A stretch of DNA of 64,000 bases, taken from the NCBI GenBank assembly GCA_029339195.1, contig JAPTJF010000327.1, positions 1-64,000 on the forward strand, read 5' to 3'. The DNA comes from Micractinium sp. NFX-FRZ (Eukaryota; Chlorophyta; Trebouxiophyceae; Chlorellales; Chlorellaceae). Under the pieces are notes generated by a model, which was not told the origin of the DNA, did no database searches, and worked only from the letters and a program-made list of their open reading frames with translations. Shown piece by piece: positions 1 to 64,000 of the stretch. The position numbers and the translations under genes were made by a program. Position 1 is the first letter of the stretch. Each line of letters begins with the position of its first letter.

Positions 1-575
1 ACTCTGGGAGGAGCACTGTCCGCTGCTGGATGGCGCTCCCCCGACCCACCCAGTTCATTCCCCAAGCCCTGCCTCACATCTGCCGCCCGCCTCACATCTG
101 CCGCACCCACTCACCATGCCCGCCCACCCAGATGCTCAAGCTTCAGGCCGCACCCCTTAGAGAGCGGCCGTTGCACGCCATACACCCTCAAACCTGTCTG
201 AGCGCTTCAGAGGCAGACAGTTGGTGCACGTCACTCTGTTTGCTTCCCCCCTAATGTTTTTTCTGCCAGCCCCCTGCCTTTCCACTGCGCCCCCTGCCGT
301 GCAGCCACCTGCTTGCCTGCTTGATACTGCCAAACCTAACCACACACGGCGTGTTGCATTTTCCAACATGAGCCTCCCCTATTTTCATCAAAGTGGCCCC
401 CCTTGATGCTTGCAAGGCAATTGTGCCACTTCACCCCTCAATTGTACAGCGTGTAACTCATGCATCACCGACCATGCCGCGCAAATGATGCCCGCAGGAG
501 GCTGAGCCGTCGTGAAAATGCAACAGAACACGTCAGACAGTGCAGGCGGAACGGGTGGTTGGGGGTCAGCTCCCT
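1..575. other. 3' flank of the deacetylase-like gene, no gene seen
   Basis: No exon-like reading frame with splice sites is recognisable on either strand; the short open frames are typical of GC-rich noncoding DNA. The minus-strand gene to the right stops at 576-578, so at least part of this stretch should be its 3' UTR. Confidence 0.5.
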
Positions 576-1832
576 TTACATTCCCAGCGTCAGCGCCAAG
601 CATGTTAGTGTGCACGCCACTGCTGCACCGAAAAGGCCATGCCGGGTTGCAGCCCCAGAAGGTGGAGGCGCAGCCTGCTGAGGCGGCGATTGCGCTGTGA
701 ACAACGCAGCTGGCATCTCCCCGCCCGTTTGGGTGGTCGCCGTGCCTGCTGCCGGCACCGCCAGACCCTGGGTGCTGAGAGAGCCAGGGGTGGCTGCAGG
801 CTGCACCGGGGGAGGCAGCACAGGGGCAGGCGTCGGTGCTGGTGCTGGCAGCGGCGGCGACACTGAGGGAGACGGCGGCGGCGGGGGCGGAGGCGGCGGG
901 CTGTTGGCAAGGCGCGGGGAGCGCGGGGCGGGGGTCGGGCCGGCGCCGCCCTTGAGGCCGCAGCCCAGTGCCGCTGCCGTGAGCTGGGAGGCGGGCACTG
1001 GTTGAGCATCCAGGCCAGCAGCTGGCGCATGCTCACGAAATACACGTCCGGTTTGGACAGTGCATAGTCTGCATCAAAATGGGCAGCGAAATGAGGGTGG
1101 GGGGCAGGGGCAGGGTTGAAGCACAGAGCTTGAAGCACTGGTCGGCCCACGCCGTGGCAGCTGCAGCGCATGAATGCAAGGTACTGAACACAGAACTGCC
1201 TTGGTGGCCAGGGCAGGCAAATGTGGCTGGGGTGCCCGCTGGGCTTCTTGGCAGCACACCATCACCACCTCCTTCTCCCGCTCCATGCTGCACCATAAAA
1301 CACGGAGCTCAAGCAAGTGCGGCACCCCGCAACACAGCAGCCCGCCCACATTGGCATGCTCACCCGCAAACTTTTGGAAGGCTGCCATGTGGGCAGAAGT
1401 TAACCAGGGGGTGTGCACAAAGATGGGCAGCGGAGCGCGGTTGCCGCTGCAGGCAGCCAGGCAGGCGGGACACATGGCACGGTGGGCTGGCCAAGGGTGT
1501 GCAGGGCACACCAGCTGCTGTGCCCCCCCCCCCACCTGTTAAAGGTGCTTGCGTGGCACGCCTCTGGCAGCCCGCAGGTGTGCCGACACATGCATGCGAC
1601 AGTGTTCGTCGCCCACCCCCTCAGGCGCCTCTGCCCCCTGTCCTCGGTAGCACACGCCTTCCTCAAGCGACGCTCCATCCCCATCTAATACTGGAAAGCT
1701 ACCAGCCGCCGCCTCACCGCCTCACTCACGCGTATGCCGCGTCAAAGTTGGCCGGGAGCACGTCATACACGCTGTACTTGCCGTCGGCAGCATAGTCCAT
1801 GCTGTACAGGCCCAGGGCCGCCAGGTTCCACA
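576..1832 (-). CDS. Polysaccharide (chitin) deacetylase-like C-terminal half, GPI/membrane-tail type, frameshifted
   Basis: Three phase-compatible exons are seen on the minus strand: 1832-1730, 1446-1364 and 1068-576. They read WNLAALGLYSMDY, then ANFDAAYAGNRAPLPIF with VHTPWL, then FADYALSKPDVYFVSMRQLL. This is the C-terminal signature of carbohydrate esterase 4 chitin-deacetylase-like proteins. It is followed by a PVPASQL segment, a proline-rich stretch (nine prolines in a row) and a hydrophobic C-terminus that could be a GPI or membrane signal. The reading frame breaks at about 1000: one C appears to be missing between LLAWML and PVPASQL. The N-terminal catalytic half of the family (the TFDD-type metal site) is not found upstream; the preceding exons encode an unrelated ARM-like protein. 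So this is a truncated or captured C-terminal fragment, a fusion partner, or an assembly artefact. Family identity of the fragment is secure; gene integrity is not. Confidence 0.75.
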
Positions 1833-2180
1833 CTGCATCAACAATGCCATGTGTTGGTCGGGCCAAGCCAAATCAGCACGAACAGTGCACCAATGCATGC
1901 ATGTGGCGGTGCTTTGCATGCGTGTGGCCCCCCCCCGTGGCAATACAGCAGGCGCAGCAGCGGTCCACCCGGGCAGCTTCCTCCCAGTGGGGAGCTGCGC
2001 GGGGCAAGGCGGGCAGGGCGGAGAGCCATCATCCTCTGCGTCAGCGCGGGACTAGCTGTCAAGCAGACGGTTGTGGCAGGCCGAGGACGTGGGGTTGAGG
2101 AATCTGACCGGAGATCGGCACTACACGTGCATGCACGCTGACGCAAGCGACACACACTGGGCAGCATGCACAGCATGTGA

Positions 2181-5100
2181 TCACTTGCTTGCCCCGCATG
2201 TGACTGGTAGATGGTCTGCAGGAGTGAGGCAAAGCGCTGCCGCTGTCAACTCACCGTGCGTGGCGTAGAGGGCCAGCTGGGCGGACTGGTAGGCTGGCGT
2301 GTATGGCAGCCCGTACAGCACGTGCCCGGTGGCCGCCAGCGCATGTGCCATGCCATCGCTCGTGCTGCGCCCCTGGACCCAGTGCCAGATCAGCCTGGGA
2401 GGAGTAGGCAGGGAGGCCAGGCGGAGGGCGAGTGTTCAATTGCGCAAGTCCAGACTCCTCTGGGACCAAGATCCCAAGGCAAATAGCAGACTCAACTCTA
2501 TCACAAAGGGATGGCTGGACAGCAGCGCAGGCGGTGAATTGAAGGCAGGTCGCTCCCATGCCGACACAGCGCGGCGCTGCTTTGCGCAGCTCACCTCTGC
2601 AGGGGGGATGGTGAGCGCACCGCCACATCCCAGGCTGGGTCGCCAGGCGGGCACGTCATCAGCGGGTGCACCCCCTGTCGCACCAGCTCTGCCCGAGCGG
2701 GGGCGGCGGCATGCAGGAGCAGGGAGACCCAGGCAAGCGCCAGGTTGCCCTGAACAGTGAAGTGCGCCTGCAATGGAGATACAAGGTAGTGTGTGTGTGT
2801 GAGAGAGAGAGAGAGTTTCAGAGGGACGGGGAGAGATAAGGTCATGCCATATGTGAAGCCAAGAAGAGCACGCGCCAAGAAGGCATGTGTCGATTGAGCA
2901 CACGGGGCTGCACTCACCTTGGGGAACGCCTGTGCAATGGCAGCGAGAGCGCCTCCCTCCACCGCCGCGGCCGCCACGACCGGGTGCACGGCCAGCAGCT
3001 GTGCCACGCACGACAGCTGGCGCTGCAGCGAGGTCCAGTCATCGGAGCCCCGAAGACGGAGGGGCACCCCCCATGGCGGCCACGCAGCCGACCAGGCGCA
3101 GCGCCTTGCCAGCCAGCCCCAGCCGGCCTGCCTCTTGCGCCCACAGGCTGCTGTCCAGCTTGCACAGCGTGCTGTGCAGCGCCTTGCACAGCTCGTTGGC
3201 TGCCCGTGCCTGAGGAAGCTGCCCTGCCAGCTGTGCCCCCTGCTGCGCCCGCCCCGGGGACTGCTGCGCCTGCTGGGCCTGCTCAGCTGCTGCCACTGCC
3301 AGCAGGTCATCCAGCTGGCTGGCCAGGCAGGCGCCCAGGCCCACGCTCCAGAGCCTGGGTTCGGGCATGGGAGGCGGGGTGGTAAGCAAGGATGTGGGTG
3401 TGCCGGGATGGCTGACCAAGGCGACTCACGTACGCATAAAGGGCAAGGGCAAGCAGTGGGTCTGGCTCAAGAGGCCCGGCCAGCATCCGGGAAGCAGGGC
3501 GAGCAGGGCTGAGGGCATGCGTGCTCCCGTGCTCCAGGGAAGCCGGGCAGGCACCTCATGCACAGAACCCCTGCCCATCCCGAGCCGCAAATCACTTGGG
3601 TGGCAGCTCTGCAGCCAACCGGCGGCTGGCTGACACGCATGGCTGCTGCCTGCACGCCTGCCCGCCTGCCGGGCTGCCGCCTGCCCGCCTCTCACCTCTT
3701 GCACGCCAGCGGGTCGCCGCAGCATGCCAAAAAATAGAGGCAGACGGCGGCCAGGAAGGCACAGCGGTCGCTCCACATCTCATCATCCACGTCGCCCCCC
3801 GCTTCCTTCTCCTCCTGCTGCCACTGCTGCTGCTGCGCCTGCTGTGCCTGCTGCCAGCGCTGCTGTGCGCTGCCCAGCAGGTCGAGGCAGTACCACGGCA
3901 GGCCCAGCAGTACCAGCTGCGGTCCGCAGCTGACTGTGAGGCAGGGGAGGAAGCGCATCAGGTCCTGCCGGTGCATCGCCTTGTCGCAGGCTGCAGGGAC
4001 GAAGGGGAGCCATGTTGCGTGTGGGGTTTCGGATGAGTGCGCTTGCAGCATGCAGGCTGCAGGCAGGGCGCGGCGGAGGGAGGCTGGGAGGCACCTCCAG
4101 CAGGGAGAGGGATGTGCTGGTGGCTTGTTGCACGGCTGCCCAGGAGCAAAGTGCAAAGCGGCAAAGCGCACACAGCTGCGGCAGCAAGCCCCAGAGTGCA
4201 TGGCAGGGGCAGGTGGTACATCAGATGGACAGATACCGCCAGGAGCGCTGCTGCCCAGAGCTGGTTGCCCAGCAGGGGCTGCCCACCCACCCGGCCGGAC
4301 AAGGCCGCCCACCCACCCTCCAGCACCCACCCAAGACCACTCCTGCTTTCACACGCGCCTCCCACCTTTCACAATGTCGACAAGTAGTGTGAACGCGCCG
4401 CTGGCCAGGAACAGGCGGCGCGCCTCGGGGCTGCGGCACAGGGGGGCAAGCAACACAAGCAACATGAGTAACACAGGCAAACATGCGCGTGCTTGCTGCT
4501 GCGTTGTTGCGTGCCTCCGCCGTGTCCGGGTGGCCCCTCGCCTCCGCAGATGACTTTGAAAACCCATGCAGCATCACATCAAGGGGCGACACACATGCAT
4601 TTTACTTGACGTCCGACTGGTGCACCGGTCATGCACCAATACGTGTGCTGACACCTGAACTGAAACATTTCCCCAATGTGTACTTGATGTGAGCACTGTC
4701 ACCTGCGGTTCAGAAAGTCCCCAGAAGGGTCCCGCATAGTGTGGTCCAGCCCAGCCGCCCCGAGCACGCACAGGGCCTACAGGCAGAGACGGGAACAAGG
4801 CATACAGCCTTCTGCGTGAGTTGGGAAGGCATCAGAGTTCTGGGAACACCCTTCGGCAGCGGGGACTCGTTCCCCTGGCTACCGGAAACGAGGGAGGGCC
4901 TGCACGCACGCACACACACACACACACACACCAGCGTGCGCATACACACGCATGCACGCATACAGGTGCCCGTCAGTGCACAGCAATGGGCGTGGATGTG
5001 GGGGCTGGAGGGGCAGCCGTTCCCTTCCGCCCGTACTACTTGTTGCTGCACCTCGATCATGGGTCCGATGCAGAGGCGGGCCTCATCACCTAGCCCGGCA

Positions 5101-7317
5101 GCTGCCAGCGCGCAGCCGCGCATGAGCAGCAGGCGGGCGGCGTCGTGGCTTCCCCGCCAGCCGCGAGCAGCAACCTCGATTGACCCTGCGCGGGGTGGCG
5201 GGTGGAGGGTGGGCGCGGGAAGGGGAGTGCAGTCGGCAAAGGAGAGTCCAGTATGAACATGAGCTCCACCGGTGCCCTTTTCTTTAAATAGCTCCGGCCG
5301 ATTCTCTACCCAAGCCGATTCTCTACCCGATGCGAAATCCGCTGAATCATAATAGCATGCGGCGGGCTCACTCGACTTCTCCAGCAGCTCCACAGCTCTG
5401 CATATCAGCCGGAGCTCCCGTGTGTCCAGGCTGGCAGCCGCATCCGCCAGCAGGCTGGCGTCGCTGGGCGCGCTGCACGCTGCGAGCGCTGCGCCGACGT
5501 GGTGCTGCAGCAGCGCCAGCAGGTGGCAGCCCAGGGCAGTGGTGCTCCACAGTTGCTGGAAGGCTCTGCAGAGATGCATGCGGCACAGATGAGCCATACA
5601 GATGAATCGGCTCAGCACACGCTCATGAGGATTGAGCAGGTGATCACACAGCAAGACTGCCCTGCCCGGCACTTCAGGCAGCCACCTTCGGAGGATCACA
5701 CCAACCAACCCGATCCCTGGCAAAGGAGCCGGGCAGTGGCAGCAGCCGCCAGCCAGGCGGCCCCACTCACTCTGGCTGGGCAATGAGGAGGTGCATCAGC
5801 GTGCCCACCAGCCCCTCCTGCCAGCGCAGCGGGCGCCCTGCAAAGGCGGGCCCAAGCACGCCGCCCAGCCGGTCCACGAGGCCTGCATGACCACAGCACG
5901 GCCACAGCATGGCCAGGGCGCGTGACATCTCAGCAGCAGTTCTGAACCTCACTCAGCTGAGCTGTCCGCAGGCCGCCCAGGGGCTGGCACAAGCGCCGCG
6001 CCATGCACAGGCCTGCCAAACCCCACCAAGAAATAGTCCGTCACAAAGCCTGCAGCTGCCCCCACCCAGCGGTGTCCCGGCCAGCCGCATCATGCCATGC
6101 AACACGTGCCCCTGGGCTCGCCTGCTTGCAGCACAAGGGGTCCCAGGTCCCTGCTGCCCACAGCCCATATCAGGAAGTTGAGTGCCTCCTCTTGGAGGTG
6201 CGGATCGGCTCCAGGGCGCAGCAGGCCCAGCACACGCCGCGCCTCCGCCTGCGCTGGTGGTGGAGGCCTTGCCTTGCCTTTACCTTTACCTGACGTTGAC
6301 TACAATGTTAACCTACACCCTCACACCTGCATCTTCACCCTCCCTTTCCTCTTCCCTCTACCCTCGCTCATCCAATTACCTACAGGCATCCCCTCAATGA
6401 GACGCGCCACACAGCACGTGTGAAGCATGCAGCTTGCGTACTGCCCTCTGCCCTCCCCCGTCCACCCCACCCCACCTGCTGCGCGCCCAGCGGCAGCGCG
6501 CGCCCTGCACAGCCCCGGAGGAGGAAGGCGCAGGCATATCGGCGCAAAGCACGTGGCAAAGCTTTTGGGCACGCAATGTCAGTTCATTCACTTCAGGGAC
6601 AGAGCACGCTGGCAGGCGGGAGGGCGGGCAGAGCGGGGGAGGGATGGTCTGTTGTGGTCTGCTGCCAGGCTGGCTGGCTGGCTTGGCTTGGCTTGACTGG
6701 CCTGCTAGCCGCTCCACGCACCCAGCAAAACCTGGTGACCAGCAAAAACTGGAGACTAGCAACCAAACGTGGGCTGCAGGCACTCACAGCTGGGGTCAAA
6801 CACGCCGCAGAAGAAGCCAGCCGGGTCGGCCCGCTCCTTGGCGGCACACAGAGCCTGCACGTCCGCTGCCACCTGCGCATATGGCGGGGGGAGGGAGGGG
6901 TGTGTATGTGTGTGCTGCTTCAGTTTGATCAGTTCAAATGTGTGCTGCTCCAGTGTGTGCAACCCCCCACCTGCTCCACCTCCCCGGACAGGAGCCACAT
7001 GTCGGCGCTGCGCGGCGCTCCAAACGCCACCACTTCCTCCAGCCGAACCCCTGGCGTGTCGGCATGCAGCTCAAACTGACTTAGCGGGGAGCCAAGTTTG
7101 GACTTGGGCTTCTTCTGCGTCCTGGCTGGCGTGCCGAGCGGGGCGGCGGCCGCGGCGGCAGCGCCGCTGGCGGCGCTCCTGCAGAAGGGGCGGCGGCAGC
7201 CCACTGCGGCGTCGGCGGCCGCTGCGCAGGCGGAATGCGCGCCCACATCGCATGGATTGGCGACAGGTCATCAATGCCAGGGGCTTACCCGTGCAGGTCA
7301 GAGGTCGGCGCGGCCAT
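2181..7317 (-). CDS. ARM-like alpha-helical repeat protein, unrecognised family, one frameshift
   Basis: I assembled exons 7317-7289, 7178-6971, 6872-6788, 6504-6476, 6248-6122, 5882-5771, 5565-5372, 5185-5040, 4776-4703, 4430-4366, 3990-3696, 3354-2918, 2767-2595 and 2394-2255; all junction phases agree. The start is MAAPTSDLHG in a short first exon ending at a strong donor. The product has an Ala-rich basic N-terminus, then many amphipathic helices (EEALNFLIWAVG, LVGTLMHLLIAQPE, RRLFLASGAFTLLVDIVK, LALAWVSLLLHAAAP) typical of ARM/HEAT superhelices. A Gln-rich, acidic loop lies near 3800. Exon 3354-2918 is 437 nt, one more than the phase allows; the extra base sits in a G6 run (3067-3072 on the plus strand). 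If the last donor at 2254 is not used, the protein stops at 2183-2181; if used, it continues in phase into the deacetylase-like exons. I could not assign a function. The exons at 6504-6476, 6248-6122 (GC donor) and 4776-4703 are the least certain. Confidence 0.6.
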
Positions 7318-7817
7318 TTGGTGGCTCAGAGCACTGCCTCGGGACACAGTGCTACCAAACCGATTGATAACCGGCGTTTCGACACCGCTACGACGCCCCA
7401 AAGCCGTCACAGCTGTGGCCAGAACCCTGGAGCCTTGTGGCGGTGCGCCACGTGTTGAGTGGCACAGTGCACGTGGGGCATTCAGCGAGCTCCCCTTTAC
7501 TTGACTCTACATGCACCTCTGTGAATTCAGTCCTGAAATATGCATACTATTGCTTGCAATCCGATTGCTGGCTTGTTGCATGGTGTAAAGGGCATCCACT
7601 TGCTGACTGGCTCTTGTGTGCCGCGTGGACAGGCAGCTGGGCACACAACCGCGGTGGAGCGATCTTCATTTACATTTGCATGGTGTTGCACGCCACTGGA
7701 AACACGGTCAAGTCATGCATGCTGCGTGGGGCCGGCGCCGGCCTGCCCTCAGACCAACCTTTGGTGGCGCGCCCGCTAGACACGCTGCGCGCGCTCAGCA
7801 TGCTGCGCCTGCTGTGC
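7318..7817. other. Intergenic: promoter side of the ARM-like gene and 3' side of PSMB4
   Basis: About 500 bp between two same-strand genes. It contains a TGTAA-type poly(A) motif for PSMB4 and must hold the upstream region of the ARM-like gene. I see no further gene in it. Confidence 0.5.
7670..7674 (-). terminator. TGTAA poly(A) signal candidate for PSMB4
   Basis: TTACA on the plus strand reads TGTAA on the coding strand, about 145 bp after the PSMB4 stop. TGTAA is the known green-algal polyadenylation signal; assignment here is by position only. Confidence 0.45.
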
Positions 7818-10800
7818 TCACCACGTGCCCACCGCGTTTGCTCCCGGGTTCTGGAACAGCTTGAAGCCCCAGTTGGTCTCCAGGGCGAACGGCTCTGCAC
7901 GGGAATGCACCAACAGTGTGGGTGACGCAGAAGCGGAAGCATACGCACTGCAGCTTGAACTGCCCTCCGGCTCGCTATTGGTAAGAAGGCAACCAGCTGC
8001 TGCAGCTAGTGGTGCAGCTTGCAGTCTGCCTGACCCCCGAATACCCCCCTCCCACATAGATGTGCCAGTACTGTCACTTTGTCCCACCCGCCCTGCCAAC
8101 TAAGTGCAACCACACTCTCTCACCGCACGCAGCTGCGAACATAAAACACTCTGCTGTGACACGCGCTGTGTGCGACCCCGCCCTGCCCCGCCAACACCCC
8201 ACACCCCTCAATGAGTGCCCCCATGTCCCCCGCACCGCTGACGGTGACCCCCTCCGCGGTGACCTTTGCGATCTGGAACTTGTTGATGCTGTTCTTGTCG
8301 CGGTAGTAGCAGACCTGCAGTACCACACGGCTTGCCGTTAGCGCACATGCTACCGCCGGAACTGGCCGCGAACTCTCCTCGCCTCACATGGCGCACCCCT
8401 GCTGCTCACCACCCAACCATCCAACCCAGCGGATCAAGACCGATCGGCTGTAGCACACAAGGAACAGCCCGCCTGCCAGGCACCCCTCGTAGATCAGAAA
8501 CAAGGTGTGCACTGATCAGTTGCAGAGCTTACCTTGAGGCACTCGTGCATGAGCTCTGTTGCCTCCTCCTCGCTCATGTCTGGCCGGTGCTTCTCCCGCA
8601 TCAGCGGCCGCGCCAGGTGGTTGCCGAAGCCTGCGCGCGACAAGGGAACAGGGAGATAGGGGGAGGAGGACGAGGGGTTGCCAAGCGAGCGAGGGCAGGT
8701 GGGGAGAGGAGGGCAAACGGGGGCCAAAGCCAGGTGGGTGTCAAGACGGCCGGGGGAAGGGGCCGCAGGTGGGGATGGTCGCGCAGCTGGACTTGGTTGC
8801 GTGCCCGCAAACAGCGCAAACCGTGGAGTGCACCCTACCAGCTAGCCTGGCTGTCACATGCAGCCTGTTGCCGGCTGCGGTCCGGGCAGATGAAAGGTTC
8901 CCGCCACGCCACAACCACACCTGGTGCCCACCTGTCACTACACACGGTCCCAATGCATGCCCCCACTGCCCCCGCAAGTGCTGTTGCCAATGTAAAACAC
9001 CTGGTGCCCACCTGTCGCCAGGTGTGCATCCGTGTAGCTGGTGCCAATCATGCCCACCGTGCCCAGGAAGGGCTTGCCGCTGTAGAAGCCGCCCACCACG
9101 ATGCTGTTCCACAGGGGGTCCATCCTGAAGGCGGCGGGGGAGGGAGGAAAGGGAAATGACATGAGTCGTGGTTAGCCAGCACAAAAAGGGAGTTCCAAGG
9201 TTAATGCAGTGGCAGAAGCCGCCCACCACGAACAATGATTATGTTCCACGGAAGGTCCATCTTCAGGAGGAGGGAGGGAGGGAGGGAGGAAGGGGCGGAA
9301 GGGACGGAAGGAGGGTGGGAAGGAGGGGTGGAGGGGGGTGGGAACGAGGGACGGAGCAGGGTAGGGGCAGTAGGACACGGGGCAGGCGACGCGACGCGGC
9401 GTGCGGGGGGCGGGGCGAGGAGGGGCATGATGTTGCCTTTATGCTGCTGCCCCTCGGAACACTCCCCAAGTGCACGTCCCTGCAGCAGCCCTTCCCCCTG
9501 ACCCCCGCATCTCCCACCCCTCACTCGCTCACTTGTTGCGGCGGTTGTAGAGGACGCGCGTGAGGTAGGAGTGCACCTCTGCCGGCTTCAGGTGGTGGCC
9601 ATCGTCCATGCAGAAATCGTCGTCGCTCAGCTCCTCCAGCAGCCTACAAAAAAGCAGACAATTAGTCATTACTTACTAGAAGTGACACCTACTGTGACAC
9701 CTACTGTGAAGTTGAGAAGCAGCAGCTGGTTTGCCAACACACATAGCTCTGCACTGTGTGCCCGCCACGCAGGCAGAACGCGTCGCCGCTCAGCTCTTCC
9801 GGCAGCCTGCAAAAGCCCCTCCTATTTACTCCTGCGGTGGTATCGGCAGTCTCCCAGTGTATTGGAAGCTGCTGAGCTCGCTGCTGGCCCGCCACCCAGC
9901 CCAGGTGTCGTGCTCTGTGGACTGTTGGTAAGCGGGCACCGCTCTTCTGACCTCACGTTGTTTTCTTAAAGCTGCAGAGCTTGCCGCGTCTCACCCCCAC
10001 CCCACCAAACCCCATCTTCCGTACTTTATTTAACCCACTCCTATAGTATGTTGCAGCCCCCCTCACCTCATGATGTATTGGAAGTCGCTGAGCTCGCCGC
10101 TGGCCCCCACGATGCACACATCATTCACCTGCAGCCACGTTGGCAAGGAAGGGGCCACTTGCACGGGTGGGGCAAGGCGGGATGGGCAGCCTGGAGCGGG
10201 TGGGACTGTGGCGAGGCCACAGCAACACAGGCAGGTTGCCAGGCCATTCCGCGTGGTCTGCCACGCCGCCCGCACGCTGCAGCATTGCCCGCCACCCGCC
10301 ATGCACAGGAGAAGGGCTCTGCCCTGGCTAGCTCTGCGCCCTGGCCTGGCTGGTGCGGCACCAGCCCGACAAACTAAACACTGTAGCGCGCTGAGGCTAG
10401 CTTCAGGCCTCTCCCAAAGCCCGACGCTCCTCGCACACCCTCTACAACCCTGGGCCCGCTAGCGCTGCTGCACCCAGCTCACCTTGCGCAGCCGCTCAAA
10501 GGCCTTGTACCGCTTGGTGCTGCCGTAGGCGCCTGCGGTACAAGGGAGCGGGTGCAGATGGTGAGATGGCGCAGCCTGGTGTGGCCCAAGCGCCACTGCT
10601 GGGAGGGCAGCTTCAAAGCGGCATGACCCGCGGTGGCAGCGGGACTGCCGGGCAGGGCGGCAGCGCTGGCAGGAGGCAGCACCGCCGCACTCACTGCCCC
10701 ATTGCCTGCATGCACCGTCAGGAAGTGCACCAGCCTGCACCTCCGCCTCGATCTCAGTGAGGCTTGCAGGCAAACAGGAGCGCCGCTGCCACCTATACAT

Positions 10801-11191
10801 CCCCGTCCTCCCAGCGCACCCAGTGTGTCTGACGCCAGCAGCACTCCATCCTTGTAAGTGATGCCAAGCACCGAGGTGCCCGTGACGTAAGGGTACCTGA
10901 GGCAGCAGCACATGGGGCAGGGATAGATGAGCAGCACTCAAGGGCGACTGGCGCACCTGCGGCACCTGAGCTGCCCCGCCCGCCCGCCTGCCTGCAGCTG
11001 CCCACTCACTGCGTGTGCTTGCGCGGCTGGCCGTTCGCCAGCGCCGCTGGATCCACCGTGAAAGCCTCCGAGCCGCAGGCGGGCGCCTGCACGGCGTTCC
11101 GAGCGGGCTGCTGGTCCAGGCCGGGGTTTGCCAGGCTCGGCACCGGGCCAGGCCCGATCGCCGAGCTGTGTGATTGCGGCCGGACAAGCAT
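7818..11191 (-). CDS. PSMB4: 20S proteasome subunit beta type-4 (PBG1/PSMB4)
   Basis: Nine exons with consistent phases: 11191-11010, 10896-10820, 10532-10483, 10128-10067, 9643-9533, 9124-9012, 8630-8533, 8314-8236 and 7894-7818, giving about 282 aa. The family signature PYVTGTSVLGI is followed by DGVLLASDTLGAYGS, CIVGASGELSDFQYI and NSIVVGGFYSGKPFLGTVG. The protein ends EPFALETNWGFKLFQNP, as in PSMB4 of plants and animals. PSMB4 (yeast beta7) is a non-catalytic subunit of the beta ring with a cleaved propeptide; by homology the mature chain would begin at the TQYPYVTG region, near residue 60. The protein acts in the cytosol and nucleus in ubiquitin-dependent protein breakdown. It shares a roughly 410-bp divergent upstream region with the R3H gene. 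Introns 4 and 5 contain degraded copies of exons 4, 5 and 6. Identity is certain; the exact start is likely. Confidence 0.95.
9208..9275 (-). repeat. Degenerate copy of PSMB4 exon 6 acceptor end inside intron 5
   Basis: The plus-strand text AGAAGCCGCCCACCACGA is shared with the real exon 6 start region (about 9083-9124), and the GTTCCAC and GGTCCATC blocks follow in the same order. The copy lies about 137 bp upstream of the real acceptor in the transcript, retains a pyrimidine-rich AG, and is broken by small indels. Confidence 0.8.
9765..9905 (-). repeat. Degenerate copies of PSMB4 exon 4 end and exon 5 start inside intron 4
   Basis: At 9765-9820 the text resembles the exon 5 acceptor end (CGCTCAGCTC then CCGGCAGCCTGCAAAA against CCAGCAGCCTACAAAA). 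At 9858-9905 it resembles the exon 4 donor end (GTATTGGAAG, GCTGAGCTCG, CTGGCCC). So one intron carries a donor-side copy near its donor exon and an acceptor-side copy near its acceptor exon. Confidence 0.75.
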
Positions 11192-11600
11192 GGCGCTGTT
11201 ATCCCCGCCCGACTGTGCTGATCACTCGACTGTGCTGATCAGGGTGCCGGTGGAGAGCTCTTTTCTTCGCTTTGAGCGGTCGAATAAGCTGAACGCAATC
11301 CCGGGAACAGTGCTGCCTGCGCACCAGCCCGAAACACGGACTTTTGCGTGGCGTGCTGCGGTCCGAGGCGCAGCAGGCCATCGATTGGTGGGAGACCCTG
11401 CTCAGCGGAACCTTACCCTCGCACCCTTTGACGTGCTGCAGCAGGTGTACACACGTTTCTGTATAGCACTCCTTGGCGCCCAAGCCCGACCACCTCTCCC
11501 TCACTTCTCTGCCCTCGGTTCCCTGGTCGGGCGCGGACGCGCGGCGTTACCAAAGTGCAGGGATCAGTGTGCACCTGCCTAACGGCCAGCGAGCAACACA
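11192..11600. promoter_or_regulatory. Shared divergent upstream region of PSMB4 and the R3H-ankyrin gene
   Basis: About 410 bp separate the two start codons. It contains a 14-bp direct repeat GACTGTGCTGATCA at 11211 and 11228 (17-bp spacing), each ending in the palindrome TGATCA. I see no clear TATA box. Function as a bidirectional promoter is inferred from gene orientation. Confidence 0.5.
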
Positions 11601-14600
11601 ATGGGCCGCGGAAACAGGGGTGGCAGCGGGCGGGGAGGCGGCGGCCGGCGCTGCGCTGGGCAGCGGCCGCCACAGCCCACCGCGCAGCCGCCCAGCGGCG
11701 ATGCACTGCGAGTGGAGCTGCGGGCGGCGCCCGAGTTTTATGCAGCGCTGGCCAAGCGAGGTAGGGGTCCTGTGCAGGCACTGGCTGCGTGCCGCAGCGG
11801 CCACCTGGCGGTCGTGTGGTACTCGGGCGGTGCCCGAGGTGTAGCCAGCAGGCACCGTCGGCAGTTACCCCTTCTGCAGGGCAACACAGTTCCCAGCTGA
11901 GTTTTGATCTGTTGCCACGGGATCTGTTGCCACGGTTTCCAGGAATCCTGAGGGGGATCTGATTCTTGGCCCGTGCCCCTCGCCTGCCCGGCCGCCCCCC
12001 GTGCAGTGTGCCCGGCCGCGGCGGCAGCGGGCAGCAGCACCACCGCCCCCTCACCCCTGGGCACCAGTGTGCTGCAGATGGTGCGTGCACTGCTGCTTAT
12101 CAGCGTGCCTGTTCCTGTGCCCGTGCCTGGGCCAAGCCTCGAGGGCCTGTCGGGGCCTCTGGACACTTCCCGCTGTCTGCGCACCCTTGCACAGTATCCA
12201 CTGCTACACAAGCCGCATGTCTGCTGTGCTGCCTGCTGGCTGTGTTGGTGCATGTGCTGCGCACGTGGGCTGCCTCCCTGCACAGCCGCCTGTAAGCTGC
12301 CAGCCTTGCCTGCGCCCCCGCCTGCCTGCCCGTTTCTTTTTGCAGGCAGAGTGGAAGGACCTGGGCGCTCTGATTGGCTGGTTCCGGTGAGCAAAAGGGG
12401 CGGGCCTATGGGGTTTGAGGCATGGGGATCCGGTTCCGGCAAGCAGGGCAGAGGCATGCTACAGCTTGCGCCGGCAGCTTGCAAAGCAGAGCGAAGGACC
12501 CTGGCGGGTGGCCTGGCGAGGACCAGCTTCCCGGCTCAGCCTTGTGTGCGCCGCCGCCTCCCTGGCAGCAGCGGCAGGGACAGCTGACGCTCCCCCCCGG
12601 TAGCATTCATGCCCTTTGTTACTGCACTCATATCCGTGTGCAGGGACGGCATCGACGCTGACCCTATTGGCGAGCATTTGTTTGCCTTCTTGGATTCCTG
12701 CTTTCTGTCTGAACGATGTGGGGACTGAATGATGTGCTACTATGTTGTGTCTGCGCAGGGACGGCATCGACGCTGACCCTGCTGCTGAGCTGGCCTTCTC
12801 CCCCAAGCTCACCAAGTCGCAGCGAGCCTCGGTGCACGGGTGGGTGGGCGGGTGGGTGGGCATTGGGCAAGTGGGTGGGCACGTTGGTGGGCGCACGCGG
12901 GCACCGTTGTCCTGCCCTGGCGCTGTCTCCTTGCTTCATAACACTGCAGCACCGTCACCGCTGTGGATCTGGGCGGCCCGGGCTCGTGGGTCCGGGCGGC
13001 TGCCATCAACACGCCGGCAGGAGCGGGGCGCCTGCCTTGTGCTGCACCAACGAACCATCAGCCCGGCTTGTTGCGTGTGCAAAACGTGCCCATTCCTCTA
13101 CTTCCACCCACTTGCACCGTGTACCGCTGCAGCACGGCCACTGCTGTGGGGCTGGGCGGCCTGGGCACCGCCAGCCGCGGCGTGGGGGAGGCGCGCTGCG
13201 TGGTGGTGCTGGCCAAGGAGCGTGCGCTGCGGGTGAGGGCGTGCAAAGCATAGCATGGCTGCAGTGTGGCTATGCTTCTCAGCAGCAGGGCAGTCTGTTT
13301 GGACGGCTGTGGTGGTAGGGCCAAGGATGGGGCGCTACGGGCGGGAGCCAGCCAGGCTCTACTTGCGTCTCTTGGAGATTGCGGCGGCAGTGCAAAAAGC
13401 CCTCCTGTCCGTTTTCACTGTGTTCACTGTCCCTTGCCCCACTTTCCTCTCCCTGTGCAGCCCGCCCTGGACGAGAAGCAGGACTTCCAGGCCTTCTGGG
13501 TGTGGCGCTGGGCTGGGCAGCAGGGCCTGCAGGTGGGGCACCGGGGTTTTGTTACTCTGCACTTGTGGGCTGGGCAGCGGGGCCTGCAGGTGTGCCGCTG
13601 TGAGTTTACTTGTTGTTGAATAGGCGTGGTCAGCAGGCGAATCGCAGCAGGCACAGCACGGGGCAGCGGTGGCGACAAGAGCCTCATGCGCACGTGCCTC
13701 GCCTGCTGTGCCTGCTGTGCAGGTCAGCCGTGATGAGGTGGCGGAGATGATCCTGGGAGGCGGCCTGTCTGCAGAGCTTCAGGTGAGGAGGCCAGCCTGG
13801 GGTGCTTGCCCCGCCACACGCTGCTTCCCACGCTCTCTGCGAAAGGAAGAGCCGCTTGCAAGTGGCAGAGCAGTTTCTTGGGCAGAGGGGCCCCACGGTG
13901 CACCCTCCCTTATCTAACGCTTCAGGCTGCGCACCCACTAACCACTGCACCTCCTCAAATCACCCATCCCCCTGCGCCCACCCATCCATTTCCCGTGCAG
14001 GCGATTTGGGACAAGGGGTCGGCGGCCCAGAAGGGCGTGCAGCAGCTGTGCGCCGCCATTGCGGCGGGAGACGAGGCGGCGGCGGCGGCGGTGCTGGAGC
14101 AGCAGCCAGCCCTGCTGGCAGAGCAAGTGATTGATGTGGAGACAGGTAAGGCCATGCTGCTTCATCTGTCTACTGAATTGATGAGCGTGTTCATAGGAGA
14201 GCAGCAGCTGGGTCTGCTGGTGCTCCAAGGTGTTTGATTTGCATTTGGGCCTCACCGCCACCCTCCGCCGGGATCACCCTCCGCCACGGGAGCGGTGCCG
14301 CAGGTGTGGTGCCGCAGGTGCGGTGCCGCAGGTGCGGTGCCGCAGGTGTGGTGCCGCAGGTGTGGTGCCGCAGCCTAGGCCTACCACCACCTTGCACCTG
14401 CCTGTCCCCACACTGGTAGCCGCCCCAGCCCTCCTCGCCCTCGTTGTTTTTGTTACTCCGTAGGGATGGCGCCACTGCCGATGCCTAGATCCTGGGAAAC
14501 CACTTGCCTGTCCCACCACCGATTCCCACCCCTCCCCTCCTCAATTTCCATTCAATTCGTCATTGCGCAGGGGTGGCGCCGCTGCACCTGGCTGCCGAGC

Positions 14601-17600
14601 GGGGGCAGGCCCCTCTGCTGGAGCTGCTGCTGGCAAAGGGGGCCGCCCTGGATGGCGTGGACGGCCACGGCTGGACCGCCCTGCAGGCAAGTATCCTCGA
14701 AATGTTTGCGTGTGTGTGTGTGGTTGGCACGCTGGGGCGGCCACGGCCGGACCACCCTGCAGGCAAGCTTTTGTTTTGTGTGTATGAGTGCGGGTGCAAG
14801 CATGTTGGCCACCGGGCAGCGCTGCAGGCAAGCTTGTCCCCTGCTGTGTACGTCCACGCTGACCAGGCGACGCACCCCTGTTGCGTGACCCCTGACTGCA
14901 TCCTTAATCTCCCTCCCTCCCTCCCTCCCTCCCTCTCCGCAGGTTGCCCGCAAGTATGAGCAGAGCGACGCCGAGGGGGTGCTGCTGCGGGCGGGAGCAC
15001 ATGACCCAGGTAGGCAGCACACCTGCAGCCGCCTGCAGCCTGCGTCCCAACTGACCTCCTCCCCCAACCCTGTCGATGCTCAGTAGCGGGCTCTCCGCAA
15101 ATCGCGTGCCAGCACGCCCGCCTGCCGCTCCCACCCCCACCTGCTGCTTCAATGGCAACATCAATCCAGAGCCTGGCACAAGCCCTGCCCCCTGTTTGCA
15201 TCAGCCAACATGAGCCCTGCTCCCCCTGTGCCGGCACTGCCCGCAGACAAGGGCAAGTCGATCCTGGAGAAGGAGGTGCGGCTGCACGCCGAGGCCGATG
15301 CGGCCGCTCCCCAGGCCAACGGCAGCAGCAAGGCGGCGGCGGCGGCGCCGGCGGCCAGCAGGGGGGCGCCGCGTGCGGCTGGGGGCGGCGCTGCCAGCGA
15401 GGCGGGGTCGCAGGAGGTGCAGGATGCGGGCGACTCGGTGGCCTCTGGTGAGTGTGTTCTTTGTTGTATGAGGTACACAACATCATACATTTTTGTTATG
15501 TATCTGAAATGGGCGCCCACCAGGCGCAGGATGCCGGCGACTTGGTGGCGTCTGGTAGGCGGGCAGGCTGGGGCACACAACCTTGAGCCGGGGTTGTAAG
15601 CAAGCGGTGGGTGAATCGAGAGGTTCAGGCATGCCTTGTTCCAGTGGCCTGTGCTGCAGCAAATCAACATATGTATGCTGTTGCGTCCCTGCTCTCCCTG
15701 CTTCACCCGTGTGCTGGTTGCCGCCCCAACCCGTGGCACTGTGGTTGAAGCAGCATGTACTGCTGCGCAGGCCACTCACGCTTCCCATCCCACCCCACAC
15801 CCCACTCCTCTTTGGTCCACACCCTGCAGTGTGCGGTACCGAACGGGACAACCTGGCAGCGGAGGTGGGCAGCAACGCAGAGGACTACGTGGATACCCAC
15901 TACCAGGCAGCTTCCACCGCTGGTGCGTGGTGGTGGGTAGCACAAAGGCAATACGGTGGTCGTAATACGCAGGCGCGACTGTACACGCCAGGAAGCCTTC
16001 CGCAGCTGTTCCTGTGCTGTGCTGAGCTGACCTGTGCTGTGCTGTGTGTGCGTTGCTCAGTGCACACTGCTTGGCAGCAGCGCGGCCGGCGTGGCTGTGC
16101 ATGCTGCCGCTCGCCCTACCCGGCCCCAGCTCTGTGGAGCCTGCCCTGCCCCCATCCTTCATAACACAGCATTCCTGCCCCTGCCCCTGCCCTGCCCTGC
16201 AGCCTTCTCCCCCAAGCTGGCAGTTGAGGAGGAGGCGGAGGAGGAGGAGGAGGATGACGTGGCGGCTGCTGACTCAGCACGGGCACAGGAAGAGGCGGCT
16301 GATCTTGCTGCCAAGGCCGCAGCCGAGGCACAGGCGGCGGCTGCCGAGGCGGAGGCGGAGGAGGCGGCCGTGGCAGCTGCGGCTGCCAAGGCCGCAACAG
16401 AGGCAGCGGCGGCTGCTGCTGCCGAGATGGAGGCGGAGGCTGCTGCTGTTGAGGCAGCGGCAGAGGCAGAGGCAGGGGAGGAGATGGAGGAGGCAGATGA
16501 CGAAGATGAAGATGAGCTTGAGATGACGTTCAGCGCGTGCGAAGCCTTTGAGAAGGCCGTGGCAGCGGCGCAGGCGGCGCAGGCGGCGGCCGAGGCGGCC
16601 GAGGCGATGCCCGGGGCAGAGGCGGCTGAGCGGGCGGTCGCTTTCCGGAGGGAGGAGGATGCCGCGGTGGCGGCGGCGGCGGCGGCTGCCGTGGTGGCGG
16701 GCGACGCTCTGGAAGAGGTCTTCGAGTCCCACGCCCTGCAGCAGCAGCAGCAGCTGCCCGGCCAGCTGGAGGGTGCATCCTCTTCAGTGGCCTCTGTGGC
16801 TGGCAGCGACATCACCGCACGCCACCTGGCGGATGTCTCTGACGTCGGCTCGGAGCGCCTGTCCACCGCAGGTGGGCACTGCTTTGTTGTTATTATGGAG
16901 TGTAGTGGCGTTTGCTGCGGGGTTGGATGTGGGAGGATTGGTGGCCGCTGCTTGCGTGCTGTGCCTCTCGCTCCTCCTGCCTGCCTGCCCGCACGCAGCC
17001 CAGCTGACCGATCCGCGTGCCCGCTCCTCTCCCTGTTATGCCGCGCGTGCAGGCTCCTCTCTGTCCACTGCCGCCATGGCGCCAGCACAGAGCCCTTTCG
17101 CCAGCTCAGCAGCCGACGGGGAGCAGCAGGAGCAGGAGGCGGCGCCCGCTGCGCAGGCGGCGGCAGCCGCTGCAGCCGCCGCGGTCTTGGCCACTGGCGG
17201 TGCCGCCGCGGCTGCCGGCGCTGCGCCGGTGGCGGAGGAGGTGCAGCCGCAGCCTGCGGACGGGCAGAGCGCACAGGTGGCTGCAGCCGCTGCTGCTGAG
17301 GACATCAAGGCTCTGGCCGCCTCTGCGGCAGAGCACACAGTCGGCGCCGCCAAGGGCACTGCCGCAGGTGCGAGGCAATGCTTGTGCCTGTATGCCTCGA
17401 GGTGGCAGCTGGCTTGGGTGGCTGGCAAGTAGCTGCGCGGGCCCCAACAGGGCAGAGCCGGTGTTCTTTGCAGAGGCCTCAGGCTGGCATGGCTGCTATG
17501 TATGCTGTGACTGGGTATGGCTGTCATGCTGCTGCGAGGCGGGGCGCCTCCCTGTCGTTCCACTTCCAGGAACCGCACACCTCACGCTTGCATGGTTTGT

Positions 17601-18107
17601 CAGCTGCCGCTGTGTGCACCAGGTTCGCCCAGTCCCTCACCTTGCCTCACCCCGTCCCCTGCACCCCCTGCCACCTGTGCAGCTGCCAGCAAGGCTGCCA
17701 GCGTGGCACGTGCTGAGCTGGACGCGCGGGCGCCCGAGTGGGGGCAGTGGCTGGAGGGCAAGGCCCCCGAGTGGAAGCGCTGGGCACAGGAGCACCCCGG
17801 CAGGTGGGGCACTGCTTTTACTTTGTAGAATGAATTGCATTTATTGGCACTGACCTGCTGTTGGGCGCAATGGGCAGGAGGGCGGGCCTTGCGGGGCAGC
17901 AGCCGTGTGCAGGGCAGCAGACGGGCAGGGCAGCCTGCAGGAGGCAGGAAGGGGCTCTGCTGACAGCGCCACTGGCCCTTAAATGACCGCCGTACTCCTC
18001 CCCCGCCCCTCCATGTCCCTCCTCCCCCTGCACGCAGCATTGTGGCTGGCGCGGGCGTTGCCGCTGCCGCCATTGCTGCCCTGCTGCTGGCCTCCCGCCG
18101 GCGGTAA
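11601..18107 (+). CDS. R3H domain + ankyrin repeat protein with acidic Ala-rich middle and C-terminal membrane anchor
   Basis: Fifteen phase-consistent exons give about 768 aa: 11601-11760, 12350-12386, 12759-12839, 13133-13232, 13461-13532, 13723-13782, 14001-14145, 14571-14686, 14943-15009, 15247-15447, 15830-15922, 16203-16871, 17053-17367, 17683-17803 and 18038-18107. Residues about 55-125 form an R3H domain (FSPKLTKSQRASVHG holds the R-x3-H motif, then GLGTASRGVGEARCVVVL), predicted to bind single-stranded nucleic acid. Residues about 180-275 hold ankyrin repeats (VAPLHLAAERGQAPLLELLL). Residues about 378-600 are an acidic Ala/Glu-rich, probably helical region. The C-terminus IVAGAGVAAAAIAALLLA plus SRRR is a tail-anchor-like membrane segment with a basic end. 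R3H plus ankyrin is known from plant DExH helicases and YTHDC2, but no helicase is present here. Exon 8 uses a GC donor (GCAAGT). The model could in principle be two genes, though phases and the absence of internal starts and stops favour one. Confidence 0.75.
12641..12700 (+). repeat. Copy of exon 3 acceptor end in intron 2 of the R3H gene
   Basis: GTGTGCAG followed by GGACGGCATCGACGCTGACC at 12644 duplicates the real exon 3 start at 12759 almost perfectly for about 23 bp, including the AG acceptor, 115 bp upstream. Confidence 0.85.
12940..13132 (+). repeat. Copy of exon 4 acceptor end, 183 nt upstream and in frame
   Basis: CTGCAG then CACCGTCACCGCTGTGG at 12950 resembles the real exon 4 start CACGGCCACTGCTGTGG at 13133. 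The spacing of 183 nt is a multiple of three and the frame between the two acceptors has no stop, so use of the upstream acceptor would insert 61 residues next to the R3H domain. Confidence 0.8.
13508..13620 (+). repeat. Copy of exon 5 donor end, 57 nt downstream and in frame
   Basis: GGCTGGGCAGCAGGGCCTGC at 13511 recurs as GGCTGGGCAGCGGGGCCTGC at 13568, each followed by AGGTG. The two donors are 57 nt apart and the frame between them is open. Confidence 0.85.
14295..14373 (+). repeat. 14-bp tandem repeat with a CAG|GTG core in intron 7 of the R3H gene
   Basis: Almost six units of GTGCCGCAGGTGTG or GTGCCGCAGGTGCG stand in tandem. Each unit contains a splice-site-like CAG/GTG junction. It lies within the intron between exons 7 and 8. 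Confidence 0.9.
14663..14834 (+). repeat. Three donor-side copies ending in the GC donor CTGCAG|GCAAG
   Basis: The real exon 8 end (GGCCACGGCTGGACCGCC then CTGCAG|GCAAGT) is followed by copies at about 14738-14769 and 14804-14834 that both end CTGCAGGCAAGCTT. All three carry a GC rather than GT donor, so the duplicated block includes the unusual splice site. Confidence 0.85.
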
Positions 18108-19488
18108 GCCGCGGCGCCGACGCCAGCCAGGCAGTGGCGCAGGTTACAAAACCTCGGTGCACAGCCAACACCCTGACGGTGGCCAGGCTGGCAAGGCCAG
18201 GCCACCCGGTGCTTTCAAAGAAGGCCGCAGCCTTCTTTGGTCCCCGGGCCGGCCATGCTGGTTCCAGCGCGTGGCGGTGGATTGGATGGACTCGAGCGGC
18301 CGGCAGCCGAGCAGAGGATTCAAAAAGTGGGCGTTTACCAACAGTGCACGGGCCGCGCCATGCGCCCCCCCCCCTGGTGACGCCCTCCTTGTGTCCTGTG
18401 ACCGCTCTCTTTTGCTGCGCATCTCCATTCGTATTGCATTCCAAATGTCGCACACTCCTGTATCCTGCCTCTCTGCCCCGCCGCGCCCGCGCTGCCTCCC
18501 TGCCCCGCCGGCCCTGCTGCCACCTCGTCTGCTCGGCATGTGGCACAGGCCAATGGTGCGCATTGCTGTGGGAGGAGCCCCAAGTGAAGCACCCTTGCAA
18601 GCCCGTGACTCTCCCATCTGCATGTTGTCGATTTGTAACTTCCGTTGAACAAGTGGACGCAGAGCGTATGAAAGGCGGTGTGGGGTGGCGGCTGGGCACA
18701 TCGCCACGTCAGCTTTTGAGTAAAGGCGGCAAAGGGGTGAAGGGGGTTGTTTTGCCTGCAGGCTATGGGGCATCGGCTTGGCATCTCAGCACGGCTTTCA
18801 GACCACAATACCACGATTAGAGTCTCACGGTCGCTCTGCACCGTGGCTGATGTTGTTGTTACATGTGCACAGAGGTTTGCATGCATGCAGCGGCAGCATT
18901 GGCTGGCATAGGGGGTATCTGGAGTGGCAGGCGCACGCGAGTGCATGTGGTGGCGGTTCTAGTTGTGCAAGGGTCTCTTGGGAAAGCAACGGGCACTCAA
19001 CCAAATACAGGCAGCGGTAGACAAGGGGCAGTCAACAGGGCGCAGGGAGAAAGGAGGGACGAAGAACCAGAGGAGCAGGGACAGGGGAGAGGGTGGGCTG
19101 GAAGCGTGGTGTATGAAAAATGGGACGAAAGCGCGCCCTGGTGCTTGGCGTACGGGCAAAATGTGTGGGTTGGGTTGGGGGTTTAGAAAGCAGTACATAG
19201 TCAGAGGGCGGGCGTGTGGGAGGGGCGTACCGCCCCTCCTCGCTCACAGGCAGGCGGCACCGCCTGGCGTGCTGCGGAATGCCGGCGGGAAAGGGCAACT
19301 GGTGGCACAGTAGGGATGCAGGTACAGGGCGTGATGTGCTGCCACTTTCCACGACGATTTGGGATTGTACACAGAGGACCCACCCTTGCCGCCCCCAGGC
19401 CTCGACTGGCTGGCTGAACCACATAGAGGCAGGAAGGGGGCATCCAGGGGGGGCACAAAAGGCAGCACGCAGTGGCGGACCTGCGCCA
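18108..19488. other. Intergenic between two converging genes
   Basis: About 1.4 kb between the stops of the R3H gene and the WD40 gene. It should hold both 3' UTRs. A TGTAA motif lies at 18634-18638. I see no supported gene; open frames here lack splice logic or recognisable protein sequence. Confidence 0.5.
18634..18638 (+). terminator. TGTAA poly(A) signal candidate for the R3H gene
   Basis: TGTAA about 530 bp after the stop codon; placed by motif and position only. Confidence 0.35.
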
Positions 19489-22400
19489 TCACAGGAGGTC
19501 CCCCCATAGCCGCTGGTCGCGGTGCCGGTCGAACTGCAGCACGCTGCTGTAGTGCACATCTGCAGGGGAAGGGGGGCATCGAATTGCGGCAGGGCGGGGT
19601 GTGAGGGCTCTGCGGTGCAGGGGGGACGTTTGAGTGGTTCGCTGCACGCATGTACTGCAGCGTGTGTGGGAACAGTGCCTGGTCACGCACAGGCAGTGGC
19701 TGGACGCGCACAGGCGGTCTCCACTCCAAGCTCTGCACCACCCGGCCGCACCCCACACATTAGATTCTGCTCCTTCCCGCCCCACCTGAGATGGAGACGT
19801 ACAGGCGGTCCCCCTCCGGCGTAAAAGTGATGCCCGCCAGCTCGCCAAACAAGTCGATGACCTGGCTCTGCCCGTAACTGCACATGGGAGGAAGGGGCCG
19901 TGAACACCGGGATGCGTTAACGTGAGGACGGCACCTACCCAGGCAGCCGCGTGGCACAGCGTCACCTCATCCGCCGCTGCCACTTGCTGGGCCTGGCCCC
20001 CGCTGCTGCATCGAATACACGCTGCATCGAAACAACCTGCCGCTGCTCATAGTGCTACACGCCCCGCGGGTGCAGCACGTTTGCATTTGCTGCACGCTGG
20101 TGACAGGACTACAACCCACCAGGCCCCACCTACCCCGCGGCTGCGTCGTATATCGTCACGTAGTCTGCGGGCTCCGCCGCCGCCAGGAAGCGGCCGTCGG
20201 GGCTGCACGCAGGCCGGACGGGGGTGGGGGAAGGAGGGTCGATGCTTGAAGGTTGTATTTGAGGGTGGAACAACCCACACCAGTCCTGCCCCCTGGAACC
20301 ACGGTTCCCTGGGATGCAACCGACACACTACAAAAGGGAGCGCCCAGGGTGGCAAGGGGCCGTGCCGCCCCTCGTGCCAGCAGGGGGCATTGGGGGGGTG
20401 ACTCGGGATCTGATAAATGGGTGCACAGCCAGTCACCGGGCGTGCGCCTCTGCCCCCCGCCTGCTCTCCCTCTGCCCCCTGCCTCCTCTCCCTGACCATG
20501 CCTCTGCACCTTTCCTTCTCTCCCAGACCCCACCTCTGGCCCGCGCTTTCTTCCCCTGATCACAGCACTACCCCCTGCCTCCTCTCCCTGACCACACCTC
20601 TGGCCCGTGCTCTCATCCCCTGACAACCTGAACCTCCGCCCCCCTCACCTGAACCTCAGGCTGCGGATGGCGCCTATGTGCGCCTTCAGCAGCGCAAAGC
20701 TGGTGGCCGGGTAGCGCAGGTCCCACAGCCGGGTGGTCATGTCCTGCAGGGCAGGGCAGTACACGTGTGTGGCAGGCGGTACATTGAAGGACATACAATG
20801 CACAATCAGGCAGTGCACAGTTGTGCGGCTGGGTTGCGCCGGCCTGGCGGGCGGGCCGTCATGCCCTGCCGCAGCGCAGCAGTGGAGGTACGGTTGCAGC
20901 ACAGCAGCACGACAGCCAGAGCAACCTGCCTCTTGCCCCACAAATGCTTACAGCCCCTCACAACTCCCCTCCACCACCACCACCACCAAAGCAACCTATT
21001 ACAACCATCCCCCCACTCACCTGGTTGCCAGTGGCCACCACGTGCCCATCTGGGTGCCACGCCGCTGCAAAGCTGTAGTCAAGGTGCCCCTTCAGCTTCG
21101 CCACCTGGCGCCCGCTGGACGCCTCGTACACGTGGGCCGCAGGGTCGTCGCCGACCGTGAGCAGCAGGCGGCTGGTGCCGGGCTGTACTGCTGTGTAGTT
21201 GACAGCCCAGGGCAGGCGGTACTGGCTGCGGGCAGCAGAAAGATAAGGACACGGAGCGAGGGAGGGGGATGGTGAGCAGCAGGCGGCTTGTACCGGGCTG
21301 TACTGCCGTGCAGTTGACGGCCCAGGGCAGGCGGTACTGGCTGCGGGAGGCGGGGGAGGTAGCGAGGGGGAGGAGCGGGGGAGGGAGGGGCAGAATGGGT
21401 GGTGGGGTGGGTGGGGGGGGGGCTAGGGGAAGGCGTGGGGTATTGAGGGGCAGAACTGACTGCAGCAAGCAGCATACATGACATGGCAGGCACCCACCTG
21501 ACCAGCTGGAAGGTCTCGGCATCAAAGGCGCGCACCGTGTCGTCGTTGTTGCTGCACAGCAGGCGCACCTGCACACGCATGGAGGGCAGAGCACATGTGC
21601 TGTACATCTACACGAATCTGCAAAACCAACCAGTGCAGTGCCAGGCAGGCGCCAGGCAGGGCGAGCGGCAAATTGGCACGGCAGGCGGGGCCCAGGGGCA
21701 CCCATGCTTTGCATGCCCCCTGGAGCCGCCCTACGGTCCCAACTACCCCATGGGAACAAGAGAGCGCAAAAGAAGCAAGCGCACCTGCCCTTCCGGCGCC
21801 CGGAAGATCTCTATCGCATTGGTGATCCCGTTGTCGCTCGTCGTCACCCGCATGCTGCACGCAAACTGGCCCTCCCCGCCCACGCGCTGCGCCACCAGCT
21901 CCCCACCAAAGCCGCCGCCTGCCACCAGGCCCTCCCTGCACAGATTGAGCGCGGGACGCATGGACAGCAAGTTGTTGGGACAAGTTGAAATACACAGCTG
22001 CAAGCAGGGCTGCGCCACCAGCTCCCCGCCAAGAGCTGCCGCCTGCCACCAGGCCCTCCCTGCACGGGATGCGCGTGGGATACACGTGGGCGAAAAGGTA
22101 AGAGCAGTAGACAACTGCAAGCAGGGCTGTGCGACCAGCTCGCCGCTTTCTTGTACACCGCCGCCTGCCACTACCGTGACAGCGGTAGCGGTGGACAGAA
22201 GGGGATGTTGGGAGTGCTTGCAGCAAGGGCAGGGTAGGGATGCATACACATGTGCGTGCTCTCATGTGTGCATGGCAGAGCTCATGCCAAGGCAGAGGGA
22301 GTGCACAAGGTAGGGGGCGTGCCCAAGGTGGGGGGCGGCACGTTGAGATACACGCACACTACGCCCACCCAGCCCACCCGCCGCCCCGCCCACCCTGCAC

Positions 22401-24564
22401 ACCTGGCGCACCGCGCACACATGACAGACGTCATGCCAAATCAGAGCGAGCGCACAAGGTAGAGGGCGTCACCCAACGGCAACAACTATGCCCACTCAGC
22501 CCACCCCGCCGCCCACCCTGCCCACCTGGCGCACAGCGTGCACAGCTGCACCTGGCCGATGCCCGGCGCCACTGCCCCCGTCACCCCGCCCGACACATCC
22601 ATCACGGTGGAGGGCCCCCCGCTCTGCGCCACGCTGTTCCAGTGCTGCACCCGGTTCTCGTGCACGAGGTACACGTCGTGGGCTGCACGGGAAGAAGGGT
22701 GTGGGAGGCTGTGGGAGGGTGTGGGAGGGGGTGGGGTGGGGAGGCAGCGGGTGAGCGACGCTGTTCCAGTGCTGCACCCGGTTCGTGCACTAGAACCCCC
22801 GGAGGAATCCCACCTGTTGTTGCCCAGAGCAGGTTGCGCAGCTGGAAGTGCACGATGCTGCTGCGCGCCTGCCGCCAGTTCCTGCAACATGATGATGCGG
22901 CGGGCAAGAGAATTTGGTGGCCGTGGTTTCACACCCATATGAAGGTTGCAGCTGCAAGTGCGTGCTGCTGCTACGCGGCTGCTGCCGGCGCTGCAAGAGA
23001 ATGCCCCACACGCGCCCCTAGCCTCACCTGTAAAAGTCGAAGAAGCGGGCGCCGGGGCGGACCTTGGCAGCCTCCGCATCGATGCGCGGCTGAGCTGCCG
23101 CCACGTCGTCCTCTAGGTTGAAGTAGTTGTGGTACTGCTCGTTGCGCACCGCCTGCAGTACCACGGGCAAGCCGGGGGGGAAGGGCGTCAGGTGTTGCGT
23201 GTTTCCTGCAGGTACAAGTTATGCTCAGCATGTACTGCTCCATTGCGTGCCCCCCGGCAGTGCCACATGCAGGCCCGGGTGCTGTGGGTGGGAGCGACGT
23301 GCGGGCGCTGCCCGGCCCGCTGCGCATGCAGTAGCAGCAGCAAAGTGCGTGCACCTCAGCAGCGGAGCGCGCCTCTAGCGGCAAAGGACATGCACGCCCT
23401 GAGATCAGCCCTTTAACACAACCGCCTTCGATACCTCCCCCAGCTGTGCTGCGTCAGCTCCCAGGGGTGCCAAACGTCACAAAATGCAGCAGGCACCCTT
23501 CGCAAAACGCACCCATGCTCTCACTCAACTAGCACCCTTCCGGCAGTACACCCCACCCGGCTGTACTGCTCCCACTCACCCGGTACCCCTCCCGGCTGTA
23601 CTGCGTCAGCTCCCACGGGATGCCCTGTATGTCTCGCCCAGCACCCAGCTGCACCGCCGTCGTGTCCCGCACCATGTCCTCATCCTCGCTAAACACCTGC
23701 GGCCCAGGGGACCACCAAACAGATGGTAAATTACGTACCCGTACCACCGAAATCAAAGAGCATGTGAATCAGCGGCCAGCTGCTCCGTCATCGCCTCCTG
23801 CACCATGTCCTCATCCTCGTTAAACACCTGCGGCCAAAGTGGATTCGAGAAGCGCGCATAAACAGATTTGACATGATTCAGCGGGCAGCTGCAACGCCGT
23901 TGTGTACCGCACCATCCTCGCTAAACACCTGCAGTGCAGTGGAACAACCAAACAGATGGTTGATGGCATACCGGCCAGCTGCACCTCGCTAGATTGAGTT
24001 TGTGGAGTGCATGATTAGTGGCCAGTTGCACCATCACGTGTGCCGCACCACATCTCGCTCAAGACTTGCAGTGAACAACCAACTCAACGGATGGTTGAGT
24101 GAACAGGGGCAAGCAGTGCAAGCAGTTTGCCCAACACCTGCAGCGCAAGGCCCCACTCCATAGTCAATGCATGGGTCCAATATGAAGACCACACAGCCAA
24201 CAGCATGCGGTGGAGCAGGCGCCGGCGCCGTGCGCGGCGCATACCCCCTGCCTCCGACAACCAGGCAACGCCCCGGCAGCAGAACCATACCGTTGGCTCC
24301 CCTCTATCGACAGCGCTACTGGCTCCACTTGCTGGAAGACTCCCTGCCTGGCACTGCAAAGCTCTCCAGCGAGGTGCCTGGCACTGCTGGCCGGCGTATC
24401 GCGGCGGGTGGCGGCGGTGGCGCCGCACTGCTGTGCTGTAGACCAGGAGCCCTCCCGGTCCCAGCGCGCACCTCGAGATCGATCTCGTCCTCCTGCTGCT
24501 CTTCCTCGCTGTCGGGGAAGAGGGCCCGCGGCCCCACCTCGTCCGAGTCCGAGGAGTCCTGCAT
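19489..24564 (-). CDS. WD40 repeat protein, C2A9.03-like family
   Basis: Twelve phase-consistent exons give about 437 aa: 24564-24472, 23696-23580, 23152-23028, 22881-22814, 22682-22526, 21935-21785, 21568-21498, 21225-21021, 20743-20649, 20202-20134, 19877-19786 and 19559-19489. The acidic N-terminus (MQDSSDSDEVG) is followed by AGRDIQGIPWELTQYSREGY and RNEQYHNYFNLE. This is the conserved head of the plant and fungal WD-repeat family named after S. pombe C2A9.03. WD blades follow: VHFQLRNLLWATT, NNDDTVRAFDAETFQLV, HLDYSFAAAWHPDGHVVATG, TTRLWDLRYPATS, and RFSPDGRFLAAAEPADYVTI. The C-terminus DVHYSSVLQFDRHRD also fits that family. The molecular role of the family is not well defined; it is presumed to be a scaffold. 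Introns 1, 5 and 7 carry copies of the following exon starts. It is divergent from the SPP gene. Confidence 0.85.
21255..21350 (-). repeat. Copy of WD40 exon 8 start in intron 7
   Basis: About 85 bp around GTACTGGCTGCGGG and GTGAGCAGCAGGCGGCT match the exon 8 acceptor end at about 21160-21225 with few changes, 115 bp away. The AG acceptor is retained. Confidence 0.85.
21885..22170 (-). repeat. Three tandem copies of WD40 exon 6 acceptor end
   Basis: CTGCGCCACCAGCTCCCC plus GCCTGCCACCAGGCCCTCCC occurs in exon 6, again at about 22008-22063, and in degraded form at about 22128-22170. Spacing is about 120 bp and the copies precede the real acceptor in the transcript. Confidence 0.85.
23630..24075 (-). 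repeat. Degenerate array of WD40 exon 2 acceptor copies in intron 1
   Basis: The block CACCATGTCCTCATCCTCG then TAAACACCTGCGG, spanning the exon 2 start and its AG, is seen at the real junction (23670-23705). It recurs at about 23800-23836, 23908-23936 and, strongly decayed, 24045-24072. Flanking intron text such as CCAAACAGATGGT and CAACGGATGGT recurs with it. The unit is about 100-140 bp. Confidence 0.8.
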
Positions 24565-25855
24565 TGCTCGCTCCTACTGCTGCAGTAGGTCCGTGGCTCC
24601 TCGATAACGCCTCGGGCAGTGTACAAAGCGCGGCTGCGCGTCTGTGAGGGCTCAGCTCACAGCGAGGGGGCTTGCTGCTACACTCTACTCGGTGGTTTGT
24701 GGCGGCACTCAAGCCTCCTGAAGCTTGGGATGCGTGATCACAGGAAATGCTGCTCCTTGTAGTGGACGGGGACGCGAACATTCGCCATGTGGGCACCCCG
24801 CCAGGCTGGCCGCACGGCGGCGGCGCGGTGGCTTCGACCGTCCGATATGAATGCTGCGTGGGTGGCTTGGGGCACCCTACACAATAGCCCTCCCCGGCAA
24901 TGTGTCGAAACTGCGTCTTCCAAAGTGACACACCTGCCCAGCATGGCACCCACCTGCCAACTCACTCCGGCCGGCAACAGCCAGGAGCAGGTTGCAAGGG
25001 GTCCATAGCAAGCTTCCCTGCCAGCAGGCCGCAGCTATGTGGTTTCGCTATACAAGTGCATACTAACATACGCACTACAAGTATGGAAAAACGGGTCCTG
25101 CCACCCTGGCGGCGCCACACGCCTTCACGAAGTGCCAGGTGGGGAGCCCGCCTGCCTGCTCACACCCTTTGTTCAAGCCGTCGAATTTGCACAATGCCAT
25201 GTGCCCCAGGGCATTTAGCCTCTTACCAGCTGCTTCTCGTCCCACTGCAATCGTAGCTGCACTGCACTGAGACCCCTGCACTGAGAGCCAGATGCCGAGT
25301 GAGTAAGGCACTACCCTGTAGGGCCGAGGGCCGTGCTGGTGCTAGCACGAGCTCTGCAGGATGCGAAATGGTCGCATGTTACGGGCATAACCAGGGCTGG
25401 TCCGGCTCCAGATGAGGAGGGACGCTGCCTGTGCCCCACACAGCTGGCATGCCGGCAGGCCGTGGTGCCACCCTGCCCTGCTGCTGCACGGCGACTGTGA
25501 GCTGACACCAGCAGGCGCGTTTTCCCTGGCCTATTGAACCAGACTACAGCTGTGGTATAGAGTGCGAGATTGAAGCAACGCACGGCCAGTTGATTGCACA
25601 ACGTGGACTTGCGGCCGGGGCTGCAGGTGGAAGCGGCGGCAGCGCCGGCCGGCGCCGGCAGTGCCAGGTGGCATGGCATGGTACCTTCCTCTTGTGAGGC
25701 TTCAGGCACCGATCCAGCGCACTCGGCATATATCTGAGTTCATAGGCAGTCTCAGGCAGTGCACTCTCCCTGTTTGGACCAGGCACTTGGCTGCCGCGCG
25801 GCTGCCGCGCGATCGAGGCTTCAGAAACTGCCCAGCGCCCCATCGTGCTGCTACA
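24565..25855. promoter_or_regulatory. Divergent intergenic region between WD40 and SPP genes
   Basis: About 1.3 kb with no supported gene. A TATATC-like A/T patch lies near 25728-25735, about 120 bp before the SPP start, and is the only TATA-like candidate I see. A short direct repeat TGCACTGAGA occurs near 25263-25285. Confidence 0.4.
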
Positions 25856-28800
25856 ATGACCAAGGACGACGCCGGCCTCCATGCGCCGCTGCCAGCCCCG
25901 CTCGCTCACGCGGCGCTGGCCGTGCTTGCCTTGGCGCCGCTGCTGGTCCCCGTGGAGACCAACACCAACATTGTGCTGACTGCGGTGCTGACCGTGCTGG
26001 TGGGCTCCTGGCGCTCCGTCAAGCCTGAGCCGCCGGCAGAGGCAATGACCAAGAAGGTGGGCAGTCGGCGCCCGAGCTTACACACTTGCTGCCCGCTGCT
26101 GCTGCTGCTTGGGGTTCTTCTACTTTGCTTGGTTGTTGTGTGAGCCATGCCGTGTTTCAGGCCAGCTGATGCCTTGAAACGACAGCTTCCCGGATGAGCA
26201 GCGTGGGGCACTTTGCACCCACTGCCGTCCAGCACCACTCGCTGCCGCCGCCCGACCCGCCACGTCTGCCCTCGCTCCTCCCGCTTCCACCACCCCCCTC
26301 ATCTTTCTTGGATCAAGCTTATGAAGCCATTCGTAGCACCGGGCTGTCTGTTGCTCGCTGCCTCCCCTGCCCTCCCGTTTGCACCCACGTTGCCATCCAC
26401 CGACCTCCCTGCCGTTCCTCCCCTTCCTCCTTCCCTCCCTCCCGCCTTTCCACCTGCGGAAGGACGCCATGAAGTTCCCCCTGGTGGGATCCATGGTCCT
26501 CTTCTCCCTCTTCCTGGCTTTCAAGTTCCTGCCCAAAGACATCGTCAATGCCATCCTCTCAGGTGGGTGCTGAACAGGGGTGTACAACACTCATGTTGTC
26601 GCGCCTTCCAGCACAAGCACCGCATAAGGGTTGGTGTCGGGTGCTGGCCAATGCCATCCTGTCGGGCAGATGTGTGCTGCGCTGTTGCTGTTCCGTCCCT
26701 CCGAGTGCTGGGTGAGGTGGTTGCTGGGTGCCAGTGTCGGGGCCATTCTCTGGTGGTGGGTGCGCTGGTGCTGCACCCTGGCCGTCCTCTTGCGACCCGG
26801 CCTTCCGTCCTGCTGCCCACCGTGTTCCTGGGCATGCTGGCCATCGTGGCCCGTGTCGTAACCACAGCTTGTGCGTTCCACTCCATCTACAACTGCTTTC
26901 CCAACACCCACCCTCTGCCCACAGCCTACTTTGTGTTCCTGGGTGTGCTGGCCATTGTTGCCTGCCCCTCGCTGCTTTCTATCTTTGCACGTGTGCACCC
27001 AGCACATGACTGCTCCTTCCTTCCTTCCTTCCCAACCTTCCCTCCTGCAGCCTACTTTGTGTTCCTGGGCATGCTGGCCATTGTTGCCTGCGTGGCGCCC
27101 CAGCTGGGCGCCCTCTTCTCCCGCTGGTGGAGCGAGCACGACGTGGAGATCCGGGTGCCCCCCATCCCAGTCATCCTCAAGGTGGGTTAAAGATGTTTGG
27201 GAGTGTGAAAGAAGAGGCAGAGGGTGGCAGGGTGGCGCAGGCACGAGATGGAGATCCGGGGTGACACCCAGGCTGTGGAGTGCACATCGCTGGCGGCTCT
27301 GGGGCGCTGCTGCCGCGTCCATTTGGGACCCAACCTTCCTGCCATGTTGCAAGCTCAATATGACGCCATTCCTTGGGCGCAGCAGGTCTGGTGTTCACTT
27401 TGGGCTGCTCACATTCAACCCGCTGGAGGCATGGCTGGCGCTGCCTGCGTGCGCAAACCTCCCTGCCATGCTGCAAGCCTCACACGTGCTTTTTCCCTGT
27501 TCTCCGTGTTTGGTGCAGGAGGGCCTGGAGTTCACGTTCACCCCTCTGGAGGCGCTGCTGGCGCTGCCCGCCACCCCCTTCTGCGTGTGGTACTACCGCC
27601 GCAAGCACTGGTTTGCCAACAACGTGCTGGGCCTGGCCTTCAGGTGGGTGTCTTGTGCTGTAGTTGTGGGCTGTTGAATGGTACAAGTGTGGTGTTGGTT
27701 GACTCAATATGGGCCGCACCATACCCTCCGACATCGTGGTGGGCCTGGCCTTCAGGTGGGCTCCTGGAGGTCATTTGTTGTGTTATCAAGCATGACAACT
27801 GGAGGCAGCAGTATCAGTGCCAGTGCTCACATCTTGCAAGCCTGGCCAGCGCTGCTGCCGCCGACCGGCCTGCCTTGGCTCGCTGTTGTGCCCCACCCTG
27901 CCAAACTCCTGGCCCCATACGTGTGCGCGCTGCTCACTCCTGCCCTGCAGCCTGCAAGGCATCGAGCACCTGTCACTCGGGGCGGTGCAGAACGGCGTCA
28001 TCCTGCTGTGCGGCCTCTTCTTCTACGGTGGGTGGATGAGCGGACACGTTGGGTGCATGTTGGGTGCAGGGTTGGTCCTCTTGCTTTGTTGTGCAAATCC
28101 GCGCCATCTTGCTCTGCAGCCTCGTCTGCAAATGTGAGTGCCAGCTGTGTTTGTGCCCGGTGCGTGTGGTGTGGTGGTGTGCGCTGGCAGTGGCCCCGAG
28201 CAGTGTGTGTGCTGTTTGCCTGAGCAGAGCTGCCGCGCACTGCGCCGCACTGCTGGGCGCTATACTTTCCCTGGCAAAACCCCTCCCGTGCCCCTCCCTG
28301 CCCTGGCCCCTGCAGACATCTTCTGGGTGTTTGGCACCCCTGTCATGGTCTCCGTGGCCAAGAACTTTGATGCCCCCATCAAGCTGCTCTTCCCCCGTGC
28401 CCTCGACGCTCTGGGTGAGTGCTGTACCCATGACCCGTCTGTGTGGCTTCGCCCCGCCCTGCCCAGGCTCGGACTTGGGGCACCTGGCCGGCGGCTTTGT
28501 GCACAGCCGGGTCGCCCGCCCCACTCTGGTATTGAGCACCTACCATGAGCAGATTGAGGCCACACGCGGCCCATGGTTGCATTCCGTGGCCGACGCTGCA
28601 GACGGCACGCGCCACTCCTCGATTTTGGGGCTGGGCAGTTGTGTGTGGTGTCCCCGGCATGAATCGTCACTCCATCATGTGTCAAACTGTGCTCTGTGCC
28701 GCAGTCGACGGCAAGCGCCAGTTCTCCATGCTGGGCCTGGGCAGTTTTGTGCCCCCCGGCTTGCATCACCAATCCACCAATCTACACGTGACCTCTGCAG

Positions 28801-30673
28801 TTGACGGCAAGCGCCAGTTCTCCATGCTGGGCCTGGGCGACATCGTCATCCCCGGCATCTTTGTCGCCATCGTGCTGCGCTACGACGTGGCGCACGGCAG
28901 CAAGTACTTCCGCAGGTGGGGTGGGGAGGGGTGGGGCGTGTGTTTGCTCCCTCGATCCGGATTGCAAGCTTGGGGATGCGCCGCGGAGAGGGCCGCGTGC
29001 TCCTGCTCCCTCTGTCCGGAGTGCAAGCTCGCGGCCATTGTGCGGCGCTACGACGTGCGGCGCACAGCAGCAGTCGCTTGCGCAGGGGTGCACCAATGTT
29101 AGGGTTGTTTAAGCATTGGTGGGTGTGGGTGGGGCGTTCAGCCGGAAACACTGGGTGTAGAGTTGTATGGGTGGCAGGACAGTGTGCAGAGGACTGGGCC
29201 TGCCAGGTGCTTCCACCAGGCAATTGGGCATGTGCCCCAGCCAGCTGCATTCGCCCGCTGCCCTGCCTGCCTGCCCTCCGTCCCTCACAGCACGCGTGCG
29301 GCTGCCTGGCACCCACCCACTCTCCTCCCGCTGCCATTCGCCTGCCACCTCTGCAGCGCGTTTGGCGGCTATGCAGCGGGTCTGATCGCCACGATTGTGG
29401 TGATGAATGTGTTCAAGGTGGGCGGGTGCCAGGGATGCAGGCAGGGCAAGCTTGCCATGCGCAGCGACTGCGCGCAGGCAGGCGCTGCACACGTCGTGAT
29501 GCCTGGTTGCCTGCCGTTGTTGCTGACGATGCCTACCCGTCCAGCGTTCCTGGGTGCTTGCCGGAGCTCGCTGCTCTCGCCGCTCCTCCTCTGCAGGCAG
29601 CCCAGCCGGCACTCCTGCACATTGTGCCTGCCTCCTTACATGCCCATGTAACTAGCTTTTCTGTTGCTGAAAGCATGCTTGCTGCTCTGCCCGCCCCAAC
29701 CCTGCAGGCCGCCCAGCCGGCGCTCCTGTACATTGTGCCTGGCGTGCTGGCGGCCACGTTTGCCCACGCGGGTGCGCACTGCCCCTGGGATGGCAAACCC
29801 CTGCCTGCGCTGGCCCATGAGCCAAACACACAGTGTGCAGAACCGCACTTGCCCGGTGTCACTGCCGCTTGCTGCACATACTGTGTTGCCAGGCCGCGCT
29901 TCGCATGCTTCGCTGCTTGCATGCTCGCCCCGCCCCGCCTCTGCTGCTCACCGCTGCCCTCCTGCCTTGTTGCCTTCCGCCCGCTTTTTCACTACGTGCA
30001 CAATTGAGTCGAGCGCTGAACCAGCATACTGTGTTTATCTTGCAGCCACGCTTTCACTACTTGCAAGTTGAGTGCTGACATTGGCACGGTGCGTGATTGC
30101 TGCACTCCTCCTGCAGCTGTGCGCGGTGAGGTGTCCAAGCTGTTCCACTGGCATGAGAAGGAGCACCACGAGGCCAAGGAGGCGGCGGAGGCGGCAGCAC
30201 AGGAGGGCAAGGTGAGGGGCGCTGGGACGTGGCTTTACCTAAGCATGCAGCAGGAAAGGGGGGGCAAGGTGAGGGGCGCTGGGACGTGGCTTTACCTACG
30301 CATGCAGCAGGAAAGGGGGGCCAAGGTGAGGGGCGCTGGGGTGTGCGCTTTCCGTAAAGAGGCGCCAGCAAATGAAGGCAAGTTGAAGGGCGGTGCTGCA
30401 CCCGGGTGTGAGGAGGCACGCGGGGTGGCTTTCTCGGCGCCGGGGGCATGCTGCTTGCCAGGCCGGAGGGCAGGCAGCAGGGCATTCTGCCGGGTCTGGA
30501 CTCAGCCCTAGGCATCAGCTTGTACGGGCTTACTCCGGATGCTGTGACCAGCAGAGTGCGCAGTAACTGCACGTGTAGCACGGCAGTCTCTCACCCTCTG
30601 TATGTGCGCACCGATTTCCCTGCAGGCCGCTGCATCATCGGCCGACAAGGCTGCCGAGAAGAAGGATTCGTAA
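25856..30673 (+). CDS. SPP: Signal peptide peptidase (presenilin-type intramembrane aspartyl protease)
   Basis: Eleven phase-consistent exons give about 371 aa: 25856-26056, 26463-26562, 27051-27181, 27519-27643, 27951-28027, 28316-28414, 28801-28915, 29357-29417, 29708-29771, 30117-30211 and 30626-30673. Both catalytic aspartates of the family are present: YD in FFYDIFWVFGTPVMVSVA (about D212) and GLGD in FSMLGLGDIVIPG (about D258). The PAL motif is in AAQPALLYIVP (about 307-309). Hydrophobic segments fit the nine-TM fold. The C-terminus is hydrophilic and charged (HWHEKEHHEAKEAAEAAAQ) and ends KKDS. SPPs cleave leftover signal peptides and other type II membrane segments in the ER membrane. 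Nearly every intron carries a copy of an adjoining exon end, several in frame. Identity is certain. Confidence 0.95.
26645..26680 (+). repeat. Copy of SPP exon 2 donor end
   Basis: CCAATGCCATCCTGTCGGGC resembles the exon 2 end TCAATGCCATCCTCTCAGGT, 103 bp downstream of it; the donor GT is lost in the copy. Confidence 0.75.
26815..26975 (+). repeat. Two upstream copies of SPP exon 3 acceptor end
   Basis: GTGTTCCTGGGCATGCTGG at about 26822 and CCTACTTTGTGTTCCTGGG at 26925 copy the exon 3 start (27051). The nearer copy keeps its acceptor (CCCACAG), lies 126 nt upstream, and the frame from there to exon 3 is open. The farther copy is a further 111 nt away but has lost AG. Confidence 0.9.
27381..27455 (+). 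repeat. Copy of SPP exon 4 acceptor end in intron 3
   Basis: GCAGGTCTGGTGTTCACTTT then CTGGAGGCATGGCTGGCGCT resembles the exon 4 start GAGGGCCTGGAGTTCACG then CTGGAGGCGCTGCTGGCGCT, about 122 bp upstream with indels. Confidence 0.75.
28615..28800 (+). repeat. Upstream copies of the SPP catalytic exon 7 start
   Basis: GACGGCAAGCGCCAGTTCTC and CATGCTGGGCCTGGGCAG at 28707-28744 copy exon 7 (28801) after a good acceptor GTGCCGCAG at 28704. The copy encodes GLGS, not GLGD. The offset is 96 nt and the frame through to exon 7 has no stop. An older, more decayed copy lies near 28620-28660. Confidence 0.9.
29034..29095 (+). repeat. Copy of SPP exon 7 donor end, 168 nt downstream and in frame
   Basis: GCCATTGTGCGGCGCTACGA CGTG repeats the exon 7 text GCCATCGTGCTGCGCTACGA CGTG. 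The offset is 168 nt and the reading frame from exon 7 is open through the copy. Confidence 0.8.
29594..29632 (+). repeat. Copy of SPP exon 9 (QPALLY) acceptor end, 111 nt upstream and in frame
   Basis: CTCTGCAG then GCAGCCCAGCCGGCACTCCT encodes AAQPALLHIVP, against AAQPALLYIVP in exon 9 (29708). The frame between the two acceptors is open. Confidence 0.9.
30205..30340 (+). repeat. 57-bp unit, three tandem copies, spanning the SPP exon 10 donor
   Basis: GGGCAAGGTGAGGGGCGCTG then GGACGTGGCTTTACCTA plus GCATGCAGCAGGAAAGGG is repeated with a 57-bp period (CAAGG at 30208, 30265 and 30322). Each unit presents AAG|GTGAGG, so there are three near-identical donors; 57 is a multiple of three and the frame stays open. 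Confidence 0.95.
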
Positions 30674-30960
30674 GCAGAACTGTGGCCAGTTGCAGCAGCA
30701 GCATGCAAAGCGGCGGGAGCAGCACCACTGCGGCAGAAGCGGCCTCGGCCTGCGAGCAGCAGCAGCAGCAGCGCTGGCTGCGCAAGTCACGACGGCTGCA
30801 GCGGCGGGTGAATGCTGCGCCCCGCCGCTGGTGCATCCATCGAGGGTTCTCCAAGGGTGCTGACACTGAATGCTGGCTGCCAAAGAATTGGCTTTCCTCA
30901 AGATGTCAAGCGCTGGTACAAAGCCTGGCATGGAACGAATCAGTGTTACAAGGAGCAGGG

Positions 30961-30965
30961 TGTAA
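30961..30965 (+). terminator. TGTAA poly(A) signal candidate for SPP
   Basis: TGTAA about 290 bp after the SPP stop; by motif and position only. Confidence 0.4.
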
Positions 30966-31223
30966 ACGGGCGTCAAGAGGGGCGGGATGAGGTCAGAGAA
31001 GGGGGCGGCAGCAAAGTAAGAGCGAGCGGAAGCGTGCCAAAAGAAGGAGACGAAGGCCCAATGGTGCACGCGCTCGAAATGCTAGGACAGGTGCCGACGA
31101 CTGCCAGCGGAGCTTGCCGTGCTTGCTGGATAAGCTGGGCACCCCGTCAGCAGAGCGCTGCCTGCCAACAACGGCAGTACACTGCCTCAACAACAGGGCT
31201 TCAAGTACGCTTCCTCTCATCTC

Positions 31224-31268
31224 CACGTCAGCAGTTGCCGCGTCAGCAGGCGCCACGTCAGCAGGGCC
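31224..31268. repeat. 15-bp tandem repeat, three units
   Basis: CACGTCAGCAGTTGC, CGCGTCAGCAGGCGC and CACGTCAGCAGGGCC stand in tandem immediately after the SAP18 stop codon. Confidence 0.9.
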
Positions 31269-31271
31269 CCC

Positions 31272-33106
31272 TCAGTAGATGGCCACCGACAAGTAGTCTC
31301 CCGTCTGGAAGTTGAGCTGCTTCAGCGACTTGCTGTCGTCGCCGCCAAGCCGCGTGGCGTGCACCTGCCCCACCTGCAGGCAGCCACAGGAACAGGGCAG
31401 GCAGAGAGAGAGCAAGCAATGAGAGCAAGAAAAGGGGAAAGCACAGAGAGCACAGACGTGGAGGCCACCAGCGCGGACTGCAGGCAGAGAGAAGAACAGC
31501 TAGGGGCAAGCCGAGAGAGCAAGAGCGCGGAGTGCACCCTGCCAGACTGCGGGCAGTACGGGCAACGACGCAGGCCCAGCAGCCGGGCGCGGCAGGTGCA
31601 GGCACTGCATCAGCAGCAGCCGGGCGTTGCCAGCGCCGATGTGAGCCCTGAGCCGTGCCCTAACGCTCCCCGCGCCGGCAACGCCTGCCGCGTCATGATG
31701 CACCTCTCTCCCTGCAGGAGCCCCACAATGCGGTAGGCCCCTCCCAACGGGAGCACGCCAACCCAATGCCCAGGCGCACCTGCCGCATCACGTTGCGCCC
31801 CCGCCGGTCTGGGTAGACAAAGGCAAAGGAGAGGCGCGCCATGGGGCGCCGCGCCGCCGGCTGCACCTCCTTCACCAAATCGCTCAGCTCCCTGCATGTC
31901 GCACGAGTGTGTGTACATGTGTGTGTGCGTGTGGTGAGGGCTGGGGTCCAGCCGGGCGGGCAGAAGGAGATGGAGATGGAGGCTGAGGAAGGGTCGGTGC
32001 CTCCCTTATCATTGCAGGTTATGCAGGTCAGCGCACAGCGTAACAAAGGGCACACCCTGGGCCGGTCAGGTATGAGCATGTTGACGGTCGCTCATCATGT
32101 TGAAGGTCGCTCAGCACGACGTTCATGCACGCACCGCAGCGCGGCCCACCCCTTTCCTCGCAAAACCATGCAACAAAGCGGCAACGAGGCATGGGGGGCT
32201 GGCATTGTTGGCGGCTGACAAAAACGTGCAACACACCACCATGCAGTCGCGCATCGCAGCGTGGCCATCCCCCCTCTCAACAAACCACACACACACACAG
32301 CAAGGCAACACGCAACAGAGAAGCAGTCACGCACCGCAGCGTGGCGTCCATCCACGTGTAGATCTGCACCTCATCTTTGGGCTCGTCCCCCCGCCGCCCA
32401 AAGTCCTCCAGCTGGTGATGGGCGCCCAGGCGGGGGAAGACGCGCAGCAGCAGCGGGCACACCTGCAGCGGCGGTTAGTGGTTGCAAAGTCGGGCGGGGG
32501 TTGATGGGCAGGCGGGGGAAGACATGCAGCAGCAGCAGCGGGCAGGTGGGGGCACTTGTGCAAGCTGCTGGTGGGGGAAGAGGGCTGAAACGCAGGCAGA
32601 GGGGGGCATGCATTGATGGCAACAGGAGCAGGGTTAGGTGGCTAGGGGGCGGGGATGGGAGTGCCGCTGCCGCCGGGTGCGGCTGTTGCAGTGCACAACA
32701 AAAACTGGCAGCGCCACCACCCTTCATGAAGGCTGAACAGCTCTTGTGCATGAGGTGGGGGGTGCAGCACCGCCACGACAAGTTCTGCACCCCCTGCGTG
32801 CCCACGCCCGCCTACCTTTTCACGGTCAATCGCCGGCTCCTTGTGCACCGCCACCACGCCAGAGCGCACCGCAGGGCCAGATCCGGGCAGGCCGGGGCCA
32901 GGAGGCGGCCCTGCAAGGTCGCGCCGGTCATAGCCGGGCGGCGGCGGGCCTAGCCGCCGCTCGTCAAAGGCGCCGCCGCGGTAGTCTGGCGGGCCTGGCG
33001 GCCCTCCGCGGCGGTCGTAATATCCAGGGGGTGGCCCGCGGTCGAAATCCCTGCCCCTGGGAGGGCCCCTAAAGTCTCTGGGCGGTGGGTCACGCCACCC
33101 CGACAT
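31272..33106 (-). CDS. SAP18: SAP18, Sin3-associated polypeptide p18 (plant type)
   Basis: Four exons give about 210 aa: 33106-32816, 32462-32335, 31891-31780 and 31373-31272. The conserved core reads VCPLLLRVFPRLGAHHQLED, then EPKDEVQIYTWMDATLRELS, DLVKEVQPAARRPMARLSF, AFVYPDRRGRN, DDSKSLKQLNFQTGDYLSVA and IY. This matches plant SAP18 along its whole ubiquitin-like fold. SAP18 joins Sin3/histone deacetylase repressor complexes and the ASAP/EJC splicing complex in the nucleus. The N-terminal 97 residues are a low-complexity RG/GPP/Y-rich extension (DPPPRDFRGPPRGRDFDRG), longer than I recall in plant homologues and reminiscent of RNA-binding RGG regions. Introns 1 and 2 carry copies of the exon 2 ends. 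It is divergent from the permease gene. Identity is certain. Confidence 0.95.
32125..32345 (-). repeat. Three donor-side copies at the SAP18 exon 2 end
   Basis: GCACCGCAGCGTGGC (32331, real), GCATCGCAGCGTGGCC (32251) and GCACCGCAGCGCGGCC (32131) share the exon 2 end and donor text. Offsets are 80 and 120 bp. Confidence 0.8.
32505..32555 (-). repeat. Copy of SAP18 exon 2 acceptor end in intron 1
   Basis: GGCAGGCGGGGGAAGACATG then CAGCAGCAGCAGCGGGCA resembles the exon 2 text CCAGGCGGGGGAAGACGCGC then AGCAGCAGCGGGCA at about 32427-32460. Confidence 0.8.
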
Positions 33107-33495
33107 GGCGCTTGCGATCAGGGGTCCCCTGGCACTGCCCGCTGTGCTGTCACTCTCAGAAAGATGCCCGGCAGCTTGGGCTTACAAGACAGCGCTTAAA
33201 ACGGCGACGCCAGCAGTGGAGATGGGAAAAAGAGCGGGAACGGAAGGGGGCCAGACTTTTAGCTGCACCTGCAATTGCGATGTGTGCCCAGCAACACGGC
33301 AGGCGATGGCGGCAGTGCTTGCCCGCCTTGGACCTTCCACCTCTGCATGGCCTTGTTGCCCACAATCCTGGTTGCAGGGCCTCCCTCTCGATCATGTATG
33401 TTGACTGCAATTCCATTTATCTCTCCATCGACATAGCTCCTTCCACAGCGCTTGCCCTCTTCGCCACACAACCCCACTTTTTTGTTACGCCTCGT
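33107..33495. promoter_or_regulatory. Shared divergent upstream region of SAP18 and the permease gene
   Basis: About 390 bp between the two proposed starts. No TATA box or obvious operator is seen. The permease frame is open upstream of the chosen ATG, so part of this region could be coding if an earlier start is used. Confidence 0.4.
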
Positions 33496-36400
33496 ATGCT
33501 CGGTCTTGTCCGCCAGCAGCATCTACATGTCGCGCAGCAGTTGCCCAGCAGCTGCAGCCGGCGCGGCTGTGGTCCTGCCGTTCGTCAACGAGGGCTGCTG
33601 ACAACGAGGGCTGCAGCCTCCCGCAGCCCCGATGCCAGTAGGCCGGTTCCCCCTCGGGGTCAGCGCCTTGGCGCCGCAGCCATGGAGCCGTCCAGCGCTG
33701 CGGCAGGGGCGCCCGACATGGTGGCGGCGGTGGCGGCGGCGAGAGGAGACGCCGCCTCTTCACCCGCCTCAAAGAAGGGCACAGTTTTGGGCGCAGTCGC
33801 CCTGATCACCGGCTCAACTGTGGGTGCTGGCATGCTGGCGCTGCCGGCGGTGTCTGCGCCCGCCGGCATCGTGCCCACCTCTGCCGGCCTCCTGGCCATT
33901 TGGGGCCTGCTCACGCTTGACGCTCTGCTCATAGCCGAGGTCAACCTGGCAGCCCTGGCAGCACGGCGCAGCAGCAGAGCCGCCAGCGGCGAGGCAGCAG
34001 GGGCCGACGAAGGGGGATTTGGCGGCGCCGAGGGGATCGTCACTCTCCGACAGATGGCGGAGTTCTCGCTGGGCAAGGCCGGCAAGGGTGAGTGGAACGC
34101 CAGCCAGGCAGTGGGACTGGCGGCGGCTGCAGCTGCACCCAGAACAGCCCACCATGCGCCGGCAGTATCGGCAGCAATGCTATATCCCATGCTGCCTCCA
34201 GGCTGCTGTGCTGCCGCTGGCGTGCCGCTGCTGCTCTTCTGCTGCTGCGACTGCCATGGTTGCTGCGAGCACACCACCGCTCGTCCGTGCCGCCGCTGCC
34301 TCCCTGACGTGGCACTCTTCACATGCACGCCTTCACGCCCCAATGCAGGGCTGACCCTCGTCTACCTGGCCCTCTCGTACTCCTTACTCACCGCGTATTG
34401 CACCAAGGCCGCCGAGGTGGGTGCTGCCTGCCGGGTGCTGCCTGCCGGGTGCTGCCTGAGGCAACGGCGCACGCTCATGAAGCGCTGACCCAAAATGCGG
34501 CTTGTGGGGCGCAGACCCCTGCCGTTGCGTGCCGCCCTTCTCCGCGCTCCTCCTCTTACAGTGCATCTCACGTTTCGCCGTCCTCTCTTGCCTCCTCCAC
34601 CCCCTTCAGGTGCTTGATTACTTTGCCGGCGGCAGCCTGCCGCCGCTGGCAGGCGCCGCCCTGTTCTGCGGCGCCATCGGCGGCCTGCTCTACAAGGAGG
34701 GCACCCGCACGATCGACTCCCTGAACCAGGTGTGTGTGCTGTGCTCGCATGTGCGTGTGCTGACTGTGTGATTTGTCGAGCTGCTGGGCGGCGAGCGGTC
34801 AGTGTGTGCTACCGAAGGTTTGTGTGGCCATTTCGAGTCCACCCACCCTCCCGCCCCACCTGCCTGCTACAGGGCCTCTCCTCCGTGCTTGGTGGCACTC
34901 TTCCCCATCATCCTTGCAGTTGGTCGTTCTCACACAGCAATCCTCACCTCCCTTCCTGCCCGCCTGCCCCGCCCTGCCCCGCCGCAGGGCCTCACATCAG
35001 TCCTGCTGTTGCTGTTTGCCGTCATCCTCACCGCCGGCGCGGCGCAGTCGGCGCTGCCGGGCGCGCTGGCGGCGGGGCTGCCGGGCCTGGCGTCGCTGGG
35101 CCCCTGCAACTGGTCTGCCCTGGAGCCTGCCGTCCCCATCATGTTCCTGGCGCTCGTGTATCACGACCTGGTGCCCGTCATCGTCAGTTACCTGGGGGGA
35201 GACCGCCGCGCCATCCGGTGAGTGTCAGTTATGTGCTGTTGCTGTCGCCAGCACATCACGGTAGCGTTCTCATGTTATACTGATGGGGAATCAAGGTTAC
35301 CATTCAGCATGCCCGACTTCCAGCTGACCCCTCTCCTCTGCCTTTGGGCTGTGCCTCCCTTGGCCTGCCTGCCTGCCTGCAGGTCTGCCATCCTCCTAGG
35401 CAGCCTGGTGCCCCTCACCATGTTCCTGTCTTGGGAGGCTGTGGCGCTGTCGCTCCTGCCCGCTGGGCTTACAGAGGCTGCCAGTGGCGGCAGCCTGAGC
35501 GGTACGGGCATACTGGAGGCCTCGTTCCAGCTGGCAGGCATGCCAGCCGCCGCCGCCGTGCTGCCCGCGGTGGCGCTGCCGGCTGCGGATACAGGCATGC
35601 ATGTGGCCACTGCTGCCGCCGTCTCCTTTGCTGGCGACGGCCCGGCGGTGCTGCCCGGTGCGGTGGACCCCCTGCAAGTGTTTGTGCGGCGCTCGGGGCC
35701 CCTGCTGGGTTCGGTGGTGCAGGGCTTCTCCTTCCTGGCTGTCATGACCAGCTTCATTGGCACCACGCTCAGCACGTCAGGTGGGTGCCTGGTGGTCTCC
35801 CAGGGCACGCGCAACAGCAGGGGGTGGCCCGTGCTTTGTGAGTGGGCCCGGCAACGAAAGTTTGTGTGGATGGCAGCTGGCTGGGAGCGGTGCGGCCGGT
35901 GCTCTGGGCTGGCACTGGGGCAGTGCAGCAGGCGTGCTGGGGTTTGGGCGGCAGAATGAGCAGCGGGCGTCCGCCGTGCGCCCAGCCGGTTTGCAACGTG
36001 TGCAGCGTGCGTCTAGGGTCCCTCCCTGCTGCTCCTGAAGGCCGGTGCCCCGTGCCCGCCCCTGCCTTCACCTGCCTCGCTTCCTGCCCTCCCTCCCGCA
36101 GAGACGCTGCGCACCGAGGTGCCTCCGCTGCTGCACGAGGCGGGCAAGCTGCTGCGGCGCTTCGCTGGCGCTGACCTGTCGTCCACTGACCTCAGCGATG
36201 ATGAGCTGGCGTGCCTGGCCAGCAGCGGGCCCAGCGGCGGTGCCGGCTGCAGCACCAGCTGGGCGGCCGCTGAGGGTGCTGTGGAGCAGGAGGAGGAGGA
36301 GGAGCCGACGGGGCAGCAGGGGCTGCTGGGCGGGGTGGTGGGAGATCAGCGGGCACTGGCCCTGCTGCTCACGCTGTGCCCGCCCCTCGCCATGGCCGTC

Positions 36401-37574
36401 TCCAACCCAGACAGCTTCCTGGGGGCCCTCGAGGTGGGGAACAGGAGTGTTTGTGTGCGTGGGCGGGTGGTGAGGTACCGGGAGCAAGTGCCCGACGTGG
36501 CGGGGTGCAGGGCAGGAGCTGCCCGACGCTCTGAAGCAGGCCTGATCGTGCAATGCGGCGCAGGCCTGCGGCCCTTCAGGCGGCCTCTGGCCGCCTGCCT
36601 GTCTCGGTTCATGCTTTCCTGGCGCACCTGCATAGCCCAGTCAACGTTGACGAGGTTGCCTGCTTGCCTGCATGCCTGTTTACTTGCACCTTCCCGCACT
36701 GCTGAGCAACCCTCATGGCCATCTATCTGCCTCTGCAGATTGCCGGCGCCTACTTCATGACGCTGCTATACGGCGTGCTGCCGCCGCTCATGGCCTGGCA
36801 GCTGCGTGAGAAGCTGAAGGGCAAGGCAGCCGCCACAGCCGCGCTCCCTGCAGCTGCGCAGCCAGCGGCACTGGCAGAGGCGGAAGCCGGCCAGCTGCAG
36901 CAAGCCACTGGCAAGGCAGCAGCAGCCGTGGAGCTCCTGCAGCAGCAGTGGCAGGCGCAGCAGGGCGCGCACCATGGACCGCAGCAGGCACAGCGGCAGC
37001 CCTGGTGGCGGCTGCAGCACGAGGAGATGGTGCCTGGTGGGCTCCCCGTCCTGGCTGGCCTCTTCTCGGCTGCCTGCACCATCGAGTTCTCCCGCCTGGC
37101 AGCAGATGCTAGCCACCTGGCCAGCGGGCCCGGCAGAGCAGGAATGCAAGTGAGCCGGTGGGCTGTGGGGCCAGCTGGCATGCAATGGGGCCAGCAGGCA
37201 GCTGTGGCTGGCTGTGCCGGCCTTGGCAGGTGTTGTTGTGGGCTTCTGGTCCGGCGTCTGTGGCTGGCCTTACAGTGCGGGGGTGTTAGTACAGCTGCCC
37301 GAAGGCAAGTGCCAGCCTACCCGGCATGGGCAGCTTTGGGCCTAGCTGGCAAGGGATGCCTCGTGCTGACGCCTGCTGAACGTGCTGCCGAGCACGCTGG
37401 CTGCCTGCTGCACCAGCAGAGGCGCTGCCGGCTCTCGCCCCCCGCACCTCCTCACCCCGCCTTTGCCCCTCCATCTCCCGCCTGCTGCCGCAGGAAGCTG
37501 TGGAGGCAGCCCTGCGCAGCCCCGCTGCTGCATCCGAAGCCATGATGGCGCTGCTGCAGCTCACGCCGCTGTGA
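33496..37574 (+). CDS. Tyrosine/aromatic amino-acid permease-like membrane transporter, probably organellar
   Basis: Eight exons give about 743 aa: 33496-34087, 34349-34416, 34610-34729, 34988-35217, 35383-35780, 36102-36433, 36739-37149 and 37494-37574. After a basic, Ser/Arg-rich leader of about 60 residues (plastid- or mitochondrion-type presequence) comes TVLGAVALITGSTVGAGML and ALPAVSAPAG, the first helix of the HAAAP/tyrosine-specific permease family. Further helices include LLAIWGLLTLDALLIAEVNL, GLTSVLLLLFAVILTAGAAQ, VPIMFLALVYHDLVPVIVSY, SAILLGSLVPLTMFLSWEAV and VVQGFSFLAVMTSFIGTTLS. Such proteins move Tyr, Trp or Phe with protons. It is larger than bacterial TyrP (about 400 aa) because of an Ala-rich loop near 35550-35650, an acidic Ser/Glu loop near 36180-36310 and a long Gln/Ala-rich loop near 36810-37000. 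The start at 33496 is chosen as the ATG giving a plausible presequence; an ATG at 33682 is an alternative. Confidence 0.8.
34868..34930 (+). repeat. Copy of permease exon 4 acceptor end in intron 3
   Basis: GGGCCTCTCCTCCGTGCTTG then CCCCATCATCCTTGCAG resembles the exon 4 start GGCCTCACATCAGTCCTGCT then GCCGTCATCCTCACCG at 34988. Confidence 0.65.
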
Positions 37575-39558
37575 GCGCTGCGCCACGCCGCCGGCGCCCC
37601 ACCACCTGCTGGACCCACCCACCCCGCCTGCCCGCCATTGCGTGTTGGCGGGCGTAAGCCGCGCCGTGCAACCCCATCTCGGAACCCAACTACCTATGTG
37701 TGTCTCTGTGCACATACGTGTATCCCACCCCGCCCTGCCCATTCCCTGGCCTGCATGCCCCCCACCCCCACACCCTCTTCTTTTATCTCAGCACTCCCAA
37801 GCCCTTAGTTTGCGATTCTGTGAGACCGCCACCCTCCCCCCGGGCCGCGCCCCCTGTACTCCCCCCCAACACCACTGTACCACCACCATTTTCATTTCTT
37901 GGGCAGCCCGCCTTCCCCTCCCCTCAATGCGCGATGTCCTGGGCAGCCCGCCACCCCCTCCCCTCACTGCGCCATTTCTTTTGCAATGCCCGCCTCCATG
38001 TGTACTCTCCCTAGCTAGGCTGCCATGCGTGCCCTGCCTTCGCACGCCGTGCTCCCTCCCAAGCTATTTTCAGGCCTGCAAACCTTGTTGCTGCTGCCCT
38101 GCCACGGGCCGGCATTCCCCTGTACCACCACCACCAGCCGCAATCACTCGCCACCCATGCCTGCACCGCCATCCATTTCCTCCGGCACGCCGGCTTTCAT
38201 TTTTTTCCCTACTTCCCTGCTCCCTGTGCTCACTACTGCCCCTCTGCCGTCCCGTCGATTGATCAAAAACTCACTGTTTTATGCCTTCAGCCCCTTTCCT
38301 TAAGTTGACGTGTCTGAACGCTGCGTTTGAGTTGCAGCGGCGCCTTGTATTCCGTTGTGTCAATCGTCTGTAAGAGGCGTCAAATAAGGATGTTGGAGGT
38401 ATTTTCCGCTGCGGGCTTGAAGCAGGCAGGGCTGAGCGGTGCGGCATACAGCAGGGCAGGTTGCAGTGGCAGTGGCTGGGCTAGGCACTGGTGCGGGCGT
38501 GGGTGCCGTATATTCCCTCGCCGCAGGGCCATGCGATGCAGTGCTGCACTGCAGCACTGCTTGTGGCGCTCTGGGCAGCGGTGTGCCTGCCTGCTGCAGC
38601 TCCTGCGCATGCCCGGCGTCCTTCCCTGCCCACGCTTCCCGTTGCACAACCGTCCCTCGCTGCTAACCTGCCCCCAGGCAAGCCCTCACTGCTCTCTCCA
38701 GGCTGGCACCTCTGGCCCCCTGGCTCACCTCAGTACCCCATTACTACTACCTAGTACTGCATCACCTTCTGCCGAAGTACACAGCGGCAGTGGGGTGAGA
38801 ACCGCGCCTCCTGCGGGAGGCCGGAAAACATGGCTGGCCAAGAGGCACCTCAGTTCAGTGCCCCATGACTCACCACCCTGTGCTGCGGTGCGCAGCGGCA
38901 GTGGTATTCTCACCCTTTCTCATCTTGAAGCGCTGCCCTCGTCCAGCTTGGGAGAGAGCACGTCGACCCCAATTGAGGCGGCTAAACGCTGTGGCCATGG
39001 CGCATCTGTGGCGCAGGCATGCATGCAAATGCCCTACGAGTGGTCCCGGTGCCAGCACTGCGCTTGGGGGGCAGAATTGTCCTGGCGCTGAGGTACTACA
39101 GCAGGCCAGGAGCTAGGTGAAGTGAGAATTGGAAGACTGAGCATCGACAGGGGGTGGCATCAAAACAGGGCCTGTTGTTAAAACCCACCCTTGGGCGGGA
39201 GCACGGTCAGCCGTGCACATGCCAAGCAAAGTGGCGACATGGTGGGGTTTAACTGGGTCTCAAGGTCTCAATTCTGCACCGTTTTCGCTCGAACAAGTCG
39301 TGACGGCTTTGTTATGATACAAGGGGATGCAGCAAAGCGGCGCCAGGCACAATTGATAGCTTCAGAGAGCTTTAGGGGGGCTGTAACCAGGTGTAACCAG
39401 GTGTAACCAGGTGTAACCGGCTGTAACCAGGTGTAACCAGCCTTGTCGGCTGCGCGTGCTGCGTCCAGCTTGGCATCATGGTGCCTCTACTGCATCGTGT
39501 GCCTCCTTGCAGCACTGTTACAGCCTCCCTAGCCCACCAGTAGTGGTTGGCAGGCGGC
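37575..39558. other. Intergenic: permease 3' region and a long gene-free stretch
   Basis: Nearly 2 kb without a supported gene. The first 700 bp are strongly pyrimidine-rich (C/CT runs) and probably permease 3' UTR; TGTAA occurs at 38369-38373. A perfect-period 10-bp array lies at 39381-39440. The 254-codon open frame at 38327-39091 has no recognisable protein content. Confidence 0.5.
39381..39440 (+). repeat. 10-bp tandem array (GTGTAACCAG), six units
   Basis: Six exact 10-bp units: CTGTAACCAG, GTGTAACCAG twice, GTGTAACCGG, CTGTAACCAG and GTGTAACCAG. Each contains TGTAA, the algal poly(A) signal motif. Confidence 0.95.
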
Positions 39559-40181
39559 ATGGCAGGCGATGACGAGCACATGCGGGCCATGCCTGGCTCT
39601 GAGCCTGGCCGTGCCGCCTGCGGGCCAGAGGAGACAGCCGAGGAAGCGAGGAAGCGCAAAAAACGGGAGAAGGTAGCCAGACATCGGGCGAACAAGAAGC
39701 AGAAGCCAGCCCCTGCCGCTGGCGGCGCCGCCGCTGCGGCAGCAGGCGCCGCCGCGGCAGCCCTGCCACTGGTGCCAGTGACTCAGAACCTCCCCAGCAG
39801 GCTACCCAGCTGGTTAAGACGGCATTCACCTGTGATTATGGCATGACGTGGGAGGCCCAGCAGTGGGTGATCACTGGCCACTGGCTGGAGCCCTACCGGG
39901 GGGATGGCGCCACCCGTTACGACTATTATGTGAACGGTGCCACGCATGCCGTCATCAGCACAGACATGGTGGCCACCCCCCTGGTGCGGCTTGAATCCTG
40001 GGACTCCCTGCAAGCCAAAGTGTCGCAGCGTGGCCGCCCGCTGCGCAGCACACAGCTGCCCGGCCCCTTTTACCGCTTGCCGCTGTCTGAAGTTGAGCGC
40101 ATCACCAACACCCTGCCTGGTGTTTCTTTCCCCAAAACCCAAGAACAAGCGCACACGCCGCAAACGGTCGATTTGATGTAA
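39559..40181 (+). CDS. Small protein of unknown function
   Basis: Two exons, 39559-39672 and 39801-40181, joined by a 128-bp GT-AG intron keep one frame for about 164 aa. Without the intron the first frame stops at 39846 and a second begins at 39843, so splicing is the simpler reading. The N-terminal exon is acidic then very basic (EEARKRKKREK). The second part is an ordinary globular-looking sequence (FTCDYGMTWEAQQWVITGHW, YYVNGATHAVISTDMVATP, LPLSEVERITNTLPGVSF). I do not recognise the family. The gene sits alone between long gene-free stretches and may be the remnant of a longer gene or of a mobile element. Confidence 0.45.
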
Positions 40182-40961
40182 GAACTACAATTACTGTGCC
40201 TGACATTGGTGAGAAGAAGGGCGTGTGAGCTGTGCTGCCGCAAGCCCCCCTGCCGCCCTGGCAGCAGGCGGCGGCACTGTCAGGCCCGCCGGCCCGCTCA
40301 TCTCTGTCGCGGCGCTCCCCCGGCAACACTATTTGTTAGCTATAGGGCTTTGATACCGGCGCAGCCGGGCTGCCCCGGGCGCTCCAGCCCGATCTCCGAA
40401 AACATGTCGCGCCAGGTTTGCGTGTGGGCTCTTGCCCACTTCCTAAAAGCAATCTATCTCTTGTATAAGAAGGGGGAAGAAGCTTGAATGACGCAAAACG
40501 GTGCAGGATTGGCGCCGGGACACGCTGATGTCGCACATTTGCACGGCTGACCGTGCTCTCTCCCCCTTGCCGGGGTGACACAGGAACTGGCACAACGCTC
40601 GCAGAGGACGTGGCTAAAGGATTTTTTTTTACACAGGTCCCTGCAGTTAGTACAGTTTAACCCTGCACACCCCCTGGCCCGCAATCGCAACCCACTTCCG
40701 CCGGTACTTTGCCCAAGTACACCTTGGCATGGTGTCGTACTCTGCCACCGCACCGGTGCCACGTGGCGTATGCGGACAAATCTGCGAACGTCAGCCCTCA
40801 AAATCGTCGATCTAGAGTCTCACGTCCATTCATAGTTATAGCTGACGGGCTGGCAGCCCCTGGAGTGCGCAGCAGGCTTCAGGCTGAGCATCGCCAGGAC
40901 TCTTTTGAGGACTGGTGGCACCACCATCGCGCCTCCCGCTGCCGCGGGACTCTCTGTAACA
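40182..40961. other. Intergenic upstream of the Asp-box gene
   Basis: About 780 bp with no supported gene. It holds a run of ten T near 40620-40630 and an A/T patch TTGTATAAGAAG near 40460; neither can be assigned a role. Confidence 0.4.
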
Positions 40962-43900
40962 ATGCAGGTGCCTCAATGGCACATGCGGCTAATCCTGGCC
41001 GTGGCTCTGCTGACCACCGGCGCGCTCGTAGTTCGAGGTGAGCTCAGCGGCCAGCGACGGACGACGTGTTTTGTCATTCCAACAATCTCTGTGGCCTCCT
41101 TTGCCGATCAAGTGACGCACCCCCATGACTGCCACCCGCAGCTTCCCCTCCGCACCACGGCTCCGGTCCGGACCTGGCCGCCGCCGCTGAAGCAGACGCC
41201 GCCCAGCCAGACTGGTAAGGTTGGGGATGTTTATGCGGTCTGCTGCGGCTTGCATGCGCCGTGAATTGACAGCATGCATCACTGTGAGGCTGCCAGTGGG
41301 CCCCACGCCACAGCTAGCTAACAAACAGAGCTTACCAGTCCTCCAGGATGCGTACCGTAGTATTCATGCGCAGTGACACTGCTTGCACACTGCTACTCCC
41401 TCCCCCGCAGGCCCGCCAGGGCCGTGCTCCGCCGCACCCTGCTGCAGTGGAGGCCCCAACCGCCCAACCCACCAAGGCCTCCCCCCAGCCCGCCGGCACC
41501 GCCGGCCCGCACACCGCCCCGGCGGCTGCCACTACCGCCTCCTCAGCCGGCCGTGTCCGTTCAGACGTGAGTGGGATCCCTTTGAGTTTGGGAACGCATC
41601 CCCAATGAGGGGCAGCTTGACGAGGAAACATCCGAGTTAAATGGAACTGCCTCCACTCACATATGTGGCACAGCCGCTGCCAGCCTGCCAGCATTGCTCC
41701 CGAGTCCCCCGCCCTCAGGGCGAGGCTCGCCCCCTCCCCTGGCTATGCGCCTCTGCACGCCTGCTGCCTCAGCCGTTGGCAGACCCGCTGGCACAGAGGC
41801 CCTGCAGTGCCAAGCAGTCAGCAACGTTCAAGACAGGTGCCGACACACGCTGCACGTCTGCACCACAGCATCCCTCCCTGCCCTACTAACCCTGATGCAG
41901 GCCGAGCCCGCCCCCACCCTCGCGGGCATCAAGCCCTCCGCCCCCTTCCCCTCGCCCGCCGCACACCCACACCTCGCCACCTCCTCGCCCGCCCCCACCA
42001 TCGCCACCCCGCCCGCCCTCGCCAGCACCCCCACCCCCGCCCCGCCCCCGCCCCCCTCCTTCTCCCCCGCCCCCTCGCCCACGCCCTCCTACCCCCACCC
42101 CCCCACCCCCTCGCCCGCCCTCGCCCTCACCACCGCCGCCGCCCCCCCCCTCGCCGCCTCCGTCGCCCCCTCCACTACCGCCCTCACCACCGCCGCCGCC
42201 GAGTCCCCCCTCACCCCCGGCGCGTGCGCAGCAGAGGTAAGCAGCAGCCCCATCGCCTGCATGCAACCAGTGCATGGCGGTGCGAGCATCAGTTGGGTGC
42301 TGGACTGCCAAGCCGCTTCCTTTGCTTCTGGGCACACGCTTACTCATGGCCTTGCCAGACTCTCTGCCCGCCCAGGCCGCTCTCGCTGCTGCCCGGCGCG
42401 TGCTGCCATGCACGCTCTGGCCTGGCACATCGCCTGGCACATCCGCACAGGCATGCCATGTGCTATGTGCAGTACAGGGTAGCAGTACAGGTTTGCACCG
42501 TGCCGGCAGCAACTGCCCCCCATGATTACCCCTGTGAACACTGCTGCATGCAACCTTCCCCGTATGCGCATGCAGCCCCCGGCCCCCGCCCAGCCCGCAG
42601 CGTAGCCCACCCAGCCCACGCCCTCCTCGTCCTCTGCCACCGCCGCGCCCCACGCCTCCCTCCCCACCCTCGCCACCGCCCGCACCCTTACCCCCTCCCC
42701 GCCCGCCCAGCCCCTCCCCGCCGCCCCCGCCCAGCCCCTCCCCGCCACCTCCCCCCAGGCCGTCGCCACCTCCACGTCCGCCCCCCAGCCCGCCTCCAGA
42801 GTAAGTGGGTGTTGAGGATGGGCTGTGCAGGCTGAGACGGGACACCAGTGCATGGGAGGCAGCGCTCGGCGACGCAATGCCTGTGCCTGCCTGCATAGGG
42901 TGTGAGTGAGTGAGGGCAGCTCCTCACGCGCGGCCTTGCCTCCCGTGCATGCAAGGCTACGCACAGCCAGAGCCGGAGTAGTGCACTCAGCCTGCCTGCC
43001 TGCCAGCCTGCCCACCCGCCTGCCTGCCTGCCCCCCCATGGTGCTCCCCCTCCCCTCCCCACTCCTGTGCAGGGCCACGGCCAAGTGGTACGCGGCCGCC
43101 GTCTCCGGCGACGGCTCCCTCATCCTGGCCGGCGTCTCGGATGCCGCTGGCTACATCTCGCTTTCAAACGATGGCAGGGGGTGGACGCCGCTGGCCTCTG
43201 CCGGCACTCGCTCCTGGGAGTCGATTGCCATTGCTTCTGGCGACAAAACCAGGGTGCTGGCTGCCACGCCAGATGCCCTTGTGTACCAATCCACGGATGC
43301 CGGGCTGACGTGGCAGCCGGTGGACATCAAGGGGGGCGCCGCCGCCGGCAACTGGCGCTGGGTGGCCTCCTCTGCAGATGGGTCCGTTTTGGCCGCCGTT
43401 GAGGCCGGGGGGGCTCTGTACCTGTCCACAAACAGCGGCGCCAGCTGGGCAGCCAACGCGGCGGGCGGCGGCCTGGCCGCGTGGCGCTCCGTGGCGCTCT
43501 CTTCGGACGGCACCAAGATTATTGCCGCCACAGATAGCTCGGTTTACATCTCCACCAACTCTGGTGAGAATGCAGGGCCCGATTTGTTTTTTTGTAAAGA
43601 GTCTGGGGGGCAGTCTTGAGGGACCAATCTAGTCCCGTGCCGTGTGGGGAGAGTCCAGTACAGCTTGAGTCGCGGGCCAGCAGTGGGGGGTGCCATCTCA
43701 GTGGGTAGGGCGGGGCGGCACTGTCTGGCAGGCACTGGCTGGCTCCAGCAGGCAGGGCCCCCCTCCTCTGCCCCCGCTCTCCCCCCGATGCTGCTGCTCC
43801 GTCCCCACCCCTTGCTGCTTCTGCCGCATGGCCCTCACACAAGGGGCCCATGCAGGTGCCAGTACTCCCCCGCAGACAGCACCCACATACGAAACCCGGA

Positions 43901-44815
43901 GCTGACACCTGGCCCCCACGCTGCCTGCACATGGAGCTGCTGACACCTGCCCCCCTCTGTGCCCCCACGCCTCCCCTCATGCCCCTGCAGGCTCCTCCTG
44001 GGCCGCCGCTTCCCTCACCAAGACGGGCAACTACTGGTCCTCCGTGGCCTGTGACGCCTCCTTCACCACCCTGGCTGTGTCGGACATGCGGGGGTACATC
44101 AGCCTCAGCACCAATGCTGGCGCCAGCTGGGCAACGCTGACCGGCGCTGGGGGGCCAGGCGAGGGGGTCACAAAAGAGTGGCACCAGGTGAGGCGGGCGG
44201 GGCTGCCGGGGCGCTGGGGGTCTGTCTTTGTTGCAAATCTGGTTGCTGACTGAGGAGCAGGCTGTGAAGCCAGTGAAGCAGTGGGGCCGGGGCAGGCAGG
44301 CCCGGTGCAGTGGGCGGCTGTGGTGTGTTGTGCTGTGGTGCGCTGTGCTATGCTGTGGCACGCTGTAAATGCTGTGGTGTGCTGCGGTGTGCTGTGGTAT
44401 GCTGCGGCCCGCAGCGCCCGCCTGGGAGTGCAGCGGCACCCAGAGCACCCACCGCTGATGAGCGCCTGGTGTGGGCCCGCAGCTCTGGGCACCTGGGCGG
44501 GCATCCTTCCCTGAATGGCGCACGTCTTGGCTTATGGTTTCCTGTCAGCGCTTTGTTTCTCATCGTGTTTTGTGTCCACCCCACACTGCACAGGTCGTCG
44601 TGGCTTCCGGCTCCCCCTCCAAGATCGCTGCCTCGGGATACGGCTACCTGTACACGTCTGCTGACGGGGGCTCCACCTGGCAGCGACAGGACACCGCCGG
44701 CTTCCGCAACTGGAAGGGCATTGCTGCCAGCTCAGACGGGGGGATGCTGGTGGCTGTGGAATACATCGGCCCAATCTATTTCAGCTCAAACTGGGGTGCC
44801 TCGTGGAGCACCTGA
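40962..44815 (+). CDS. Secreted proline-rich stalk protein with Asp-box (BNR/sialidase-type) beta-propeller
   Basis: Eight phase-consistent exons give about 591 aa: 40962-41037, 41142-41214, 41411-41566, 41901-42236, 42576-42800, 43073-43563, 43991-44187 and 44594-44815. The start MQVPQWHMRLILAVALLTTG is a signal peptide. Exons 3-5 encode about 240 residues of SPPPP/PPRPP extensin-like sequence, expected to be hydroxylated and glycosylated in the cell wall. The C-terminal half contains repeated Asp-box motifs (STDAGLTWQ, STNSGASWAA, STNAGASWAT, SADGGSTWQR, SSNWGASWST), each within a repeating unit that includes a SSDGS/AAV strand, as in six-bladed BNR propellers. Sialidase catalytic residues are not evident, so binding of glycans or a structural role is more likely than hydrolysis. 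The reading frame of exons 3-5 was chosen by splice phase; other frames are also open because of base bias. Confidence 0.8.
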
Positions 44816-45245
44816 GCCGGACCCCTCTACCTTGCACCTTCCCAGTCTCTGTCGACTGCTTCTCGAATTATGAGGCTCAGCGCAAGGGACGGCAGCGGCA
44901 GGGGCACATGTGGTACCGCCACAGTCTCGGGGCGGCGCCGCCTGGCAAGCCACGCCTGGCAAGCCACGCCCCTTCAGCACCTGCTTGCCCGCTGTACCTC
45001 ATCCCTCGCAATTTCAGCAATCGACGTTTCTATATTCTATAAATGCCACGCAAATACCCACAATAATGCCAATAAGAATTATAAGCTTATAAGCTGCATG
45101 AGCAAGTGCAATCCGAACATTCACCGTTTGCTGAAACATTGTCGTGAGATCCTGCCACTGGCACCCTGTCGCTGCTTCCGTGCTGCGGGCGAGCCGCCAT
45201 GCGCCTCTCACACCCCATTACCGGCACCCCGGTCGTTCTGGGACG

Positions 45246-45250
45246 TGTAA
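45246..45250 (+). terminator. TGTAA poly(A) signal candidate for the Asp-box gene
   Basis: TGTAA about 430 bp after the stop; by motif and position only. Confidence 0.35.
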
Positions 45251-45606
45251 ATGAATGTCCTAGCCCTGAACAGAGGCAAGCCAGACACAGTAGGCATACC
45301 CTAGCCGGGGCACATTTGAGACCAGATGCCTGCACGCGCCACTGCCGTGCAGCACCAGGCAGGGGCCAGCGGAGTATCCCGCCACCAAAACACTGGGCAG
45401 GCTTGGTCTGCAATGGCAGTTCTGTGCTCATCACTGTTTACAACGAAGCGGTCAAATTTGACCGCGGGTTCACAGTCAGACGGCAGGGCGCAGCAGCATG
45501 CACGCTGCAGAAGATGATCATGAGTGGTGGGGCCAGGGGGCAGTGGCCAGCCCACAGGGGGACAAGTGCAGGTATGAGGAGTCAAGGGGCCCGAATCAGT
45601 ATGCAT

Positions 45607-45611
45607 TTACA
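45607..45611 (-). terminator. TGTAA poly(A) signal candidate for the 45.9-52.3 kb gene
   Basis: TTACA on the plus strand, about 320 bp beyond the stop of the minus-strand gene; by motif and position only. Confidence 0.35.
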
Positions 45612-45931
45612 AAGGATTGGGGTTGGACGGTGTGGGGGTACCCACCCCAACCGGTGGCTAAAAGTGTGGGCGAGGATGAGGGGTGCCGCTCAGGGGCTAC
45701 CAGGCCCGGAGAGTGTGCACGGGCGGAGCGCCTGAGAAGAAAGCATGGAATGGCCAAAAGAGAAAGGATGGGGTGGCGCAGGCAGCCTAAGCGCTGCTGA
45801 ACCCGTGCAACACAAGCAGGGAAGTCACAAAATTGAAAAGCTTGTCGCAAGCACAAGTGTTGGGGCTTGCACGAAGCCTTCAGGCCTCCATTGATCCCTC
45901 CAGTTGACTGATGCGTGCATGCTGTGCCCCC

Positions 45932-48900
45932 TCATGTTCCAATCGGCATTTCGCCTACAAAGAGATCAGCTGTGAATGGGCTAGACGCCGCTGCCGCTGC
46001 CGCCGCTGAGGCACCGCCCTGCTTGACGGCTGCTGCCCGCATGGCGGCTGCTGCTGCGTAGGATGGGGCCAGGATGCCGGTGATTCGAGGGGTGAGGGGC
46101 TTGGTCAGGCTGAGGCCGAAGTTGAGGAAGGGGGCGTGGTCAAAGGAGCGGGCCCGCCACGCCTGGAGGATGGTCCAGCGCAGGAAGCCTGAGCAGCAAA
46201 AGTGCGGAGCAAGAGTGGGATGTTGACAAGAGGCGTGATGACTGCAGGGAGTGATGACCTCCATGCCGCCCCCTTCTCGCCCGGGCGGTGGGGGCGCCCC
46301 CACGCCCACCCAGCCACCAGCGCACCTCTCCCCTCCCCTTGCCGGCCCTGCCCGTGCCCCCCCACGACCAGCTCACCTCTTCCCTGCCCCTGCCCGCCCG
46401 CCCCACCGGTACCGTGTTCCCTGCACCCACAGTGCACCATGCCATTCACTGGCACACACCCACCCTTCCCTGCCGCCTCACCGCTCTGAATGGCCACCCT
46501 GCCTTGCATGCCCTTGCGCGAGGGGGTGTACGTGACCACCACACCGCCCGGCAGTACCACGGTACCGCCTTGCACCCGCCTGCCGTTGACCTCGCAGATC
46601 AGCAGGGGCTGTCCGCCGGGCTGAGCTGGCGCCAGCAGGTCGGCATACACATCGACGCTGGTTCCCAGCTTGAATTGCAAGGCATTCATGTAGGTTACAC
46701 CCTTCTTGCCGCCGGGGACGTCTCGGAACTGCGAGGGAGCAGGGAGGCATGGATGGAGGGAGGGAGAGGGAGGGAGGGGTGCGTGAGTGGGTGGATCAGT
46801 GGGCTGGGCACAAGCCGGTGATTCAAACGCTGGTAGGGGTGCCCCTCTGTGCAGGCAAAGGGTGCACCGAGGCGGGCGCAGCCTCCAGCACAGCCTTCGG
46901 CACCGCTTCAGGCAGCTGCAGGCAGCTTCCGACCAGCTGCCACATACCAGCTGCCACAACGTCAGCTGCCGACCAGCTGCAGGCAGCTTCTGGGCGGCTG
47001 CCAGCCAGTCAGCTTCCGGTCAGCTTCCTCACCAGCGCACGCGTCGTGAACCTCATGGATGTACTGCCCACCAGCTCGCTCCAGTATCCACTCCGGCCGT
47101 GGTAGTCAAACAAAGAGCCGTCAAAGCCCTGCACGCAGACCATCAATTTGCAAAAGGGGGCTTCAGGGGGTGCAGCGGCACGGTTGATTCAGCGAGTGCC
47201 GGCTCAAGCAGCAAGGCCTGCGTGCATGCCTGGCATCCGTTGCCGGATTTGAGAAAGTGCAAGCCAGGCGCATGGGCGCGCGGCCAGGCAGGGCAGCTGC
47301 CACCCGGGCTGGCTCAGCCCGCCCCCCCACCCCACCCCACCCCGCGCCTCCCAACACCCCCTGAACTATAGAGCTATGTAACAACATCTACACTTGCCCG
47401 GAAGTGGGGGTCCCCCCAGCCAGCGGCATGCTTATAAGGCGGCTGGGGCGGGGGCGGAGGGGCCGGCGGGGGGGAGCCGAGGGGGCGCGCAGGGGCCCGC
47501 GGGGGAGGGCTGAGGGGGCGCGCAGGGGGCACGCGTGGGGGCCTGTGCCTTGCTGGCGCCACGGGGGTCGCGGGGGCCCTGCACGCTTCAGCAGTGTGAG
47601 GCAGCAGTGAGTAGCTAGCGACTCGGGGTGAGGCTTGTTGGGGCAGGCAGCCCCACTTTGGCTTCAAATTGCTGCTTGGGCAGTAATTTATATGAAAACA
47701 TGAAGTTTTAGACGGCTTGCAAACAGTCACCTTGAGGGCGCTGGGGGTGGAGATCGCGCAAGCCTAGGGGATGGCGGCGGGGAGGGCTGTGGGGGGCGAG
47801 GAGATGGCGGTCGCGGCGGGGGCGAGGGCTTTGGAGGCGTCGGCGGGAGCGGGGAGGGTGGTGGAGGAGGGGAGGGCTTAGGGGGCGGCGGCGGGGATGG
47901 AGACGGCGGCGGCGGGGGCGAGGGGCTGGGTGGTGGAGGAGGAGAGGGGCTGGGAGGTGGGGGAGGCGAGGGGCTGGGTGGTGGAGGTGGAGAAGGGCTG
48001 GGAGGTGGGGGAGGCGAGGGGCTGGGCGGCGGCGGCGAAGGGCTGGGAGGTGGGGGAGGCGAAGGGCTGGGCGGCGGCGGCGGGGGCGGGGCCTTCATGA
48101 CGTCCATCGATGCGCCCGCACGCTTCGACATTGTGCCGCCGGCATCGCGGTACAGGCAGGTAAAGTATCTGCAAGCGCGGGCATTCCGGGAGCTTCCGTG
48201 TTCAGGGGCTTGCTGAACTCGAGCTGGAGGGGTCCAGCTGTCCTTTAGCATAGGGGGTGGACAGTGGCCGCTGCCCCCCGCTGCGCCCCACCCCACCCAG
48301 CTGCTACGTGCCCGCCCCACTCCCATGCCCCAGGAGGTGCCTCCTCGCCTCCTCCCCACCCACCTGTACGTGTACGTCTGGTCGTACAGGGTGCCGTTTA
48401 GGAGCGTGAATGAATAGGAGGCTGCATCCAGGGGGAGTGTGAGGAGGGCGGGGTGGGGGAGAAAACTGGGTGCCGGACGGTGTGAAGTGGAAAGGATGTG
48501 CCCGCCGGCAAGCAAGCTGGCAGGCAGCCCAAGGTGCAAGAGGGCACGGCATCTGCCCAGCAAAGGCGCGCAGTCAAGGATGTATACCATGCCATGTTAT
48601 CAACACCCGATCATTGACATGTGCAACTGCAAGCTGCACCAAGCATGCTTGTCAATTGTACGATGCCAAGGCTGGTGCAACGTCGCCCGTGGCGGACTGA
48701 CTCACCGATGTAAAGCTTCTCGGTTGTGTTGTACTCAACACTAACTGCAGGTGACCAGCGGCGGGTGGCAGCGGAGGCAGCGGGGTGAGGTGCCACCCCG
48801 GAACGGGTTAACCGACAGGTGGCAGGGGGTGGGTGGCAGGTAAAACGTGGGCAAGCGAGATGGCAGGTGCCACTGCTAACAACGCACTGCAGGCACCAGC

Positions 48901-51900
48901 CGCCTGATGCCTGCTTAGCTTCCAGCGGCACACACCTCCCTCCCCTCCAATGTCTTCCTGGCACCTGGTCCGTGCCCACCCACCCGCCCCCACCCACCCG
49001 GATCAATGACTGGCACTGATGGTTGATAGTTCGTGTTGGTGCAGAAGCTGGGGCCGGGGGGATTGCCACACTCCAGCACCTGAACAGGCACAGGCACACA
49101 GGTTCATTGACCGGCGCATTCGGGGAGAGTGAACAGCTGAGCGCTTGAGTAGACAGTGGCCGCAGAAGGGGCAGGGGGCTAGGGGGGCAGGGGGCAGGGT
49201 CATGCGGAGGTGGTGTGGAGCGCATGTGCAGGCAGGAGGGCGGGTGGGGGGAGGCGCAGGTTGGAGGGTACCCAGCACGGAAAGCAAACAATCTGGGACG
49301 GAGGGAGAGAGGTGAGTGGGCGCTAGCTAGTGTGGCAGCATGTGGCCCCCTGGATCCCTCCCTCCCCCTACCCCTCCCTCCTGCCCACCCTCCCACCCGC
49401 AATCCTCTCTCCCCCAACACCTAGCCCCTCACACCCTTCCTTCCCTCACCTGCGCTGGCCAGTTCTGCTGGCTGACAAGCGCATACTCTCCATTCACCCG
49501 GCAGGTGGCGGTGACCTGCAGAAACAAGGGGGCGCCCGGCTTCCATTCAACACAAGCTTCCATAATCCACCTTACCAGTTGCTGCGTGCCACCAAAGCTT
49601 CATTTGAACCCCTTCGTGGGGTGGGGCAGCATGGGCCACTTCTGGGCCCGGGCACAGCAGTTGCAAGCCAGTGCCCACGCTGGCACTCCGGGAGCATGCC
49701 CAATGTTGCAATGCTGACCCCGAACCAAAGGTGAGCTACGCCCTCATGGGAAGGGCGGTGCCACACGCACACAATGATGTGAGGTCACGTGACCTGCACT
49801 GCAACGTCCAGGGGCCTGCCCATGCAGGCACCGCTGCTGCCACCCCTTGGTTTCTGGCCTCCCCCCCGCATCCCCGCCCACGCACCGGCACGATGTTGTC
49901 CTCAGGCGCGTAAATGATGCCCAGCCTCGGGTCCTTCAGTGGCGAGTCGATCGTTGCGGTGGCGATGCCCCAAAAGTTCGCAGCGGGCGGGGGCGGCGGG
50001 GGCGGGGAGGGGGAGGGCGGTGGCGGGGGCGGCGAGGGCGGCGGCAGTGGGGCTTCCTGCGGTGGGGTGCAAGCCGGGGCACGGGTCAAGACCGACGGGC
50101 TGAAGAAGGATTGGGACAGCTGCGGCTGCGAGAGTGGCACACCCCATGTGCAGTGCAGGCTGCTGTGCCTGTTCATCTCCCCACTGTGTTGGCGGACCCG
50201 TGTGTGTGCTTTTTCCGCCCCAAAAGCAGTTTGCGCTCACATTTCTCATTCACTGTCAGTGGGGAAACCCACTGCACACGCTCCCAAGCACCACCAGGAG
50301 TGACTGGATGGCCCGCCATAGCGACCCAGGCGCCCGCTAACTTGCTGCAAACACTCCCCAGCCCTCCACTGTAGAACCATTTTTAATTCCATATTAACTT
50401 GGAAATTAATGAGTAGTGGTCTCACCACAGTGATGGACGCCCCCGCTCGCTGCTGGGCCCTCCAGGGGCTGGCCTCGCAGAGGTAGAAACAGGTGACGTA
50501 GTAGAAGGAGGTGGCGCCCTGCAGGCAGGCGGAAAGCGGGGCGGGGGCACACCGTTCGATGGAGAAGCCTCTGCCTTGCAAGAAGGCCTGCCCTGCACAC
50601 CTGCCGCCTGCGCGCGCGCCTTGCCCGCTTTGCCTGGCCCCATGCTGCGCACAAGTCGCGCCTCCTCCCTCGCTCACCTTCCAAGCGTCGAGGATCTGGG
50701 TGGCAAAGTGAGCTCGGTAGATTGCAAGCCCCGCGTCGTACTGCACAGGGGCTGCAGTACACATTGGATGGATGGAAGGGTGCACGTGGGCCAGGGACAG
50801 GGTGGGCGCAGCGCAGCGCAGCGCGAGGGGACGCGGAGGGCAGGCTGGGTGGGCGTAGCATGCGGCGGGCCAGCCCGTGCTCCCCCGGCTGGCCCCACAT
50901 TAGCCTTGCGGGCTCCACGAGCCTCCCCTGAGGGAGGCCTGTGCGGGGTGTGCCTCGTGCCTGTGCCCCGCGGTCCCGCTTGCCCTGCTCACATTGTGTA
51001 ACTGACTTCGACCCACCCACCCACCCACCCACCCATGTTACCACCCACATTACCACCCACCCGTCGGCTCCATAATACAGGTCTGCGAGGTCTGGTTGCG
51101 GCAGTTGGCGTACGTGGTCACGAAGCTGGGCATGTTGGCGTCGCTGCAACCCATGGGAGGGTGGGGTGGGTGCTGCTGCGGTTGTGGCGGGAACCTCACA
51201 AGCAGGCGTGCGTGCAATCCATGCTTCGGGCATTCGCCGAGTGTGCTCAGCTGGCAGCAGCAACCCACCCCACCAGCAGTGACTGGTGGCCCCTCCCACC
51301 CCGCCCCCACACAATGTATGCATATTTCTCTCCCCCACCCCACCCACCCAACGCACACCCACCTGCAGGCCTCCGTGCCGCACACCGCCAGCTGCACGCG
51401 CCAGCGGTCGCTCGCCACGCTGGCCCCCTCCCCAGAAATCTTGCAAGTGGCGTTGAACTGCGGGCAGGAGCGAGGGTGGGGGTAAATTGGCACAGGACCT
51501 GGTGGGGGGTACCGATGACAGCTGTGGGAGGCATGATGCCTGGGCGAGTCTTGGCAGGCTGAGGGGCCGCTGGCCCAGAGCGCCGCCGGCTCTCGGCATG
51601 TGCGCCGGGATGTGTACACGTGTTCTTTTGCGAGCGCCAGGACTGGCTGCATGCATTTCCGGGCTTCCAATCCAACCCAGAAGCCCTCACTCACGCTTAT
51701 GCTGTTGTTGACGTCGGCTCTGAACACGTCTGCAGGGGTGGCGGGCAGGGTGGCAAGAAGCGGCGGGGGGCAGGTGCGGCACGGTCAGCGAGTCAGTGGG
51801 TGCTGAGGTTGCACAAGCCCCCAGATTCGTGTGCGGGCACCTAGGCGGGCTGGCGGCATACGTGGCCTCGGAGGGTGGGCGGGAGGTCGGGTCATGCGTG

Positions 51901-52269
51901 TGGGGGCCAGGGGAGGTGGGCCAGGGCCCGCTGGCGGCGCCAGAAAACGCGGGCTCCTCAGGCTGGTCTCACCGCTGCCTCGGCTACAGTACCTAAGGTT
52001 GGTAGTCTGGCGCACCACAGGGCTGCACAATCCTGGTCTGTGTGTTCCAGCTGCGGACGGCCCTGCCTGCCCAGCGGGCCCCAGCGCCGGCAGTGCTTCT
52101 CACAGCGGCGGCGGCGGCGGCACTCACTGTCGGGGGAGCTGCTGCCCTCCGGAGACGTGAGGTCGACTTCTCCCGTGCCGAATCGGACTGGCCCCGGGTC
52201 ATTGCACGTCTGAGCACTGACGCTAGACAGAACGTGCAAGACGACCACTAAAAGCGTGACATGCGCCAT
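45932..52269 (-). CDS. Large secreted cell-wall-type protein: two related Cys modules, SPPPP linkers, GDPHF domain
   Basis: Sixteen phase-consistent exons give about 718 aa: 52269-52128, 51729-51695, 51457-51363, 51143-51061, 50751-50678, 50518-50426, 50056-49886, 49515-49450, 49079-48998, 48744-48706, 48421-48364, 48168-47731, 47578-47398, 47128-47033, 46728-46482 and 46188-45932. MAHVTLLVVVLHVLSSVSAQ is a signal peptide. Module 1 (about 45-174) and module 2 (about 200-330) look homologous: FNATCKISGE/VTATCRVNGE, AVCGTEAC/LECGNPPGPSFC, SFYYVTCFYLCE/YRYFTCLYRDAG, ending in GASITV/GASMDV. Each is followed by a SPPPP linker; the second is over 100 residues. Then GWGDPHFRGFDGSLFDYHG is a GDPHF (vWD/root-cap-like) start, followed by a beta-rich segment and an Ala-rich tail. 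The intron after GDPHFR uses a GC donor. The overall plan recalls volvocine and chlorellalean extracellular-matrix glycoproteins; the exact family is not recognised. Confidence 0.8.
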
Positions 52270-53393
52270 GGCGGGGCCGGGCAGGCACGCGCTGCTCAAC
52301 ACGGCCAGCGGGCCCTGTGGGTTCGAAATGTCGGAGAATCCGGCCGCCTGTGCGCCCGGAGAGTCGGGACCGCACTGCGGAACACAAACAGAGCTTGCGC
52401 GCGACACTCCGGCCCCTAAACCACGACCTGGGGCAGACAATTGAGCGTATTTGGCTTCGCGATGAGTGGACGGGTTGGTGAAACAGAAACCCCCCAAGCG
52501 GCACAGTGACAGGCTGGCACCGGTGGTGGCGCCCACCCACCTGGCCTTCAACCAGCTCTGGGATGGCTGGGCACCTGTCCCCTAGTCAGCTTGATACGAA
52601 TCAAGCTCCCCGGCAGGACCGCTCATATGGCAGCACACAATTGCCACCAGGGGAGGCCAGCAAGTGTGGGGGCAGCCGCCAAGCCCAGTGTGTGCTTGGC
52701 ACCGCCGGTGACCATCAAGTTTGGTACCACAGGAACTGTTACTCCCCCATCCCGGGGGAGGCCAGTGCTAGCCCGGGGGTGACAGGCCGCACCCTTTGTG
52801 GGCGCCCCCAGGGCGCTGGCGGCGATCCGTTTTGGACCGCCTTCAGCTGCTGCTGCGGCGCCTGTTGGCCCACGGGTGCCAGCGAGCGCAGCTTGTGCCA
52901 GCCCCAGCCGCTGAGCTGCGCTGAGTGTCCCCCAGCAGTGGGACCCTCCGGGCCTGACGATGCTGGGCTGTGCCTCAGAGGTACTGAACAAAAGTGTGAA
53001 GGTAACATGTACCTCAGTACTCTGGCAGGGCAGGGCCTCAGTGGTCGCCTCCTGGGTGCGTCACGCACGATGTCTGTTTGGCAAGCAGAATGGGCACGGA
53101 TGCCTCGGAGGTATCTGGCGCGACGAGGGCTACACTGTATTGTCGCCCAACACAAGAAGCGGTGCGGGATACGGCTCTACAGGTCCAAGGCAATACAACG
53201 CACACGCATGCATACGCAGGGGCAGGCGCAGCAATGGGGCACAGGCGCTCGACGGTAATGTGTGTGTGTGGGTGGATGGGTGTGCTTGCGCATGCAGGCA
53301 CCGTGGCCATGCGAGCTGCGGTGAATTGCCTGACCTCTGCTTTCAAGGTCGGCTCAGTAATTTTAAAAAACCCACGGGCCACACGCTTGCCCG
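52270..53393. other. Intergenic upstream of the 45.9-52.3 kb gene
   Basis: About 1.1 kb between two same-strand genes, holding the promoter of one and the 3' UTR of the other. A GGGGAGGCCAG motif occurs twice (near 52640 and 52755). The plus-strand open frame 52506-53258 has no recognisable protein content. Confidence 0.45.
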
Positions 53394-55621
53394 TCATGCC
53401 AGCCCCGCGCCGCGCTTGCAGGCAAGCCATGTGAGGGCACCCAGGAACCAGGCCACCCAGGGGTGCGGCGTGCCCACTGCCGTGTGCAAGCGGAGGTCGG
53501 CTGCCGCCATGCCGCGAGCCGCTCGCCGCTGCAGCAGCCGCAGCCGGCCCTTTCCCTGCTGCTCCTGCTGCTGCTCCTGCGGCTGCTGCTGCTGCTGCTG
53601 CTGCAAGTGGCTGCCGGCGGCACTGGGGCCGTCTGCTGTGGGCGCAGGCGGTGGCTGCCAGGCCCACACGGAGATCAGGAAGGGCAGCAGGCACCCGAGG
53701 AAGAAGTGGAAGAAAGACTGCACCCCCCAGCACACCGCCTCCGGGGGCGCCTCGCCTGCGGAGAGACAGAACGGGGGGGACTGCCAGAAAGTCAGCGACA
53801 TATAAACAAGCTGTGGGCAAGCCCCTGGGCATGCCACCTTGTGAGCTGCCTTGCCAGGCACAGCACGCGCACATGCAGCTGCCCCCTCAGCCTGCGCAAG
53901 CAGCCAGGCCAGGCCACTGCATGCACGGTGTGCCCGAGCCAGTGCCGCCAAGCACGGGCTGCTCCGGTGTGCTTCCCTCCTGCCTGCCAGCCAACACGCA
54001 CACCACAACCAACCAGCCAGCCAGCCAGCACGCACCCGACAGGATGCGCCCGCTGGGCAGGCCCTGGCCCGGCACGGGCAGCAGGCCCAGCAGCGGCACA
54101 GTGGCCAATTCCAAGGCCAGCGCAACGCGGCGCATGCGGTCCGCCCAGAGTGCATCTGTGAGAAGCGCCGTGCCGCAGTACCCGCGCGCGTTGAACGTCA
54201 GCAGGGTGAGGGCTGCCTGTGTGAGGAGGGCTGCTGCTGGGGGCAGCATCACAACCAAGCCGCCCACCAGGATGAGGAGGAGCCGGGTGCCTGTAGAGGG
54301 GAGGGGAGTGGCGGCGTGATGAGCTGGCAGCGGGGAGGTGAGCAGGCACGCCCAATGTGGCCTCGTGAGCGCGCTGTGTGCGCGGGACGAGGCGGCAGGG
54401 TGGAGGCGTGCCGGTGCTTGCAGCCCAGCTGTGCTGCAAGTGCTGCACGCCATGCACGCCGGTCAGCCCGCAGAGAGGCCAGGGTGGGGTCGTGCAGACG
54501 CAGAGGCAGTGGGTGCGTGCTTCCTGACTTTTGAGCACGAGGCCAGCAGGGCCCCTGTGCTGCTGCCCTTGAGCTTGACGGCAGACGGCACGAGGAAAGA
54601 TAAGGGGCAGTGGGCGATGCGTGCCTGGCGCTCAGGCGCACGCTGCACCTGAGCCAACCCACCTACAAGCACGCGAGCAATGCCGCCAGCCAGGCCCAGC
54701 CAGCCCGGCTTCCCCGCATGTTCCAGCACAAGAGCAGAACCCATCTGTGGGAGGGCAGGGGGCCAAGACAGGGCGGCGGGAAGGTGGGCAGGTGGGCGGA
54801 CGGGCAGGCAGGCAGGTGGTCCGGCGAGGCGGGCAGGCCCGCGGCGGCAAGAGAAGGGCATGGGCGCTGGCAACATGTTACAAACAGCATGGCACACAAG
54901 GAGTGCCCTGCGGCGCTGACTTGGCTAGCAGTTGCAAACCTCTGCCACCACACACCTCTGCCACTGTCCGACGTGCAAGCAGAAACCTCTCCCCTCGGCC
55001 GCTGCCGCCCGCTTACCCCCACTGATCGCACACTGGGCGCTACGAGCACCATCAGCCGAAGAATAGGCGCCAGCCAAGCCCTGCGAAGGCGGGGCAGGTT
55101 GGCTGGTAAGAGCCAAGCCACCTGGTGTGCACATGCGCATCACTCGTGGTGCTGAGGTCCTGCCAGTAGGGGCGCGGTTTAGTGCGTGCTGGGCATTGCC
55201 AGGTGCCCACTTGACAGCCCCAGACCTCCAAACCCAGCACCCACCTGTGGCGGTAGTAGCCTCGCGGCCAAAACACTGTGACAGCTAGGGCAGTCCACGC
55301 CAGGAGCGCCACCCCGCCAGGCATGAGCTTGTCACTCCAGCTGGACGCCTTGCGCAGCTGCCCCAGCCACAGCATGCCCTGAGACAACGCCGTCAAAAGC
55401 TTGGCCGTTTGGTCAATTCGAAGCGAAAGCGGGAGCGTGTCTGCGCACCCCGATGGCGGCAGCGGCGGCGGCGGCGGGAGGAGCTGGGAGCTGGGTCCAC
55501 TGTCGGAGGCCGCTGAGCTGCGGTTCGCGCAGCGCCAAGATGGAGAGAGGTTATCGGCAGCGCTGCTGGCGGAGTGGGGAGCCAGAAAGAGGCTTGGAGC
55601 CGCGGGCGCTGCGGAGGCCAT
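53394..55621 (-). CDS. Multipass membrane protein of unknown family
   Basis: Five phase-consistent exons give about 379 aa: 55621-55245, 55080-55017, 54744-54663, 54290-54036 and 53755-53394. The N-terminus (MASAAPAAPSLFLAPHSASS) is Ser/Ala/Pro-rich and could be a plastid leader. Hydrophobic segments follow: GGVALLAWTALAVTVFWP, WLAPILRLMVLVAPS, TRLLLILVGGLVVMLPPAA, VALALELATVPLLGLLPV, FFHFFLGCLLPFLISVWAW and PWVAWFLGALTWLAC. A Gln-rich loop (seven Gln in a row, then PQEQQQEQQ) and a basic patch precede the last one. I do not recognise the family. A TTTATAAG motif at about 55749-55756, 130 bp upstream of the start on the coding strand, may be a TATA box. It lies head to tail only about 300 bp from the primase gene. 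Confidence 0.65.
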
Positions 55622-55925
55622 GCTTTACGGCTGTGCAATAGTGTTTGCCGACCCCCGGGCTGCCACACACGCTTGATCAGCCGCTGGGACTGGAACGAGG
55701 CAGCGCAGCAAGCAGACCGCGCCGCTGCCGTGGGCACTATAGGCACTGCTTATAAAGAACCGGCGGTGCGAGGTTCAGTGTATGTTGCAATGCAATGGAG
55801 GGATGCATAGCCGTGGCCAGATCCCGCAGCTAATAATGACGTCAGCTCGGGCAGCTGCATGTGGTGATGGGAGTTAAAGTGAACCCGCCGCCCCAGTCAC
55901 TCACTTCCCGCCGCTCTCTGCCCTC
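55622..55925. promoter_or_regulatory. Short spacer: promoter of the membrane protein gene, 3' end of PRIM2
   Basis: About 300 bp. CTTATAAAG at about 55749-55757 reads as a TATA-like TTTATAAG on the minus strand, 130 bp before the membrane protein start. Upstream PRIM2 must terminate within it or read into it. Confidence 0.45.
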
Positions 55926-58900
55926 TCATCCCGTGCGCTGCATCTTGGCTGGCATGCTGCTGGGCTGTGGCCCATTGCTCCCCAGCACGTTGTGCAGCTG
56001 CCGGGTAGTGGCAGGCGGGCCCGGTGTCTTGGGCTGCGCGCCCGCTGCCGCCGCTGCCGCTGCCGCCGCCGCTGCCGGGGCGCCTCCCTCTGCCTGCTCC
56101 TGCAACGCCCGCTGGCTCTCCTCGTAATACTGTGGGAGCAACAGGTGGGGAGGAAGGAGCGAGAGGGGGTTGGAAGAGTGCGGTCATTATGCCAGAGGAA
56201 GGCTGGAACTGATCCCCTGCACAAGGCGTCTCCGCACCCCAACTGGTTCAAACAGGTCTAACCCGAGCCAGGCGCAGCCGTGCCTGTCCCCGAAGGCCCT
56301 TTCACACAGACAACCAGCCACCACAGCACAGGCACGCGTCCACACCCACCTGGTTGGGATGGTTGATGCCAGAGTCGCAGGAGCAGCCGTGCTTGCCCTC
56401 CCAGGCCGCTGCGCAGGCCAGCTGGAAGTGGCCTGCCTTGGCCTTGGAAGCCGCCTCCTCAATCTTGGCTGGGGCCACCTGGGCACAGAGCAGTCAGAGG
56501 CAAGGCAGGCGGGGGCGGCAGGGAGCAGCGGGTGAGGGAGGGGTGAGCCGTGACGGCAGGTGGCACTAGCAACTTTGTAACTTCCAAAATAAGCAACGAG
56601 CCAAGGGAGAGAGCAGCGGGTCTGTGCATGCTGGCAAGCAGCGCATGTGGCTGGCGCTCCTGTGTGCCATGCGGCAACTGGAGGCCTGCGCTGCCCCGCC
56701 ATCCTGCCTACCCACACCAAACTGGCTGCAGGGCCTCCGCACTGACTGTCCCCCCCCCGCACCTGCAGGCGGGTCAGCGCTGCTCGCAGGCTCTCCTGGC
56801 CAAACGTCTTGTATGGGCAGCCGTGCACCTGGCCCTGCCGAGGGGGCAGGCAGGCAGGGAAGACGGGCAGGCAAGCAGGGAAAGCGGGCAGGTGAGCAGG
56901 CGGATGGCAGTGCTGGCCGCAGCCGCAGCCGCAGCAGCGGCAGCTGGTTCATCCAGATGTGCGACGTGGCGCTCTGGTGCCACTCGCACAGCCAGCGTGG
57001 CACAGCCCAGCGTAGCGGGGCACGCGCAGGGCAGCAAGCGCTCACCACGCAGGATGCCTCTCTTGCAGGCGCAGGTACAGTCCAGAACAGCGCATCACAG
57101 CAGCGCCCAGAGCCCGCCCAGCACAGCCCAGCACAGCACAACCCTACGACACATACACAACATGCAAGACAAGTTGAGCAACAGAGGCTCACCACGCCGG
57201 GCGTCGAGCCGGTGATCTTCATGCCGGAGCAGATTCAGTAACAAAAATAATGCAGCGCCCAGAGCCCGCCCAGCACAAGCAACCCCACAGGAGGGGCTCA
57301 CCACGCCGGGCGTCGAGCTGATGATCTTCATGCACGTGTAGGGGGTGTAGTCCTTGCGGTTGCCCTCTTTGCCGTAGTTGTGCCGCACATTGTACAGGTA
57401 CTGCTTGTCAAACTTCTCGCCCGGGGCCACCTGGGAGGGGGAGGAAAGAAGGAAACAAGTGTTTGCCTCAAAAGTATGTACTTGGCTGCCGCTGGTACTC
57501 TTACTGAATCGAGCTTCTCCGCCGGGGGGGGCATCTGGGAGGGGAAGCAAACGAATGGGCGCACAGGCATGGAGGACGGTGGGAATGCTTGCGGGAGCTG
57601 CTTGGCGCAGGCACCGCTTGTCAAGCCATCTGCCTTGGGGGCCACACGGGGGAAGGTCAAAAACAAGGCCAGGGATGGCGCGTGGGGCGCCTCCACCACC
57701 TGCTGCTTGCCCGCATGCCCTGGCCCCAACAGCCGCCCACCAAATGAACGCTCCACACCGCCCTCACCACTGACACATAATCACACGTGCACACAAACAA
57801 AGACCCCCCACATGCCCGCACCGCTGGCATGCACCAGCCTCCAACCCATCGTCATCCCATACCCCACGCCCAGCCCATCGAGCAAAAACACCTACCGGCG
57901 CCATCTCGGTGCGCCAGAAGCGGATGGCCTCCTCCAGCGGCAACCCAATGCCCTGCAGGCGGGGGGAGACACAATGTGTGGGGTCCAGACGGACGCGCAC
58001 GTCGCAGAGTGGGGCTTGCCGGCAGGGGGGCGCCGGGGATGCAGATTCGGCACTGGACGGCACTCCTGCCCACGGCCATGCCTCGCGCACCACGCATGCC
58101 CCCTCATTGTCTCCAATACGCTACATGTGCAACGCACCGCACCCTGATTTTGATGCCGCACTGCATGCGCGCCCCGTGTGCATGAGCTGTGCACGTCGGC
58201 CCAAGCTGCACTGCCCCTTCCTCCCCTCCCCTCCCACCCCTCCCTCCACACCCTCTCACGCAAATGCCCCTCCCCCACACCCTTCCCACCCCACGACACC
58301 TTGAGGACAAGGCCTAACTGTATGCTTGAGGTGGGTGCGACCCGTGGCCCGAACGCTACAGACATTATACCTTTCCCATTGCGTCCTCTCCAAACACAGC
58401 CCCCACCCACCCACCCACCCACCACCGCACCTTGAGGAAGAGGCCAAACTGCATGCGCCCCTCGTGCTTGAGGTGGTGCGAGTCGTGCAGCGCCTGGTAC
58501 ATGGAGGCCATGCAGAGAGGGAAGGAGTCGCGGACGAGGCGGGGCACGTCGGCGGCTGCAGCAAGGGTTGGGGTCCAAGGTTGGGGGTGTGGGACAAGAG
58601 TGGGAGTGCACATGGTGACCATGCAGGGCAGGAAGGGCTCGCGCACCAGTGGCGGGACGTTGGGGGCTGCCAAGGATGTGTGAGGGAGCAATGTGTGAGC
58701 GCATTCAATGCTGGCGGAAGCAGTGTGGGCTGGTGCAATGTGTTGGCATGTGCAATGGCCCGCATGGCAGGGTGCAGACTTGTGTTGATGGGGGGTGGGG
58801 GCGTTGTGTTGATACGCCCGCCTCCCCTGCCTCTGATCTGGCTGCAAGGCGGAGCGGCGGCCGCAGCGGCAGGCAGGCAGGTGGCCAGGCAGGCGCTCAC

Positions 58901-61900
58901 TCACCGCTGACAGTGCCCACCACGCCGCGCTTCTCGGGATCGGAGAAGTCGGGACCCAGGTAGCTGCAGGGCAAGGAGAGGGGGCCCGGGGGAATCTAAA
59001 TCTCAGTTGCAGTTGGTGGCTGAAGCGTGGGGCAATGGTCAGGTCCTGTGCAAGCGCAGGGTGGAGGCATTGTTCATCACAGGGGCCGAGGCGGGGTGCC
59101 TCCTCCGCCGCCCCCACAACCGCCACCACTGCCAGTACATCAATCCACACACACAAAGAGGCGTCACACCCTCCCTACGCACCGCTGGCTCAGGCTCTCC
59201 ACGACGGGAGCGAGGCGGTCCGCCTCCTCGGGCGCCACCACCGCCGCCCATCGCCGCGCCGTGATGACGAGCGCCTTGCTCAGCTGGGCCCTGCAGGCGG
59301 AGGGGGGGGGGCGGGCAGGCAGGCAGGCAGGTTGATGTGCATTTTTATGGCTGGAGGGAGTGTGGGCAGCTTACAGCGCTTGTAGCGCCGTGACCAGCAG
59401 TGTCTTAGTCAGCTGGGGGTGTGGGTGAGAGGGAGGCAGGCAGGCGTATGTGTGGGTTGGGCGCTAGCGGTGGGCAACATCTCCGCATTGTGGTGACAAG
59501 TGCCCTGCTCAGCTGGGCTTGCCACGGTGGAGAAGAAGCAAGAGCAGCCGGTGTGCCACAAAGGCATATACCCGCCAGCCCTCCCTGCCTCCTCAAACAG
59601 CATGCTTCACTCTCTTGTGTCCCCAACCAGTAACTGCCATGCTGTGTTCTCCCCCCTCCCGGCCACCCCACCTAAACGGCTGCACGCTGCCAGCACTCCC
59701 TCCTCTCCACACACCAACAGAGCGCTGCCCGCTTCCCTTGCCATCCAGAATCTGCGTCCACCCTACCTGAACGGCTGCACCACCAGTGAGCTCATTTGGT
59801 CCTTGGACACGAAGGCGTACCCACCAGCCAGGTACACCCGCCGCCCCGCCACCAGGTCGGGCACCTGCTCAAAGGGCACCTGCAGGGGCGCAGTGGGGCA
59901 GAGAGAGAGGGGATGTTGAAGGGTTAGAAGGTGGCACAGATCAGCCCGTGCCGGACCAGGTCGGCACCTGCTCAAAGGAAAAAAACAAGGCAGATGTCAG
60001 GGTGGGGGGTGGGGGGAAAGGGGAGAGGGAGGGATGGCCTCTATCAGCGGTTTGAGAGCGGCCCCTGCCGGGCCATACGCGCCTGCGTGACAGAGCAGGT
60101 TTTGGCGTGCCACAAGGCGCCGCCGCCTGCTTTCACAGCCATGTTCTCCTCCCCTACCACCCCACAACATCATCACCCGCAATCCAAGGATGTATCCCAT
60201 GGAACTGAAAGCTTGCCTTGTAGAAGCTGTCGTGCGCCACCTCATTGCGCAGGATGGCCGACGCCAGCTGGCCGGCGCCCAGGCTGGCCGCCACCGCCGC
60301 CAGCGCCTCCCGCACTTCCTCAAAGTCGGGGCGCCCCAGCGGGCGGAAGGGCAGGCTGTTGGCCTCCATGAACGCTTTCTGTGAGGAGGTGGAGGAATGG
60401 GGAGGCGGGGTGAGTGGGCAACTTGTAAGGGAGGAGGTGAGGGAGGGAGGGCAGGGTGGCACCGCCATAGCTGGTGCATGCTCAGTGAGGGAGGGAGAGC
60501 TGGGTGGCTGTGCACAGTCCAACCCCTACCCCTCCCTTGCCCGCTGAGTGCATGATAGGGGTGGGGAGGCAGGGTGAGTAGGGGATTATTGGGAAGGAGG
60601 TGGATAAAGGGCAGCTCTGTGGCTCTGCACGGTCCAACCCCTACCCCTCCGCGTCCCGCTGATGCGTGCCTGCTCCGAAGGCGGCAGCTCCACAGAAGCG
60701 CGCCCATACCACAAGCTTGATGCCCCGCCCCAATAACGCCTACTTTCACATGTCTCCGGCCCCGAGCGCAACAGCAGCCTGCTGCCCCCCTTCCCAGTCC
60801 TGCTTTCACCAACACTCCTACCTGCTCCGAAGGCAGCAGCTCCTTGAAGCGCGCCCGGAAGAGGTCGCACTCCTGGTTGATCATCCAGCGCCGCAGGTCC
60901 TCTGCACAGGGGAGGGGCAGCCCAGGGAAGCGCAGGTGTGTGTCGTATCATGTTCTTGGGAGGGCAGGGCGAGCGGGGCCGGGCAGATGCAAGCAGCAGC
61001 AGAAGGCAGCAGCAAGAAGGCATCGGCACATGCAGCTGGCATGCTGCGGCACGTAGCTGTGCGACAGTAGGCAATACGAGAAGCAGCAGGGCAGGCATCG
61101 ACACGCAGCGGCATGCAGCTGAAGGTATCTGTGCGACAGTGGGGGATACGAGCAGCAGCAGACAGCAGCAGGCTGGCATCGGCATGCAGCTGGCATGCTG
61201 CATAACATACCTGTGCGGCAGTAGGCCAAGCGCAGCACATGGTGTGACACCACGTCCTTGCGCTGCCGCTCCTCCCGGGTGGGGGCGCTCATGTGCTTGT
61301 CATACAGCTCAACAACCTTGTCCTGCGGTGGGGAGTATAGAGCAAACAGTAGCGCAACGCAGACAGTGGGGAGGTGGAAGGCTAAGCAAGGGGCAGAGGG
61401 GGCCGGGGGGCAGCAGGGGGAGCCGCGGGCCGCAGGCCAGGCGGAACCAGCACGGCACGACACGTGGCTTCCCATGATCTGTACTCTCCACCTGCACCTG
61501 CACCTGCCTGCCCCAGCAACTCGTGTAGGGCACGCCCCACTGTCCCGTCCCCACACCCCCAGAATGCAACAGCTGTAGGAACAAAGTCAACAGCCGCTCA
61601 CCTGCATCTGGTCGGGCCGGAAGCCCTTGACCTTCAGGTCGTCAATGCCCTTGAGCACTGCAAACAGAGGGTACCACGGCCGAAGACGACAGGTGTGAAG
61701 GGCCCGCCAGCACCCCGCTACCTCCGCTGTGCCGCCGCCTTGCACGGCGACAGGCGGCGGCCCAGGGCAAGTGCCTTGCCGCATGGCGCAGCCTGCACCC
61801 CCTGATGAGGCCCTGCCGCGGGCCCTTACCGCGCAGGCGGTCCATGGCGAAGCGCTCAAACTCCTCAATCGCAATCTCGCCGTCGGGCAGGTCGGTGTAG

Positions 61901-62007
61901 AGGCTGAGCGCCAGCTTAGAGCGCGCCGCCGCCACCGCCTTGGCGGGCTGCACCTCCGCCAGCACCTTCCGGCTGCCGATGGCGCCGGCCGCCAGGAAGT
62001 TGGCCAT
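55926..62007 (-). CDS. PRIM2: DNA primase large subunit (p58, PRIM2/PriL)
   Basis: Fourteen phase-consistent exons give about 527 aa: 62007-61830, 61657-61602, 61322-61211, 60901-60822, 60378-60217, 59879-59767, 59290-59183, 58963-58905, 58555-58431, 57952-57896, 57430-57302, 56834-56763, 56478-56350 and 56129-55926. N-terminal family blocks: [39 protein letters not shown] and [11 protein letters not shown]. The C-terminal Fe-S domain has all four cluster cysteines: [10 protein letters not shown] (about C304), [10 protein letters not shown] (about C383), [10 protein letters not shown] (about C399) and [11 protein letters not shown] (about C439). Also present are [40 protein letters not shown] and INHPNQYYEESQ. 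With the small primase subunit and DNA polymerase alpha it makes RNA-DNA primers at replication forks. The intron after exon 5 has a GC donor. The C-terminal tail contains an 11-Ala run. Identity is certain. Confidence 0.95.
57186..57330 (-). repeat. Copy of PRIM2 exon 11 donor end
   Basis: GGCTCACCACGCCGGGCGTC then GAGC..GATGATCTTCATG-type text at the exon 11 end (57296 on) recurs at 57186-57225 (GAGCCGGTGATCTTCATG), 109 bp downstream in the transcript, including the GTGAGC donor. Confidence 0.9.
58290..58450 (-). repeat. Copy of PRIM2 exon 9 donor end
   Basis: CACCTTGAGGACAAGGCCTA ACTG at 58297 resembles CACCTTGAGGAAGAGGCCAA ACTG at 58428; the text GTGCTTGAGGTGG follows in both. The offset is 131 bp. 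Confidence 0.85.
60668..60860 (-). repeat. Copy of PRIM2 exon 4 donor end
   Basis: GCCTGCTCCGAAGGCGGCAG CTCC then GAAGCGCGCCC at 60668-60705 resembles CCTGCTCCGAAGGCAGCAGC TCC then GAAGCGCGCCC at 60821-60857, 152 bp apart. Confidence 0.9.
61030..61235 (-). repeat. Three donor-side copies at PRIM2 exon 3 end
   Basis: CTGTGCGGCAGTAGGC at the real exon 3 end (61211) recurs as CTGTGCGACAGTGGGG (about 61130) and CTGTGCGACAGTAGGC (about 61048). ATGCAGCTGGCATGCTG and CGAGAAGCAGCAG-type flanks recur with them. The unit is about 80 bp. Confidence 0.85.
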
Positions 62008-62480
62008 CGTGTGCCTGTGCCCGCTGCCGCTGTGCCCAAGGGCAGGCTCTCCCGCCAGGCGCTCGCTGTCCCGCCGCCCTCACTGGTGGCCGCAGCGCGG
62101 CGGGGGCTGTCTCAAATAATGTAGATGGCGTTGCCGAATTTCCGATCAATCCAACAGCGCGGCAAGGCACGCAGGGGGCTGCAAATTTGAACGAAAAAAT
62201 CAGGGTGCAGCGGAGGAGCCTGGCTCGGTGTCAGGAACACAGGAAGCGTGTAGGATCGCTCCTGAACACCAATCCGCGCGCTCCTGCACGCTCGCCCGGC
62301 ATAAAAGGTTTCGCAGCACGAGCAGCACGGCTCGGTTGCATTTCCTGTTGCTGTCGTGGGAGGCTCAGGGGCCGATCCCTCTTTCGGTGCGAGACTCTCC
62401 GATCGCCAGGCATGCTCAGCAGCCGTCTTTAGCTCGAGAACCTCGTCGGCTCTCGCAACTGGCGCCCGCAGTGCTCCGCA
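62008..62480. promoter_or_regulatory. Shared divergent upstream region of PRIM2 and the Gln-rich gene
   Basis: About 470 bp between two start codons. A clear TATA-like ATAAAAGG at 62301-62308 lies 180 bp before the plus-strand ATG at 62481. Nothing comparable is obvious for PRIM2. Confidence 0.5.
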
Positions 62481-62932
62481 ATGGGGCTGAAGGACCGGAT
62501 CAAGGCGTGCCTGGCCTCAGTTCCCAGCGTAGGCCAGCAGCCGACCAGCAGCGGCGGGCAGCAGCTCCCAGCAGAGGCGCCACCGCCAGTGGTGCCGGCG
62601 CCACTGGTGCGGCCTGCTCCGGCTCCGCCAGCAGCAGCGCCCACGGAACCTGCAGCACCACCAGCCGTCCAAGCATCCCAGCCTCCACCGCAGCTCACCT
62701 CCAGCCAGCAGAATGGCGGCGGCAGCCGCCTGAGCAAGTTTCGGGCGACGACGCAGGCAAGCCTGCGAGCTGCGCAGGAACCCTTGAGCCAGACGCCGAC
62801 GGCTAGCCAGGCCGTGCTGCCAGCGCCCTCGCAGCGCCCAGGGCGCTGGGTGATGATAAACGGCCGCTCTGTCCGCATGGGTGACGAATCCAGCCCCGCA
62901 GCCACTAGCGCACAGAGCGGGCCGCCTGCCAC

Positions 62933-62963
<31 letters not shown>

Positions 62964-63811
62964 CCGGCGGCGGGCGGGCATGACGCGCTGATAGACCGCA
63001 GCGCAGCGCGTGCGGCAGTTACGTTGGGAGCGGACGTGGGTGCTGCCGGGGACCTCGACTTTGACTGGGACCCCTCAGAGGCGCTGCGCAAGGCGGGTGC
63101 TGCCAGCGGCGGCGCCGTCGCACGGCGCGGCGGCGCAGCTAGCGGCGGTGGCCGCGGCAGTGGATGGCAGAGGCAGCAGGCTGCAGCGCCGCTGCTGGGA
63201 TCGCTACGTGAGGCTGAGGAGGATGAAGAGGATCCGCTGATGCAGGGGATCACACAGCTGGCGGCAGCTCACCCCAAATCGCCGTCGGCACGGCAGCGGG
63301 GGCGCGCCGGTGCCGCCACCACCACCGGCGGGGCGGCGCCCGTGCGCAAGAAGGCGCCCGCTGCTGCCGCTGCGGCGGGTGGCAAGGGAGGCAAGGCGGC
63401 GCCCAGCAAGCGGCGGAAGGGCCCCGCGCCCAAGCGACACCGCGTCGAGCCGACAGGTTGGTGGTGGGCGCGGGGAGGGCAAACGAGTGAGGTCGGGGCA
63501 GGCGAGATGGTTGCGCCGTGGGGCAGGGTGGCCGCCCAGCTTCCTGCCGGTGCGCGTAACCGTTAGGGCAGCAGCACTACGCACAAGCAGCCAGCCCCCC
63601 TCCTGCCATGCCGCTCAGGGTTTTTTGTTGCCTGTGGCTTGCTGCATGGCCGACGCCTGCTGCGCACTCCCTGCAGATGATGATGTGGACGAGGGATCCA
63701 GGGTTGTGGTTGATGAGCTGGCAGACAAGCTGCTGCTACCATCGGATGATGACGAGGCACCGCCGCCACCACCACAGCAGGCTCAGCAGCAGGCTCAGCA
63801 GCAGGTGCAGC

Positions 63812-63842
<31 letters not shown>

Positions 63843-64000
63843 GCCGCAGCAGCTGCCGCAGCAGGGCGCCAGCTCCGGTGTCGGTGCCAATGCCGGCGCC
63901 GGACAGCAGCAGGCGCAGCAGGCACAGCAGGCGCAGCCGGTGCAGCGTGCTGCGCCGCCGAATGCGCCTGAGGGAGGGCCTGATGAGGAGCTGGTGCTGC
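62481..64000 (+). CDS. Gln/Ala/Pro-rich basic protein, probably nuclear, 3' end beyond the window
   Basis: Exon 1 is 62481-63456 (325 codons plus one base); exon 2 starts at 63677 after a CTGCAG acceptor and runs off the window. The product starts MGLKDRIKACLASVPSVGQQ and is mostly low complexity, with a nine-Gln run near residue 155 and a longer Gln-rich tract from 63776. A more ordinary patch reads GRWVMINGRSVRMGDES, an acidic cluster EAEEDEEDP follows, and then a basic stretch (PSKRRKGPAPKRHR) that looks like a nuclear localisation signal. Exon 2 begins with acidic DDDVDEGSRVVVDELADK. I do not recognise the family. Divergent pairing with the primase gene hints at, but does not show, a role in DNA metabolism. 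Confidence 0.65.

What the first reader, a model, noticed from the sequence alone, without database searches (positions are those of the whole stretch)
9000..61300. Introns throughout the window carry copies of the adjoining exon end, splice site included
In at least seven of the genes (PSMB4, R3H-ankyrin, WD40, SPP, SAP18, permease, PRIM2) introns contain degenerate duplicates of 20-90 bp that straddle the real splice junction. Copies of an exon's 3' end plus donor lie just after that donor; copies of an acceptor plus exon 5' end lie just before that acceptor. Units are about 57-180 bp and copies decay with distance from the real junction. This looks like recurrent tandem duplication across exon-intron boundaries, a way of lengthening introns and creating arrays of competing splice sites. 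I know of introner elements and of short junction repeats in other algae, but not of this pattern at such density; I cannot search to exclude an earlier description.
Basis: partly seen in the sequence, partly recalled or inferred. Interest (0 to 1): 0.88.

Follow-up and report, generated by a model that had tools for sequence, protein, structure and literature searches.

The report
Splice-junction tandem duplications that lengthen introns
In this green alga, short stretches of DNA (often 80-140 letters) that straddle the border between a coding piece and an intron have repeatedly been copied in tandem, which appears to make introns longer and leaves decaying decoy splice sites beside the real ones; the pattern is real and fits a known kind of mutation.

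Summary
The window lies in a 66 Mb, GC-rich nuclear genome of a Chlorella/Micractinium-type green alga. In 264 kb, 51 of 774 exon ends have a copy of themselves in the adjoining intron (0.4 expected); in 50 kb held out, 10 of 153 (0.08 expected). Copies lie on the exon end's own side; reverse-complement, wrong-side and mid-exon controls are zero or near zero. Exon-to-copy distance peaks at 100-140 bp, whatever the exon content. Exon-intron spacings ignore reading frame; repeats inside exons keep it. Introns bearing a pair are longer by about one unit (372 vs 245 nt), though length bias explains part. Best reading: short tandem duplications across splice junctions, spliced out and decaying. Not borne out: decay with distance; copies in the permease. 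The window is about 2.5 times richer than the other discovery loci. Open: junction-spanning units outnumber purely intronic ones 58:14, and exonic parts look younger than intronic parts. Tandem duplication as a source of introns is known; this junction-growth form was not in the papers searched, but the key Chlorella genome paper could not be read.

The parts
26463..30211 (+). Signal peptide peptidase (SPP) gene, best worked example: 7 exon ends with copies at threshold and 1 more seen by eye
   Evidence: sequence read by eye; gene model; pairs; protein co-linear with 8 relatives
26547..26570 (+). Exon 3' end plus donor; degenerate copy at 26650-26672 (d 103)
   Evidence: not among the pairs, seen by eye
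26801..27091 (+). Real acceptor/exon start at 27051 with two upstream copies (26822-26851 and 26922-26965), d 235 and 126
27409..27571 (+). Acceptor-side copy of exon 27519-27643, d 123
27616..27760 (+). Donor 27643 and its copy 27755 (CAG|GTGGGT vs CAG|GTGGGC), d 112
28601..28838 (+). Acceptor of the catalytic GLGD exon (28801) with two upstream copies; three 36-nt exon parts and two clearly homologous intron fillers, a true tandem array
28866..29086 (+). Donor-side copy of exon 28801-28915, d 168
29566..29741 (+). Acceptor-side copy of exon 29708-29771, d 111
30205..30340 (+). Young-looking array: 57-bp unit, 2.4 copies, 97% matches, three identical donors at 30211, 30268 and 30325 (11.2 bits each)
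8917..10110 (-). PSMB4 (proteasome subunit) junction copies: 8917/8997, 9084/9214, 9607/9770, 9858/10074
12637..15556 (+). Ankyrin-repeat gene junction copies: 12637/12752, 12944/13127, 14659/14735, 15415/15522
21157..24098 (-). WD40 gene junction copies: 21157/21272 (93%), 21886/22009, 22625/22752, 22831/22943, 23429/23581, 23639/23770, 23646/23886, and the purely intronic 23872/24010
22271..22544 (-). WD40 gene: further tandem pair 22271-22421/22420-22544, d 149, second copy reaching 19 nt into the predicted exon 22526-22682
   Evidence: not among the 94 pairs
32416..32544 (-). SAP18 acceptor-side copy, d 86
57183..61226 (-). DNA primase large subunit (PRIM2) region: 57183/57292, 58297/58428, 58499/58610, 59249/59478, 59851/59955, 60498/60613 (intronic), 60669/60821, 61028/61101 and 61029/61183
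   Evidence: the gene model 45,476-62,007 fuses PRIM2 with other genes

Best explanation
These are decayed products of recurrent short tandem duplications of genomic DNA, mostly 80-140 bp, whose unit happened to span an exon-intron junction. Duplicating exon end plus splice site plus at least about 40 nt of flanking intron yields two splice sites. The one attached to the intact exon stays in use, so the coding sequence is unchanged, the intron grows by one unit, and the inner copy decays almost freely. Units inside exons survive only if they keep frame. Repetition gives arrays and longer introns. SHOWN: own-side copies at a preferred spacing, residual homology of intron flanks in many pairs, frame-blind spacing, near-flat codon-position pattern, exon-proximal reading conserved in SPP. 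SUPPORTED WITH A CAVEAT: intron length gain of about one unit. INFERRED: that the exon-proximal site wins through exon definition, and that the DNA event is break or nick repair with fill-in, or slippage.
For: Own-side 45 of 833 exon ends versus wrong-side 4 of 831, as tandem duplication predicts and retrocopying or transposition does not. Intron flanks also homologous: 11 of 31 acceptor and 16 of 30 donor flanks exceed the null 95th percentile; a contiguous array at 28,601-28,838 and near-full-length tandem pairs elsewhere. Spacing mode 100-140, independent of exon content: r 0.15, 0.09 and 0.11. Introns overlapped by both copies of a pair: 49, median 372; minus the unit 248.5 over 56 intron-pair combinations; the other 445 introns 245. 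Spacing mod 3: 24/25/18 for exon-intron pairs, but 17 of 17 multiples of 3 inside exons, from 5 exons, and 44 of 44 in the ungapped scan. Mismatches 67 of 678, 81 of 678 and 105 of 670 at codon positions 1, 2, 3 over 56 pairs. At least 40 nt of intron in the unit in 51 of 51 pairs closer than 180 bp (10 wider pairs not measured). Using the copy's site would shift frame or add a stop in 49 of 61, yet the SPP protein is co-linear with 8 relatives. Not dispersed: 7 of 94 have hits elsewhere in 264 kb, 6 of those from one repetitive exon; the SPP stretch gave one match, itself, in the whole genome.
Against: Exonic parts of copies are better preserved than a neutral model allows from their flanks: median flank score 24 in 44 pairs, about 50 expected, 14 for unrelated flanks; the copy at 28,707 is 36 of 36 identical to the exon while the fillers are 45 of 58 with 14 gap columns. 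Units of 80-140 bp touching an exon outnumber purely intronic ones 58 to 14, where exposure is 1:1 and neutral detection predicts about 1.2-1.3:1. Length-biased sampling explains part of the intron length gain: picking introns by length gives a median of 314, 372 or more in 3.8% of draws. The frame result inside exons is partly built in, since the gene finder extends exons through open frames. Few young full-length copies were seen. Gene models are home-made, with no RNA evidence, and the SPP splice was finished by hand.
Confidence: 0.77

Rival explanations
1. Tandem duplication followed by continuing exon-to-copy homogenisation (short-tract gene conversion or template switching). The exon, held by selection, keeps refreshing its neighbour copy, so exon-homologous parts stay alike while intron parts drift. 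This would also help explain the junction excess.
For: Flanks more diverged than the exon part predicts; trio at 28,601-28,838 with an exact copy between diverged fillers; 58:14 junction excess.
Against: Detection selects well-preserved exon parts; the fillers are indel-rich, which lowers scores; all tests are indirect.
Confidence: 0.3
2. A junction-targeted process, for example transcription- or splicing-linked nicking at exon boundaries, makes units of about 115 bp preferentially at splice junctions.
For: The 80-140 bp mode holds 58 of 94 exon-touching pairs but 14 of 37 purely intronic ones; 58 of 72 has p between 3e-6 and 0.006 for assumed ratios of 1.2 to 2.0.
Against: Exon extent of the copies is broad (0-69 nt) and unit length is independent of it; if copies are mostly old (K about 0.25-0.3), detection alone gives 2.9-3.6:1.
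Confidence: 0.2
3. The copies are functional alternative exon ends or decoys kept by selection.
For: 24 of 30 donor copies keep GT/GC and 18 of 31 acceptor copies keep AG; 35 of 61 have an intact core and at least 5 bits.
Against: Codon-position pattern nearly flat, no frame preference in spacing and 49 of 61 would disrupt the protein; donor copies stronger than the real site 0 of 30, acceptor copies 6 of 31. The retention fits partial neutral decay.
Confidence: 0.08
4. Introner-like mobile introns or other dispersed repeats.
For: Many introns affected in one genome.
Against: Copies are local; no dispersed family seen (the genome-wide search skips very common words).
Confidence: 0.02
5. Assembly artefact, with haplotypes or reads stacked in tandem.
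For: 838 contigs; the read type is unknown.
Against: Most copies differ by 5-30%, respect junction side and ignore frame only outside exons.
Confidence: 0.03

Closest known systems
Intron gain by tandem genomic duplication (review PMC3443670 and Drosophila cases PMC2891723, passages seen; potato RdRp PMC4974935, start of abstract in a search listing)
   Same: A short tandem duplication in a gene is absorbed by splicing without changing the protein.
   Different: There the unit lies inside an exon with an AGGT motif and makes a NEW intron of unit length. Here the unit spans an EXISTING junction and lengthens that intron. The new-intron signature is rare here: 4 of 96 and 2 of 96 short introns, 0 of 393 long ones for both comparisons; at least two of the six are junction arrays already listed (27,051 and 30,211).
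Short tandem duplications from repair of adjacent nicks or patch-mediated breaks in plants (recalled, not read)
   Same: Comparable unit scale and a plausible source.
   Different: No link to splice junctions that I recall; breakpoint chemistry could not be tested here.
Introner elements (PMC9860276, search listing only)
   Same: Intron change on a genome-wide scale.
   Different: Introners are dispersed families inserting new introns; these copies are local.
Tandem exon duplication / mutually exclusive exons (PMC9013439, search listing only)
   Same: Exon sequence duplicated beside itself.
   Different: Here only exon ends are copied, without regard to frame, and they decay.

Membership tests
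Intron gain by tandem genomic duplication | Unit wholly exonic and containing AGGT; new intron length equals the unit | tested here: not met
   Copies straddle existing junctions; gain signature 4 of 96 and 2 of 96 short introns, 0 of 393 long ones for both comparisons
Intron gain by tandem genomic duplication | Tandem direct duplication in the gene, coding sequence preserved by splicing | tested here: met
   SPP protein co-linear with 8 relatives; splicing itself not observed
Introner elements | Many near-identical introns dispersed in the genome | tested here: not met
   7 of 94 pairs hit elsewhere in 264 kb, 6 of them one repetitive exon; SPP stretch gave one match, itself
Tandem / mutually exclusive exons | Whole exon copies, in frame, both spliced | tested here: not met
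   Exon part at most 69 nt, spacing frame-blind 24/25/18; splicing itself not tested
Minisatellite arrays in introns | Many copies of a short unit unrelated to gene structure | tested here: not met
   Periods up to 32 masked before counting; 58 of 94 exon-touching pairs are 80-140 bp apart
Nick-repair short tandem duplications | Breakpoint signature in new duplications | not testable with these tools
   Too few young copies; no mutation data

The most novel reading that the evidence does not exclude
In this alga a length-governed (about 115 bp) duplication process acts preferentially across splice junctions and is followed by exon-driven refreshing of the copies, so that exons continually 'emit' decoy junctions into their introns. 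It would be a main route of intron growth in Chlorellaceae and would work only because splicing there is exon-defined.
Probability: 0.25. Interest if true: 0.82.

Novelty: new variant of a known kind. Interest (0 to 1): 0.6.

Why it matters
How introns reach their length, and why green algae can have long introns in compact genomes, is open (PMC8226300, passages seen, says the advantage of such lengths remains unknown in Chlamydomonas relatives). Here intron growth would leave a countable trace. Of the order of 10^4 natural splice-site duplications (extrapolated from 51 of 774 junctions in 264 kb, not a random sample) would form a built-in experiment on which of two near-identical sites the spliceosome chooses. 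Survival on both sides, 31 acceptor and 30 donor pairs, suggests exon definition in a unicellular alga. It also warns annotators: my own gene finder took several copies for exons.

Tried and rejected
BLAST self-hits drop diagonals near the main one (it missed the 57-bp array), so the spacing distribution was redone without BLAST. A trinucleotide filter left 26 pairs, judged too strict, and was replaced by tandem-repeat masking. An ungapped comparison first suggested that similarity stops dead at the splice site; gapped comparison showed residual flank homology, so a splice-site-precise insertion model was dropped. Pure survivorship (random duplications, exonic ones purged) was kept as the base model but leaves the 58:14 excess unexplained unless copies are mostly old. 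Intron birth by exonic duplication: little sign. Intergenic DNA: 0 pairs against 8.0 by relocation, 4 in the ungapped scan; little intergenic sequence was predicted. Ungapped non-exonic spacings mod 3 were 73/56/57 for remainders 0/1/2, a slight excess of multiples of 3 that I did not pursue. Density against GC or intron length: weak, r -0.28 and +0.28 over 26 chunks. Clustering: variance 16 against mean 2.8 per 10 kb; rich chunks hold conserved genes (SPP, WD40, prolyl-tRNA synthetase), not explained. A viral-contig scan for sister SPP DNA found nothing. Left out of counts: exons under 45 nt, introns under 60 or 80 nt, low-complexity ends; exon-exon pairs and the window's last 4 kb in the density figures.
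Full report
SETTING. The window is positions 1-64,000 of contig C327 in a 66,065,352-base, 838-contig genome, about 65% GC. The spliced signal peptide peptidase (SPP) protein is 92% identical to an unnamed protein and 83-87% to Micractinium and Chlorella sorokiniana proteins, so this is a Chlorellaceae green alga near Micractinium. Gene structures came from a self-trained hidden Markov gene finder that I wrote, run on the window plus 20 stretches of 10 kb: 548 exons (median 108.5), 510 introns (median 250), donor (C/A)AG|GTG(A/G)G, acceptor TGCAG|G. Pfam recovers proteasome subunit, ankyrin, WD40, SAP18, Trp/Tyr permease, primase large subunit and, in L020, prolyl-tRNA synthetase from these models. 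No RNA evidence was available.

IS IT REAL. Within 400 bp, 104 direct-repeat pairs were found in 260 kb and none in one dinucleotide shuffle. After masking short-period repeats, 94 pairs remain in 264 kb against 2 inverted pairs. Exon 5' ends match the upstream intron in 25 of 417 tests and 3' ends the downstream intron in 20 of 416. Other introns give 0 of 1,251 and 0 of 1,248, reverse complements 0 of 417 and 0 of 416, the wrong-side intron 2 of 416 and 2 of 415, and mid-exon segments 0 of 218. With another scoring, 51 of 774 junctions have an own-side copy where 0.4 are expected. The frozen model and threshold on five held-out stretches (L030-L034) gave 10 of 153 (0.08 expected), reverse complement 0 of 153, wrong side 0 of 60. 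The window is richer (24 of 203) than the other discovery loci (27 of 571, of which 11 in L020). The 314 kb examined are 0.5% of the genome and not a random draw.

ANATOMY. The 94 pairs by predicted class: 44 intron/junction, 14 exon/intron, 9 junction/junction, 10 intron/intron, 17 exon/exon. Random relocation predicts about 20, 13, 11, 22 and 8, and about 19 in intergenic or exon/junction classes where none was seen. Distances peak at 100-140 bp. Exon content of the copies is 0-69 nt by ungapped extension; all 51 pairs closer than 180 bp have at least 40 nt of intron in the unit. Unit length does not depend on exon content (r 0.15; 0.09 and 0.11). In SPP seven exon ends have copies at threshold and one more is seen by eye. 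The catalytic-exon acceptor at 28,801 has two upstream copies in a clear tandem array: exon parts 29 of 36 and 36 of 36 identical to the exon, fillers 45 of 58 identical with 14 gap columns. At 30,211 three identical donors stand 57 bp apart.

WHY TANDEM DUPLICATION. Copies sit on their own side of the exon (45 of 833 against 4 of 831). Flanking intron sequence is homologous beyond the null 95th percentile in 27 of 61 pairs. No dispersed family was seen. The 49 introns overlapped by both copies of a pair have median 372 nt, 248.5 after subtracting one unit, against 245 for the other 445 introns. Longer introns offer more room, and picking introns in proportion to length gives a median of 314 (372 or more in 3.8% of draws), so part of this gain may be sampling. 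Exon-intron spacings ignore frame (24/25/18), whereas in-exon repeats keep it (17 of 17 from 5 exons; 44 of 44); the latter is partly built into the gene finder.

WHICH SITE IS USED. In SPP the reading through the exon-proximal sites, finished by hand, is co-linear with eight relatives, seven of them named algae. Using the copy would shift frame or add a stop in 49 of 61 cases. Copies keep GT/GC in 24 of 30 and AG in 18 of 31; the copy is stronger than the real site in 0 of 30 donors and 6 of 31 acceptors; the gene finder's preference for strong sites biases this. Mismatches at codon positions 1, 2 and 3 are 9.9, 11.9 and 15.7% over 56 pairs: nearly neutral copies plus, I infer, some synonymous change in the exon. 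Survival on both sides (31 acceptor, 30 donor pairs) suggests that the site next to the full exon wins, as in exon definition; this is inference.

WHAT DOES NOT FIT. Among units of 80-140 bp, 58 touch an exon and 14 are purely intronic, although exposure of a 115-bp unit is equal (0.341 and 0.345). Neutral simulation predicts about 1.2-1.3:1 with constant birth, but 2.9-3.6:1 if most copies are old, K about 0.25-0.3. Intron flanks are more diverged than the exon parts imply: median score 24 in 44 pairs against about 50 expected. Simulation ties that flank score to K near 0.3, but the exon scores (14.9 excess at 14-18 against about 51 at 18 or more) to K about 0.15-0.2. Selection of well-preserved exon parts and indel-rich introns can explain part of this; exon-to-copy homogenisation could explain the rest. 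Copies do not decay with distance.

LITERATURE. Ten searches showed no description of this pattern in the rows listed. Passages were seen in PMC3488318, PMC2891723, PMC8226300 and PMC3443670. The Chlorella variabilis genome paper is not held; I have an uncertain recollection that it discusses intron structure, so priority is unsettled. Duplications of exonic AGGT segments making new introns are documented (PMC3443670, PMC2891723). Nick-repair duplications in plants are recalled, not read.

VERDICT. A real pattern in every part of the genome sampled at more than trace depth; best read as short tandem duplications tolerated at, and perhaps favoured at, splice junctions, lengthening introns. New variant of a known kind.

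Noticed in passing
30205-30340: Three identical donors in a 57-bp near-perfect array; the best place to look for alternative donor use.
   Followed up: partly
L020:3046-9877 (prolyl-tRNA synthetase): Another hotspot: 15 pairs in 10 kb not wholly exonic, 11 of 30 junctions with copies; the gene finder even took a copy of the LWQEG motif exon as an exon.
   Followed up: partly
window and L009-L028: Pairs are strongly clustered (variance 16, mean 2.8 per 10 kb over 26 chunks); the rich genes look conserved, perhaps because slow exons keep old copies recognisable.
   Followed up: partly
20447-20624; 47813-48082: Minisatellites in predicted introns (22/32-bp and 24/48-bp units).
   Followed up: no
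41907-42797: C-rich repeats about 500-700 bp apart in a predicted intron of 1.9 kb.
   Followed up: no
predicted donors, window and L009-L028: About 9% of predicted donors begin with GC rather than GT; some may be decoys, not checked.
   Followed up: no
L021 (C13:40001-50000): GC 58.5%, lower than the other 19 stretches (64.2-67.5%), with short introns (median 165.5) and 2 pairs.
   Followed up: no
45476-62007: The gene model appears to fuse PRIM2 with at least one unrelated minus-strand gene.
   Followed up: no
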